This document shows positions 1 to 64,000 of a stretch of DNA of 64,000 nucleotides, one piece after another. Location of the stretch: the NCBI RefSeq assembly GCF_029227915.1, contig NC_079878.1, positions 8,868,001-8,932,000 of the forward strand, read 5' to 3'. Under the pieces are notes generated by a model. That model was not told where the DNA came from and searched no databases. It was given only the letters and a program-made list of their open reading frames with translations. The stretch is from Hydractinia symbiolongicarpus. Lineage: Eukaryota; Cnidaria; Hydrozoa; Anthoathecata; Hydractiniidae. A program made the translations under genes and the position numbers. Every line of letters starts with the position of its first letter. Within the stretch, counting starts at the first letter, position 1.

Positions 1-274
1 TATATTTTGAATAGAGCACAATGTTCTCATTTTTCTCATATGCATTAAAAAAATGTAACCTGTATCCCGGGTCCCACTCTGTAGAGCCCTAGAATCCTGG
101 GTCCTTCGAAGCACGTTCCACTTTTCTTTTATGCCGTTTGGAATAAATTCTAGTCTTTTTTCTTTTCTTGGCCTTTCTGTTTTCAATGCATATCTGAAAT
201 AGCGGTTTTGTTTTTGAGATCGGTGTAATCATTTACTTCTTTTTACTTGTATTTAGTTGGATTGGTTTGGTTAG

Positions 275-350
275 TAAAAATTACGAGATTGAACGAGCTA
301 TCGTGGAAACGGAGAGCGAAGTCGAAGCGTTAAGACAAGAAGTACAATGA
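275..350 (+). CDS. Possible last coding exon of an upstream gene
   Basis: After an acceptor (TTGGTTAG) one frame stays open for 24 codons and ends in TGA at 348-350, while the other two frames are closed. The peptide is rich in Glu and hydrophobic residues with coiled-coil spacing (ERAIVETESEVEALRQEV). Family not recognised. Low confidence. Confidence 0.25.
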
Positions 351-1976
351 GGTATGTTATGGATTTCCAGTAGAACTTGGTCACATTACTCTGCTGCCCT
401 TAATAATGGAAAGTCAATCTGGTAAAACAGACTAGCTCGGTTTGCCGAGATCCTCGTTAACAAATTCTCATAGAACAAAACTTGTTATAACACAAATTGA
501 GTTGGCCCGGCTACCTAGATTCCGATAAAACAAGTCATAGCTTTGGTCAAGCTTTTGCATTTTTCGACCAAATTATTTCAGTTGCAGAGACTTGTTGCTT
601 TCTGTCCATAAATATAGGGCGAAAATATCAATGTGTTACTGAAGAACTAAAACTTAATCGAGATGCAAACATTTGTCACGGGACCTATTTGTCAGTCCGG
701 GTTGGGAAACTTCTTACGATAGCAATCTTATGTTTAGCCCTTATTTTCGAGAGAGGTTATTTTTTAGTAGAATGCGAAAACCACAAGTGTTGAAAATTGC
801 TTAGTCAGCTTAAAATAGGTTGTTGTGTATTATTTTAATATTATAATTATTTTATTATTATTTCCTTTGTTACTTTATATAAAATATAGATATGTAGCTA
901 TATTTATTTTTGTAGTTTTCGATGAATTATTTGACCTCAAGTCCAAAGCAAATGTGGACGTGAACTGATAATAACCTCCGTGGAGAAGAAACATGAAATT
1001 CAAAGTAATGGAAACTTAGCTGAGATCTCGCCAAGTAATATAAAAGCAAGAGGAGGAGAGACATTTTCATAATAAACAGAAGTAACTTGTAGACTGTTTT
1101 TTTTGGAAGTTGTACAAGTATTTGTATAGAGTGATTGGTGTTATTACTCACTGTTTAATAAGGACGGACCCACTTCAACTCCGCCCTGTTTGACGTCATA
1201 TGAAGCTAATTGTTTAGTTATAACATCCTTTAAAAAAACGCGTTATGTTATTAACAACTGTCAGCCATTTGATCCATCTGAAAAATTAAAAAAAAGTGAA
1301 ACTTTCTTTTAATACAAAAAATTATTTTTCGCACTAAACATTGCTTAGCTACTTAGGGAAAAACAACATTTTGTCTTTTTTTTTACCCGGGTAAGATCAT
1401 AGAGTATTATCTATTATTTATTTGCCTATCCAGATTGTTTAAAATTTTCGGGTGATTGTTGAAAATTGAAATTGTATCTAAAGAGTGTAACAAAGGGGCA
1501 GGATTTCTACGAGATACTACGACGAATAAAGTGATTTTATATGGCAGAGAAAGTTTTTCTTGTCAATATTTATCTATGACAGCTTCAGCTTATTTGAATG
1601 ATAAGCCTATTGAAGCTGTGTTCAGGTGCGGAGAGGTCATTTCTGCTCAGGGGCTATGTCACTTTTGAATTGCTGTGTATTTTATAGACCAGATACACTG
1701 CTTTTACATACCAATTCAATTCGTTATTTCTAATGGAGATATGAAGTTGTAATTGAACTTCGTAAACGTTTTACTGAATATTTTGCAGACCAGAACTATA
1801 AGTTTTTATTCCCTACATCTTTGTAATACTTTTATGAACTTTCACGGGCGCGTAGAAGCAAAGAATTCAACTCGCCGACTTTCCCTCCTTTTTTGGAATC
1901 CTGACTGATGCTTGTAACGTCATCAAATATTTCTTAGCCGCAGACATGTTTGTTCTGGGAAACTCCAAAACCATGC

Positions 1977-2032
1977 CTCACGCGGTAAACAACTTCCTCT
2001 CACCAGTCTCACGCGGTAAACAACTTCCTCTC
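1977..2032. repeat. 25-bp direct duplication
   Basis: CTCACGCGGTAAACAACTTC plus CTCTC occurs at 1977-2001 and again at 2008-2032, period 31 bases, without mismatch. Confidence 0.8.
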
Positions 2033-2549
2033 CCCAGGATTACGAGCCAAAAATATATAAAGATAACAGAGTTAAGCATGCTATAAAACTTGATAGCGAG
2101 ATGCCTATGAACGTTTATTGTGAATCACTAAAACTAATTTCCTCATTATTCATCACTTTCTTTTAAAATTTGGCACCAACAGATTTTGGCCCAAGGCCCC
2201 TAAAATTGGTCGTCTATTACGTCTATTATGAAAATGCAAGTCTCAAAGTGCGTGAATTTAATAAAGAAAAGGATATAGCCTATGTAGTTCCTTGTGTCAA
2301 CAAACTTCATAAATAGTGTTTTATTTCGGTAAGACCAAGACAGAATAGCCTCTTCAGTTCCTATTGGTACTGCTATCAACAAGGGTCCTGCGAAGGGAGT
2401 CCTAGTGCATTTCAAGATCCTATCTGAGCTACAAAAGTCGTGCAGGCACAGCAATCACTAACTAGACAACCGCCCAAGATATCAATCCTATTCTCATGCT
2501 GAACGCTATAAGAAGAAAGGATGGTTTCGTATTTTATGGTCTCTGGCAT

Positions 2550-2618
2550 GACTCGGTCGGAGTTTGAGCCCAAGACCCCCGCACTGGAAGCGAACGCTCT
2601 ACCACAAGGCTACCAGTC
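2550..2618 (-). repeat. tRNA-like sequence, probably a tRNA-derived SINE head
   Basis: Read on the minus strand: degenerate acceptor stem GACTGGT/CCGAGTC, box A-like AGCCTTGTGGTAGAGCG, a seven-base anticodon loop TTCCAGT (CCA, Trp-like) on a CGC/GCG stem, and box B-like GGGCTCAAACTCC forming a T-arm. Mismatches in the acceptor stem make a functional tRNA unlikely. Confidence 0.45.
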
Positions 2619-2698
2619 GGTTTATATATGAACATAAACTTTGTCTGTCTACTTTCCTGCGTTTACCACTTTGTTACCACGTTCCTACGATACTAAAG

Positions 2699-2787
2699 TG
2701 ACACAGTTCCAACCTCGAACCCAGGGCTTGCAGCGTTTTTTTATATAAAAAAAGCTACGGCCCCTGGGATTGAGGTTGACACAGTTC
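2699..2787. mobile_element. Palindromic mini-insertion with 11-bp flanking repeats
   Basis: TGACACAGTTC stands at 2699-2709 and 2777-2787. Between them lies an imperfect palindrome whose arms (AACCTCGAACCCAGGG... and ...CCCCTGGGATTGAGGTT) meet at TTTTTTTATATAAAAAAA near 2744. The direct repeats look like a target-site duplication. Confidence 0.55.
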
Positions 2788-4809
2788 TTATCACGGAATT
2801 GCCTTCTTTTATTTTCATGTGGTTTTCTGATCTACAAAGAAAGTGGTGAAAATTTCTAAAATTTAGCGGATAGAGAAAAGCTTTCATTTACGTGTAAACA
2901 AAAACATAGAGACAGAATTTATTTTCAGAATTTATTTTTTAAAGGCGAAGAGCATTTAATAATTAAATAATCAAATAAGATGCTTGATAAATATGCTGAA
3001 CCTCCATACTGTACTTAATCCCCTTTCCAAACCCTGTCATCCTTGTCATTGAAACAAAGAGTCGTATAGCCATATGAAAAAGAAAAGAGGCGTTGGGACC
3101 ATGAATAAAATTAGCTGCTGTTATTCCTGCCAGATTCTAAATACTAATTGTACTGTTCACCTATCTAATAATCAGGCATATTATTTCTACATTCAAATAA
3201 CAACCGGACTTAGTATAAGGAGTACTGAGGAGATTGGAGAAATTTATAGCCAAGTATCACGTTCCGGATAGTTAAATGAGCATTTTCAATGGTGCCCTTC
3301 TCTCTTCTTCACTTCCTAATTTTTTGCATGGCAATGCCTTATTTGGTATTCTCGTTTCTTTATTTAGTTAAAGTTTTATTTATTTCGATTGCACATTCCC
3401 ACCTTAGAAAGCCTACATTTCTAAACTGTTTAATTCAATACCCACTCTATCTTCAAAAGTTCTCCTGACATCATAATCAACTCACATAAATAGATTGGGT
3501 TCGATGATTTGTTTATTACGTGTAATCTAGTTCCCAAATCCTCGTGTGAAATGTCAAAACAAAGCCGACAATAAAACAATAATTTGCATCTTTTGTTTTC
3601 TTTCAAACTGAGACAGTTGAGGTTGAATGTATCGCCGCACTTCCTTTACGCTATTTGATGTCACTTACGATATTTGACAAGCAAAAGTGTGACGTATTTC
3701 ATGACAGAAATACAATTGTTTTCTCCCTACTATAAGCTTCTGATGCGGTGTGTACTTGAACGCGCCTAACAACGATTTCGTGTTTCGGATTTTATTTACA
3801 AGGCTTAAAGTCTTTTTTGAGGTGTTAAGAATTTTTTTTTAAAAAAACATCATCATTAAATAAAGACATTAGGACATAAAAAAAAAAAACGCTATACAAT
3901 ATACCGATAAAAAAGTTTTCAGTATTTTCAAATTAAAAGGGAATGTTTTACCCCAGTTTTTTAATTTGTTTTCTTCAGATCTCTAAAACAATTTTGACAG
4001 CCTTTACCAGACAGTAAAAAGGATTTTTAGGATACGGTATGCTGTGATGTTTAAACAATTTTTTGACAAGGGCTCTCGGCAGCGTCATTTCTTACTTGTT
4101 ATTTTGTGATGTTTGCTCTCACTGCTTTCTTTGTTAAAAAATAACATTGACAAAGATGTAGAAAGATAACATTACTTTACTGTCAAATATATTTAGCTCT
4201 GATAAATAAAACACCCAAGAAACATCACAGTTTAGATTGTCAACAAGCGAGCTGTGTTTCCTAGGATATCAATGAAATATATTGTTCACGACGTGACACC
4301 AAGTGATATCAAAAAATTTCTGCAAATTTCGCGCCGAAAAAAATTAGCGTTCGCCCACCGAACTCTTTTTTGTTAGCTAAAACAGCATTAGTAAATGGTT
4401 AAAAAAACTCCACAAAATTAACAAGGATATGTTAAATGATTTGAACTTCCCTATGCTTTTTATAACATATTTTTTTAAAGGGTTACACAATATATGAAGT
4501 GTTAAAAATAAACAGTCACAACGGAGGAGAGATATCGGAACTCAAACGCTTGTGTCCGGTATTCTATGACATTGGATTTATCTTCGGACCTGAATTATTA
4601 TTACGAGACGCTTCTTCACTGTCTGGAGTGCGTTTTAAAATATATTGTGCAAACAGTTTTTGTATATACTACGATCTCAGTTAAAACAAGATTTCGTTGA
4701 AACGGCCGAGATAACAGTGGTATTTTTGTAAAATTGAGACAAAGTTTTGATTTAAAAGTCATTTAACATTATTTGTTTCATTGTAACTTCTTTTTCTCTA
4801 TTATTACAT

Positions 4810-4842
4810 ATGGTATTCAAATTCGGGTACAGCATGAAGTAG
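4810..4842 (+). promoter_or_regulatory. Short upstream ORF in the probable 5' UTR
   Basis: ATG at 4810 opens an 11-codon frame (10 residues plus TAG at 4840-4842) with a second in-frame ATG at 4834. It lies 22 bases before the main start. An in-frame TGA at 4835-4837 in the main frame shows that the ATG at 4865 (context AAAATGG, good at -3 and +4) is the first possible start. Whether the uORF is transcribed is unknown. Confidence 0.35.
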
Positions 4843-4864
4843 AGATAGTAGTAAAAGAAGAAAA

Positions 4865-5234
4865 ATGGAAAAGTGGAGAATTTTTTGTTCCATTTTTTTG
4901 GTTGTACAAGTGTTAATTTGTACGCGAGCAGAAATTATTGAAAAGAAGAACTTTCTTATATGTCCTGAGAAGAAGGATGTTAGACATATTGCTGATGTTA
5001 CAATCAGTGGAAGTATACGCGACATAAATCGTAATTTCACGTATGCAGATATCAATGTTGATGAAGTATTAAGTGGAAATGAATACTTTCAAGACCAGAA
5101 GAATATTTCTATTAGTATAACTGCTGAGTATCAAGAGAAATGTGATATTCTACAGACCGGACAAAGATTGGTATTCTATCTAAATAGAGGATACAAACTT
5201 TTAGGCACATTAAACAATTTGTTGACATTCAAAG
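4865..5234 (+). CDS. Exon 1: signal peptide and agrin NtA-like (OB/NTR-fold) domain
   Basis: Residues 1-22 form a signal peptide (basic start, hydrophobic IFLVVQVLI, cleavage likely after TRA). The mature part matches the pattern of the agrin N-terminal domain: CPEKK near the start, a beta strand ADVTISGSI, YADINVDEVLSG, and KCDILQTGQRLVFY, corresponding to the conserved Cys pair and 'TGD.R.FF' strand of agrin. In agrin this domain binds the laminin coiled coil. A sequon NFT is present. Donor AAAG|GTATAT, phase 1. The end of the NtA fold is missing from this exon, so a further small exon in the following intron is possible. Confidence 0.75.
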
Positions 5235-8200
5235 GTATATTTGTCATTTTTTTTTAAAAAAATTACCCGTGAAAACTAGAAATATTTAGTTTTTCTCCTT
5301 CCTACTTTGTGTTTGAAAAAAGTTAACACCTTATTTTCAATACCATAATTTTTATAATAACATCCTTCTTTTATTTTATTTATTTTTAAATTCTTTATAA
5401 AAGATATTAAAAAAGACGATGTTGTTTCGTCTTTTCTCCTAGTTGAAAAATAGTCGACGGAAATGCATAAACAAAGCCTAGGAAAAACCAGAGTCACAAA
5501 TGCTACCGCGCGCCACCTTTTTTAATTAGAGACATAAATTCTACGTTAAGCCTGGAACTGTTTTTTAAACTCTGCATGAAATCTTCCGAAAATTTATGGA
5601 GTATGTTCCCTGTTTTATAGCTTTAAAATTCTTTTCAGTAATACACCTTACAATCTATCAATACATTTTTTAATTATCTTAATATTTTGCAAGTTAGCGG
5701 TTTAAATTACCAATAATCAATTCCTCAAGTTAAGATCGTGCTCCTTGTAAAAAAACGTGTAGCACTTTTTTTTTCGACAGGAAATAGGCTTTAGAGAGAA
5801 GGAAAAAGATCATACGCGTTTGAGTTTTGAGGTTAGACGTACTTCAGATCAGTCGAGTAGTATCTTTGCTGCATCATAGTAACCAAAGGACCACAATGTA
5901 AAAATAGTAGTGTATCATCACAGAAAAGACAACAAACATATTAAAAACACAAACATGTTTAGAAATTCTTTTCCAGGCCATTTTATCCAACGCGGCAAAC
6001 CATCAAATAAGATTCTGATGATAGAATTGGGAACCAGGTTGACGAAACTTTACTTTCGTTTATAAGTTGCTTTGTCTGCCGGCTTATATCTTAAGTTTGT
6101 TTTTCGGCAACGGTTAATTAAACCGAGAAATGAAAGTAAACATATCCATGTGGTTCACCGCGCGAAACATTCGAATACATGTGTTGCAGGTTGCTGCAGA
6201 CTTCTTGATGTGCAATCAGATTGTTTTCTGAGAGGGCTAATCGGCGATTCACAACGAAACTTAGTGGAGTAAGAAATTTTCTTGTTGTTGGTAATGAGAT
6301 TTAAATTTGAGTCAGTCAAGGAAAACTGCTAGCTATATATTATAATTTTCTGTAAAGAACACACTATATATAAGTTTTATGCATATCAAAATGTGCAATA
6401 AGAGAAATGTCAAATATGAGAGAGAGATCCTGATTTATAAGGTTTTCCATAATTGATTAATTTGACAGTATATTTTTAACTTGTTAAAAGGACACTCTAA
6501 TTTAATAATTGATAAATATTTCAAATCCTGATTCAACATTGGGATTTAACATACTTGATACAAGGGATGCGATGCCAGTAAATTAAAGTTATTTAAGATT
6601 TTAGTGCTTTTTTGCCTTTGCTGAACATGTTCTTTTAGGGAGAAGCAAGACAATGTAAATTGCCACCAAGGAAATTTTTTTTTTCAGTTGATCAGAGAGA
6701 AAATATCTACGGTTTGGTCTAGATAATTAAGTGGACTTAAATTAAGCTTGAAAATACTGAAATAGTGAAGAATATAAAAATCTAAAGTCATCTTAATAGC
6801 AATATATATGTAAGAACTTTGTGGAATCTTACATTTAGCTAATATTGGTAAAACATTTTCTCCAAAAAAGAACTGTCTAACAAACATTAATTGTAGTGCT
6901 TTTTGGATCTTTATATCTGTATAAATCTATCAATTTCATTATTTTCCCTATGTAAGTCTGCCAGAACTATTTTTTAGCAGACAGACAGATAGAATTCCCC
7001 TTATTATTAGTACAGAAATATACATCACTTATTCTTATCTTTTCTTAATTTATATCTAACTGAAAATTGCAATCCAATAGATTCAGTAATAATAATTAGT
7101 AACAATAAAGGTATTGTTGTTTAACAAATAAGGCATATGAAATCTTTGCAAAAATCAGACAGACAAACAGACAGACACAGATAGCATATATATTAGATAA
7201 GAATTTTTTATATATATAAAATGACTGTGTAATTCAGTCCTGCAGGCTTTTGTCTTATTTCAATCTTACTATACTCAATCTTTTCAGGTTTACACTATTT
7301 TACACCAAAATTTTATTCAAGCTTTCAATTTTTTTTTAAAAAAATATAATGTAATTGGTATTTAACGTGATTAGAACTATGTATGTAAAGAGACTTTGTT
7401 AATGCACATTTATGTATTTTTTTACTTATATTTAGATGGCAACAATGGCTTTGGAGTTTCAGCTCGTAAAAGACGAGCTGCAGAAGCCACATGTTCCAAG
7501 AAATGTTCCTATGGTGGTCACTGCGACATTCATCCATACACAGGTCTTGCATTCTGTTCATGTCATAAGATATTTTGCACAAAAGAATACGATCCAGTTT
7601 GTGGTGATGATGATTACACATATCCAAATGAATGTGTTATGAGGCATAATTCTTGCATCAAACAAAGAAAAATTACAATTTCTTATCGCGGAGTTTGTAG
7701 TAAGTACTTTAACAACTTTTTTGGTTCTAAAATGTTTGTCTATGTAAAACTTTGCCCTTAAAATCTAGAACACATTGTTAAAATTTCTCATTCACAATTT
7801 TACTAAAAATTAACAGAAAAAAATCAATTCTGGTAATTAACTTCTACTACTTTAGAAAAGAATCTGTTTTCTAATGCCACTGCTAAAGCTTTATCATTAT
7901 CTTCACAATAATAACAAACTAATTTTGTAATCAATATCTCTAATACGTGTTGTAGTTTTCTAAGTAATTGAAATTTCAAAATGAGGCTTAGATATGTTTA
8001 TGTGAAAAACACAATCAAGCTTAGACTATTCCTACATTATATTTATTGGAAAAAAACTTGAAAGTTGAAATGATCCCTTTTCTTTTAGTAAAAGAACAGA
8101 GACAAAATTAAATGTATAATTGCAGAAGGCAAGTTCAGACATTAAAGTGGTGTGCATTAAGTCTTATTGCGTATAAGAGATTAGAAAATTAAAATACACA

Positions 8201-11200
8201 TAACACGAGAAAAACACACATGAGAAGGATTCACCAAGACTGGGCAATATGCATAGCATATATGCTTAAGCAATTCCCGTATCTGAGCCTTAATATGCTT
8301 ATAGGCATTATATGCTGATAAAAAAGCATGTATGTATCAATAAAAGTTAGGAATACCATATATTGGTTTATAATTATTAGAAGCAATCAGATTGTTTCAC
8401 CTTCTTCATATAATAACCCTTTTAAAATCTTTTTAGACGTGTTCAGTTGCAAAGATTTACGTGATTCTGGGTATGCTCATCTTGACGGCGAATATTTTTT
8501 CAATCCTGTCAAGTCCTGCAATTTTCCAATCAAAGTTTATTGCCATGGTATGAATACAAAGAATCCAAAAGATTACATCACACTTCCAACTGGCCCTGTT
8601 AACAATTATGCTATCATTTATGACAAAAGAATGCCATTTGCTTCAAAGTATAAAGATGAATGCATCAGCCCTCAGAATAGCATTGTCTATAGCAAATCTG
8701 GTATTACTCGATTTAACAAGGTTTGTTTTTAGATTTCCTAATAAGCTGTTTTTTTGTTGTTTTTTTTGAAAGTGAACATGCTTTTTATTTTTATTTTTCA
8801 ATTACATCAAGTTTGTTAGCCAGTAATTCTAAGTGCATGGAACCTATATATTGAAAATTTCTGTTGGAGTTGTTGTTGGAGTTATTCTTTAAAGGAAATA
8901 TCAAGTTTTTTTGTACAGAAAACCTTTAAAGAGTATGTACCTTTTTTTTAAATCTCAGTTGGGAAAATGATCCTAATATTCTTATATACATGTCCAGGTT
9001 AAAGTTAACTTCAACTCCATGGCTATTGTTCAAGATGATTACCAATATGCTGAGACTAATTCAAATGGTTCTCCCATACCTTTTGGTACAGCTGGTGATT
9101 GCTATTCTGCAAGTCTAAATCAAGAATGCAGAAAGGGAGGATTCATGATTGATCTGACAGGAACAGGTTTAAAGGTAAAAGACAATGTTGAATGGACTGT
9201 TAAATCTGAAACACCTGGCATGAAAATAAGTGGATTCAACAATGATAAAGGTTTGCAAATATCTGCTAAATGTGGTGGTTGGTGCGGACAATGTTTACCA
9301 AAATCTAGCCTGCGAATTGAATTAGTTAGATGCAATATGAATATTGGTAAGTTTTTGCGTCATGCAATTTTGCACTATGTTAACATGTCCTTTAGGCAGC
9401 CCTGTGCATACATAATAATGTATTATTTTTCGTAGAAATGTGTACTGGTATAAGTTGTCCTTATTATGGCCGTTGTGAAGAAGTTGGAAACAGCTTTCAA
9501 TGTCAATGTTCAATTGTGTGCACCAAAGAATTTTCTCCTGTTTGTGGTGATGATGGGAAAACCTATAACAATGAATGTGAAATGCAAAAAGCTTCATGCA
9601 ATCGAAAGAAATACATTAAAGTTCAATCAATGGGAGAATGTGGTATGTTTTTTCTTTTGTTATAAATAAAGCTTGTAGTTGTTAGTAAAAGTTAATATAA
9701 AAATCTATAAAAATATTTGCTTTTAGGCAAAGGATCATGTGCCACTAAAAATTGCCACAATTATGCAACCTGTGATGTATCAAGTGGAAAAACTACATGC
9801 AAATGTTTTCATCAATGTGACAAAGAGTTTAAGCCAGTTTGTGGGTCTAATTACAGAACCTATATCAATGATTGCCATCTTAAATCTGAATCTTGCAATA
9901 GACAAGCCAAAATTACAGTGGCAAACCAAGGCGTCTGTAGTATGTATCCCAATTGTTGTTAATAATTAAAAAATAGGTTCTTCATTTTATGATGAGACAA
10001 TATCTTAACACTATAGTGATGAGGTGTTATTAACACTTGGATGTGAAAAATGTTTTGTTTTATAGGCAAAAAATTGTGAAAACTGTGAAAATAATGTAAA
10101 CTGTATTTTGTTATATAACTCTTAAAACGCTTTTGAACATATTTTAAAAATTGCTATTTTTGTCATAAAAAATTCTTAGCATTTGCATATATATTTATAA
10201 TAATACGGAGACTGTGTCTGTCCGTAACAGGCAAAGTGGATGTGCTCATTTTCCTTTGATGTTGCCGAAAAATGCATGTCTAATATGCTAAGTTTTCTGA
10301 CGTTATGGCGCGACGTCAATAACACCTTTAACGTCAATATCCTATATTAAATTAATGAGGCCATTACAGTGCAACTAAAAATTTGAGGCTAAATAACTTG
10401 GAAACGAGGTGGTGACGTCAATGATTTTTCACCGCGTGGGTAACTAGGAACCACTTAGGACCAATTTGGGTAAATTTCCCAAATCTGGGTCACCAAATCC
10501 GTTTCGGAATGGACGGTTGATGACGTCATCTAAAAACCTTCAAACCTTAATATCTCAGCAACAGTTTGTAAAAAGTATATAATCCTATACATTTTCTTGA
10601 TCAGCGTTTTAAGATCTATATGTTGAAGGCAACAGGTGTACAAATTTCTAAAAAAAAATTCGGTTTGGACGAGGCCATTGCAGACGTCTGCAAAATTTTT
10701 AAACCTTTATATCTCATTAACCGCTCATCAAAAGCACATGATCATATACATTTTCTTGATCAGCGCTTTAAGCTCTCCACAAAAGAGGCAACATGAAAAC
10801 AAAATTCTAAATTTATTTTAGTGGATGGGTTGCTGACGTCATCAAAATTTTTTTTCCTGCCTGAGTGGATTTTTCCACGGGCCTTATCGACCAGTATATT
10901 TATAAAAGTTGTAAAAGCTTTTGTAGATATCCTAAATATCTTTATATGTTGTTATAAAACTGTTCAGAATCTTCTATGCAAAACATAAACATAAACATCT
11001 GCGAGTCTTGAAATCTAACATGTTATTTCGCACATATTTCTAAAATAAGCAAAGTAGGAATTATGGAGCATCATTTTGAACACTTATTTTTTTACTAGGA
11101 TATGCACCAAATAAACCATTTGCATTTGATGTTGTGTTTGCTTTGGGTGGATATGGACCTGATGCTGATGTTTTGTTTAATCGTCAAAAAGAATTTGTCA

Positions 11201-14200
11201 ACCATTTTCTTGATTCTTATCAATATCAAATCGAAAATGGTTATGTTAACATTGGATTGTTGACATATGACCGCAATGCATTTATTGTAAAAAATTTTAA
11301 AGAACACTTTGTAACACCATACATTAGAAAATATGTAAACAATTTAAAGCCATCAAAAAATGGTGCTGCTATAGAACGTGGAATGGACGCAGCAGCTGAT
11401 TCAATTTTCCCAAATGGGCAGAAGAACAATTTGAAATTCTTAGTTCTATTTACAGATGTGTCAGGATTTGCAGATAAGACACTGGTTGCTTTAGCAAGAA
11501 CGAAGTTGCAGAATCAAGGTGTGGACACCATTATGATAGGTGCTGGTAATAAAGTAAACAAAGTTGATTTGATTGGTATGGTAAACAAGCCAAATAACAT
11601 CATAACTGGTTTGACGTCAAAAACCTTTTTGACTGCCTACACTGACGTTATCGAGAAATTTTTTGAAGGTATGTTTCTATTTTAATTTTTGGTTTTCCAT
11701 TAACTTTTGATTTTTATGGAAATTTTGTTGATAATCATGTTTAAATAACTGTGGTCATACAAATGCCTACATTTCAGCACGTTTTAATCACTAGGTTTTT
11801 TTGCTATAAACTCTGGACTTGACATGATCTTGCTTTTTATACAATGTTGTTTCTTCTAATTATTGTGCCAAGGCGTAAGCATTGACATTATTTCCAATGA
11901 TGTAAAATTCATTGTGGATTATAGTACTTATCGCTATTTTAGTCTATGACAAAAGCTCTTTATTTTTGTGAACAACTTGCCTTGATTTTCCAAATTAAAG
12001 TTAAAAATCAAGCACTAATATGATCAAAGAAGCATGACATAATGCTTGATATTAAATTAACTATCCACTTCGTAGATCAAAAGTTTTTGTCAGAAGAAGA
12101 TTAAATGTGTACTTTACTTGTAACAAATTTGTAAAAAAATTAGATTAAGTGCTGAATCATGCTGCAATATTTTCTGCTCTAGCACGATGCCGACAGCTTG
12201 ATTGTCAACAGGGTGAGCTTTGCCAGAAAGATAATATATATGACATAAAATGTGGATGTGCACAGAGTTGTACCTCAGAGTATGAGCCAGTGTGTGCAAG
12301 CAATGGAAAGTCATATGCCAGCTCCTGCTTGCTGAAAAGAGAAGCCTGTATCAAGAAGAATGGTGTTCATGTTATATCACAAGGATATTGTCGTATGTTA
12401 AATTATTATTTTTGTTCTTTTAATTATTTTTTTTTGGGGGGGAGGGGTGTAGATTTGAAACACAGAAGTTATAAAATTACATCTGCATACATTTAGGCAA
12501 AGTCATAAATAGGACTTTACACAAGTAGTAGTTTTACCATATACTACAATTATATTGATTTATTTTATATTTCATATTTTACTTATAAAATTTTAAATTT
12601 GTAGGTATTGAGAAAAAAATGGATGTTGTTTTTGCATTTGATGCTTCAGACAGTACATCAGATGACAGCTTTGCGCAATTCAAAACATTCTTGCAAAATG
12701 CTTTGAAAGCATATGAAATTTCCCCTGAGAAAGTTAGAGTTGGCTTACTTCTTTTTGGAAGGCAGACTCAGATTATTGTAAGTTTGGAGAGGGGAGATAA
12801 CCAAGATTATGTGCATCAGGCAATTAAAACAATGAGGAAGCAAGGTAAATTAATCCATAGTCAGGACTTTAAAAGTTTAAGTTGCAAAACTTTTATGTTA
12901 CCAATTGCAAGTTCAATATGTTTTAAACAGAGACAATTCTTGCCATATGATCACAGTTAAAAAAGAAAATTTAATCAAATTGGCAAGCATATCACTAAAT
13001 TATACTGATGATTAATTTGGTCTCAATACTTTAAGATATATAATTAAAAATTTATCATTTTTTTTTCTCTGATTCAGGAGGAAAAGGAGATTTACCAAAA
13101 GCACTTTCAGATCTACTATCAAAAATGTTTTTGAAATCACCACGGCCAGATGCAGACAAAGAGATTATTTTGTTTACAAATGGTGCTGATGTTCCCAGCA
13201 GTTATCAATTGGAACAAATATTAAAAAAGTTTTCAGAAAACAAGATTAACATGAAATTTGGAATTACTGGGGAGGTATTAGAAGGGTTGCGCACGACGCT
13301 TACTGATGGTAGAAGTGACGATAGCTTGATTACAAAGGCTAATGAAGAAAGTTTTACAAAGTTTGTTGTTTTTATTTCACCTTCAGAACCTTTACCAGGT
13401 ATGCTATTTTTTGTTTATCAATTAAAATTTAATAACGGTATTGTTAAATTTAATGTTAACATAAATTTAACAATACTGTTAATAATACCCTAGGATAAAA
13501 ACATTTAAACCAAAAAGTACTTGAAAACATTGATAGATTTTCCTTTGCTTATGTCTACTAATTTGAAATTACGGATTTGTATAAAACCTCATGGGAATAA
13601 GCAAGTAAGATTTTTCTTTAGAACAATCAGACATAATATTTGCACTTGGTGGAAATCAACAACTTACTTCAGAGTTTCCGAAACAAAAACAAGCTGCTAC
13701 ACAATTATTGAAGCAGCTGCAAATCTCAAAAAGTGAAACCAGGATTGGAGTAGTGGTTTATGGGGAAAAAGCTAGTGTTGTCACACATTTAAAAAACACT
13801 GATGATTTTAAAACAATTCAAAATATTATCAAATGGACGGGAAAACCAACCCCAGGCTCAAATGTCAATGATGTTTTGCTTGAATTACAAAATATGTTTT
13901 CAACAAAAAATGGAGCTAGACCTAACATGCCGAAGGTTGCCATTATATTTGCTGATGATAAAGTCTTACTAGAGCTTCCCCAATACAGAAAGTCGTTTAC
14001 TAGTTTAATTGACTCTGGTGTAAAGGTTGTATTTGTTCATTCTGGTAAGGAATATGTCAAGCAACTTTTACCTGAGACCATTAGAAAGAAGTTAACATTG
14101 GTGCCTGTTGATGAAGAAAAGGGATTGGACAATAAAGATACTGTAGGAAAAATTATTCAACAACTTAAATCAGGTCAGTGATTCCAATTTAATTTCGGGA

Positions 14201-17200
14201 ATCTCGCGTCACTTTACTTAATGTGAAAATCAATAAATTATTTTTAGACTTAACCTTTTTCAATACATTCAGCATATTAAATGTCATGGGTCTCCATTTT
14301 GAAATTTATGTTCAGTCATTGTGAACAAAATTGTAAACTTTGGGTCTTAAAAAATAGGGGAAAAGACAAATTGTAATTAGTCTTGATCTCCCCTTAATTT
14401 TTATAAATAACCATTATTTCTATTATTTGTAGACCCTTGTTTGTTTGTAACATGCGAATACAATGGAATTTGCAAAGCCATTGACAAACATTCTGCTAGC
14501 TGTACTTGTGCTTCTGCATGTCCAAACATTTATGCTCCAATCTGTGCAGATGATGGAAACAGTTATTCGAGTGAATGTTCTATGAACATTGCTGGTTGCA
14601 CTCAAAAAAAGAAAATTTTGGTTATAAGAGAAGGACCTTGTGGTAAGTATGATATCATTACGAGCCTGTCTAATACCAATTTAATCAGATAAGCTTCACC
14701 AATTTTTTGTGATATAAGGTAAAGAAATTTTTAGTGAATCTATTTCAAATCTTGTTGAAAATTAGACATGTTGATAATTACAAGCAAAGAAAAAAGTTCA
14801 ATTTGTTTTTTAACCAGAAAATTGAATTGGTTTTTAGATATGTTTTTGGATTTATGTTTTGAAATACAAAAATACAAATGTTCATTGAAGGATTTAAATT
14901 TATGGAGTTTGTAAAAGTGTCTGTTGAGGGTAATCTGAAAATCGAGATACAATCTTTGGGAATATGATAAAACGCATCGAAATGTAATTTGTGTTTGTTA
15001 GTGGACAGCTAAACTATATTTATATATATATATAATAATCTGTTGGATATGTTCTTTTGTTAGGCATTGATGAACGAATAGATCTGTTTGTGATTATGGA
15101 TAATTCCAATCAAGTTGACAAAAATTCTCTCAGCCTATTGAAGATATATGCAAAAGGCATTGTTGATGAATATCAATTTGGAGTAGACAAAACACATGGC
15201 TCTTTAATAACTTACAGCAACCAACCTGATATATTACTTAACCTAAATGATGGTGTAGATAAGAATGAATTAAAAAAAATGATTGAGTCTGTTAGTCAAG
15301 ATAAAAATAATTTGCCTCGACTGGACCGAGCTTTGAATAAAGTCTCAGAATTGCTGGTCTCAAGGTTATCTCAAGCTGACCGTGATGTACCTGCAAGTGT
15401 TTTGATATTATCAAGAGGTAAAGCAGTTTTTTGTGTAAACCCATAATAATATTAAATTAGCGCAAAGTTTAACATCATATTTGTCATGTGGGTACTTCAT
15501 CCTTTGTAATAGTACCTTCATAAGTACCCACTAGAGAGTAGTGCTTTAACTTGTATGCCTGCTACATAAGTCAGTTCTTGTCGAGTCCTAGGTTGCCCTA
15601 TGATAAATTTGTACATTTATACAGAAAACTTCCAATAGAGAATAATATTTATATATATTTTTATATACATAAAAAGGTAAGGTACCTTGCAAATAAAAAA
15701 AATTATAACTATTTGTCCAAAATTGAGCAGTTTTACAATTTCTGCAAAATGTAGATTAGCTTTTACCTTCTAGGTACAAAATCATTTATCTAATAAGAAA
15801 AAAACTGCTTATAAAGTTATATCTGCGCTTTTGTTAGTAATTGTTTGTATTTTTCATGATCATAGTACTACTTTCTTGTTATTTTTGTAGGCGTGTCTGC
15901 AACAGAACTTGCTAACATGAAAAATATGATGAAAGACATACAAGAGAAAGCAAGACTATACATGGTAACCTTGCATGACAAGAATTTAGAAGACCTAAAA
16001 GAATTGTTTAAAGTAAAGAGAAATTTATTTATAACGGACAAGAACCAAGATAGTGGTGTTGCTATTACTGATTTAATAAAAGCATTGGTTGAACCCACTG
16101 GTAATATATTATAAATAAATTATAATTATTATTGTTTATTAACATAACTACTTGTTTGAGTTATCTTATTTATGATGTTTTTATTTATAAACAAAAAAAG
16201 TCTGTTCCTTTTATCTTTCATAGTTTCACATGTTAGTTATGTTCTAATCTAATTCTTAAATGCATTTAATGGATAGAAATGCAAATATCTACAAAATCTT
16301 TCTCAATTATAAGCATGGTACAACACATATTTTTATATTTTTATATTTTGCAATTTCTTGTTTTAGTGAGTGGAAGACCAACCGACATGGTATTATCATT
16401 TGGACTAAGTGGTGATCTAGCTTCTCAACATGCACAAACTGCCAAACTTGTGGCGAACAAAATTATAAACTCAATGACATTTAATAAAGATGTTTCAGTA
16501 GCTGCAGTAAAGTATGGTAATAAAGCTGACAAGCTGTTTGATCTAGATGAATACAAATCAAAGGATCCTGTGTTGTCACACATAAAATCTGTATATCTTC
16601 CTGAAGTAGGAAATCAACCAGAAAAAGCACTTGAATTTATATCTAAAGATATTCTTAAACTAGGCACAGGTTATCATGTAAACGTACCAAAAGTTATTGT
16701 ATTTTTAACCAACCAGAAACCATTATTTATTGTTGAGCCTACTGCTAAAAAAGTGTTGAATCAAGGCGTAAAAATTGTTGTTATTGGCATTGGAGATGAT
16801 GTCAGTAGCCATGATTTTGTACCCCTAACTGGAGGTAAAAAAGATTTGATTGCAGTTGTAACTAAAGAGGAAGATTTGAAAAATGACAGTATTGTTAATA
16901 TCGCAAGACCAGGTATTTAGTAATTTATACTATGATGTTGCACCTAGGCTTTCGTCATTTAAGTAGTCATCTTATTTTTTCTTAACCAAAAAATGCTTTT
17001 TTATGTAAAAATTAAAAAAATGAACCTTGTGATGATAAGCTATGAGCCTGTGAAATCAGAGAAATGTCCCTGTCACATGTATACTTGCATCAGTATCTTG
17101 TGTATTCTTGTTTGCATGTTAACATGAAGTCTCTGAAGGAGATTTGAAATAAAGTTGCACTCAGATGACAGCTATTAAAATAGAGATAAACCATAGAAGT

Positions 17201-20200
17201 CTTAATATGGAATTTTACTAGTGCCATTTTCTTCTGCTTATTTGCACAAGTAAATTTTTAACTTTAAGATGGCATCTTTTCAATCTTATTTAGACCCTTG
17301 TTTAACAGCAATTTGCGATCCTCATGCTTCCTGTTCACGTAAAGCTGATGGTACCCATCAGTGCACTTGCCCCCTATGTAAAGATTTATATGATATTGTG
17401 TGTGCTAGCAATGGCAGAACATACGGCAGTAAATGCGAAATGGAAAGATATGGATGCAACAAGAAGGAAAAAATGTCTGTTGTCAAATTAGGGCCTTGCG
17501 GTAAGTGTAGACATATCCAGAAAGAACAAACATTAGGAATGCATACTTGACCAATATCATTGCATTGATATTAGGTGCAAGTCTGACTTAAACTTGTGTT
17601 GAAACTCATGTATGACGACACATATTTAACTGGCGTAATTTTGTTTAAGCATTTTAAACCTTAAACTGGAATGGAATTGTAGTTGTGCTGTTAATCATAA
17701 CTCTGTTTAACATTGTTTTTTATGTTATGGATTTTTTAGAACTTAATTCTCTATAACACATTTCTTTTTTTACTTCAGGTCTATCCACACCTTTAGAAGT
17801 TGTTTTTCTGTTGGACAGTTCCAATGAAGTTTCTTCAGGTGTTTGGTCAGATGTTGTTAAATATGCCAAAACAAACATAGTGAATTATCCTTTATCTGCG
17901 AATAAAATAAGAGTGTCCATTGTTAATGTTGGTGAAACAGCGAAAGTCGAGATACCACTGAAAGAAGGAATCAGTCGACAAGCTTTATTAAAAGCTTTAT
18001 ATGATGCCAAGCGAATTGGAGGTGACAAAAACGTTGACCAAGGATTTCAAAAAGTTTCTGAAATCTTAGCTAGTGACAAAGTCCGAACTAATGCAGGACA
18101 AGTTGTGGTTGTCATTATTGCTGGGAAGATAGAACAGGAGACTGTCTCAACTGCAAAGCTGATTGTTGATGATTTACGAAACAGAAATGTTAAAGTGTCA
18201 ATAATTGGTGTTGGTAAAGGAATTGTGTCAGAAGATTTGAATCCTTTATCCACTAAAGTTGATTATGTTGTAACTATCAAAGATTCAAGTAAACTCCCAG
18301 CAACTGTTGACATTGTTTCAAAAGCCAAAGGAGATGCTGCAGGTTTGTATTTATAAAGATGTTTCAAATAATTATGCATTTTCTGACCACAACCTTTCAC
18401 ATAATTTTGTGATTCTTATAAAGGCGAAACAGCATTCCCTTACCAATACTCTTTAGTTAGTAGGCTACTTAAGCAGAGGTTTTTTCGCTAATGTCTCTGT
18501 TGATCTGTTTTTGATTTTACTTTTACTAAATTATACTTTCTTCTTTTTTATTTATTTAGCAATAATTGATTCTATATTTGACTATCTATATGTAGGGTTT
18601 GTTAATATGAATAAATGTACTAATTTTGGACATAAAACTTTTTTTTATAGCTTCATTATTAGAAAGGGATACATTACTTGTGTTTTGGCCCTCTCGTTAT
18701 TCAACACAAGGATCAATGTCACTGATGAAGTCTGTTGGTGCAAATTTTGTTGCAAAGTATCCACACTCACCCACAGGTGCTCATATTGCTGCACTAACAT
18801 ATAATAATGAGTTGCTTAATTGGAATGAAGCACATAGTTTAACAAAGAAAGAAATCCTAAAAAAGTTTCAGCAGATTCAAATTACCAAGCCAAACACTGC
18901 GGAGGATGTGCAAAAGTTTGTTAATTCTGTTAACTTCAACCTAAAGTTTTCCCGCCACAATAGTGACATCACTGTTGTGTTTATTATTGATAGTATGCCT
19001 GAGAAAAATGCAATTAAATTTATCAATTTTTTGAATGAGAAGTACAAAATCATCTTACTTGGAGTGGGAGAAAATATCAATAACATCGAACTTAGAAAGG
19101 AACTTGATGATGGCATTACTTTATTAACAGAAAAAAATGGAAACTATCCAGAACTTGAGAACATCAACACTTTAATTTTTCCAGGTTAGTCCTAAAAGAT
19201 AGTTTTCGAACTATGTTTAATTATAAATAAACATATTTGAAGGTAAACTTTGTGCTAAATTTTTATTGGTAAAGTCAACATTATTTTCTGTAAGATTTTC
19301 TTTGGTATTTACAAAGTGCAGAAAAAAGTTGTATATTCAAGAGAAGCGATGAATGAGAACACGAAGGCAAACATCATTAAAAATGTGTTGATATAATGTC
19401 TTTTTATTTCTTTTTGAAGATGCTTGCACCAAGATCCAGTGTGAATACCATTCCACTTGTCTTACAAAACCAGACCAAACAACAGAATGTGTTTGTCCAG
19501 TGTGCCCATCATTACACAAACCTGTTTGTGGAAGTAATGGCTTGACTTATACCAGTTCTTGTCACTTAAAAGCTTCTTCCTGCATAAAGAAGACTGCTAT
19601 AGCGATAGTGAAACAGGAGCCTTGCAGTAAGTTTTTTTTGGTTAAAATCCTCATATCAGTAAAAGGACTACCGTTTTAATAATTTTTCTCATTAACCTAA
19701 GTGTGCAGTACTTATCGGAGGGAAAAATTGCAGGGAAAAATTAACCTTAAAACAGAATGGCATTAATTAAGGGAAAGACTTATTCTTTTTAGTAGGTTGG
19801 CCTTTTTTGTAAACACTTTAGAATGCTTAAGATGCTTTCGATAAGAAGATTTGTTTGTGTTTGTTACTGTTTTCTAAACCTATTTGTTACCCTATTCAAG
19901 CCAGAGGTGGAGGCCTTCTGGAACATCCTTCCTCTAGATTTTTTTAAATAAATTTCAAGTTAGTAAGTATGGAAATTTGGTGACTTTTGTACATACGATT
20001 ACACACATTTTGCCAAAAAAATTCTTTTCTTTGTTATAGCAACAAAAATATTGTAAATAAATCAAGTTTCTTCTTTTTTTTCTGTATTTGAATTTAATGT
20101 ATGTAACATGTTTGCTTGTATGTAACATCTGTTATTGTTTTTCCTCACTTTTTGTCCTCATACAACCTGTAAAGTTTTGCAGAAAATATTTGGTGAACTT

Positions 20201-23200
20201 TGAAAAGATGATGATGTCATCACAAAGTTATAACATTAATTGCCTTAAAAAGGCGATGCCCCAACAGAGGTTGGAAATCTTCTAGTCAGAGTAGAGAGTT
20301 GCGAGTTCCAAGGTCAGCGAGTTGCTTTTTTACTAAACCGAATCATTTTTACGAACTTGAAACAATAAAGTTATTTCTGTAGGATCTTTGAATAACAAAT
20401 TCCAATATAAATTTTAATTAAATTATACACAAAAACACTTCACTTTAGAAATTTAATATGGCTACAATCCCCCTTCGCTGCCATGCCACTGATTGTTGGT
20501 GGTGGGTGGAGGTAGATTTGACCTTATGTACAGAATCCATAAAGCTCAGGAACCTGCAAGTACTAAAAAGCAAATCAAACTCAGTATTTTTGTGACTTAT
20601 GAATTTAATAAAATGATTTGAAATATTGTATCTTTCTACCATCTTATAGCTATATGACATGTTTCTATTCGTAACATCCCCACAAACGAGCATAAAACAT
20701 TTTGTTATTGTTTTTTTGGTCTGTGAGTTATATGCTTTTTTCTATGCAAAATGTAGGACAATGCCTTGAACCACATTTTTCGAACAATCAGAACACACAC
20801 AAGGCAAAGAGCTAAAGATCTCTTTTTTCGTCCTTCACTGCTAAGAGGTAAAGCAAAACATTTTACAATGAGGTTAATCACTTTTAAATATATTTGAAAG
20901 AAATTGTGTTATGCAAGTTGTAAAAAAAGTTAACCAAAATAATAAAAAGCATGTTTGGAGCTGATAGTTAATATCTCCATTTTTTTAACGAAGAAATTGT
21001 ATAAGTTGTTTATAATAAATAATAAATTTTAGTATTGATTAAAAACCGCTCTTTTATTTAAAAAGTTCTAAATACCCTAAAAAGTTCAAAATACCCTAAA
21101 CTACCACACCCTGAATAGTTTGTATGGTATGCTTTAATCATAAGAAAGTGCATCATACGTTTCATATGCACCAATCCCCTATTGATTTTAAAATGGTACC
21201 TTTTTCTTCTTCAGGTTCACAAAACCAAAAAAAGTTTTATGACTTTTCTATTGATTCCCCAAGGGGTAAAAATTTGATTTATGTTGCTGTGAATGACTTA
21301 ATTTAAATTTTCAATTTGTTTCTCTCAAATCATGCATTATTGTGATGACAAAAAAGTTTTTACCTAGTTTAAAAACACTTGTGGAGAAAATCAAAAAAAA
21401 TTCCCATTTTTAATCTGTTTCCAAGCAAAAATGTTACCTGAAGTCTTTAGATTTTTATTTAATTGTTTATAAGCAACTCCAAATTAATCATAAAATAAGA
21501 CAACTCACTGATTTGGCAAGTCATAACTAGCAACTCACGGAACTCACAACTCAAAAATTACCAATACCCCTTCAATAGGGTATAATATTAAGAAGATTAT
21601 AAACTTCAGGACAGGTAGATTTGTTGTGATCATGTTATTGTATGCCAGAATGTTCATTTTCTTTTTTTATAGGTTCCAAAAAAGCAGTTGATCTAGTTTA
21701 TTTAATTGACACTTCCGAAGGTATCTCAGAAGAACAACTAAAAACTCTTGCTCAAACCATAAAATCACAAGTCCAAGGACACAAAATTTCAAAGGATTTA
21801 GCTAGGGTTTCCATTGTTACCTATGGAACGAAACCTAGCTCTCTATTATCACTATCTGCTGGTGATAATATAAATGCCATAAATAAAGCATTGTCGCAAC
21901 TAAAGAAAAATGGAGGACCACCCCAACTAGTTGAGGCTATAGAATACGCAAATGACAATATTCTTCCTAATTCAAGAGATAATATACCACAAACTATCAT
22001 TATATTTATGGCTTCTCATCCCAGTGTGACAAAAGAATCTGCAATTACAGAGAAAATCAATATGATAAAAAAGAATGGAGCTAAAGTTGTTATTGTTGGA
22101 TTAAATAAAGATGTACTTTCAAAGGACTTAAAGGAAACTACAAATGTTGTCAATGGTGGTATTGTTTCTACTTCAGATGATTTAACTGACCTTCTTGAAA
22201 AATTGGCATATGCTGTCAGTCAAGCAACTGGTAAAATGCATTATTTTGAGCGATATTAAATACAACAATGATTCAAATGAGCATTATGTTTTTATTAATT
22301 TCGTATACAGATTCTTTTTGTGACATGAAATAAAATTTTCCTATTTTTGTTTTAGTTTCACCACAACCCTTGGATTTGGGCTTTCTGTTTGCTGCTTCAG
22401 AGAATGCTTCATTATTTAGTTATGAACAAGTAATAGCTGCCAAATTGTTAAATGCTTTCAAAATTGAAAAGGATGCAACCCAAGTAGGGTCTGTAATTTA
22501 TGGAACTGATGGCAGGCTTGCATTTAAGTTAAATCAGTATGACAACGAAAATGCAGTGTCAAAGGCCATCAAGAACTTACAAAATCCTCGATTTGGTTCT
22601 GCTATTGATAAAGGCTTAAAGACTGTCGCAGATGAATTATTTATTAAATCAAATGGAGCACGACCCACTGTGCCAAAAGTTTTAGTTACTTTTGTTGTTA
22701 AGAAATTATCACCATTTAACGATAAGTTAAATGCATTGACAGATGTTAAGATAATACCAATTAGTGTGGGCCCTGATGCCGATAAAGAAGATCTAACAAA
22801 CCTCGGTAGCAACAAAGAAAAGATTTTTAATATCCCATCTGAAATAGACTTAGATGGTGAAGAGATAAGTGAACTAATCAAGAATGTCATTGACAATGCT
22901 AGACAAGGTGTGTTGGTGTTGACAAATTAGAAAAATTTTTGAACCACTGTTTCAATATGTTTTAATCATTATATAACAAATTAATTTGAAAAATATCTTC
23001 TTTTTGTATATTTCTACTGTGTTATCTAGCTTTTTTATTACCTCATAACTTGTTTAGATCCATGCAATAAGATATCTTGCAATAGATACTCACATTGTAT
23101 ACGGAAACCAGATAATTCTGCAGAGTGTGTATGTAAATCGTGTACAGATATATACGAACCAATATGTGGAAAAGATGGCAAGACATATTCTAGTGAATGT

Positions 23201-26200
23201 TACATGAGGCGTTACTCTTGTCAGAATAATATTGCTGTTGGTATTTTTAAACAAGGACCGTGTTGTAAGTTCTTTTGCAAATTAAGTATGTTTTATATTT
23301 ATAACTTTTTCAGCATTTAGGATTAAAACTTTAATTTTTTAAGGTTTTTAATGTGCACAGTAAATCATTTCAAAATCGACGTTTCACCAATCACTTAAAC
23401 TTGAACAATTTTCTTATATCTTGCTGAGATCTTTTTTGCATTTAATCACTATTAAAATGACTAATAATAATTTTTTGTTTTAGCCATTAATAGTGATATT
23501 GATATGATATACCTTATTGACAGTTCCGATGGTGTTTCCACAGAAACATTTAAAGCATTTAAATCATTTGTTGCCAAAGATGTAAAAACAAAAGACTTTA
23601 AAAGCGGCAAAATCCATGTTGGTATTCTAAACTATGCCTCTGATGCTGTTTTGCAATTATCACCTAAAAATGGTATCAGTGAAACTATTGTAAATAATGT
23701 TCTTTCCAAAATGGGAAGAATAAATGGAAAAAGAAACTTTAAACTCACATTCCAATACATACTTGATGCAATTGTGAAAAATCCACTATTTGTGAGAAAA
23801 AATTCCAAACGTTTGTTGGCATTGCTTGTTGATGGAAGAAGTCTTTCCTGGACTGATTCAGATGCAGCATTATTCAAAGAAAAGTTTGAAAATGCTGACA
23901 TAGACCTGCTGATTATCACCACGGACGGAAATGTAAAAGAAGACTTAAAAGGTTTAGTTCCAAATCCTGATAACATTTTAGTTGTTGATAAAACAGATGA
24001 ATTACCAGATACATCAACAAATATTACAGATGTAATTGGTAAAATAACTGGTATGTTATTTTCACTTCACTACAAAAGCTGTGTTAATGTTTAACGTCAG
24101 ATAAAAGTTCCTATGTTCTGAGGTTTGAGTGTTATCTTAGATACGTTTCTTTATTCATTATTTGTAACTAAAATTAGATTTTGATATCTAAACGAGTTAT
24201 TAGAAAAGCTCCTAAAGATAATAATAGGTCTAACATAATCATAAATGTTCACAAACTATAGATGCATAATCATTTGACCTTTCTTACACACCATTACAAA
24301 TCTTTCTTTAGGAAAAAACGTTGAGCATAATATCATGTTTCTACTGGGTGCAACTGGTGATAAAGAACAAGAAATATTTTCTGCAGAAAAACAATTAGTT
24401 TTAAACATGGTTGATTTAGTCTCTGTACCTCCGATTAATATTGGTGTTGTGATTTATGGCTCAAATAATTATGTAGCCATACCGTTCGGACAGTATGCAC
24501 AATCAAGCGAACTTAAAAAACAAATTGCAAATTTACGTGTTTACTCATCAAACGCCAATAAAGGGAATATTATTATGCCGTTATCCCTAGGATACAAGCA
24601 ATTGACATCAACCTCTTCCAATGTCCTTGTTTTATTTGTCAATCAAAAGCCTATTAAAAAAGAAAAAGATTTTGTTCGAAGTATTCAAGATCAAGGGATA
24701 AAAGTCGTTGTCATTGGTATGGGCAACGAAGTCAGTCCCAAAGATTTGATTGACCTTACTGGAAATAGAAACGACATAGTTCTTGTTCCAAATATTAACA
24801 ATATGAGTGCTGATACAAGCAAAAAGATTGGAGCTGTGATAAAAGCAGGTATTAGCGATGTTATTACACAAAAACGTTATTTGCTTATTTGTAGGTATCT
24901 ACTTAACAAGTCTTGTACTAAAGTCTTAATGTGTTTTTTACATCTAGATCCATGTAGCAATACCAAGTGTGACCTGCCATATTCTACATGTGTTCGGCAA
25001 ATTGATCAAACACCGTTATGTCAATGCCCTACATGTGATGAAGCGTATGCACCAGTTTGTGGGGATAATGGAAAAACATATGCAAGTGAATGTTACCTTA
25101 GGGAGGAATCTTGCAAAAGAAATGTGAAAATAACAACAACCATTGAAAAACCTTGTGGTAAGCATATATTTATTGCACTTGATGTAAATGAATTTTGGTA
25201 ATTTAAGAATGTAGAGAAATATTTTAGCCATTGGTACACTTACTTATATATTGTTGTAACAGTATGTGATGAAAACATTTTTCTGTTGCGAAGTAAAATC
25301 TTGTTGTTCTTGTGCAGAAATAATTTAGGGAGGTGATAAATTAGTACAAATTTTTAAGAAACTTTGTTAATAATACTCAGTGTAATGCTAAATTTACATT
25401 TTTTTATATTTGTTATTATGCTTTTTAGCGTCTATTGATAGCGTTGATTTCATTTTTGTTTTGGATATATCAAATGCAGTGAAGTCATCTGAAATAAAAA
25501 CATTCAAAACATTAATAAAGGAATTAGTCAAAACGTCATCTGGAAATACTAATAAAACAGGAATTGGCTTTATTTTATCTGGTTACAAGAGAGACGAAAT
25601 AAACAAAGTGTTACCTATTTTGGACGTTAATTCGAAGCCTTTGGAAAACATACTGGCACCTGTCGTCAAAGGAAGTGAAACAAGAGATTTTTTAAAGGCT
25701 GTAAAATTACTCAAGTCACCCATGCTAACACGGAAAGGCATCCCAAAAGTTGTTGTATTCATTTCATCTGCGCCTTTTCCAAATAATATGGAAGACTCGA
25801 TTACGCACTCATTACCCTCGTTATCAAAGCAAGAGAATGTTAGAGTACTGTTTATTGGTTTCGGATCAGCATTCAACAAAGAAAATGTCAGAGATATTAT
25901 TGGTAATAGAAATAATGTGAAATTCTTACCTGGCATAAAAAGCTTCCCAAATGTGTTTGATGATATTTACGAAACTGCACAAGATCTTAAAAGTAGGTGA
26001 CAGTTTATTTACTGTACATATTTGCTAACAAATTAGAGAAAATAAGGAAATTCTGCAGTTAGTATCATGGAAAACTTTGTTATTTTCACCTTCGTCATTT
26101 AAATTATTTCAATCTCAAAGGTGCTTCAAAGATAAACTACATTGGATGCATGCTAACTTTGCACTCTATTGATAAAATGTAGTGTGGTCATGCTAATAAT

Positions 26201-29200
26201 ATTCTGCAGCATAATAATAACAAAATATATATATTTATGTCCAGTACTTTTATGTTAAGAAATAAAATCAAACATGCCTTTTTTCAGATCCAAAGCCCAT
26301 CATGGATGTAGGTTTTGTACTGGGATTTACATCAGAAATGTCATCAAGTGACTTTGATAAACAACTGGATATTTCTAAAGAGCTTTTAACATCATTATCC
26401 AAGAAAAGAGATAATTTGAAGGCTGGAATCATAACATATGGCAACAGTGCTATTTTGCAGGGAAAATTAACAAATACCGATGATGTAGAGAGGCTTCTTT
26501 ATTCGCTTAACCTTAAATCGGGAGATGGTAATTTAAAAGAAGCTTTGCAAGTGGCATCAGATAATTTTTTTTTACAATCTAGTGGTGGAAGACCAAATTC
26601 AGAAAAAACATTGGTTGTATTTGTTAGCGAGACAATGGAAGATGTTGAACCTGCCGTGAAGTTATTACGTGACCAAGGTGTCAACATTGTAAGTATTGGT
26701 GTTGGAGGGAAAGTTGATCAGGATACCGTTGATAAAATCACTGGTGATGGCAAAAACGGCATCCTTATTACCAAAGATAATGATCCTAAAAATATAGATG
26801 ATGTCCTAGAAAAAGCAATAGAGGATTCGTTTACGGGTATGTAATATTCAACAGTTTTTTACTATTATATTTAAAAAAGACCTTATGATTTAATTTTTTC
26901 AATAACTTATTCAAAGATGTTATTATTGTATGGAAGTTCCAAATACAATATTGCAGAAGGACCTTCATCATTCTAAAAAAATCAAATCCTTTTTTTAATA
27001 GATCCATGTTTATCTTCACCATGTGGAAAGGATAAAACATGTGTACGTCAATCAGGAAAAGATGTGCATTGTGTATGTCCATCATGTAGTGATGTCAAAT
27101 CACCACATTTTGTTTGTGCCAGTGATGGAAGCACCCAAGCAAGTGAATGTCACATCAAGAAGAAAGCTTGCGTGCAAAAAGAAAATATCTTCCTAATTAA
27201 CAAGAAGCCATGTGGTAATTTTTTTGTTTACACATGTAGTTAAGATCCAAATTTTTTGTTTTGTTTGTATGTTCATTTGTTTTTATATACTTGTTTTTTG
27301 AAGTTTTCATCAAGTTGATTTCTTTCAATTTCAATTCTTGTCATCGCCGTATTTTGTGCAAATACTTTTTTTGTACCTTTTATTTATTTTTTATTTATAT
27401 AGCATTCGACAAAAAGATGGACTTAATATACCTCTTAGATGTATCCCAATTAACAAATGAAGAAACACTTGAGTCAATAAAGAATTACATAAAGAAAGAT
27501 TTAGATTCTTATAATTTTTCCACTGGAGATAATGTTAGAATGGAAATTGTTTTATTCGATGACAGTGTACGGTCCATTGTAAAGCTTGATCAAGATATAA
27601 CCAAAGATGACTATGTGAATAACATCAACAGCATCACCCTAAAAGAAAAAAAGGAAGCAGATTTCAAAAAAGCATTTTCGTATATACTCTCAAACGTTCA
27701 ATATAGGTTCAGAAAAGATGCTGCAACAGTTTTGGTCCTCATTACAACAAGCAATAACAAAAACAGTGATGCATCCAAAATGTTATCTGATGTGTCTAAA
27801 TTAAAACAAGATGGTGTAAAAATTGTTACTGTAGGCCTTGGAAAACGAGTTGATATTGATGAATTAAATAATATTGCAACTGAGCCAAACTATGTCGTAC
27901 TGATTGACGATTCATCAAAGTTAGATGAGAATGTTTCCAGCATTAAAAGGGCTGTTTCAAAATCAACAGGTAGCTCTTTTTTAGGTTGTTTTATTTTATT
28001 TTTGTTCTTTTAATTACATTATGTTAATGTGAATGTAACTTTAAAATATTTATTTTAAATGTAATTATTGTTGTTTTTGAGTTTTGAGTCTTTATGTAGC
28101 TTTTTATTTTAATATAGCAACTGCATCATCAATGGAAATTCTTTTCATACTTGGCACTGGTCAGTCTAATGAGCAAACTGCTACAAGAAACTTTGAAAGA
28201 GAAAAAGAACTTGTCATAGCACTATTGAAGAAAGATAAATATTCTCAACATGATGTTCATGCAGGTACTATAATATACAGCCCTGCTATATATAAGGATC
28301 AGTTAACTTCTAACAAGGAATATCTCATTAAAAGAATTCTTGAGTATGATAATCTTAGTGGCAATGACGTTACAAATGGATTAAACGAGGCAATTCGGGT
28401 GTTTAAAGCAAGTAATCAAAACTCGAAAACTAAATCAATAGTTTTATTTACCGATCAAAACCTTGATGACATGGCAAAAAATGCTCTTGTAAGTATTAAG
28501 GACAATGGAATGAAAGTTATCGTTGTTACGTTGGGAAAGAACAAAAAAACTGTCAATGACAAGTTCCTAAAAGAAAACAGAATTCCGTTAGTTATTGATA
28601 ATGATGATTCTCTGGTGGAGACTGTTGAGAATATTGATTCAAAATCAGGCAAAGGTAACTCATCACTTTTAATCATAGAAATGTTCCTTGACTGCTTTTG
28701 GAGATGTAAAATAAGGAAATTAGAACTTGACCAATGTGATAGTCTTTTAAAAAAATTTAAACTGAATTTAGATTATCATTAAATATTTTTTATTATTTTG
28801 AGAATATTTTAGAACTTTATCTCCTTTAAACCAAATCATTGTATCAGTGTTTTTTTATTTTTTTTAGATCCTTGCGATGAAAAAGTGTGTCACCAGTTTG
28901 CATCATGTTCACGAACAGAAACAAACACAGCGAAGTGTGTTTGTCATCAATGTGAAAATAAATATAAAACTGTTTGTGGAAGTGACGGCTTATCATATGC
29001 CAGCCAATGTTATCTTGAATTAAGAGCTTGTCAAACAAATAAAGAGATCAATGTTGCAGCAATCAAACCATGCTGTATGTAATTCTTGTTTACTACTGCG
29101 TTTGATTTTAACCCTCCATTTACCAACTATTTGGTAAATTGTTCATTTTCTTTTTTCTTTTTTGTAGCTCTTACCTTAGCAAGTGACATTGTTTATGCTA

Positions 29201-32200
29201 TTGATACATCAAACAACATAGATTACAATGATATAGCTCAAATAGTTCAATTTATCAGTAATGACATAAATCATCATGGCAGTAAGTCTAAAATGGCCCT
29301 GGTAAACTATGGATCGAAAGCTGAAGTTATTGCTAGTTTGGATACTGATCAACAAAAATTGGTTCATGTTTTATCAAAATTGCAAAAATTGGGTGGTTCA
29401 CGTAGGATTGACAATGTGCTTGCTTTAGTTAAAGACGATATCTTTTCAAATACAGCAAAAAGTAACAACACCAAACAACTCATACTTTTTGTTGGTGGAA
29501 GTTATAGCGAATCTGTTAAAGAAAGATTACTTCCATTATTAACAACTCTTAAAGAGAGAAGTGTCAAAATAACAGTTGTTGGTTTTGGAGAAAACATAAG
29601 AAAAGATGACTTCGGCTACATTGCATCTCAAGATAAAAACGTTGTTCTTGTTAATCATGTTACTGATCTTCCCAAAGTTGTTCCTGACGTCTTTGAAATC
29701 GTTGGTAAGAATACAGGTAGGAATACAGGTAAATTTTCATTCATCAAGCTTAACTTGAATCCGTTTTTGGAATACAAGCAATTAACAGAAAATAGAAAGA
29801 AATCTGGTACGGTACTGTCATGTTGTTCTTTATAGCAACATCACCAAAACTTCAACTGCTCTTCATTGTTGGTGCATCGTCATCTGATCAACAGAAGCAG
29901 TTTCACTTACAGAAAGAAACAGTGTTAAGTATTGTTGATAAGTTGTTGATTGGTAAGAAAACCAAAGTAGGAGTTCTCTCTTACGGAAGATACCCTTCCA
30001 AAGCTATCTCAATGGGAAAGTTTATAACAAATAGGGACTTGAAAGAAGCAATCAAAATTGTAAGCAACCCTGGAGATGGTAAAAGACTGGATCTTGCTTT
30101 ATCATCAGCAAAAACCATGCTAAAGGATGCACAAATTGATGGCGTTAAACAAAAGATAATTGTAATGTTGGACCAAAGGCCTGAACCAGATGTAAAAGGA
30201 CTTATCAGAGAGCTTGAAAACACTGGCATAGAATTAATAACAATTGGATTTGGTAAGAATATAAACGATAATATTTTGAACCAAATAACGGATTCGAGCA
30301 AAAAGCATGTAAAAGGTGACAAAGATATAAAAAATGTTGTGGATTCAGTCAAGGATGCAGTGACACCAGGTAAAGTTTATGAGTTCTCTACAATAACAGT
30401 ATGGAGTATGTCAGCAATTTAGTTGATTTTTATTGTTATTTTCTTCAAGGTAGTGTAGTTAAACAGAAACAAAACATGTGTACTTACACATTTAGAAGTA
30501 TAAATGGAACATGATGTGTAACTTTAGAGTAATTTTCATCACCTCATTAAAGTTATTTTTTTCTCTTATTGTTAGATCCATGCAAAGAAAAAGCCTGTGA
30601 TTTCTTTGGTAAGTGCCTTGCTAAACCAGACAGAACAACTGATTGTGTTTGTCCAGTTTGTAAAATGGAATACAACATAGTATGTGGAAATGATGGAAAC
30701 AGCTATGCTAGCTTATGCTGGATGAAGCAATATGCTTGCCAACAAAATAAAAATGTTGCTTTACTACAGACACAGCCTTGTGGTATGCGTACTTCTCTTT
30801 TTGTTTACGATGGATGTTGTTCTGACTCCTTGACTTTTTTTTATCAATCAAATTGAAATCAATCTCACCTAACAATTTTAAGAATCCAACATTTATTGAG
30901 AACGCTGTTAGAATTACTAAATACAATAAACGACCTGTTGTGCTACAGGCCGTTATTTTTCTTTTCTTTCTGTTTTACATAATGTTTTTGCTGTAAAAGA
31001 GAATCTGAATTGTATTTCTGTTTTGCTATAGCTATTAAACTGTGAAAATCAACGTTATTTGATCAGTGGCAATCTTTATAACTAGTTAAAGAATTTATCT
31101 GAATGACAAAGAAATTGATTACAAAAGTTTTTCAGATTGTACATATATATATTAACCACTAGCAGTTGAATGCATTGAATGCCCTTTAATAAGTCTTATT
31201 AATAACGTTTTTAAGCTATTTAGATAAATAAAAGAAAAGATTCCTAAACGCATTGTATTTCTTTTTTGTTAGTTATTAAGAAAGAATTGGATATTATCTT
31301 TCTACTTGACATTTCATCTGATGTTACAACCTATCAACTTAGTGCCATGAAGGACTATGTTAAAAACATGCTCAAGTCCTTCACTTTGTCGGTTGAAGAT
31401 GTCCGAGTCGGTCTAATTGGGTTTGGTGAAACAGCACAAGAATTTGTTGAATTAAATCTTGGTACTAATCAAGATGTTATCAGTAATGGAATTTCTAAAA
31501 TCAGCAAAATAGGTGGAACACGTAACCTAGATATTGGAATGATGCATATAGTTAACGAAGCCTCTAAGAGTTTTAGATTAAATTCGAAAAAAGTTATAGT
31601 AGCATTGACAACTGGATCAGAACACCCCAAAAGACATAAAGAATTAACAGAAGCTGTAAAGAAATTAAAAGAGATGCATAGGCCCAACTTTATATTTGTT
31701 GAATTTGGGGATTCCAAATTGCGTTTTCCTAAAGTTGTAGATGAAACGACAGTCAATGCAAACACAGTAGATGAATTACCATCAACCTTCTCAAAAGTTA
31801 TAAAAGAAATTGGATCTTCTGCTGGTACATATCTTTCACAAATCTTTTTATTTCAACAATAATATTATGTATTTTTAATGTATTGTATTTCATTAAAAGA
31901 TTATGACAAGATGCTTGTGAGATAAAATTTAAATCTTCCTTTTTATAAAAATAACTGAGAGGTCTTCACTTGCCTGTGTGAGAAAATGAAAATGAAATCT
32001 CTATTGCTGTATTAACTGTATATCAACTACAACTGTTTTTGGTCATTTTGTGATTTGTGATTTATTTTTAGGCAATCCCCACCCACTTGACATTGGTGTT
32101 TTAATTGGTGCTCAGTCTGGCGACAAGTTTGTTATGGCTAAAGAAATTCTTGAAAGAATGTTGGAAAAATATGATTTCTCAAGTGGAAATAAAACAGTTG

Positions 32201-35200
32201 GAGTTATTTTATATGGCAAAGAACCTATTTTAAAACTTCCTGTTACCAAAGTAGTGAAAAAGACAGATCTTTTGCAGGAGATAAAAAGATTGAGGCATCC
32301 TGCAGATGGTTTCAGGTTAGATAAAGCATTGCAAAAGGCAGAACAAGAATTCTTTTCAGATTGCAGTCCTGGTACTGTTGCTTGTCCAAACAAGATACTT
32401 CTTCTATTCACTGATCGTAAGCCAGATGAAAAGAGCATAGTACTGGCTGATAAATTTACATCTAATGATGTAAAGATAGTATCAGTTGTGCTTGGTTTGC
32501 CAGAAAAGGATGATGTGAATAAGCTAGGGGGAAAGGATGCTGTGATTATCACACCAAAGTCTACTGATGCTATAAAAGATATTTCTGATGATATTAAAGA
32601 TGCCTTATCAATTGGTAAAGTTATTGTTTTTTTGTAGTACTTATTACGGTTTTACTTACAGAAGTAATATCATCAACCGTCTTTTACATTCCAATTGTTT
32701 AATTTTATGTTTATTTAATCTTCTTTGTCTTGGTAACTTTGCTATTATACTTCATCGATATCGATAAAAATTTTTAGAACATAAGTGGAATTTTAAGCAA
32801 TGTAAAGCAAAGAAAAACAATGACAAAGAACAATGTTCTGTGTCATCAAACCTATCGAGGACTAATTGTGATATTATTTTGTTAACAGATGCCTGCAAAA
32901 ATGTGAAATGTAATCATAATGGGGTCTGTGTGACACAGGCTGATAGCTCAACGAAATGTTTATGCCCTACTTGCTCCCTGCCACTGAAAGTAGTATGCGG
33001 TTCTGATGGAAAGACATATGGTAATGAGTGTTTGATGAAGAAACGAGGTTGTTTAGATAAGGAAACAATAACAGTCACTAAGACGGAATCCTGTGGTATG
33101 TTCGTTGTAAAAGTTTATAAAATCTTATTGGCCTATTTCTTAAATTACCTATTGAAATATAGAAAAAAACATTCTAAAGTAATAAACTGATGTACGTCTC
33201 AGCATTTACTATAGTTTATTCAATGATAAGCATTATTTCAGATTGAATCTGTTGTTTTACTTATGTTTAAGCTGAATTAGTTTTCAGGTTCAGCATTGAC
33301 AAAATAATGTGTACTTGATAGAAACTCTTTACTACGAGCCTTTACTACTATGTTTTTCCAAATTAACCATTCGGTTGTTGTTGTATTAGGTATTACAAAT
33401 TCATTGGATGTTGTTTACATAATTGATGGTTCGTCGTCTGTTCCCCGCAAAGTTTTTGATGAAATGAGGAAGTATGTAAAAAATGCAATTAAGCTGTATA
33501 AAATATCTCCAGTAAAAACTAGATTTTCAATTGCTACATTTGGAAAAGACAGACAACACTTGCCTTTAAGTGAAGGCAGCACAGAAAAAAGTGTACGTAA
33601 TTCAATTGACAACATGCAAAAATCTGGTGGAGATAGACGTATTGATCTTGAACTCCGAAAAATTGCAGAAGAAGTTAAACTTGGAAAGTTTAGAAAAGAT
33701 GCCGGAAAACTTGTTGTATTGGTATTATATGGAAGAAATAATATTAATGGTGCCATTGATGTTAATGCAGCATCAAAACTTGTTAGAGGTAATTTTTTTA
33801 CAGATTTTTTTATCCCTATCTTAAATTATTTGTAGATTGACTTAGATATTTTTGTATACTGTTACTTAGATAATTAAAACATGTTAAGGAACAAGCAACA
33901 AAGCACCTTTCTTAATTGTGTCTGCAATTAGCATAAGGAAATGTAATACTGCATTGATTGGCAGTGACAAGATGAATATTTGCTTCAAAATAACATTTGT
34001 CTTTCCTGTAACTAAATTTTTATAATAAAGTTGTGATTTGCATACGTTAGGTCTTGGTGTAAAAATTGCAGTCATTGGAGTAGGAGATAAGATCAACAAG
34101 GATGAATTGAACGCAATTGGTGGAGAAACGTCACCTGTTATTGTTAAGGATATCAATGAACTAGTTGACACTATACCAGATATCTCAAAGATTGCAGCTG
34201 AAGCTTCAGGTAATTTTGTTAAGGTGCTACGTTATTACTAGACAGTACATTGCTATGTAGGAATATGAAAATTTAACATGATATTTGTAATACAGTAAAG
34301 GAAGTAAATTACCAAATTCCCTTTTTAGGAAAAGTTCAACAGTTGGACATCACTTTCATTTTGGGAGCTAGTAATAAAAGAAATGCTGATTTGCAGTCAC
34401 AAGTGGCATATAAAATGATTGAAGAATATGATTTATCCTCTTCTGCAATTGCTGTGATTTTAAATAAACAAGCTTTTGCCAAGGTAGCTAAAGATATGGG
34501 ACAATATGTATCAAAAAATGGACTGTTAAACTACATAATAACTCTGCGGGTAAGTAATAATTTAAATTCTTTATCTTTTTATATTTAATTATTTTTTATT
34601 AAAAAAATTTATATTTAAATAGACTCCTATCAATGCTCGTAATTTACTGTCATCATTACGAAAAGCTGAATCTGAAATCACCTACCGCCCTAATTCATCT
34701 AAAACAATTGTTTTATTTGTTGACAAATTGCCAACAACTGCAGATATAGAACAAGCAAGAAAGTTAGGAGAGAAGAACTTTAGAATTATTGTGGTTGGTG
34801 CTGGTTCAAAGGTTAAAAAAGAGAATTTAAAGCCTTTATCGGGTGATGTTGATAATGTCTTAATTGTTACTGAAAAGAATGTTAATGATATTAGTAAAGA
34901 AGCAAGAGGCAAAACCAGCACAGGTAACACATTTAAAATTAACTTTTAATTTTTATGCATTTATTTATATATTCATTTCAATTTTAATAAACTGTTTTCT
35001 TATTTGCGATAAAGTTCCCTATCTTTGTTGCAGGCATTTCATGCAATAGCTGTAAAGAACCAAAAACATGTTTAAAGAAACTCGACAACTCAGTAGAGTG
35101 CGTATGTCCACTATGTATTAAAGAAACTTTTAAACCAGTTTGTGGTAGTGATGGTAAAACGTATGCTAATGTTGAATGCATGAATAACGCAGCTTGTACG

Positions 35201-38200
35201 CAGCATACACGACTTAGTGTGTTAAAGAATACAGCTTGTGGTAAGTTTTATCTATTTTATTATCTGTCGTTGCTTTTAGTCATTTTGCAGTGCTGAAAAT
35301 GTTGGATTTTATTATTTTAGGAATGGATAAACCCACTGAAATTGTAATTGCTGTTGATGGTTCAGAAGATGTAACTTTTAAAACCATGAACAAAATTAGA
35401 GATTATATTGAGAAATTGATCCAAACGTTTGAAATTTCCACAACAAAATCTAGAGTCAGTATTCTTGTGTACAGTAATAAAGCAGACGTAAAACTCAGAC
35501 TTAAAGAAGGAAACACAAAGCAGCGTGTGCTTTCAGCCCTCGACAATCTGAAGGGCAATGGAAAACGAAATTTAACATTAGTGTTTAACACCATAAATAA
35601 ATCAGTGTTAGATAAAAATTCAGTGCGTAAAGATGCAGGTAAGTATATTCTTTTATTTATTAATGGACCGAATGACCAAGAAAAATCGTCAAAATTTAAT
35701 GAAATTCTTAAAAAACTGAAACGTGAAAACATACAAATCACTGTGGTTGGTGTTGGAGGTAAAGTAGCTGATAATACTGTAAATAAAATCTCATCTTCGC
35801 CTGATGATGGAATTGTTGTGAATGAGAATGATTTATTAAAGACACTTCCAGTTGTCGCTGATGGGTTAGGAAAATCAGCTGCTAAAGGTTAGACCCTTTC
35901 AAATTTTGTTTTTTTAATTTTTTGTATTATGGAAAATTGAGACATGGTTAAGGTTAAATATTTTCTAAGGCAGTATAAGTTTAGGCAATGTGCTGTAAAC
36001 CTAAAACCATTCCTGTCACTGTGTTCAGCAATAGAATTAAAAAGCTGTTTCTTTAAATTATGATTTTACGGAATATTGAGAAATATGTCTGACAAGTTTT
36101 GACATTTAGTATTTATCTTTAGGTTCTTCAAAATTGCTTGACATGATCTTTGTTATGGGAATTGATGAAGGATCATCACAAAAAGAATTTCAAGTGCAAA
36201 AAGAAATTGTGAAAAAAATGATTGCTAGGGAAACCATATCGAACAGTGCAACATTAATTGGTGTTGTAATATATGGCTCAGACAGTATTACTGAAATACC
36301 ACTTGGTTCATTGACTGATCGAAATCAGTTATTACGACGAATTGACAAATTGAATGGACAGTCACCTTCATCAGAAGGAATAAAGGAAGGTTTGCAGCTA
36401 GCAAATACAGAAATGCAATACAGTACACGACAAAACGCAGGAAAATCAATTATTTTATTTACTACTAAAGCTCCATTTTATGCAAAAGATCCTATTGGCG
36501 ACTTGGAAAAAGATGACATTAAAGTTATTGTTGTCGGTGTTGGGGAAAAAGTTGATGAGAATGACATAAAAGATGTGACTGGAAATGACAATGTGTTTGT
36601 GGTTAAAGACAACGATGATGTTGACAATGTGGTTGGTAAAATAACCGATTCTAGCAGACCAGGTAAAAAGCTTGATAACATTGTGTAATTTTTACAAAGA
36701 GGGATGTAAACAAACTTTCCCTAAATTGACTTTTGTTTTTTGTTTCTTTCAGTTCTGCGTATCTATGCAAATTCACAAAAACAACAAGTGCTATTCATGA
36801 GTAGGCTGCAGCTAACACCATGCTTTTTTTATAGATCCATGCATAAAAAAAGACTGCCAGTTTTATTCTATGTGCTTGCCAAGAAGTGATGGAACAGCAC
36901 AATGTATTTGTCCATCCTGCGAGAAGTCATTTGCTCCAGTTTGTGATGACAATGAAGAGACACATGCATCTGAATGCTACATGAAACGTTATGCCTGTCA
37001 GAACAACCAAAACTTAAAGGTTACTTCACAAGGAGCTTGTAGTACGTGTTACCTTTGTTTTAAATAAGTTACATAACTCTTTTTAAAATAGATGATTTTA
37101 ATCGTTTAATTTAAATATGTTTTCCCTAGGTATCTCTAGTTATCTGCACGTTGCATACATGATGGACGCATCATCAAATAATGCTTTGTATTATAATGCA
37201 ATGAAAACCTTTGTTAAGAATAATGTGAAAACACTGCCTTTTAATGATGACAAAACTCATGTTTCTATCATCAGTTATGGAAAGCCTGGTGATATTGATA
37301 TTCTTTCTGGAAAACCTTCAAATACATTACTGAATCAGATTAAAGGTTTGTCTCCAAAAGAGGGCCGAGAAGACGTGCCAGCAGCTTTGATAACATTGAA
37401 GCGTTTGTTTGATACAGAAGTTTTCCCTAAAAGACCAGCAAAAGTTTTAATTGTTTTCAGAAATAACGGCATACCAGCCGGACAAAAGTCTTCTTCTCTT
37501 CAAAGTTTTGACAAAATGAGAACAGATGATGATGTAAAGATAATAACAGTTGGTCTTGGTGAGCAAAACAAACAAGAAGATCTAGTAAAAATTGCTGACA
37601 ATATGGATAGCATTGCTATTATATCAAATGCTGATGAGCTTTATAAGCTGTTCCCTATTGTCAGTCGAGTTATTTCAACTTCATCAGGTAAATATGTTTA
37701 AGCTGTGAGTCTTGCTTTTAACCAAATATTATCATATATTTTTATTATGATGATTTCTACCTTCTGTCCAGTTCTTAGAAAACTTACGAGTCTCTAAGCA
37801 CAGATTTTTAAGTGATATATATTTTCTATAATTAGGGGCTTCACCAGTAGTAATCGATCTTGGTATTGTACTGGGAGTGTCATCATCAAATTCTGATGAA
37901 AACTTTAAAGCAATGAAGACTATTATTAAAGAGACATTAAAGTCATATGATGTATCTTTACAAGCAACAAGAGTTGGAATTGTTTTATATGGTGAAAATG
38001 CTGAAGTAGTTTCCTATTTAAAAGATTCTAAGGATTCACCCTCTATCCTTAAGGCACTAGATTCTTTAGAATATCCTGGCGATGGTTCTGATGTAAACAA
38101 AGCTTTAATAACAACAAATACTGATTTGTTCACAACTAAAAATGGTGCTAGAATTGGTGTTGGTAAAGTTATATTGTTGTTTGTTGACAAAAAATCTGAT

Positions 38201-41200
38201 GAAGACCCTGCTGCAGTTGCACAATCATTTACTCGCAATGGTATTAAAATCATTACCATTGGTGTTGGTTCTGATATTGATAAAGATGAACTAAAAAGGA
38301 TTACATCGGATTACCGAAAAGTCATTATTGTTGAACCACCTGTTAATAATAGCAAATTAAAAGAAATTACCAAAGATATCAGGTCCACAAGCAAACCTAG
38401 TAAGATATCCTTCTTTTTCTTATAGTGTAGTGTAAGTAGCAATATAGGAACTCTTGTGGTCGAAATGCAGTGTTAACCTTCGAACTTAGAAAGTGCTGAC
38501 TTTAGAGATAAGGCTAAGTATAGGTAGCCTTTACATCAAGAATACCAATGAGAATAATACTAAATATAAGAATAGCGTTGCTAGGCCTAATGCGGTCAGT
38601 TGTCCAGTGGAGCTTCTCAGTTGTCTTATTGGAAAGATTCTTTAACATTATAAAAATCTTATGTTATTGCATTTTGCTATATTTTATTTAAGATCCATGT
38701 AAAGAAACAAATTGTCAGTTTAATTCTATTTGCCAACTCGTGTCTCCATCAAATGCAACTTGTGTTTGCCCGGAATGCAAAAGCAAAGGTTATTCACTTG
38801 TATGTGGAAGTGATGGGAGAACTTATGCTACGAAATGCCACCTGTTGAAATACGCTTGCATTAATGAAAAGTATATCTCTCTTGTAAAAACTTCGCCTTG
38901 TGGTAAGCACTGCTGTATTTGTTATTGTGTAAAATAAATGTGTAATTTAACCTTATTCTAATGTTTCTGGTATATATTTATAACATAATTTATCTTTGTC
39001 TAGAAATACAAAAGCCTTTGAAGGTAGTGTACTTAGTTCACGACACATCAAAGTTAAGTATTTCAAACTTAAAAGACATCAAGGAGTTTACAGAGAATGA
39101 TCAGAAGTCTTATACCAACGCTGAACAAACAGAAATTTATATCAATCAAATTACGCCATCATCGGGTGAACAAAAAAGAGAAATTGAAAGCATGAAGCTT
39201 AACATCATCAACTACAATAAACTCAGCGATGCAATCACATTCGTCAAAAATAATGCCTTAGGATCTAATAAAGATATGGGAAAGGTGCTGGTCCTAATAC
39301 TTGATCAAAAGATTGATAATAAGGACCAAGTTAAAATTAAAGGTATATTGCAGAATATCAAGAATTCTGGTGTAAGAGTTGTAGTGGTTGGTGCTGGTAC
39401 AGATATGAATACCCAAGATATTAAGGGACTTCCAACTTCACCCAGAGGTGGTGTAGTTATACAAATTGATGGTGGTGGTCTTTCTAATCTTATACCTATT
39501 TTGTCTGAAAATGCAGGAAAAGCTGCAGGTTTGTTTTGTTTTTCATTTGTTCTTCATTTTGTTTTTCTTTGTTGTGCTGTCTGTACAAATTTATCTTGTA
39601 CTAATTTATGTTATATTCATATTAGCACAAAGTGAAACTCTTGATCTTGTTGTTATCCTGGACACCAAAGCAGTCCGTAAAAACCTGGAATTATTTAAGA
39701 GACAAAAGGAAATGTTAAAAAATATCCTGAAGGATTACTCGATTGGAACAAAAAACACTTTGGTTGGAATTGTCTTAAATGGGGACTATCCACGCACAGT
39801 TTCACATTTAAATAGTTACACAGACAAGAAAAGATTGTATCAGTTTATTGATTCTATACAAAATCGTGGAGAAGGGTACGATATAGACTCGTCATTGACT
39901 CAAGCTAAGATGTTATTTGAGAAGGGCCGAAAAGATGCTGCAAAAACATTAGTTATATTTAGAACATATGAAGCTGCTACCGATCCTGCTGTTAAGCAAA
40001 AACTCGAACAACTAGGTTACAAGGTTGTTGTTGTTGGTCTGGGTCAAGATATTAATCCAACAGAACTTGTTGATTTAGCAGGAGAAAAAGGAGACGTGGC
40101 AACGTCTGCAAATGAAAAGGATGATGACGACGTTTCTAAAAGAATTATTGATAGTCTTCTGCCAGGTAAAATTTTAGGTATTTATTGATGTTATAATATG
40201 ACGTGCATTTTGTTTAAAGACCATTTTTGAAGATAAAATTAATAATTTTAGTTTTGAATTATATAATATGTAAAGATGACATAGGGATTATTAATGCAAC
40301 ACATAAAGGGGTAAGAAGCGAAATTCTAATTTGATGTTTTGGCAAACTGGAATCTCAGCTTCAAAATCAAATAATTTTGACATTCTTATATATGACAGTA
40401 ACATGTGTACATTTACTTGATATGGCTAAAGTAATCGTACATCATAAGAACCTAGTTTGAGTATATACAACATTTAACTTTATTATACTTTCTGTAGATC
40501 CATGCCGATTGGTTACTTGTAGTTTTGGAAGCAAATGTCTTTCTAAGCTTGACCGGTCATATGAATGTGTCTGCAAAGTTTGTGATAAAAATAACAACAA
40601 ACCTGTTTGTGGTAGCAATGGATTAACATACCAAAGTAAATGTCATCTCGATTATTATGTTTGCTCAAAGAAGATGTCTGTTACAGTTGCTAAAAGTCAG
40701 CCATGTGGTATGCTATTTTTTTGTTTAAAATGTTTAAGGAGATAGAAAAATTAAATGTTGAAAATTAAATAAAATATAAAAGGCACATTTACATTGTCAT
40801 ACTCAGTATTTTAAAGTTTTTTCATCCTATTTTTAACATTCATAAACAGTAGACGTTGTAACAGCATTATTATTCTTTTATATATCCAAGGTTTATCCCA
40901 ATCAGTCGAGATGTTTTATTTACTTGATATATCCAAAGATGTTAATGATGAGAAACTGAACAGCATGCTACAAATATTAAATAACCACGCCCATGCTCTC
41001 CAAGATCCATCCAAGAATGCCAAATTCTCAGTGTTCTTTTACCCATCATCTACAAGCAACCTACAGTATCCCTTGTACAGTAACAGCAAGATCACAAACG
41101 GTCTTGCTGATGATAAAAAGATTAAAACTCTGATAGAGGGAGTCATAAATTCGGAGGAGTTTAAGGAAATAAAATTTAAAGAAGACAGAAAACTTGACAC

Positions 41201-44200
41201 TGCACTAGACGCTTTAATTCGTCAAATGGCCCAAAAAAGTGATAACAGCACCAATCGAGTTATTGTTGCTTTCGTTGCTGGAGAAAGCGACCCAGCTTCA
41301 TCTCTGGTTCTCTCAGACATTGCCAATGATCTGAAAAAGAGAAAAATCCAACTGTTATTTATTGTGGACAAAAAGAAAGCAGATGTTGACGAATTGAAGA
41401 AGGCTACACCAGTTAATAACATTGTTTTAACAGACTTTACCAGTGATTTTGAGAATTCTTTACCGAAGCTATCAAAAGTACTTGAGGAAGCCATTGGCAA
41501 CAAAAAAGGTAGGAAGACTTTAAAAATCCTGCATATTAAAGCTATTTTCATTATTTTATTCGCACCATTCTGGTGAAAAAAATAAAATAAAATAAATAAA
41601 TAAAATTATTGCTATTTTGTGTTTATTTGGAGAAATTTCCTGCAACAATTTAATCGTTTTATTTGTTACCATTTATGCATCTATATTACTTTTTTATATT
41701 CATTTTCCAGATGCTGATAATATGTTAGACATTGGTATTTTAATGGGTGGACCCTATTCTCAACTGTACAACCAACAACGTAATTTAATGAAAGAAGTCA
41801 TTGCTAATTACGATATTTCCTCTACCGCTGTGCAAGTTGGTGTTGTGACGTACGGACAATCTGCTATGTTACAGATACCTCTAAACAAACACAAAATAAA
41901 AAAAGGGTTACAGAGCGAACTTTCATTTATTAAACCAGGTGCTCCTGGAAATAATTTTAATGGTGGCCTAAATGTGGTTTTGTCAGACCTTTTTAGCACA
42001 AATTACGGAGCAAGAAAGTTGGCTGCAAAAAGGTTGCTGGTATTTGTCACCGACCAAGTAAATATTGATCCAAACATTGCTCAAAAGTTGGAAAATAGTG
42101 GTGTTAAAATCATTGTTCTCACGGTTGGACTTCCACCTGATAGCAACAAGGTTAAAGAGTTAGTCGATGACATCAATAATATTGTTACCACTGGTCCTGT
42201 TGATGTCGATGGAACTGTGACAGAAGTTATAGAAAAGTTAAATCCAGGTGTGTTGTTAGTTTATGGGTTTTGATAGTAGAAGTTGGTGGCACATGGAAAC
42301 ATTTCGCGAATTTCCGTAATGTATCCTATATGTCTTTTTTATACCTCATTATGCCTGTCTTGTCACTTGAGATACCATTTTGTGTGACCTCTTTTATGAG
42401 AATTTATGAACTGTTATATGTAAAAATCTTATAATCCTGTACAAAATTAAAAAAATCAGCTGCGTACAGAACGCTGTGAAAATTCCACTTTTTCTGCGAT
42501 GCTGTTGTCCACTATAATTATTACAGTTGATGGATTTCAATTTAATAAAGTAACCAAAGTTTTTTATTAACAAGTGATTTTTGACATTAATATAGAACAT
42601 ATAGGCTGCAAATAATTTTTTATGGGTATTATCATTTTAGCAATTTGGCAATTCATGAAACGCGACAAACTATATTTTTCTGGGTTATTCAACTTTGTTA
42701 ACATATAAACCGAAACACATCAAACCCTAAGGCTGCAATGACGATGTCATTATTTTCTACACAAACTTTATGTGGTCACGCCATAAGTCACCTGAGTTGT
42801 ATTCCTAATATAGTTATTCATGCAGTTCTTTTTTTTTCCAATAGACAAATGTAAAACAACATCGTGTGATTTTGGTAAATGCCTCCAAAGATTGGATGGA
42901 ACAACAGAATGTAATTGTGAAGTATGTCCTCCAAACTATGCTCCAATTTGTGCTAGCAATAAACGAACTTATGCGTCTGTATGTCATCTGAACAGATATA
43001 GGTGTTTATATAAAAGAAATGATGTTGAAGTTGTGAGCAATGAACCATGTGGTAAGTTGCTTGTTATACACCCCCGTAGCATTTTATATAGAATATGAAA
43101 AATATTATCTAGTCAGGTTCCTGTTCAAAACAACATGTCTTATGTTTTAATTTTTATAAATGATTGTTGTAGTTATGGTAACTAGATGTAGTTGATTCCT
43201 ATTAATACTTCATAAAATGGAACCTAGAAAATTTGATCAAATGTTGATATTATATTTTTTTATATTTTTCTGAGCTTTCCTTTATTCTATCAATACATTT
43301 TTTATTTATTTATAAAAACTATAAATCTTTATCTTTAAATTTTATGAATAGTTAAATTTGGATTTGATGAGGTAACTAAAGCTATAAAGTGCTTCAGTAA
43401 ATTTTGGGAAATATAAAGTATGTTTACGAAATTAAATTTCTCACAGCAAAGTTTTTATATACATTTGATATACTTTTACATAGTAAAATATGATGGAATT
43501 CTGATATTTTAGGCAATATCATTATTACTTGTCTTACTATATCTTTTATTGTTTTCTCTAGGCTTTTCTGCCCCATTAGACTTGGTATATGTAATAGACA
43601 CTTCAAAGGATTCTCCTTCAACTTGGTTGTCTAATCTTCAACAGTACATATCCAATGATCTGAAAGGGTATAATGTTAGCAACAAAGGTGTTCACATTTC
43701 TGTTGTGAAATATGCTGATGTTGCCAAAGTTGTGCTTTCTTTAAAAGAAGGTATTTCAAAGGATCGCACTATTAATGCTGTTAGAAGCTTAACAATTTCA
43801 AAGGGAACTAGAAAGGTTGATAATGCTTTAAAGGTTGTCAATGAAAAAGTCCTCACGACAGCGAATGGTGCTAGAGCTAATGCTAAAAAATTAGTTATTT
43901 TGTTTATGACTGGCAAATCAGATCCAGAGAGTTTATCAAGCATACAAAAAAATGCTGAAGTTCTCAAAGGAAATGGTGCAACTATTACTGTTATTGGATT
44001 AGGAACCGACTTACGAAAAACAGACATCAAAGATATTGGTAGCTTTGATGACACATCTATTGTTGTGCCATATGACAATTTGCCAAATGTCATGTCATTC
44101 ATTTCAGGAATACTATCACAGCTATCAGGTAAATTTTAATATAAGTGTGCTAAATAACAGTGCATGTAAAATCACTGACCTAGCCAGCTGTATGACATGA

Positions 44201-47200
44201 CATATGATAGGAAATATAAACCTTAACATCATTTTATAAAGTGCACCCAGAGTTTTTAAGACTTAAATGTTTTAAAATTACAGTACTTAAACGATTTTAA
44301 AACTAGCAAAAAATCATTGGCAAGAGTATTGAAATTTTTAATGTTTTTAAGTAAAATGTAACACACTGTGTACACTAATGTAAGTAGTGCATGGTGCATT
44401 GTGTACAGTCATTGAATTGATTGCCAGTTGTTATAGCTGTAACAATGTTTCTTTTTTCTAGAACCATCACAAAGTATCGACTTAATGTTTGTTGTGGGAA
44501 CAACACCTGATTCTAACTCTGATCCGAAACTTTCATTGCAAAAGAAACTTATAAAATCAATTTTATCAGAATATGAATTATCACCTTCACAAGTTAATGC
44601 TGGTTTGATTACAATTGGAGAGAAGCCTGAAACGTTTCTTCCATTATCAAAATACAATGAAGCAAAAATGTTTAATTCTCGCCTTAATGAACTTTTGCCA
44701 GTTAGAACAGGCTATAACATCGACGCTGCACTTACACTCGCCAATGAGGAACTCGAAAAGAGTAAACGTGATGTAGAGAAGATTATTGTTTTGTTTCTTG
44801 TGGATAAACCAGATGAAGATCCGGCAGACACTGCAAAACAGATGAGGGAAAAAGGTGTAAAAATAACTGTTGTTGATATTAAAGGAGATCTTGATAAAAG
44901 CATACTTAATGATATAGCAGGTAAAGATGGAAATATACTCAATACCAAATCAAGTCATGACATTAAGGACACAGTGGATTCTCTGGTTGACAATGTCAAG
45001 CCAGGTAATAAAATTTTGAATTTTTTAATATATAAAAACAAGTGTTTTATAAAATATCTGTTATGCTAGCTTTCAGCTGCATACTGCAGGCATGATTGCA
45101 TATCTTTAATTATGTTGTTTACAAGTTCTTGTGTGAGTGTATAAATTTTTTCACCCTTATATAGATCCATGTGATATCATTGCTTGTCATGGCTCAACAA
45201 AATGCGTAGTTCAATCTGATAATACTCCGACCTGCAAATGTCCACCTTGTAATGAAAAATACAAGCCTGTTTGTGGTAGGGATGGTCGTACATATGCAAA
45301 CAAATGTTACTTAACTTCTATGGGTTGCAATAAAGGAAATGAAGCCAGTGTTGCAAAAGAAACTGCTTGTGGTATAAATCTTATAATTTTCAAAAATTTG
45401 TGAATAATTCAATGTTTATGTTATTTACTTTTGAAGCATTTAACATTGGCATAGGAGGGATTATACCTTTTTTTTGATGTTAATCTTTTAGGTATCACAC
45501 CAAAAAATCTTGATTTAGTTGTTGCTTTTGATGCATCAGCATCTGTGGATAGAGAACAATTTAGAAACATAAAAGACATTGTTTACAATAGTTTGTCTAC
45601 CTATGACATATCCAATCCAACAGTTCGTTTGAATTTACTATCATTTGGTAACAAAGTTCAGGAACATCTAAAATTTGACAGTGGCATTACTGATTTACTT
45701 CTGAAGGACAAGTTGAAAGCTGTCAATCTCCTTGGTGGTGCAAGAAGCATTTCTTCTGTTCTAAAGCACATAAAGGATACATATCCTAAAGGAGGCAGCC
45801 AAAAGAAGCTGTTGCTTTTAGTTATAACTGGTAATACCAATCCTGCAGATAAAGAGTATTTAGCAACAGAAATTAGAGATTTGAAGACGTTAGGTTTTAA
45901 GACAGTTGTCATTGCTGTTGGCCAGAATATCGATGACAAAGAATTAAAGTTATTGTCTACTGGTGATGAAAATGATTCAAGTGGTGATGTCCTTGTTGTT
46001 GGAAGTAGTAATATGTTACCAACAATTTTGGGAGATATTGAAGAAATTATTGGTCGATATACAGGTACTGTTTGTGGATAATATATAGAAAACAAATGTC
46101 ACTCTGTAAAGATAACGCATTGTCATGTGCCAAATTGTGAAGCAATTATTAAAATAGTCCCATAAAAACGTTTTAAACGTATGAAGTAGGCTCACCTAAA
46201 ATCAACCTTTTTTTTCAATTAATATAAACACTGATTAAAATTTGAATTGTGAAGTTATAAAATATTAAAATTGAAACATCTTAAATTCCAAAAGTATTGA
46301 AAGCGAGCATGCTTATTTCTTCGTTGGTGACTTGGGAATAACAACTTAAAAGTAACTAGAAATTATTTTCTTTATATAAGAAAATATATTTTTTACACCA
46401 GATGCAGTCAGGTATACTGATCGGTACTACCTGTAAAATACAAAGCTCTCAGTCAAGATCACAGAACTCCTTGCTTTGCATTTCCCAGTGTATAACATCA
46501 AAACGGTTCAGTATCCGTTTAATTCTGTGTCTTTCTTATTTTTGTAGTTCAGGGTACTATTTTTTTTATATTAAAGTATATAAAATCTACTTTTTATTAC
46601 TATCCATGTAGCTTCACCAGATGATACTGCTGACCCAATCGATGTTGTCTTTGCCATGGGAGCCTCAAGTAATAACAAAGATAAAGCATTTGCTGCACAG
46701 AAAAAGTATGCTCAAAATATTATTGATGAGTACAAAATATCTCCTAGTGGCACTCGTGTCGGCATACTAACGTATGGTAACACTGTGAGAACATCGACTG
46801 AACTAAGCGAAATGCTTGATGCTAATGGACTTAAGATAAAAGTTAATAATCTCAAGAATCCTGGAGATGGCGCCAAGTTTGATTTGGCTTTAAAAGCAGC
46901 ACTGAATATGTTGAGGAGTGAAAAGGCACGCGTTTCAGCTAAAAAGTCTATTATTTTGTTTACTGATTCTAAGAACAGTGGTGATGTGTCAGACCTGTAC
47001 AAATATTCCAATGACCTGAAATCGAATAATATCAAGCTTGTTGTTGTTGGCTTTGGTAAAGATGTTGATGAATCTGAACTTAAAGGGATTGTTGGTAATC
47101 CAGGTGATGTCATAGTTGTTGAAGATTACGAAAAGTTCCCAAAAGGAAAAGAAGTTTTAGATAAAACAGTAACTGGTATGTAGATTTAGAAACAATTATC

Positions 47201-50200
47201 ACGTATTTCATTGTATTTTTTATCTTATTAATCTTATCTTCCATCTTATTTAATGATGTTAACAGACTGTAATATTGAATTTCAAAAATTTACAAACCTT
47301 TTTAGATCCGTGCGAAAATGCAGATTGCCCATTTGCTTCGAAATGTGTATCCAAGCTAGACAAAACAGTAGAATGTATGTGTCCTGTGTGTGATTTAAAG
47401 TATGGCTTGGTTTGTGGTGATAATGGAAAAACCTACGGTTCTAAATGTTTGTTGGAAGCTGAGGCCTGCGAACAGAGGAAAGTTATTAAACGTGTCAAAG
47501 ATGGTGCTTGTGGTAAGAGATGTTAATCATTAATGCTTTGATTGTTTACTTATACAGGGGTACATTTGCACATGTCCTTTTTCATAAGATTTGTCTCATT
47601 TTGTACTGTTATATTCTGATTTAAATTTAGGGATAGAAAAAGAAGTCGAGATCTTGTTTGCAATTGACAGCTCCAGTGGAACAAGTCAAAAAGACATTGC
47701 CATGATGTCCGATTTTATTAAAAATGTTCTCAAACAATACAAAAACACACAAAAAGAAAATAATTTAGGACTTTTGAATTATGGTTCCTATACAAAATCT
47801 GAATTGGACCTTTCAAAGAACAATAGAGAAAATCTATTGAAAGCTTTAGTAGATCTGAAGAAAGTTGATGGAGAGAGAAATTTAAGCCCTGTCTTTGAAA
47901 AGGCCAGTTTGGAGATGTCTTACGCGATGGACCCTAATACTAAACACCTTGTTGTTTTTGTTCTTGGCAAGATAAATCCCAATGACATCTCAAAAACATT
48001 AAAAGCGGCTGAAATACTTCGTTCTAAATCCATCAAGATAACTTTAGTTGCCTTATCCACTGGACCTCCAATAAATTTTATGAAGGAATTAACTGGAAAT
48101 ACAAAGCAAGTAATCATTATTGACAGTGTTGCTAAACTTCCAAAGGTTATTGATGATATTGATAGTGTGATTGGCTCTCAGGGTAAGATTCATGATGTTT
48201 TTTCTTTATTCCTTCCAATTTATTATGTTTTGTACAAATTTTAATTAAAAGTTTTATGCAAATTTCTTTCGTGATCTTAATTGCGAATCAAACGTTCCAT
48301 TACTTTTTAAGGACCCATTAAAGTGTATAAAGACATTGCTATTTTATTTGGTGCACATGGAAAAGATGCAGTTAAAGATTTTAATCAACAAAAAGAACTT
48401 GCAAATGAAGTTATTCAAAGGTATAATGTATCGTCACAGTTAGCATTGTTTAGTCTTGTTGAAATTGGCGAAACTCCTAACATTGCTTTAAAATTCACAA
48501 ACATCCACAAACATAGATTATATTCTGCTATTCTGAAGTTAACAAACAAAGCCTTGCAAAGCCCGATTAATGTTCTTAAAAACATTAAATTTGTAAACAA
48601 AGTTGTGTTTACAACGGAAAATGGAGCTAGAGATGGTGCTGGCAGAGAAATCATTTTGTTCATGAATGATAAATCAAAAAATAATGACGAAGAACTTAAT
48701 GAAGCAGTTGGTGAATTGGACAACAACAATGTTAAGATAACTGTTGTCCCAGTTGGTAAAAATGTGGATTCCAAAGAAGTAGAAAAGATTGCAGTTAATG
48801 GTAATGTTGTAGACACAAAAGACAAGGATTTGTTGGACAATGTAGATAATATCGTGAATGTCTTGAAGCCAGGTAAATGTGATATTATAACAAAATATCA
48901 ACTTCCCAAGCTACAATAGAAAAATGAATGAAAAGTAGTGGATTACTGGCATGTCTTTGTAACTGTTGTCATTTGTCCTAAAAAAGTCTTGTTTTGCAAA
49001 AAAATGATATTTTACTAATAAACATTGTAATATTAGATGCTTGTGCTGATGTAAAATGCTCATACAGTGGAAAGTGCATTGAGAAAACAGATGGATCAAC
49101 TGAATGTATCTGTAAAACCTGCCCTGCATTGTATGCACAAGTATGTGGTGATAATGGTATAACTTATGCATCTAAATGTCATCTTGAACAGGCTTCTTGT
49201 CAACAGCAGAAGCCAATATTGATGGTGAAAGATTCTCCTTGTGGTAAGCAACTTTCTTCCCATAATTCTTTACAAATTAACATTAAAATTGACTAAGAAG
49301 TTATTTCGTAATGATATGTTTTTGTTTAATCTGCAGGTACAAGCAAGGGTTTAAATGTAATATACATTATTGATACCTCCAAATACACATCGACAGAAGA
49401 TCTTGCAAATATAAAAGACTACATTAGTGCCTCAGTAAAGAATTTCATGCTGTCTAAAAATAATGTTAATGTTGGCATCATTGCTACATCTGCAAATCCT
49501 GGTGTTGTATTAAAGTCTTCTGATGGTACTTCAGAAGGTCTAGTTCTTTCTAAATTGAACAATCTGAATAAAGGATATGGCAAATTAAATCTAAATAATG
49601 TCCTTGCATTTTCACAAGATAATGTCTTTAATACACTACGCAAAGGTGTGAAAACGCTGTTACTTTTCATCACAACAAGCCCCATTGTGTCAAACGATAT
49701 CACAGCAGCAAAGGATGTGTTAGATGACCTGAAAGCAAAGAAAGATTTCAAAATTTCTGTTATTTCTATCGGCGATGCAGATCCTGATGCTTTAAAGAAT
49801 CTTACAACCTTGCCAGAAAATGTGGACACTATAAAGAACAGCAAAGATTTAACAAATGTGTTTGATGCCATTGATAAGGCAATAAAGAAAATGACCAGTA
49901 TGTTAAAATTTAATATCTTTATATTTTTCTCATTTTTTTATATTTCTACTACTAACTGTTGCGTTTTTAGAGCCAACTGATGACACAGCGACAGACATTG
50001 TTGCTATTATTGGTTCAAATGCATTTAATAAACAGGAATCTTTCGGAGAACAAAAAGATTTTCTAGAAGCATTTGCCAACAAATATAAAGTTGGTTCTAC
50101 TGGAATGCTGATGAGTGTGGTATTAAATGGAAATGAGCCAGAGTTGACAAATCAACTCAATTCTGCCCAAACGTCTTCGAAATTGAATTTATTATCACAC

Positions 50201-53200
50201 ATTAAGAACCTACGGAATAAAGGGAACGGATACAACCTTGGTAAATCCATACAACTAGCAAGAAAGTTGTTATACAGCACCGATGACGGTGCAAGAAGAG
50301 ATGCAGCAAAAACTGCTCTTATCATTGTTGATTCTAAAATTACAGGCTCATACACTGTTCTCGATAGTGAAGTTAGCAAGTTAAAGGAATCTGGTGCAAA
50401 GGTTATTTTTATCAGTGTTGGTGAGAAAGCAGAATCAGACGTCCTAAGAAACTTGGTTTCTGATAAAGCTGATCTCTTTAGAGCTGATAAACCTGAGGAA
50501 TTGAAGGATTTAGTTGAAAAAGTGGCTAATAATATCGCACCTGGTGAATAATGATTTATTGCTTATTATGTGGTCACCTAAATAACCTTTTAAGCTTTTT
50601 GACCACTTTTTCTCAAATATTATTTTATACTTGTGGCAAAAGTATTGTTTTATTATATGCATATTATTATATAAGGTACGGTTTTATCACGAAGTTAATT
50701 TTAATAATAAAGTGGAAACTTATATTTTTTGTAGATGGTTGCTCACAAAAATCCTGCAAGCACGGAAAATGTGTGACCTTAACAGATAACACTGCATCTT
50801 GCTTGTGCACGACTTGTGAAAGTGGAAACTACCAACCTGTCTGTGGATCAGATGGTCGTAATTACGCATCACCATGTGAGCTGGAACACTATTCATGCAG
50901 GAATAGTATAGATGTCAAACTTCAGAAAAGTACACCTTGCGGTACGAAACAAAACAACATATATGTGTTCAAAGCAAAATTTGTCAGCTTATGTTTTTAG
51001 TGTGTCTTGAATAAAATTAATAGTTTTAATTTACCTTTATTTATCTAGAATCCAAACAGGCGGTGGATCTTGTATTTGTAATTGACTCATCAAATAAAGT
51101 TCCAAATACAGTGTTACTACAAACTAAAGTTTTTATCAAGAATCTGTTGTCTAATTATAAGATTTCTAAAGAAAATGCCCATATTTCTCTGGTTAATTAC
51201 GGAGAAAAGCCAGAAATTCTCATAACACTGGAAAAAGGAACTGAAGCAAAGACTGTTGGAAATGTTCTTAATGCAATACAAAAGTTGGGCGGGAAAAATA
51301 ACATGGAAGAAGCATTAAAATTTGTCAAGACAAACGTGTTAACATCAGAACATGGTGGTCGTGATGGGGTACACAAACATGTTGTTTTGTTTACATTCTC
51401 ACCTGAAGAAAGAAATGAAAAAATTATTGATGCAGCAAAACGTCTTAAGGAAATATCACCTGATGGTGCAAGCATCACTGTAGTTGGAGTTGGAAAACAT
51501 GACAAGGAATATCTTTCAGAAATTGCTACTAGTGAAAACGATGTTGTGTTAGTACCGGCAACAAAATTGTCCAAGGATGCCTTGTTGAATGTTTTATTTG
51601 GTCCTAAATTTGTGGAAGTTGCAGATAATATCAATGAAAACAGTATGTACTTTTTAAAAACGCCAGAAGTGCATTTATCTAGTAGAAATATAAAATTAAC
51701 AAGAGGCCATGTAGTTCATTGACCATTTTTATTAAATATTGTAATGTTCATAATAAGTTTTAAGATATTATTGAGTTTAAAATTTGCATTGTTTAAGTCC
51801 ATAAATTCGTTCTTAATATTAGTAAATGAACACATCTTGTTTTTAGCTACACCTGTTGGATTGGATGTTGTCTTTGTCTTCAGCTCAGCAGGTGTAAATG
51901 CATCAGCTCTCTTCGAAAAGGAAAAATACATTGCTCAACTTCTTGCAAAGGAATACACATTATCGCCAAATACTGTCAATATAGGTGCAATTATTGATGC
52001 CAACACTGGGCCTAAGATTGCTGTTAAACTTGAACCTTATGCAACAAGTGAAAATATTCAATCTAAGTTATCAACCATCAACTATGAAGGTGAAAGCAAA
52101 GACATTGCGCAAGCTGTAGAATTTGTCAAGGACAAGGTATTTGACAAGCAGTCAAATAAAAGAAAGAACGTTCCAAAAACTATTGTTATATTCTTCAATA
52201 AAATCGATCAGGAAGTAGGCAATATAAAAACAGCTGTTATGAAGTTAAAGAACGACAATGAAGTAACCCTTGTTGCTGTACCTGTTGGAAAAGGTTCTGA
52301 TATAAATAAAATTGTTAAAATCTTAAGCGAAAAAGACAGCATTGTAACCATCGATGTAGAGCTACCCGATGAGCAAAAGAAAAATAAAGTTAAAGATCTT
52401 GCAAGAAAAACATACCCTGGTAAAATCACTTTCATTAGTTTTTTTGTTAGTTTTCTTAGCTTGTTAGACTTACGAGTATTTTGAAATCATGAGCAAGATA
52501 TAGTATATAGTATAGTGTAGATAGTATAAACTACAAATTCGATAGCACATTAAACCCATTGTGTTGATAATTCTTTGGTAAAGGTAGATATTGTCAGTCA
52601 TCTCCAAATATAGTCAAAATGTCAGGACAATGTTAGAAATATCAGTAATTTCTTTTAGATATCAGAGATATGTTAGGAAATTTAAGTTCAAATTAGAGTC
52701 ATTTTCATTTTTTAAAATATTGACAAGGATTAAATTTCAATTTTTTTCTTAAAGATTAAGCATCATTCTTTTACAGTCTATATTTCAGTCAAGTCTATAC
52801 TGAGATTACTTCTTTGTAAATTCTTATTGATTTGCCTTCACTGCAGATTAGCACTTTATATTGTATTGTATCTTTTAAATCTGTTAACTACACTCCTCGC
52901 TACTTTAGATAAGTGTCAGGAAAAATCGTGTGATTTTTATGGAAATTGCGTAACTAAAACCGACCAGGAAATAGAATGCGTTTGTACCGTATGTGATGAC
53001 ACATATGACATGCTTTGTGCATCTGATGGAAAAACATATGCTAGCGAATGCTGGATGAAGAGAGAAGCTTGCAAAAAAAAGGTCAGCATTAACCTGGTGA
53101 AAAAAGGTCCATGTGGTAAGAGTCTATAATGTCAATAATTTTTTATTGTATTGAAACCTGTTAAGTAACTACGGGGATTATAGTTTTAAAATTGATTTGA

Positions 53201-56200
53201 AATGGTTTTACCTTTAGTTAAAATATATCTTTTGTAAATTTTTATTAGGTGTCTCATCGCCGTTAGATGTAGTGTTTGCTGTCGATACATCAGATGCTGT
53301 TGACAAAGAACTTTACAATAAAGTCCAAGAACTGTTAAAAGAAATGACCACGCAGTTCCAAGTATCACCAGACCTTGCCCATATTGCTTTTACATCATTT
53401 GGAAGCAAAACTAATTCTACCTCTTTGGGTGATGGTACTTCAGAGAATGACGTCCTAAAACACATCATGACGTTACCTGCAATGGGGGGAAAAGTTGATT
53501 ATGTTAATATGCTCAAATCAGTCAACAAAAATGTGTTACGTAATAGTGGTCGTGAGGTACCAATACAGTTGATCCTTTTCGCAGTAGGTGATGCCAACCC
53601 TGTTGATGAATCGGCCATTAAAAAGGAAATACAAAAAATCCAATCAGAGCACATTTTGAAAGGAATATCTGTGTTTGTTGTTAGCTTGTTGGATAAAAAT
53701 AATACCTTGGAAAGAGCTCTTGACCCTGAAGATGAGATATATTATCCAGAGGGAATCCCAGACATACCAACCTGTGTCACAGTTGTTGAGGAAAATGCAA
53801 AACAACTTCTTGGTAAATATTTTTGTATGCAGGACGAAAGTTTTTAAAAGATTGATTGCATATATCCTATTTTCTTAATATTCTTCCTGTTTAGATAAAA
53901 CTAAGGTAATGGATATTGGAATCATATTCAGTGGCAATAATCCTGAAGGTAATGCTGTAAAAGCTAATTTTGTTAAAAAGTTTTTGGAGAAGTATACGTT
54001 AACACAAGACAAAACTCGAGTTGGTATTATTAAACCTACTGCAAAAGGTTTACCTTCCTTCCTAAAAAAGCTAAGCGAGCAAATGACAGCAGATGACATC
54101 GAGAGAGATCTATTGTCAATTGCCGCTTCTGGTGCTATGGATACTTTTGTCTCTCAGGCTCTTAAGTTAGCAAAGAATGAATTATATGACAAATCTAACG
54201 GAGGACGAAACCATGCTTTTAAATCTCTGCTTGTTATATTGCATGGCGATGACAAGCAATTAAACAAATCAGTTCAGTACGTAGACGAATTAAAGAGTCT
54301 CTCAGAAAATGCTGTCAAAACTGTTGTGGTAGCAATTGGAGGAAGTGTTATTAACAAAGATTTAGCAGATGCTGTTAAACCAAAAACGAATCTGGTAACT
54401 GTTGAGAATCCTGATAAGTTATTTGACAAGTTAGATGATATTCTCAAAAAGATTAGACCTGGTAATATATTTTTATAATACCATTTACATTTTTGTTTGT
54501 GATAAGTTTAATATTATGTGTGCACATTCTAATTCTTATTCGATACAGATGCTTGCCTAAAAGCAAAATGTCATGATCACAGCTTATGTGTGGAAAATGG
54601 AAATAAAGCTAGCTGTGTTTGTAAAGATTGTCCTTACCTCTATGATCCTGTCTGTGGAAATAATGGTAAAACCTATGCATCGAAATGTGAGATGCATTTG
54701 GCATCATGTAAACAAAATGTGCACTTGAAAGTAGTGAAAAACAAACCATGCGGTAAGTTAAAAATATGCTGCATAATCTAAGCAAGATTATAACATATCT
54801 TGTAATAAAACACCTTATTGTGATCAATTATGTAGAAATTAGCATGCATACAATCTTTTTTCCTAAGTGAATTTAAAATATACAAACTTGTATCAGTAAT
54901 TTATGCGACATGTAAATATAGTAATAAGATTTTAGTAAAACTGAAAACAGTCATTCTTGCTTGTTTAAATGAAATAACGCTACATTCATAACTCACCATT
55001 TTAAGTGTGTAATGTTCATGGGTTTTTAGGTATAAGACATCTAAATGACGTCGCATTTGTGATTGACACATCTAGTGATGTTTCAAAGAACGAGCTGTCA
55101 GATGTGAAAGATTTTATAAAAACTTTCTCTACATCATACAAATTTAATGGTGAAACTTTTATATCAATTGTCAACTATGGTCGTCAAACCCAAATTCCTT
55201 TACTGTTAAAAGGAGGTGGTTCATATAGAGTTGTTGATTATACTCTCGATTTTATATCGGCTATTGGCGGAAAAAGAAATATGGGCAGTATGTTTACTGC
55301 TTTAAGCGACGATGTATTTACTAACCAAAATGGTGCCAGAAGTAAGGCTGTTAAAACTGCTATTTTGTTTGTACATGGCAACAACATGGAGGGAATTGAT
55401 AAAAACACAATAAAACAAATCAAGGACAAAGGTATAAAGGTTATTGTTATTGCTATTGGTGAAAATGTAAACAAAGGCGACATTGAAGATATTGTTGACA
55501 ATAAAGCAGATGCAATATACATTGGAAAGACCTCTGATTTGCCAACTGCCTTTACAAAACTTGAAGGTGCTCTTTCAAACACAGATGGTAATTGTTTTTT
55601 CTTTTTTATTAAACTATGCTGTGGTTAATGTTAACATGTTAAATATATTTTTGTTTATACTGCTTTTAGTAGGCCCTAATAGCGGAACAATTAGTTTCTC
55701 CTTAAACTTGTTTTTATCTTCAGTAGAAAACAATGTTCTTGAAGTGGGTATACTTATGTCAACATTTGATCAACAACGTGACTCTTCGTGGTTTAAGAAG
55801 CAGAAGGACACTATAATTGAACTCATCAATAGTTATTCCACGTCAACAGTAGATGTACGGTTTAGTGCGAGCATATATGGTGATTCTGTGAAAGTCCTAA
55901 AATGGTTTAATTCTGGTGGTAATTCTGAAGAGTTTAAAGCATACATAAAAAATGTTCGAAAGCCTAAAGGTGATGGAGTTGTCAAAAATGCTTTGAAAGC
56001 AGCAGCTGAAGAAATGTTTTCTTCCAACTCTGGCTCTGTTAAAACTTCAAGGAAAGTGTTACTGTTGTTTATTGATAGTGGTGGTCAAAATTATAATGCA
56101 ACTCAAGAACTTCAAAAGTTAAGAAATAAAAATGTAAAGATCATTGTGATACTATCTGGAGATCCATTGTCTTATGCAGGCATTGATAATATTATTGGAA

Positions 56201-59200
56201 AAGATGGCAAGTTAATTGTGATTAAAGATCCTAAGTCCGATACCACTGCTAATGTTGCAGATACCATAAATAAAATCTTAAAATCAGGTAATTAAAAAAT
56301 CAAGGAATTAAAGGAATTATGATGCTTTTTCATTCCCACTCCAAAGAATTTGTTTGTTAGTATCATGTAATTAGATATGCATGCAATTTTTTTCCTGTTT
56401 TTTTTTTTTTAGACATTTGTGATAATAAAGTATGCGAATACTATGCTACATGTGTTGTCTATCCTGATAAAACCTCTGATTGTGTTTGTCCTGTATGTGA
56501 ACCCATGTATTCACTTGTATGTGGCTCTGATGGCAGCACCTATTCTAGTGAATGTATGCTAAAGCAAAAAGCTTGTAGAGAGAAGAAAATGATCACTGTA
56601 GTGGACAAAACAGGATGTGGTACGTAGAATTTTTTTTAAATCTTACTAGCTAATTTTTGTTATCTGTTTAATCTCTTGGTCATGCTGGCATATGTGACTT
56701 TGAAATATAAAAACCAAAGAGGTAAGAAGGTTCAACTATTACGTCTAAAGGTTTTATATACCTTTTTGTTTTTACTAGAACCCAGCAAATCAATCAATTT
56801 AATTCACGCAGTTGATATGTCTACCGATGTACCTAGTACCACTTTAAATAAAGTAATTGAACTTGTTACACAAGTATCTAAAAAGTATGACCCTAAAGCC
56901 CATGATGTTAAACTGGTTGGATATGCCGATTCTCCAGACGCAATAAACACATTTGAGAGACAAAAGGAAATTGCTATCAGTGAAATTCCCTTCTATAAGC
57001 CTCTAAGTGGATTCAATTTGGAAAAGATGCTAAAAGAAGTCAAACGTACCTTCAAGAAAAACACTGATAAACCAAATGGTTTGATCTTGTATCTGAACAC
57101 AAACTTAGCGCAAGATAAAAACATAAGGGATTTAATTAAGTCACTGAACGATGAGGAAAAGAAGAACTTCATCATTACAGTTGTTCTTCAGCCTGGCTCA
57201 TCTGTTGATTCTATTTCTGATATTGAAAATGTAGTTCCAACTAATACCGACAAATTACCAGAAGTAGTTGACAACATTGACAGAAAGATTAATGACCTTA
57301 GTAATGGTATGCTCCATGAATTTTGATAGTTTTACCTTGTGTATTAACAATTATTTTTATTAAAAGTATTCCTTATTAGTGTCATGACATATTGACCTTG
57401 CAAAAAACAATATTATCAATTTGCTTTTTTACATATTGACCTTGTTTTTAGTTGGTGATGTTGAACTGGATCTTGGATTCATTATGGGTTCATATAGTTT
57501 AAATGCTGCTGAAGCATTTAATTTGGAGAAAGATTTTGCAGCACAATATATACAAACTCTACCTTATCGTAAAGATAAAATAAATATTGGCTTTATTACG
57601 TATGGGAAATCTGCAAATGTTGAGCACAAATTTGGAGAGATAACAACTATCGCATCTGCTTTACAGACGCTAAAATTTAACATTAGAAATCCCAATAACG
57701 GAAATAATGTTACTATCGCGTTGCAAGCTGCCAGAAAAAATTTGTTTAAGGAAGCTACAAATTTAAACACATATGGTACACGCAGAAATGCTTTGAAATC
57801 ACTGGTTGTCTTTATTGACCAGCCTTTGTTAGATGATGTCACCAAAGAAGTTTCACTTCTACAAGATGCTGGCGTACAGGTTACTTTTGTTGCTCTTATG
57901 GACAAGATTGATAAAGATATGTTAATAAAAAAAATTGGACAAGAAGTTACCGTGTTATTTATTAAAGATGGGAAAGTATCTACAGATGATGTTAAAGAAA
58001 CAGTTGATAAAATTTCTTCTGGTAGGTTTTCTTTTTCAAGAAAGTGACCAAGGCGAATTGAATTTTATAAAAAGCATAGTTAAACTTTGAATGTTGACCA
58101 GCTTCTGTTTTTAGGATTATAGTGTTTAGCTTAGATTTTCCCGGAATTAATACTTGAATGATTTAAAATTTTATGATGTGGGTTTTTATTGCGATATTAT
58201 TACCTTTTTTCCTTTTTAGATCAATGTAAAAAGGATAGCTGTGATGCATCTTCCCGATGTGTCGAGGCAGTGTATGGTGCTCCGAAATGTGTTTGCCCAG
58301 TTTGCCCAAATGTGTATATTCCAGCTTGTGCAAGTAATGGAAAATTGTACGCAAGTCGTTGTCATATGGAAAAAGATATGTGTGAAAATAAATTGATACT
58401 TGAACATGTTGCGAGGGAAGCATGTGGTAAGTATAAACCAATATTAATGATACTATGGTACTATAATGATTATATGCTTATTGTGTTTATTTAAAAGCAA
58501 CAATATTGTTACGTGTTCTCAAGTTTGTTCAATCTATGTTATTGTTGAAATAGTCATTGTTAGCAATGACTCTTATTTCTGTTCTTGTGTTACTTACCCT
58601 TGCAATGCCATTATGTGTAAATTTGAATTTTGCAAGGTAGGTACAATAACAACAAAACAGTAATAATTTTGTCATTTTGTTTTCATTTTAATCTAGATGT
58701 GCAAGAGGCAGCTGATATTGTGTTTGTGGTTGATAGTTCACAAGATGTTTCTGAAGCTGCATTTGACAATATCAAAAAATATTTGGTGTCAACAATTTTT
58801 GCTTTAAATAAACCGAAAAACATAAGAACATCAGTTGTTTCGTATGGTGATGGAAAGGAAGATTTAACTATTCCACTTGATGATGACAGTTTGGATAAAG
58901 AAGCCATCTCTGCCTTGATTAAAAACATGCCTAAGTTTGGTGGAGAACGTACCTTGTATGATGCACTGGTTTATGTAAAAAATAATGTGTTGTTAAATAC
59001 CGCTGAAGCTAGCAAACATATCGTGTTTGTGTCTAGTGGACCTGTGAAGGATCCAGTTATCATTGAGTATGCTGTGGATAACTTTAGGAAGAATAACAAG
59101 TTTACATATACATTTGTTGTGCTCGATGACAATGCTGAAACCTTAAAACAGATAGAGAAGATTTCAAAGGAGAATGAGGATATTGTTGATATTAACAGAT

Positions 59201-62200
59201 CAGATAATCTTCCAGAGTATTATGCTAATGTAATTGATGCAATTAAAAAAGCAGGTAGGTTGAAGCTAAAACTGCACGTCAATGTAAATACTGTACTTTT
59301 TTAAATATGTGCTTTTTAGTTATTTCTTTCTTATATATAGTTCAAAGATCGAAGTCATATCCGAGTGACGTTGGACTTGCCTTCTTATCTTCTGATCAAT
59401 CGAATGTGATTTTCAATTCTCAAAAGAGTATGGCTAAGAAATTAATCAATAAATACAAAGTTGGAGTTGCCAGTACACTGTTTGGTATTGTACACAATGG
59501 CAAAGAACCAGAAATTGTCTTACACATTGGAAATGCTGACACAAAGGCTGATACCACCACTGTACTTGATTCGTTGATGTATCACGATAATAAAGAAGAA
59601 AATGACAAGATGATGAAAACATTGAGTTTAACAGAGGATATGTTTAATAGAAAGAAATCTTTAAGAAAAGTTAAATCAAACTCTCTCTTTGTTTTTATTG
59701 GCAAAGCTGCTGTTTCAGTGTTAACAAATGAAGCGAAACAAAAAATACAAGAATTTGAAAAGAACGATTTCACACCCATATTTGTCGTTCTTGAAAAACT
59801 ATCTAATAAAGAGAGGGCTATTTTATTGAATATTATTAAAGATCCAAAACGAATAGTTAATCCTGATTCTGTTGATGATTTTAATGGAAAAGATATTCTC
59901 GTCACTACGACATCAGGTACTTAAGTAAAACTATTTTGCATACAGAATTTATTTTATTACAAAAAAATTTATTTAATTTAAATGTGATTTTTTGTGGTAA
60001 ATTTACCGTGCATAAAGTTTGATATATGTGACATATTTTTGTGTTGTGGCATAATGTAACAATAATTTGTACTGTCTTACTTCTGTACAGATCCTTGTAA
60101 AGAAAACATATGTGGAGAAGATTCAGTCTGTGTACGAACATCAGCCTTGTCTGCAAAATGTGCCTGTCCTTTATGCAAAGAAACATATGCACCTGTTTGT
60201 GGAGATAATGGTAAAACATATGCAAGTCAATGTCATTTGAATAACTATGCCTGTACAAGCAGAGAATTAATCCAAACAGTAAAGCAAGCACCATGTGGTA
60301 TGTTAATTACATGATCTTTAATGTTATTTAATTCCTGAAAAAGAATAAAATGATCTGGCTAAGAATATATATTTTGAACACTTTTTTGATTAACTATTAA
60401 TTATGTTTGTAGGAGTGTCTCAATTATCAACACCTTTGGATATTGTTATTGCCATCGATGCATCTGACAGAGTAACAGATCAAGATATATCAAAATTAAA
60501 AGAATTTTTTAAGGCGTCGTTGAAAGGATATGATTTAAACTCGAGCAAGATATCAGTCACTGTTTTATCATATAGTGACTCGGTGAAAAACATTGGACGT
60601 ATAGAGAAACCTGATTCTATAAACACAGTTTTAGAGAACCTTTTAAAGCAGAATGGAAAAGCAAATATATCTTTAGTGCTTAAGGAAATCAATAACAATT
60701 TATTTAAAGAGGACTTGGGAAATGGCAAAATGTTAGTGCTCCTGGTTCCTGCAAGTCCTACTGAATATGCTGAAGACCAACTTAAACATTTTGGAAGTGA
60801 ATTTAACAAAAAAAACATTAAAGTTGTTGTTCTTCGTATCGGGAAAACATATGATGTTAAAGATCCATTGGATGATGTTACAGGAAAAGGAAAGAACATA
60901 GTGAATATTGATAATTCCGGTAGTCTTCCAGATGTGATTGGGAAGTTGGAGGAAATTGTGGGAAATGCACTAAGTAAGTTTTTTTACATTGTAGTCTAAA
61001 GTGAATGTGGCTGTTCTTTTTATAATCATCGTAAGCCTGTGCAAAAAATCACGGTAATTTGCCTTTCCCAAGAAGTTAGCCGAATTCACCCTCCACTGCT
61101 CACAGCTGCCATCTTTGGCTGATAGACACACAGCAATCATTATAATTTAGGGTTCGTTCGCTGTAATATTATCACTTACAATTACAAGAATGTCTTATAT
61201 TTGTGTGTAAACAAACTTTCTGTTTATTTTTTACAGCAACTCCTTCTAAAGTTGATTTAGCTTTCTTATTTGGTCCATATGCAACTAAAACTCAACATCA
61301 GCTTCAAAGTAATTTTATCAAACAACTGTTAGCGAATGTAAGTTTTGCAAATAAAGATGTCAAGTTCGGCATATTAACATATGGCAAAGAAACAACAATA
61401 AATTACAAACTTGGTGAATTGCCAACACAAGCTTCACTAAATAATGCGTTATTAGGATTAAAACGACAAGGAAAGGTATTTGATATGGCTTCTTTGTTAA
61501 GAGTGACAATGACAGAATTTTTCAGCGTTAAAAATGGAGCAAGGAAGGGAGTACCAAAAACAGTTGTGTTATTTACTACCGAAGACCTACCAGACAGCAC
61601 AGATTTTAGTCCATTCAAAAAAGATGGAATAAAACTTATTGTTATTGGCTACGGTGATAAGGTGGATTCAATGCCTCTAACATCAACAGTTGGTCAGGAC
61701 GGATCTGTGTTTGTACCAAAGACAGAAAAAGAACTGCAAGATATTTTGGATAACGTGCTAAAGGAGGCTCAGAAGCCTGGTAGGGATATAAATTTAGTGG
61801 TCCTTCTTGTCTGACAAGAATTCTGAAATTTTAATTTTCCTTTTTTTATCTTTGAATATAGTTGTTTAAGATGTGCCATTTTTCTTGTAATTATATTTTG
61901 TTTCGTGATTTGTCAAAAATACGGAATGCATCGACCATTTTTTTGCTATCTTATTCAAAATATATATATATATTTTCTTAGCAACATGTTCTACCAAAAA
62001 GTGTCCCTTGTATGGAAATTGTGTTATGGATGCAGTCAATAATGTAGAATGCGTATGCCCAGTTTGTCAGGATGATTACGATCTAGTATGTTCAACGAGT
62101 GGAGTTACCTACGCATCAACATGTAGATTGAAACGCGAAGCTTGTCTCAAAGAAATTGATCAAAAAGTCTTAAAAAACAGTGCTTGTGGTAACTGTGTTT

Positions 62201-64000
62201 ATTTTATAATAATATTTTATGCCTTAAAAGAAAAACAGTTTTAATATTTTCTGACAATTTATATGCAAAATTTTTAATATATTGAATGTTTGTAATTAGG
62301 TATTTCCAAAAAACTCGATATAGTTTATGCTCTTGACACTTCTGGCGATACGACTGACAAAACTGTTATGGATCTAAAGAAATTCGTACAAGGCTCTCTC
62401 AAGCTTTATGATTTTTCCAATGACAAAACACGCATTGGATTATCAACTTTTGGTGACTCCTTTGATGTCACTTTGCCTGCATCTGATGGAACAAACATGT
62501 ATATTGTTGAAGATGCCATCAGAAAAAGTAAAATCATTGGTGGCATGAGAAATCTTACCAATATGCTAACATCAATCAACAGCAAAGCATTTTCAAATGA
62601 TCGAGGTAATATTGCAAAGGTGTTCCTGTTAGTTCTTGCTGGAAAAAATGCGAAACCAATGGAGAAAGAATTGAGATTTGCCTCGAAACAGCTTCAATCA
62701 CACAACATCCAGATGTTTATTGTCGCAGTTGGAGATGATTTGGATGACAATGAGATTTTGGCATTATCACCAGATAAGAACAATATATTTTTGGCAAAGG
62801 AGAATAAAGATATACCTGGTGGCATAAAGGAATTAGAACAATATATTGGGAAAATTAATGGTAAAGATAATATGTATAATTTCTTAGATTATATTTGCGT
62901 TCTGTAGGATCTCGGTTTTTTTCAAAAGCCTATCTAATTTATGTCGTCCTTTCTTCTCATTATTTTTAATATTATGTTATAGCTTTAAAAGAAATGACAA
63001 ATCTAGCCATTGTATTTGGGCCATCAAACTCAATTAAATCTGTTAAGAAAAACATTGTTGCTGCTATAAGTAAACTAACTGTTTCGACGGAAAAAGTTCT
63101 ACCAGCCATTGTTACCTATGGAAACGAAGTAAAAACACTCTTTGAAATCGGTGATTTACCAAATCTTCAAATTGCTTCTAAAGAAATTCAAAATCTCCAG
63201 GAATCTCAACCGGGAAACACTATTACTGAAGCACTAAAGAGTTCAAAATCTTTATTAACCAGTAGAAGACCATCTGCAACAAAAACAATATGGCTTGTCC
63301 TATCAAGTAATATTGCAAACCCTGATGCTCTAAAAAACAAGATCAAGGAAATGCAAGGAGATGGTTACCAGGTTTTAATTTTTGCAACCAAAGATATTGA
63401 TAATAAAATAACAGATATTATTAAGGATGGCAACATCGATATTGTCAAAATAATGGATGATATAAATAAACTTGACACTGACAAAGTCATCGATTCAATA
63501 GAAACAGGTATTTGATATGTTCATGAAAATTGATCTTAAATATTTGAACACATTAATAGTAAGAAATAAGAAACAACAGCTGCATCCCTTCCAGTTTATT
63601 GATTTCAATATCAATAGATCTAGCCACTACTTTTGTGAATAATCTATCAGTTCTCTTCTAACTTTAAGATATTCCGAATGAAAATAAAATCAGTTGATCT
63701 TATTCACAAAATTACTATCCTTCTTCTTCTTTTTAACACTTGTGTACACAAATACACAAACATTTGTGTATTTTTCTGATGTCACATAACCTGAATTTCC
63801 CAGACCCGACTTAATTACTATTTTTAGAATATGTTAACGGAATATCTGATTGTCTAACATAGCCTTTATCTTCATCTTCTGAATTAGATCCTTGCAATAA
63901 GATGAAATGCACCCATTCATCTATTTGTGTCAAGAAGCAAGATAAGACAGCGGAATGTGTTTGCATTTCATGTGAAACATTTACATATAAACCCGTGTGT
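4865..64000 (+). CDS. Giant secreted NtA-FS-GON-(vWA-vWA-FS)n protein gene; 87 exons, 3' end outside window
   Basis: A single spliced gene predicted to encode at least about 11,800 residues. Order: signal peptide, agrin NtA-like domain, FS1, GON domain, FS2, FS3, vWA1, FS4, then 25 cassettes of vWA-a, vWA-b, FS. One signal peptide starts the series, every exon joins in frame, and no terminal stop exon is seen between modules, so I read it as one gene rather than a cluster. Introns are GT-AG, 73 bp to about 2.2 kb, and phase 1 except those inside GON and vWA-21 (phase 0). FS modules have ten Cys (FOLN hairpin plus Kazal), as in agrin and follistatin. The vWA domains resemble the matrilin/collagen VI/cochlin group, with the GARPxxPK and VxVIGVG signatures. 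Probable role (inference): matrix or cell-surface scaffold. The true transcript could use alternative exons or split into several transcripts; no RNA evidence is available here. Confidence 0.85.
5235..7435 (+). other. Intron 1 (2.2 kb)
   Basis: Longest intron. It holds short (CAGA)-rich tracts at 6978-6991 and 7156-7184 and AT-rich filler. One weak candidate for a missing NtA exon is described separately at 5977-6057. Nothing else coding was recognised. Confidence 0.6.
5977..6057 (+). other. Speculative small exon completing NtA
   Basis: After a good acceptor (TTCTTTTCCAG) an open frame of 81 bases would keep phase 1 on both sides and encode a peptide containing NKILMIELGTRL, loosely similar in pattern to the last strand/helix of agrin NtA (SSLMRITLRNLEE). 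The donor TTTC|GTTTAT is poor; the better donor at 6038 breaks the frame. Low confidence. Confidence 0.15.
7436..7699 (+). CDS. Exon 2: linker with furin-type site, FS module 1
   Basis: Phase 1 in and out, 88 codons. A Gly/Asn linker is followed by SARKRRAA (RKRR at 7465-7476), a consensus proprotein-convertase site, and then a ten-Cys FOLN+Kazal module with the Kazal core VCGDDDYTYPNEC. Cleavage there would release or nick the NtA domain from the rest. Donor TTGTA|GTAAGT. Confidence 0.88.
7700..8436 (+). other. Intron between FS1 and GON
   Basis: 737 bases of AT-rich sequence with no exon recognised. Around 8250-8330 there are several TATGC/GCATA words, giving weak self-complementarity. Confidence 0.5.
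8437..8720 (+). CDS. Exon 3: GON domain, N-terminal half
   Basis: Encodes the start of a GON domain as known from ADAMTS9/ADAMTS20 and worm GON-1: SCKDLRDSG, LDGEYFF, IKVYCHGM, PKDYITLPTGPVNNYA and GITRFNK are its signature stretches. Phase 1 in, phase 0 out (AACAAG|GTTTGT). GON normally sits at the C-terminus of ADAMTS proteases; no metalloprotease or thrombospondin repeats are seen here. Confidence 0.85.
8998..9346 (+). CDS. Exon 4: GON domain, C-terminal half
   Basis: Starts in phase 0 (CCAG|GTTAAAGTT). Continues the GON fold: DDYQYAET, FGTAGDCYSA, GGFMIDLTGTGLKV, VEWTV and CGGWCGQCLP. The AGDCYS and GTGL motifs and the CGG-CG-C cluster are diagnostic. Phase 1 out. Confidence 0.87.
9436..9642 (+). 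CDS. Exon 5: FS module 2
   Basis: Ten-Cys FOLN+Kazal unit directly after GON; Kazal core VCGDDGKTYNNEC. The 207-base exon, phase 1 on both sides, is the standard FS exon size for this gene. Confidence 0.9.
9727..9939 (+). CDS. Exon 6: FS module 3
   Basis: FS unit beginning GKGSCATKNC rather than the usual DPC; Kazal core VCGSNYRTYINDC. 213 bases, phase 1. Separated from FS2 by an 84-bp intron, so FS2 and FS3 look like a local tandem pair. Confidence 0.9.
9940..11098 (+). other. Intron between FS3 and vWA1 with dispersed repeat
   Basis: 1.16 kb intron. About 10190-10890 differs from the flanking AT-rich DNA and looks like an inserted non-coding repeat; see the separate repeat entry. Confidence 0.6.
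10190..10890. repeat. Interspersed element with internal ~155-bp degenerate repeats
   Basis: The motif GACGTC or ACGTCA recurs (about 10310, 10331, 10412, 10521, 10683, 10834). Two diverged copies of a ~155-bp unit share AACCTTnATATCTCA, CATATACATTTTCTTGATCAGCG, TTTAAG and AGGCAACA blocks (starts near 10520 and 10680), and a third copy begins at 10833. The ends carry TATATTTATAA-like words (near 10190 and 10892). No ORF. Likely a non-autonomous dispersed repeat. Confidence 0.55.
11099..11668 (+). CDS. Exon 7: vWA domain 1 (type b, unpaired)
   Basis: Complete vWA fold of 190 codons: first strand DVVFALGGY lacks the MIDAS Asp, then VNIGLLTYD, ERGMDAAADSIF, LVLFTDVSG (beta4 acidic residue kept) and DTIMIGAGNKV. 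It is the only vWA without a type-a partner before it, so the array starts with a half cassette. Confidence 0.9.
11669..12182 (+). other. Intron 7
   Basis: 514 bases of AT-rich sequence; no exon, repeat or site recognised. Confidence 0.5.
12183..12392 (+). CDS. Exon 8: FS module 4
   Basis: FS unit starting ARCRQLDC; Kazal core VCASNGKSYASSC. 210 bases; donor TGTC|GTATGT gives phase 1. Confidence 0.9.
12605..12844 (+). CDS. Exon 9: vWA 2 (type a), first part
   Basis: First strand VVFAFDASDSTS carries a full D-x-S-x-S, one of only three in the array. RVGLLLFG forms the next strand. An RGD (12790-12798, context LERGDNQ) lies in the following loop. Ends in the Gly-Gly region (RKQG|G) at a phase-1 intron. 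Confidence 0.88.
13078..13398 (+). CDS. Exon 10: vWA 2 (type a), second part
   Basis: Continues GGKGDLPKAL, DKEIILFTNGAD and NMKFGITGEV, then ends PLPG. The two exons together give 187 codons, the usual size. The intron falls inside the GG motif before the third MIDAS loop. Confidence 0.87.
13622..14173 (+). CDS. Exon 11: vWA 3 (type b)
   Basis: First strand DIIFALGGN without Asp; RIGVVVYGE, STKNGARPNMPK (the classical GARPxxPK of matrilin/collagen vWA domains), VAIIFADDK, VKVVFVHSG. Single exon, phase 1 both sides. Confidence 0.9.
14433..14642 (+). CDS. Exon 12: FS module 5
   Basis: DPCLFVTC start; Kazal core ICADDGNSYSSEC. Closes cassette 1. Confidence 0.9.
14643..15063 (+). other. Intron between FS5 and vWA4
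   Basis: 421 bases, AT-rich, with a TATATATA run near 15020-15033. Nothing else seen. Confidence 0.5.
15064..15417 (+). CDS. Exon 13: vWA 4 (type a), first part
   Basis: FVIMDNSNQ gives D-x-S only. GSLITYSN and VLILSRG follow; the exon stops right after the beta4 strand (ILSRG|), phase 1. The GG-R-N motif is poor (NNLPRLDRAL). Confidence 0.86.
15418..15890 (+). other. Intron inside vWA4
   Basis: 473 bases; includes two similar words, AGTACCTTCATAAGTACCCACT and GTGGGTACTTCATCC (15480-15535). No exon found. Confidence 0.45.
15891..16100 (+). CDS. Exon 14: vWA 4 (type a), second part
   Basis: Supplies the last helices and strands (TELANMKNMM, ARLYMVTLHD, NLFITDKNQ). The usual VxVIGxG strand is replaced by YMVTLHD, so this domain is divergent. 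Phase 1 to 1. Confidence 0.83.
16367..16912 (+). CDS. Exon 15: vWA 5 (type b)
   Basis: MVLSFGLSG in place of D-x-S; VAAVKYGN, VPKVIVFLTNQKP, VKIVVIGIGDD. 182 codons; donor CCAG|GTATTT. Confidence 0.9.
16913..17293 (+). other. Intron between vWA5 and FS6
   Basis: 381 bases; nothing recognised beyond AT-rich sequence. Confidence 0.45.
17294..17500 (+). CDS. Exon 16: FS module 6
   Basis: DPCLTAIC; Kazal core VCASNGRTYGSKC. All ten Cys present; standard 207-base exon. Confidence 0.92.
17779..18342 (+). CDS. Exon 17: vWA 6 (type a)
   Basis: VVFLLDSSNEVS; RVSIVNVGE; RIGGDKNVD; QVVVVIIAG with no acidic beta4 residue; VKVSIIGVGKG. A clear type-a member. Confidence 0.92.
18651..19184 (+). CDS. Exon 18: vWA 7 (type b, divergent)
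   Basis: First strand LLVFWPSRY has neither D-x-S nor the LG of its class. AHIAALTYN, ITVVFIIDSMP and KIILLGVGEN keep the fold pattern. No GAR motif. 178 codons. Confidence 0.87.
19420..19626 (+). CDS. Exon 19: FS module 7
   Basis: DACTKIQC start, Kazal core VCGSNGLTYTSSC. It contains no Met codon, so start-codon-based ORF calling would miss it. Donor TGCA|GTAAGT. Confidence 0.9.
19627..21672 (+). other. 2.0-kb intron between FS7 and vWA8
   Basis: Second longest intron. It contains a candidate inverted-repeat element (20296-21552) and a short tandem AAAAGTTCnAAATACCCTAAA pair at about 21058-21102. No exon recognised. Confidence 0.5.
20296..21552. mobile_element. Possible inverted-repeat element in intron
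   Basis: Left edge GAGTTGCGAGTTCC...GCGAGTTGC (20296-20325) faces right edge GCAACTCACGGAACTCACAACTC (21529-21552) as inverted repeats. Further CAACTCAC words occur near 21500. No transposase frame and no clear target duplication, so this is tentative. Confidence 0.35.
21673..22230 (+). CDS. Exon 20: vWA 8 (type a)
   Basis: LVYLIDTSEGIS; RVSIVTYGT; KNGGPPQLVEA replaces the GG-R-N motif; TIIIFMASHP; AKVVIVGLNKD. Donor AACTG|GTAAAA. Confidence 0.92.
22356..22907 (+). CDS. Exon 21: vWA 9 (type b)
   Basis: LGFLFAASE; VGSVIYGT; KSNGARPTVPKVLV; VKIIPISVGPDAD. The 125-bp intron before it separates it from its type-a partner. Confidence 0.92.
23058..23264 (+). CDS. Exon 22: FS module 8
   Basis: DPCNKISC; Kazal core ICGKDGKTYSSEC. 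Ends TGTT|GTAAGT, so the shared codon becomes TCC (Ser) at the join. Confidence 0.9.
23484..24050 (+). CDS. Exon 23: vWA 10 (type a)
   Basis: MIYLIDSSDGVS; VGILNYAS; NGKRNFKL; LLALLVDGRS, a rare type-a domain with an Asp in the beta4 loop; IDLLIITTDGN. Confidence 0.92.
24312..24848 (+). CDS. Exon 24: vWA 11 (type b)
   Basis: IMFLLGATG; IGVVIYGS; NVLVLFVNQKP; IKVVVIGMGNE. The following 99-bp intron is open in frame, so it could be retained without truncation. Confidence 0.9.
24948..25157 (+). CDS. Exon 25: FS module 9
   Basis: DPCSNTKC; Kazal core VCGDNGKTYASEC; 210 bases. Acceptor TTTTACATCTAG. Confidence 0.9.
25429..25992 (+). CDS. Exon 26: vWA 12 (type a)
   Basis: FIFVLDISNAV; TGIGFILSG; GSETRDFLKAV; KVVVFISSAP; VRVLFIGFGSA. 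Donor TTAAAA|GTAGGT was chosen because it keeps phase 1; the GT at 25997 does not. Confidence 0.88.
26288..26836 (+). CDS. Exon 27: vWA 13 (type b)
   Basis: VGFVLGFTS; AGIITYGN; QSSGGRPNSEKTLVVF; VNIVSIGVGGK. Typical type b. Confidence 0.92.
27002..27214 (+). CDS. Exon 28: FS module 10 (divergent Kazal)
   Basis: DPCLSSPC start; Kazal core VCASDGSTQASEC has Gln where nearly every other copy has Tyr, and two extra residues precede it (KSPHFVC). 213 bases. Confidence 0.88.
27403..27969 (+). CDS. Exon 29: vWA 14 (type a)
   Basis: LIYLLDVSQLT; RMEIVLFDD; LKEKKEADFKKAF without GG; VLVLITTSNN; VKIVTVGLGKR. Acceptor TATTTATATAG. Confidence 0.9.
28118..28654 (+). CDS. Exon 30: vWA 15 (type b)
   Basis: ILFILGTGQS; HAGTIIYSP; NGLNEAIRVF; SIVLFTDQN with the beta4 Asp; MKVIVVTLGKN. 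Confidence 0.9.
28868..29074 (+). CDS. Exon 31: FS module 11
   Basis: DPCDEKVC; Kazal core VCGSDGLSYASQC. Donor TGCT|GTATGT. Confidence 0.9.
29168..29728 (+). CDS. Exon 32: vWA 16 (type a), with twin donor sites
   Basis: IVYAIDTSNNI; MALVNYGS; LGGSRRIDNVL; LILFVGGS; VKITVVGFGEN. The 3' end is duplicated: AATACAG|GTAG at 29716 and AATACAG|GTAA at 29728. Both give phase 1 and differ by four residues (NTG versus NTGRNTG). Confidence 0.9.
29836..30369 (+). CDS. Exon 33: vWA 17 (type b)
   Basis: LLFIVGASSS; VGVLSYGR; NPGDGKRLDLAL; IIVMLDQRPEPD; IELITIGFGKN. A textbook type-b GDGxRxD motif. Confidence 0.92.
30576..30782 (+). CDS. Exon 34: FS module 12
   Basis: DPCKEKAC; Kazal core VCGNDGNSYASLC (Leu replaces the usual Glu/Lys before Cys). 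207 bases. Confidence 0.9.
30783..31272 (+). other. Intron between FS12 and vWA18
   Basis: 490 bases. It contains a hairpin-forming sequence at about 30926-30960 (AACGACCTGT...ACAGGCCGTT, one mismatch) followed by a T run. No exon seen. Confidence 0.5.
30926..30960. repeat. Intronic hairpin followed by T run
   Basis: Arms AACGACCTGT and ACAGGCCGTT (one mismatch) around the loop TGTGCT, then TATTTTTC. It lies inside an intron; function unknown. Confidence 0.4.
31273..31824 (+). CDS. Exon 35: vWA 18 (type a)
   Basis: IIFLLDISSDV; RVGLIGFGE; IGGTRNLDIGM, closest in the array to the canonical GGTRT loop but with Asn for Thr; VIVALTTGSE; PNFIFVEFGDS. Confidence 0.92.
32072..32614 (+). CDS. Exon 36: vWA 19 (type b) with an extra Cys pair
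   Basis: IGVLIGAQS; VGVILYGK; PADGFRLDKAL; SDCSPGTVACPNK contains two Cys eight residues apart, where other copies have NGAR; LLLFTDRKPDE; VKIVSVVLGL. The Cys pair probably forms a loop disulfide (inference). Confidence 0.91.
32889..33095 (+). CDS. Exon 37: FS module 13
   Basis: DACKNVKC; Kazal core VCGSDGKTYGNEC. Acceptor TTGTTAACAG. Confidence 0.91.
33390..33788 (+). CDS. Exon 38: vWA 20 (type a), first part
   Basis: VVYIIDGSSSVP has complete D-x-S-x-S; RFSIATFGK; SGGDRRIDLEL; LVVLVLYGR. The exon ends before the last VxVIGVG strand (KLVRG|), phase 1. Confidence 0.9.
34051..34209 (+). CDS. Exon 39: vWA 20 (type a), second part
   Basis: 53-codon exon giving LGVKIAVIGVGDK and the terminal helix. 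Acceptor CATACGTTAG. Together with exon 38 it makes 186 codons. Confidence 0.88.
34329..34549 (+). CDS. Exon 40: vWA 21 (type b), first part
   Basis: ITFILGASN; AIAVILNK; ends NYIITLR at a phase-0 intron (CTGCGG|GTAAGT), the only phase-0 intron in the vWA array. The YG motif of its class is missing. Confidence 0.87.
34623..34923 (+). CDS. Exon 41: vWA 21 (type b), second part
   Basis: Phase 0 in, phase 1 out. TPINARNLLSSL, KTIVLFVDKLP, FRIIVVGAGSK. The 73-bp intron before it is one of the two shortest in the gene. Confidence 0.87.
35034..35240 (+). CDS. Exon 42: FS module 14 (divergent start)
   Basis: Begins GISCNSC instead of DPC; Kazal core VCGSDGKTYANVEC has one residue more than usual before Cys. 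207 bases, ten Cys kept. Confidence 0.89.
35321..35887 (+). CDS. Exon 43: vWA 22 (type a)
   Basis: IVIAVDGSEDV; RVSILVYSN; GNGKRNLTLVF; YILLFINGPND; IQITVVGVGGK. An 80-bp intron separates it from FS14. Confidence 0.92.
36123..36662 (+). CDS. Exon 44: vWA 23 (type b)
   Basis: MIFVMGIDEG; IGVVIYGS; PSSEGIKEGL; SIILFTTKAP; IKVIVVGVGEK. Acidic C-terminal segment DNDDVDNVV. Confidence 0.92.
36835..37041 (+). CDS. Exon 45: FS module 15 (divergent Kazal)
   Basis: DPCIKKDC; the Kazal core is VCDDNEETHASEC: Gly after Cys is Asp, Gly before the Thr is Glu and Tyr is His. These changes hit the most conserved Kazal positions while all ten Cys remain. Confidence 0.88.
37130..37687 (+). CDS. Exon 46: vWA 24 (type a)
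   Basis: VAYMMDASSNN; VSIISYGK; KEGREDVPAAL; VLIVFRNNG; VKIITVGLGEQ. An 88-bp intron precedes it. Confidence 0.91.
37836..38399 (+). CDS. Exon 47: vWA 25 (type b)
   Basis: LGIVLGVSSS; VGIVLYGE; YPGDGSDVNKAL; TKNGARIGVGKVILLFVDKKSDEDP in two adjoining blocks; IKIITIGVGSD. A near-consensus type-b domain. Confidence 0.93.
38693..38902 (+). CDS. Exon 48: FS module 16
   Basis: Because exon 47 ends in A, the join gives NPC rather than DPC. One extra residue in CKSKGYSLVC makes it 210 bases. Kazal core VCGSDGRTYATKC. Confidence 0.9.
39004..39528 (+). CDS. Exon 49: vWA 26 (type a, degenerate)
   Basis: VVYLVHDTSKL keeps D-x-S with an extra His. The central part is reduced: no YG strand and no GG loop (EQTEIYINQITPSSGEQ instead). 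LVLILDQKID has the beta4 Asp; VRVVVVGAGTD is intact. 175 codons, the shortest type-a domain apart from vWA44-like size. Confidence 0.87.
39626..40165 (+). CDS. Exon 50: vWA 27 (type b with Asp)
   Basis: VVILDTKAVR is the only type-b first strand with an Asp (D-T-K, not D-x-S). VGIVLNGD; NRGEGYDIDSSL; LVIFRTYEA; YKVVVVGLGQD. Preceded by a 97-bp intron. Confidence 0.91.
40498..40707 (+). CDS. Exon 51: FS module 17
   Basis: DPCRLVTC; Asn-rich CDKNNNKPVC before the Kazal core VCGSNGLTYQSKC. 210 bases. Confidence 0.9.
40891..41508 (+). CDS. Exon 52: vWA 28 (type a, longest)
   Basis: MFYLLDISKDV; FSVFFYPSS; an enlarged middle loop (SEEFKEIKFKEDRKLDTAL); VIVAFVAGESDP; IQLLFIVDKKK replaces VxVIGVG. 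206 codons, about 20 more than its class. Confidence 0.89.
41711..42247 (+). CDS. Exon 53: vWA 29 (type b)
   Basis: IGILMGGPY; VGVVTYGQ; TNYGARKLAAKRLLVFVTD; VKIIVLTVGLP. Ends LNPG with donor CCAG|GTGTGT. Confidence 0.92.
42248..42844 (+). other. Intron between vWA29 and FS18
   Basis: 597 bases; AT-rich with no exon or repeat recognised. Confidence 0.45.
42845..43051 (+). CDS. Exon 54: FS module 18
   Basis: DKCKTTSC start; CDFGKC hairpin is one residue short and the C-terminal loop one longer. Kazal core ICASNKRTYASVC has Lys for Gly. Confidence 0.9.
43052..43561 (+). other. Intron between FS18 and vWA30
   Basis: 510 bases, T-rich runs, nothing recognised. Confidence 0.45.
43562..44128 (+). 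CDS. Exon 55: vWA 30 (type a)
   Basis: LVYVIDTSKDS; ISVVKYAD; SKGTRKVDNAL; TANGARANAKKLVILF, the GAR motif more usual in type b; ATITVIGLGTD. Confidence 0.92.
44462..45004 (+). CDS. Exon 56: vWA 31 (type b)
   Basis: LMFVVGTTPD; AGLITIGE; GYNIDAALTL; IIVLFLVDKPDEDP; VKITVVDIKGD lacks the GVG turn. Confidence 0.91.
45165..45371 (+). CDS. Exon 57: FS module 19
   Basis: DPCDIIAC; Kazal core VCGRDGRTYANKC. Donor TGTG|GTATAA. Confidence 0.91.
45492..46064 (+). CDS. Exon 58: vWA 32 (type a)
   Basis: LVVAFDASASVD has complete D-x-S-x-S; RLNLLSFGN; LGGARSISSVL; LLLLVITGNTNP; FKTVVIAVGQN. 191 codons. Confidence 0.92.
46065..46611 (+). other. Intron between vWA32 and vWA33
   Basis: 547 bases, the longest intron between two partner vWA exons. 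No coding content recognised. Confidence 0.45.
46612..47175 (+). CDS. Exon 59: vWA 33 (type b)
   Basis: VVFAMGASSN; VGILTYGN; NPGDGAKFDLAL; SIILFTDSKNSG with Asp; IKLVVVGFGKD. Longer acidic linker (SPDDTADP) at the start. Confidence 0.93.
47306..47512 (+). CDS. Exon 60: FS module 20
   Basis: DPCENADC; Kazal core VCGDNGKTYGSKC. 207 bases. Confidence 0.91.
47631..48182 (+). CDS. Exon 61: vWA 34 (type a)
   Basis: ILFAIDSSSGTS; LGLLNYGS; VDGERNLSPVF; LVVFVLGKINP; IKITLVALSTG. Donor CTCAGG|GTAAGA gives phase 1. Confidence 0.91.
48312..48872 (+). CDS. Exon 62: vWA 35 (type b)
   Basis: IAILFGAHG; LFSLVEIGE; TENGARDGAGREIILF; VKITVVPVGKN. The segment after the third strand is lengthened (ALQSPINVLKNIKFVNK). 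Confidence 0.9.
49037..49243 (+). CDS. Exon 63: FS module 21
   Basis: DACADVKC; Kazal core VCGDNGITYASKC. Confidence 0.91.
49337..49897 (+). CDS. Exon 64: vWA 36 (type a)
   Basis: VIYIIDTSKYTS; VGIIATSA; GYGKLNLNNVL replaces the GG loop; LLLFITTSP; FKISVISIGDA. Donor ACCA|GTATGT. Confidence 0.9.
49971..50543 (+). CDS. Exon 65: vWA 37 (type b)
   Basis: IVAIIGSNA; MSVVLNGN; NKGNGYNLGKSI; TDDGARRDAAKTALIIVD; AKVIFISVGEK. The 73-bp intron before it is one of the two shortest in the gene. Confidence 0.91.
50735..50941 (+). CDS. Exon 66: FS module 22
   Basis: DGCSQKSC start; Kazal core VCGSDGRNYASPC. Acceptor TATTTTTTGTAG. Confidence 0.9.
51049..51642 (+). CDS. Exon 67: vWA 38 (type a)
   Basis: LVFVIDSSNKV; ISLVNYGE; LGGKNNMEEAL; SEHGGRDGVHKHVVLF; ASITVVGVGKH. 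198 codons, with an elongated C-terminal segment (LLNVLFGPKFVEVAD). Confidence 0.92.
51847..52419 (+). CDS. Exon 68: vWA 39 (type b)
   Basis: VVFVFSSAGV; IGAIIDAN; EGESKDIAQAV; TIVIFFNKID; VTLVAVPVGKG. Confidence 0.91.
52420..52908 (+). other. Intron between vWA39 and FS23
   Basis: 489 bases with a TATAG/GTATAG-type simple repeat at about 52496-52527. Nothing coding. Confidence 0.5.
52909..53115 (+). CDS. Exon 69: FS module 23
   Basis: DKCQEKSC; Kazal core LCASDGKTYASEC (Leu before the Cys where most copies have Val or Ile). Confidence 0.91.
53249..53812 (+). CDS. Exon 70: vWA 40 (type a) with a lone Cys
   Basis: VVFAVDTSDAV; IAFTSFGS; MGGKVDYVNML; LILFAVGDANP; ISVFVVSLLDK. A single Cys (IPTCVTVV) near the C-terminus is unusual, as the vWA domains here are otherwise Cys-free except vWA19. 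Confidence 0.91.
53895..54461 (+). CDS. Exon 71: vWA 41 (type b)
   Basis: IGIIFSGNN; VGIIKPTA (YG lost); KSNGGRNHAFKSLLVILHGD; VKTVVVAIGGS. An 82-bp intron precedes it. Confidence 0.9.
54549..54752 (+). CDS. Exon 72: FS module 24 (shortest)
   Basis: DACLKAKC; the FOLN loop is one residue shorter (VENGNKASC), giving the only 204-base FS exon. Kazal core VCGNNGKTYASKC. Confidence 0.91.
55030..55587 (+). CDS. Exon 73: vWA 42 (type a)
   Basis: VAFVIDTSSDV; ISIVNYGR; IGGKRNMGSMF; TNQNGARSKAVKTAILFVHG; IKVIVIAIGEN. Confidence 0.92.
55724..56287 (+). CDS. Exon 74: vWA 43 (type b), alternative acceptor possible
   Basis: VGILMSTFD; FSASIYGD; KGDGVVKNAL; VLLLFIDSGG; VKIIVILSGDP. An upstream acceptor (TGCTTTTAG, exon start 55670) stays in frame and would add 18 residues. 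I chose 55724 because it gives a linker like those of the other copies. Confidence 0.88.
56413..56619 (+). CDS. Exon 75: FS module 25
   Basis: DICDNKVC; Kazal core VCGSDGSTYSSEC. Preceded by a very long T tract. Confidence 0.91.
56779..57306 (+). CDS. Exon 76: vWA 44 (type a, short)
   Basis: LIHAVDMSTDV; VKLVGYAD; LSGFNLEKML; GLILYLNTNL; FIITVVLQPGS. 176 codons; the GG loop and VGVG turn are lost. Confidence 0.88.
57452..58021 (+). CDS. Exon 77: vWA 45 (type b)
   Basis: LGFIMGSYS; IGFITYGK; NPNNGNNVTIAL; LVVFIDQPLLD; VQVTFVALMDK. The intron before it has ACATATTGACCTTG twice (57387 and 57431). Confidence 0.91.
58220..58426 (+). CDS. Exon 78: FS module 26
   Basis: DQCKKDSC; Kazal core ACASNGKLYASRC (Ala before Cys, Leu for Thr). 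Confidence 0.9.
58697..59254 (+). CDS. Exon 79: vWA 46 (type a) with MIDAS-like Thr
   Basis: IVFVVDSSQDVS; RTSVVSYGD; FGGERTLYDAL, the only copy with Thr in the GGxRT loop, the position of the second MIDAS ligand; IVFVSSGPV; YTFVVLDDN. Confidence 0.92.
59341..59916 (+). CDS. Exon 80: vWA 47 (type b)
   Basis: VGLAFLSSDQ; FGIVHNGK; an elongated charged middle (NKEENDKMM); LFVFIGKAA; TPIFVVLEK. A divergent type-b domain after an 86-bp intron. Confidence 0.89.
60091..60297 (+). CDS. Exon 81: FS module 27
   Basis: DPCKENIC; Kazal core VCGDNGKTYASQC. Confidence 0.92.
60413..60973 (+). CDS. Exon 82: vWA 48 (type a)
   Basis: IVIAIDASDRV; ISVTVLSYSD; NGKANISLVL; LVLLVPASP; IKVVVLRIGKT. Donor CTAA|GTAAGT. 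Confidence 0.91.
61237..61779 (+). CDS. Exon 83: vWA 49 (type b)
   Basis: LAFLFGPYA; FGILTYGK; VKNGARKGVPKTVVLFTTED; IKLIVIGYGDK. Confidence 0.92.
61982..62188 (+). CDS. Exon 84: FS module 28
   Basis: Starts ATCSTKKC instead of DPC; Kazal core VCSTSGVTYASTC, with Ser-Thr after the Cys instead of Gly-Ser. 207 bases, ten Cys. Confidence 0.9.
62300..62860 (+). CDS. Exon 85: vWA 50 (type a)
   Basis: IVYALDTSGDT; RIGLSTFGD; IGGMRNLTNML; VFLLVLAGKNAKP; IQMFIVAVGDD. Confidence 0.92.
62983..63507 (+). CDS. Exon 86: vWA 51 (type b)
   Basis: LAIVFGPSN; PAIVTYGN; SQPGNTITEAL; RRPSATKTIWLVLSS; YQVLIFATKD replaces VxVIGVG. 175 codons, short for its class. Confidence 0.9.
63508..63887 (+). other. Last intron in window
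   Basis: 380 bases; TTTGTGTATTT / ACACAAATACACAAACATTTGTGT near 63740-63775 is locally self-complementary. No exon seen. Confidence 0.4.
63888..64000 (+). CDS. Exon 87: FS module 29 (cut by window edge)
   Basis: DPCNKMKC start and six further residues-to-Cys spacings match the FS hairpin; sequence stops at YKPVC, just entering the Kazal core. It shows the gene continues to the right. Confidence 0.88.

Follow-up and report, generated by a model that had tools for sequence, protein, structure and literature searches.

Gene model within the window

Does the array of vWA and follistatin-like (FS) domains on contig NC_079878.1 (C4) of Hydractinia symbiolongicarpus belong to one giant secreted protein and, if so, where does that protein end and what might it do? 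The window analysed is the 64,000-nt stretch C4:8868001-8932000 (+ strand), and positions below are those of the window unless a contig is named. The accessible text of two sources describes 15 chromosomes and a GC content of 35.85% for this species (PMC10411563), and 480,922,349 bp in 78 scaffolds for HSymV2.1 (PMC13119343). The assembly that we searched holds 480,894,487 bases in 76 contigs, and an extra 90 kb around the window was analysed.

A sequence-only reading of the window had counted 29 follistatin-like modules and 51 vWA domains. Both counts were confirmed with our own iterated HMMs, built from the window ORFs, which returned 29 FS matches and 55 vWA ORF matches; the latter amount to 51 domains because four are split over two exons. 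All FS and vWA matches fall on the + strand and none on the − strand. In the ten window ORFs submitted, Pfam matched VWA, Kazal_1/2 and the two halves of a GON domain.

A first dynamic-programming splice model, for which the domain exons served as the training set, gave 102 exons in the window. In curation, 15 small domain-less exons were removed and the ends of six exons, together with the end of exon 1, were reset manually. The curated model has 87 exons, 35,409 nt and 11,803 aa with no stop, reproducing the earlier figures of 87 in-frame exons and ~11,800 residues; the number of exons depends on the curation, whereas the counts of 29 FS and 51 vWA do not. Every one of the 86 introns is GT-AG, and 84 are in phase 1. 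With F for FS and v for vWA, the domain string in the window reads FFFvF(vvF)x25, the final FS being truncated at the window edge.

All features lie on the + strand. Exon 1 (4865..5234) opens with an ATG and a hydrophobic stretch, a signal peptide (residues 1 to ~22), and continues into a weak NtA-like candidate. FS1 is encoded by exon 2 (7436..7699; Pfam Kazal_2, 9.6e-11). Between the NtA candidate and FS1 is an RKRR furin-like site (7465..7476), one of two R-x-[KR]-R motifs in the joined protein, at which cleavage might free the N-terminal domain. The GON domain occupies two exons (8437..8720, Pfam GON 1.1e-17; 8998..9346, Pfam GON 1.9e-29) with a phase-0 intron inside the domain. There follow FS2 (9436..9642) and FS3 (9727..9939), a single vWA, vWA 1 (11099..11668; Pfam VWA 1.3e-13), and FS4 (12183..12392), these three FS modules all being matched by Pfam Kazal.

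The 25 vWA-vWA-FS units, placed by our HMMs and the curated splice model, are given here as span followed by vWA, vWA and FS. Units 1 and 2 each have a split first vWA: unit 1, 12605..14642 (12605-12844+13078-13398, 13622-14173, 14433-14642); unit 2, 15064..17500 (15064-15417+15891-16100, 16367-16912, 17294-17500). Next come unit 3, 17779..19626 (17779-18342, 18651-19184, 19420-19626); unit 4, 21673..23264 (21673-22230, 22356-22907, 23058-23264); unit 5, 23484..25157 (23484-24050, 24312-24848, 24948-25157); unit 6, 25429..27214 (25429-25992, 26288-26836, 27002-27214); unit 7, 27403..29074 (27403-27969, 28118-28654, 28868-29074); unit 8, 29168..30782 (29168-29728, 29836-30369, 30576-30782); and unit 9, 31273..33095 (31273-31824, 32072-32614, 32889-33095). 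Both vWA domains are split in unit 10, 33390..35240 (33390-33788+34051-34209, 34329-34549+34623-34923, 35034-35240). The array then runs through unit 11, 35321..37041 (35321-35887, 36123-36662, 36835-37041); unit 12, 37130..38902 (37130-37687, 37836-38399, 38693-38902); unit 13, 39004..40707 (39004-39528, 39626-40165, 40498-40707); unit 14, 40891..43051 (40891-41508, 41711-42247, 42845-43051); unit 15, 43562..45371 (43562-44128, 44462-45004, 45165-45371); unit 16, 45492..47512 (45492-46064, 46612-47175, 47306-47512); unit 17, 47589..49243 (47589-48182, 48312-48872, 49037-49243); unit 18, 49337..50941 (49337-49897, 49971-50543, 50735-50941); unit 19, 51049..53115 (51049-51642, 51847-52419, 52909-53115); unit 20, 53249..54752 (53249-53812, 53895-54461, 54549-54752); unit 21, 55030..56619 (55030-55587, 55727-56287, 56413-56619); unit 22, 56779..58426 (56779-57306, 57452-58021, 58220-58426); unit 23, 58697..60297 (58697-59254, 59341-59916, 60091-60297); and unit 24, 60413..62188 (60413-60973, 61237-61779, 61982-62188). 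Unit 25, 62300..64000 (62300-62860, 62983-63507, FS from 63888 onward), meets the window edge within its FS.

The N-terminal NtA candidate

The module order proposed for the window was borne out for FS, GON and (vWA-vWA-FS)25; its NtA label is weak. Pfam gave no NtA match in the window ORFs or in the N-terminal 211 residues, and a search of this genome with PF03146, at E up to 10, gave two matches, neither at exon 1. The approaches used were Pfam, PDB phmmer, the PF03146 genome search, agrin-NtA profiles, Smith-Waterman and single-sequence AlphaFold, the last giving an uninformative model of exon 1 with a pLDDT of 43.6. With an agrin-NtA profile, exon 1 ranked fifth or third against 2,000 shuffles in two runs, with an hhalign probability of 22% in the former. 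When a second NtA from the same genome was added to the profile, exon 1 ranked first of 2,001 and the hhalign probability was 61%. An NtA identity for exon 1 is thus weakly suggested, the moderate support coming only from the profile that includes the same-genome NtA.

At C12:23860513-23860785 and C12:23906287-23906559 lie two NtA domains that score above the Pfam threshold. They are clearer than exon 1, and their sequences possibly mark a conventional agrin-type gene.

The array continues to a modelled stop codon beyond the window

The sequence-only reading had seen no end to the gene. This holds for the window alone; extension to the right, as it had suggested, led to a modelled stop 56 kb further along the contig. 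The gene model spans C4:8,872,865-8,988,253, with its end 56,253 bases past the window. The array itself extends to position 124,794 in A-coordinates (genome coordinate less 8,858,000), and 3' of it come two LamG-3 exons, an FS, the exons for LG-EGF-LG and a final vWA that is closed by the stop.

The complete model comprises 180 exons over 115,389 bp and encodes 25,185 residues (2.77 MDa, pI 8.4) with 109 vWA and 58 FS domains, one signal peptide and one stop. The frame proposed from the window therefore stood, while the size of ~11,800 residues did not, the protein on the contig being about twice as long. The full order is NtA-like, FS, GON, FS, FS, vWA, FS, (vWA-vWA-FS)x53, vWA, LamG-3, FS, LG-EGF-LG, vWA. 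All 179 introns are GT-AG and 173 are in phase 1; they measure 73-2,201 bp, with a median of 152.

Of these exons, 86 were taken over from the model of the window and 84 come from running the splice program a second time; the ten at the C-terminal end were placed manually, guided by splice sites and phase. The exon borders are those of a curated splice-consensus model, in which two exons beyond the window edge carry two domains apiece, perhaps through missed introns. One splice-program intron was corrected after a second copy of the locus (copy B, below) was found to lack its donor, which changed the length from 25,219 to 25,185 aa. The domain-coverage, cysteine, metal-site, vWA-class and lag statistics reported below were computed on the 25,219-aa version; the counts of 58 FS and 109 vWA are identical in both.

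Matches to vWA and FS cover 94% of the whole protein. Only one 19-aa stretch in the joined protein exceeds a mean KD of 1.9, in agreement with the single signal peptide claimed from the window, and the same simple threshold revealed no other membrane-span-like stretch over the whole joined protein. There were no Gly-X-Y runs of four or more triplets. At the C-terminus, Pfam matched Laminin_G_1/2 in two stretches, plus EGF, and agrin was the best solved-structure match to LG-EGF-LG (5.8e-71). Pfam matched neither SEA nor laminin-type EGF in the 211 N-terminal and 889 C-terminal residues or the 10 window ORFs, and neither metalloprotease nor thrombospondin-1 domains in the scanned N-terminal ORFs or the C-terminus.

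LINE-type reverse-transcriptase-like frames, named by eye, flank the gene on both sides (L009 1763-4876, − strand; C4 ~9002470-9005398, + strand). Elsewhere in the assembly, C2, a 40-Mb contig, begins with a 15.8-kb mtDNA present twice in tandem, the two copies being 99% identical (C2:9924-11264 and 25766-27106 fall within them). This mtDNA has the gene order and code of arthropods and an arthropod-type COX1; it is probably food contamination (brine shrimp, whose mtDNA is of matching length) that was joined to a chromosome. The arthropod cuticle domain PF00379 gave no match in this assembly, though it gave none in the control genomes either and is a weak test by itself.

One gene or several

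In the curated model, the single secreted multidomain frame that had been proposed is continuous from one signal peptide to one stop. Phase 1 in 173 of 179 introns nevertheless means that neighbouring exons would join in frame regardless of gene borders. The locus could instead hold two or more genes or promoters giving shorter vWA/FS proteins, with the continuity of the frame arising from the shared exon-shuffling phase. The single-gene structure is a prediction of the genomic splice model, and the 2,046-bp intron 19 holds an ATG, a hydrophobic stretch and a phase-1 donor, a candidate internal first exon from which a second gene might start. Yet this was the one candidate in a scan of all introns of at least 300 bp, the joined protein has only one signal-like stretch, and the longest intron, at 2,201 bp, leaves scant space for intergenic DNA. 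We consider several genes to be improbable and a single gene encoding the whole array to be likely. On the splice-site evidence, one full-length mRNA would carry all exons. Since array exons are in phase 1-1, except for the split vWAs, in-frame exon skipping is possible.

Part of the exon chain is supported from a second sequence. P0126 (690 aa, JGI, from a 2,474-base contig) is identical to the C-terminus at 376 of 692 positions (54%), across the last eight junctions, and its best matches in this genome are the present locus and copy B. The contig is too short for introns, so it supports both the exon joins (last nine exons) and the protein end; it would appear to be a transcript.

Copy B lies at C4:260001-420000, 8.59 Mb away on the same contig, with an identity of 97.3-99.2% in gene blocks and 95.8-98.2% in flanking blocks. 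It retains 180 of 180 exons with all 179 AG and 179 GT sites, no change in exon length and one terminal stop; intron length is changed in 47 of 179. The coding sequences differ by 219 nonsynonymous and 166 synonymous substitutions, a dN/dS of 0.363 (0.30-0.42 by quarter and 0.414 for the portion inside the window), and neutrality is rejected with a binomial p of 4e-21. There is purifying selection in every quarter between the two copies. Copy B is either the other haplotype or a duplication and, as other loci are paired too, the assembly may carry unmerged haplotypes.

This pairing, with a near-identical copy some 8.6 Mb off on one contig, also bears on the possibility that the array is an artefact of assembly, as the earlier reading considered, or of annotation: a collapsed or expanded set of repeats, or a decaying pseudogene. 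Against this, same-position vWA domains in the first half of the array are only ~20% identical at every lag (for FS modules the mean across the whole protein is 39%), and residue differences of ~80% exclude the mis-stacking of identical repeats. Both copies moreover share the same 180 exons without a frameshift, at a dN/dS of 0.36. The divergence of the repeats and the conservation of every exon in copy B make an artefact very unlikely, to the point of being hardly credible.

vWA classes, metal sites and growth of the array

By alignment, a complete MIDAS (DxSxS...T...D) is present in none of the 109 vWA domains. Among first-position domains (n=56), 54 keep the first D, 54 the first S and 13 the full D-x-S-x-S, with the rest of the site in none. 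In the second position (n=53), none has DxSxS, G or S replaces the first D in 48, and the third-loop D is kept in 22. Because no vWA has a complete metal site, metal-dependent ligand binding is unlikely; judged from their sequences, the vWA pairs may play a structural role.

The two positions form two alternating classes, with 23% identity within and 18% between, and the nearest vWA belongs to the same class for 106 of the 109. A profile of 17 first-position vWA exons matched collagen VI alpha-3 best among solved structures (3.9e-184), with mussel PTMP1 next (2.6e-45). The FS modules carry 10 Cys in 56 of 58.

In the second half of the array, first-position vWA identity is 0.465 at a lag of three units, compared with ~0.24 at lags not divisible by 3. 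Identity peaks at lags of 3, 6, 9 and 12 units in the second half and does not in the first. A lag-3 super-repeat confined to the second half suggests a more recent duplication of nine-domain (three-unit) blocks on the 3' side, and it is by duplication of such a block that the array would have grown there.

Other repetitive loci were also observed. At C5:10743162-10756061, 18 vWA matches with near-identical scores are exactly 729 bp apart, another very homogeneous repeat; and at C9:16084017-16146669, a Clytia agrin-like query revealed a further FS-rich locus with three equal matches 1,825 bp apart.

Proposed function

From its sequence, the protein can be read as an agrin-type C-terminal end, a weaker N-terminal end, a collagen-VI-like vWA spacer and a GON insert. 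The reading that we favour, as the probable one though with reserve, is of a secreted matrix protein of ~25,185 residues from a single gene, with agrin-like ends, that serves as a matrix tether or spacer. As a tether or rod of great length, it would lie in the mesoglea/basement membrane or the stolon sheath. Its LG end would attach to ligands on the cell surface or in the matrix, and the N-terminal end would dock on the matrix; if the NtA is real, docking would be on laminin, a step about which we are doubtful. Between them, the metal-less vWA pairs would have a structural role, forming a spacer that probably self-associates, as those of collagen VI alpha-3 do, and would not act as integrin-like metal-dependent binders. 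With usual module sizes, the contour length would be several hundred nanometres.

More tentatively, this hydrozoan may make, as a single secreted chain of ~25,000 residues, what is possibly the longest extracellular animal protein known: an agrin in which a collagen-VI-like vWA spacer has taken the place of the middle, so that a tether of several hundred nm links matrix to cells. For comparison, Dumpy is ~23,000 aa long.

The earlier suggestion was of a lineage-specific matrix, glue, egg-coat or capsule component. In place of an unknown matrix or glue protein, the agrin/perlecan-type LG-EGF-LG and the last vWA point to one with an agrin-like end. A rival reading takes the protein for a secreted glue or coat, made of vWA pairs that associate with each other, which would serve in adhesion, in the egg coat or in the chitinous sheath (perisarc) and not as a basement-membrane tether; this is in our view unlikely, if a serious alternative. 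Giant modular adhesive proteins are known, as the accessible text on the flatworm adhesive protein Mlig-ap2 (14,794 aa) describes (PMC6410801), and mussel PTMP1, with its tandem vWA domains, comes second among the solved structures matched by the vWA profile. The agrin-type C-terminal LG-EGF-LG, however, fits receptor or basement-membrane binding, and Pfam found no lectin domain in the N- and C-terminal parts except the LamG-3 fold.

If the tether reading is true, 109 vWA domains and ~2.8 MDa would redefine the scale of secreted proteins, and a 75-kb coding chain would have practical consequences for secretion, folding and transcription. It would suggest a way in which phase-1 exon shuffling can join agrin-type ends to collagen-VI-type spacers, and one in which arrays grow by nine-domain blocks. 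Hydractinia being a laboratory hydrozoan, one could then test whether the role of a matrix tether depends on its length.

Comparison with known systems

Relative searches took candidates of 0.55-1.75x the query length; equally giant relatives fall outside that range. The N-terminal query gave 116 matches, mostly agrins and FS arrays, with collagen VI for the vWA and ADAMTS9/20 for the GON. A long query gave nine, the best a coral protein (P0117), and an approximate C-terminal query (~50 residues wrong) gave seven, P0126 and then pikachurin and neurexin. In the domain annotation of the matches to these three queries, GON was never found together with Kazal or VWA. Nor was a protein of this architecture found in the literature covered, which consists of the accessible parts of papers (PMC4224354 and PMC3927612 among them; few under subscription) rather than genome annotations. 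Among the sequences and papers covered, the architecture as a whole has no named counterpart. Its parts are not unique: the coral protein mixes 20 vWA with 4 FS.

In being giant, modular and secreted, the protein resembles flatworm Mlig-ap2 and fly Dumpy as these are described in the accessible text, where the modules are vWD, TSP-1, EGF, C-lectin and others in Mlig-ap2 (PMC6410801) and EGF-DPY in Dumpy (PMC2930355). With the GON-bearing ADAMTS proteases it has GON in common, while their metalloprotease and thrombospondin-1 domains have no match in the scanned N-terminal ORFs or C-terminus. It differs from MIDAS-type vWA ligand binders in keeping a complete metal site in 0 of 109 domains. Mussel proximal thread matrix protein 1 (PTMP1) has two matched vWA stretches in a solved chain of 454 residues.

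Collagen VI alpha-3, the best solved match of the vWA profile, shares the long tandem vWA arrays; the present protein has no Gly-X-Y triple helix and places FS between vWA pairs. The same HMM counts 109 vWA here against 9 and 17 in two collagen VI alpha-3 models (P0101, P0119) and 25 in a shark one (P0118). The coral protein P0117 (Acropora cervicornis, named collagen alpha-6(VI), 4,397 aa) is likewise cnidarian and likewise mixes vWA (20) and FS (4), but it has two WAP at the start, an irregular vWA-FS order and no Pfam NtA, GON or LG. Agrin-like FS proteins form a diversified family in the red-coral skeleton matrix, according to the accessible text of PMC7853314.

P0126 shows the end of LamG, FS, LG-EGF-LG, vWA and protein end in the same order, and represents the C-terminus only. 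Agrin, with perlecan and pikachurin, has in common with the present protein FS behind a possible NtA and a C-terminal LG-EGF-LG; the several FS modules of agrin compare with 58 here. Relative to agrin, no SEA or laminin-EGF was found in the parts scanned with Pfam, GON and 53 vWA-vWA-FS units are inserted, and a LamG-3 and a final vWA are extra. There are two agrin-type LG domains, plus the LamG-3, rather than the three LG domains of agrin, and the whole is ~12x the ~2,000 residues of the matched agrins.
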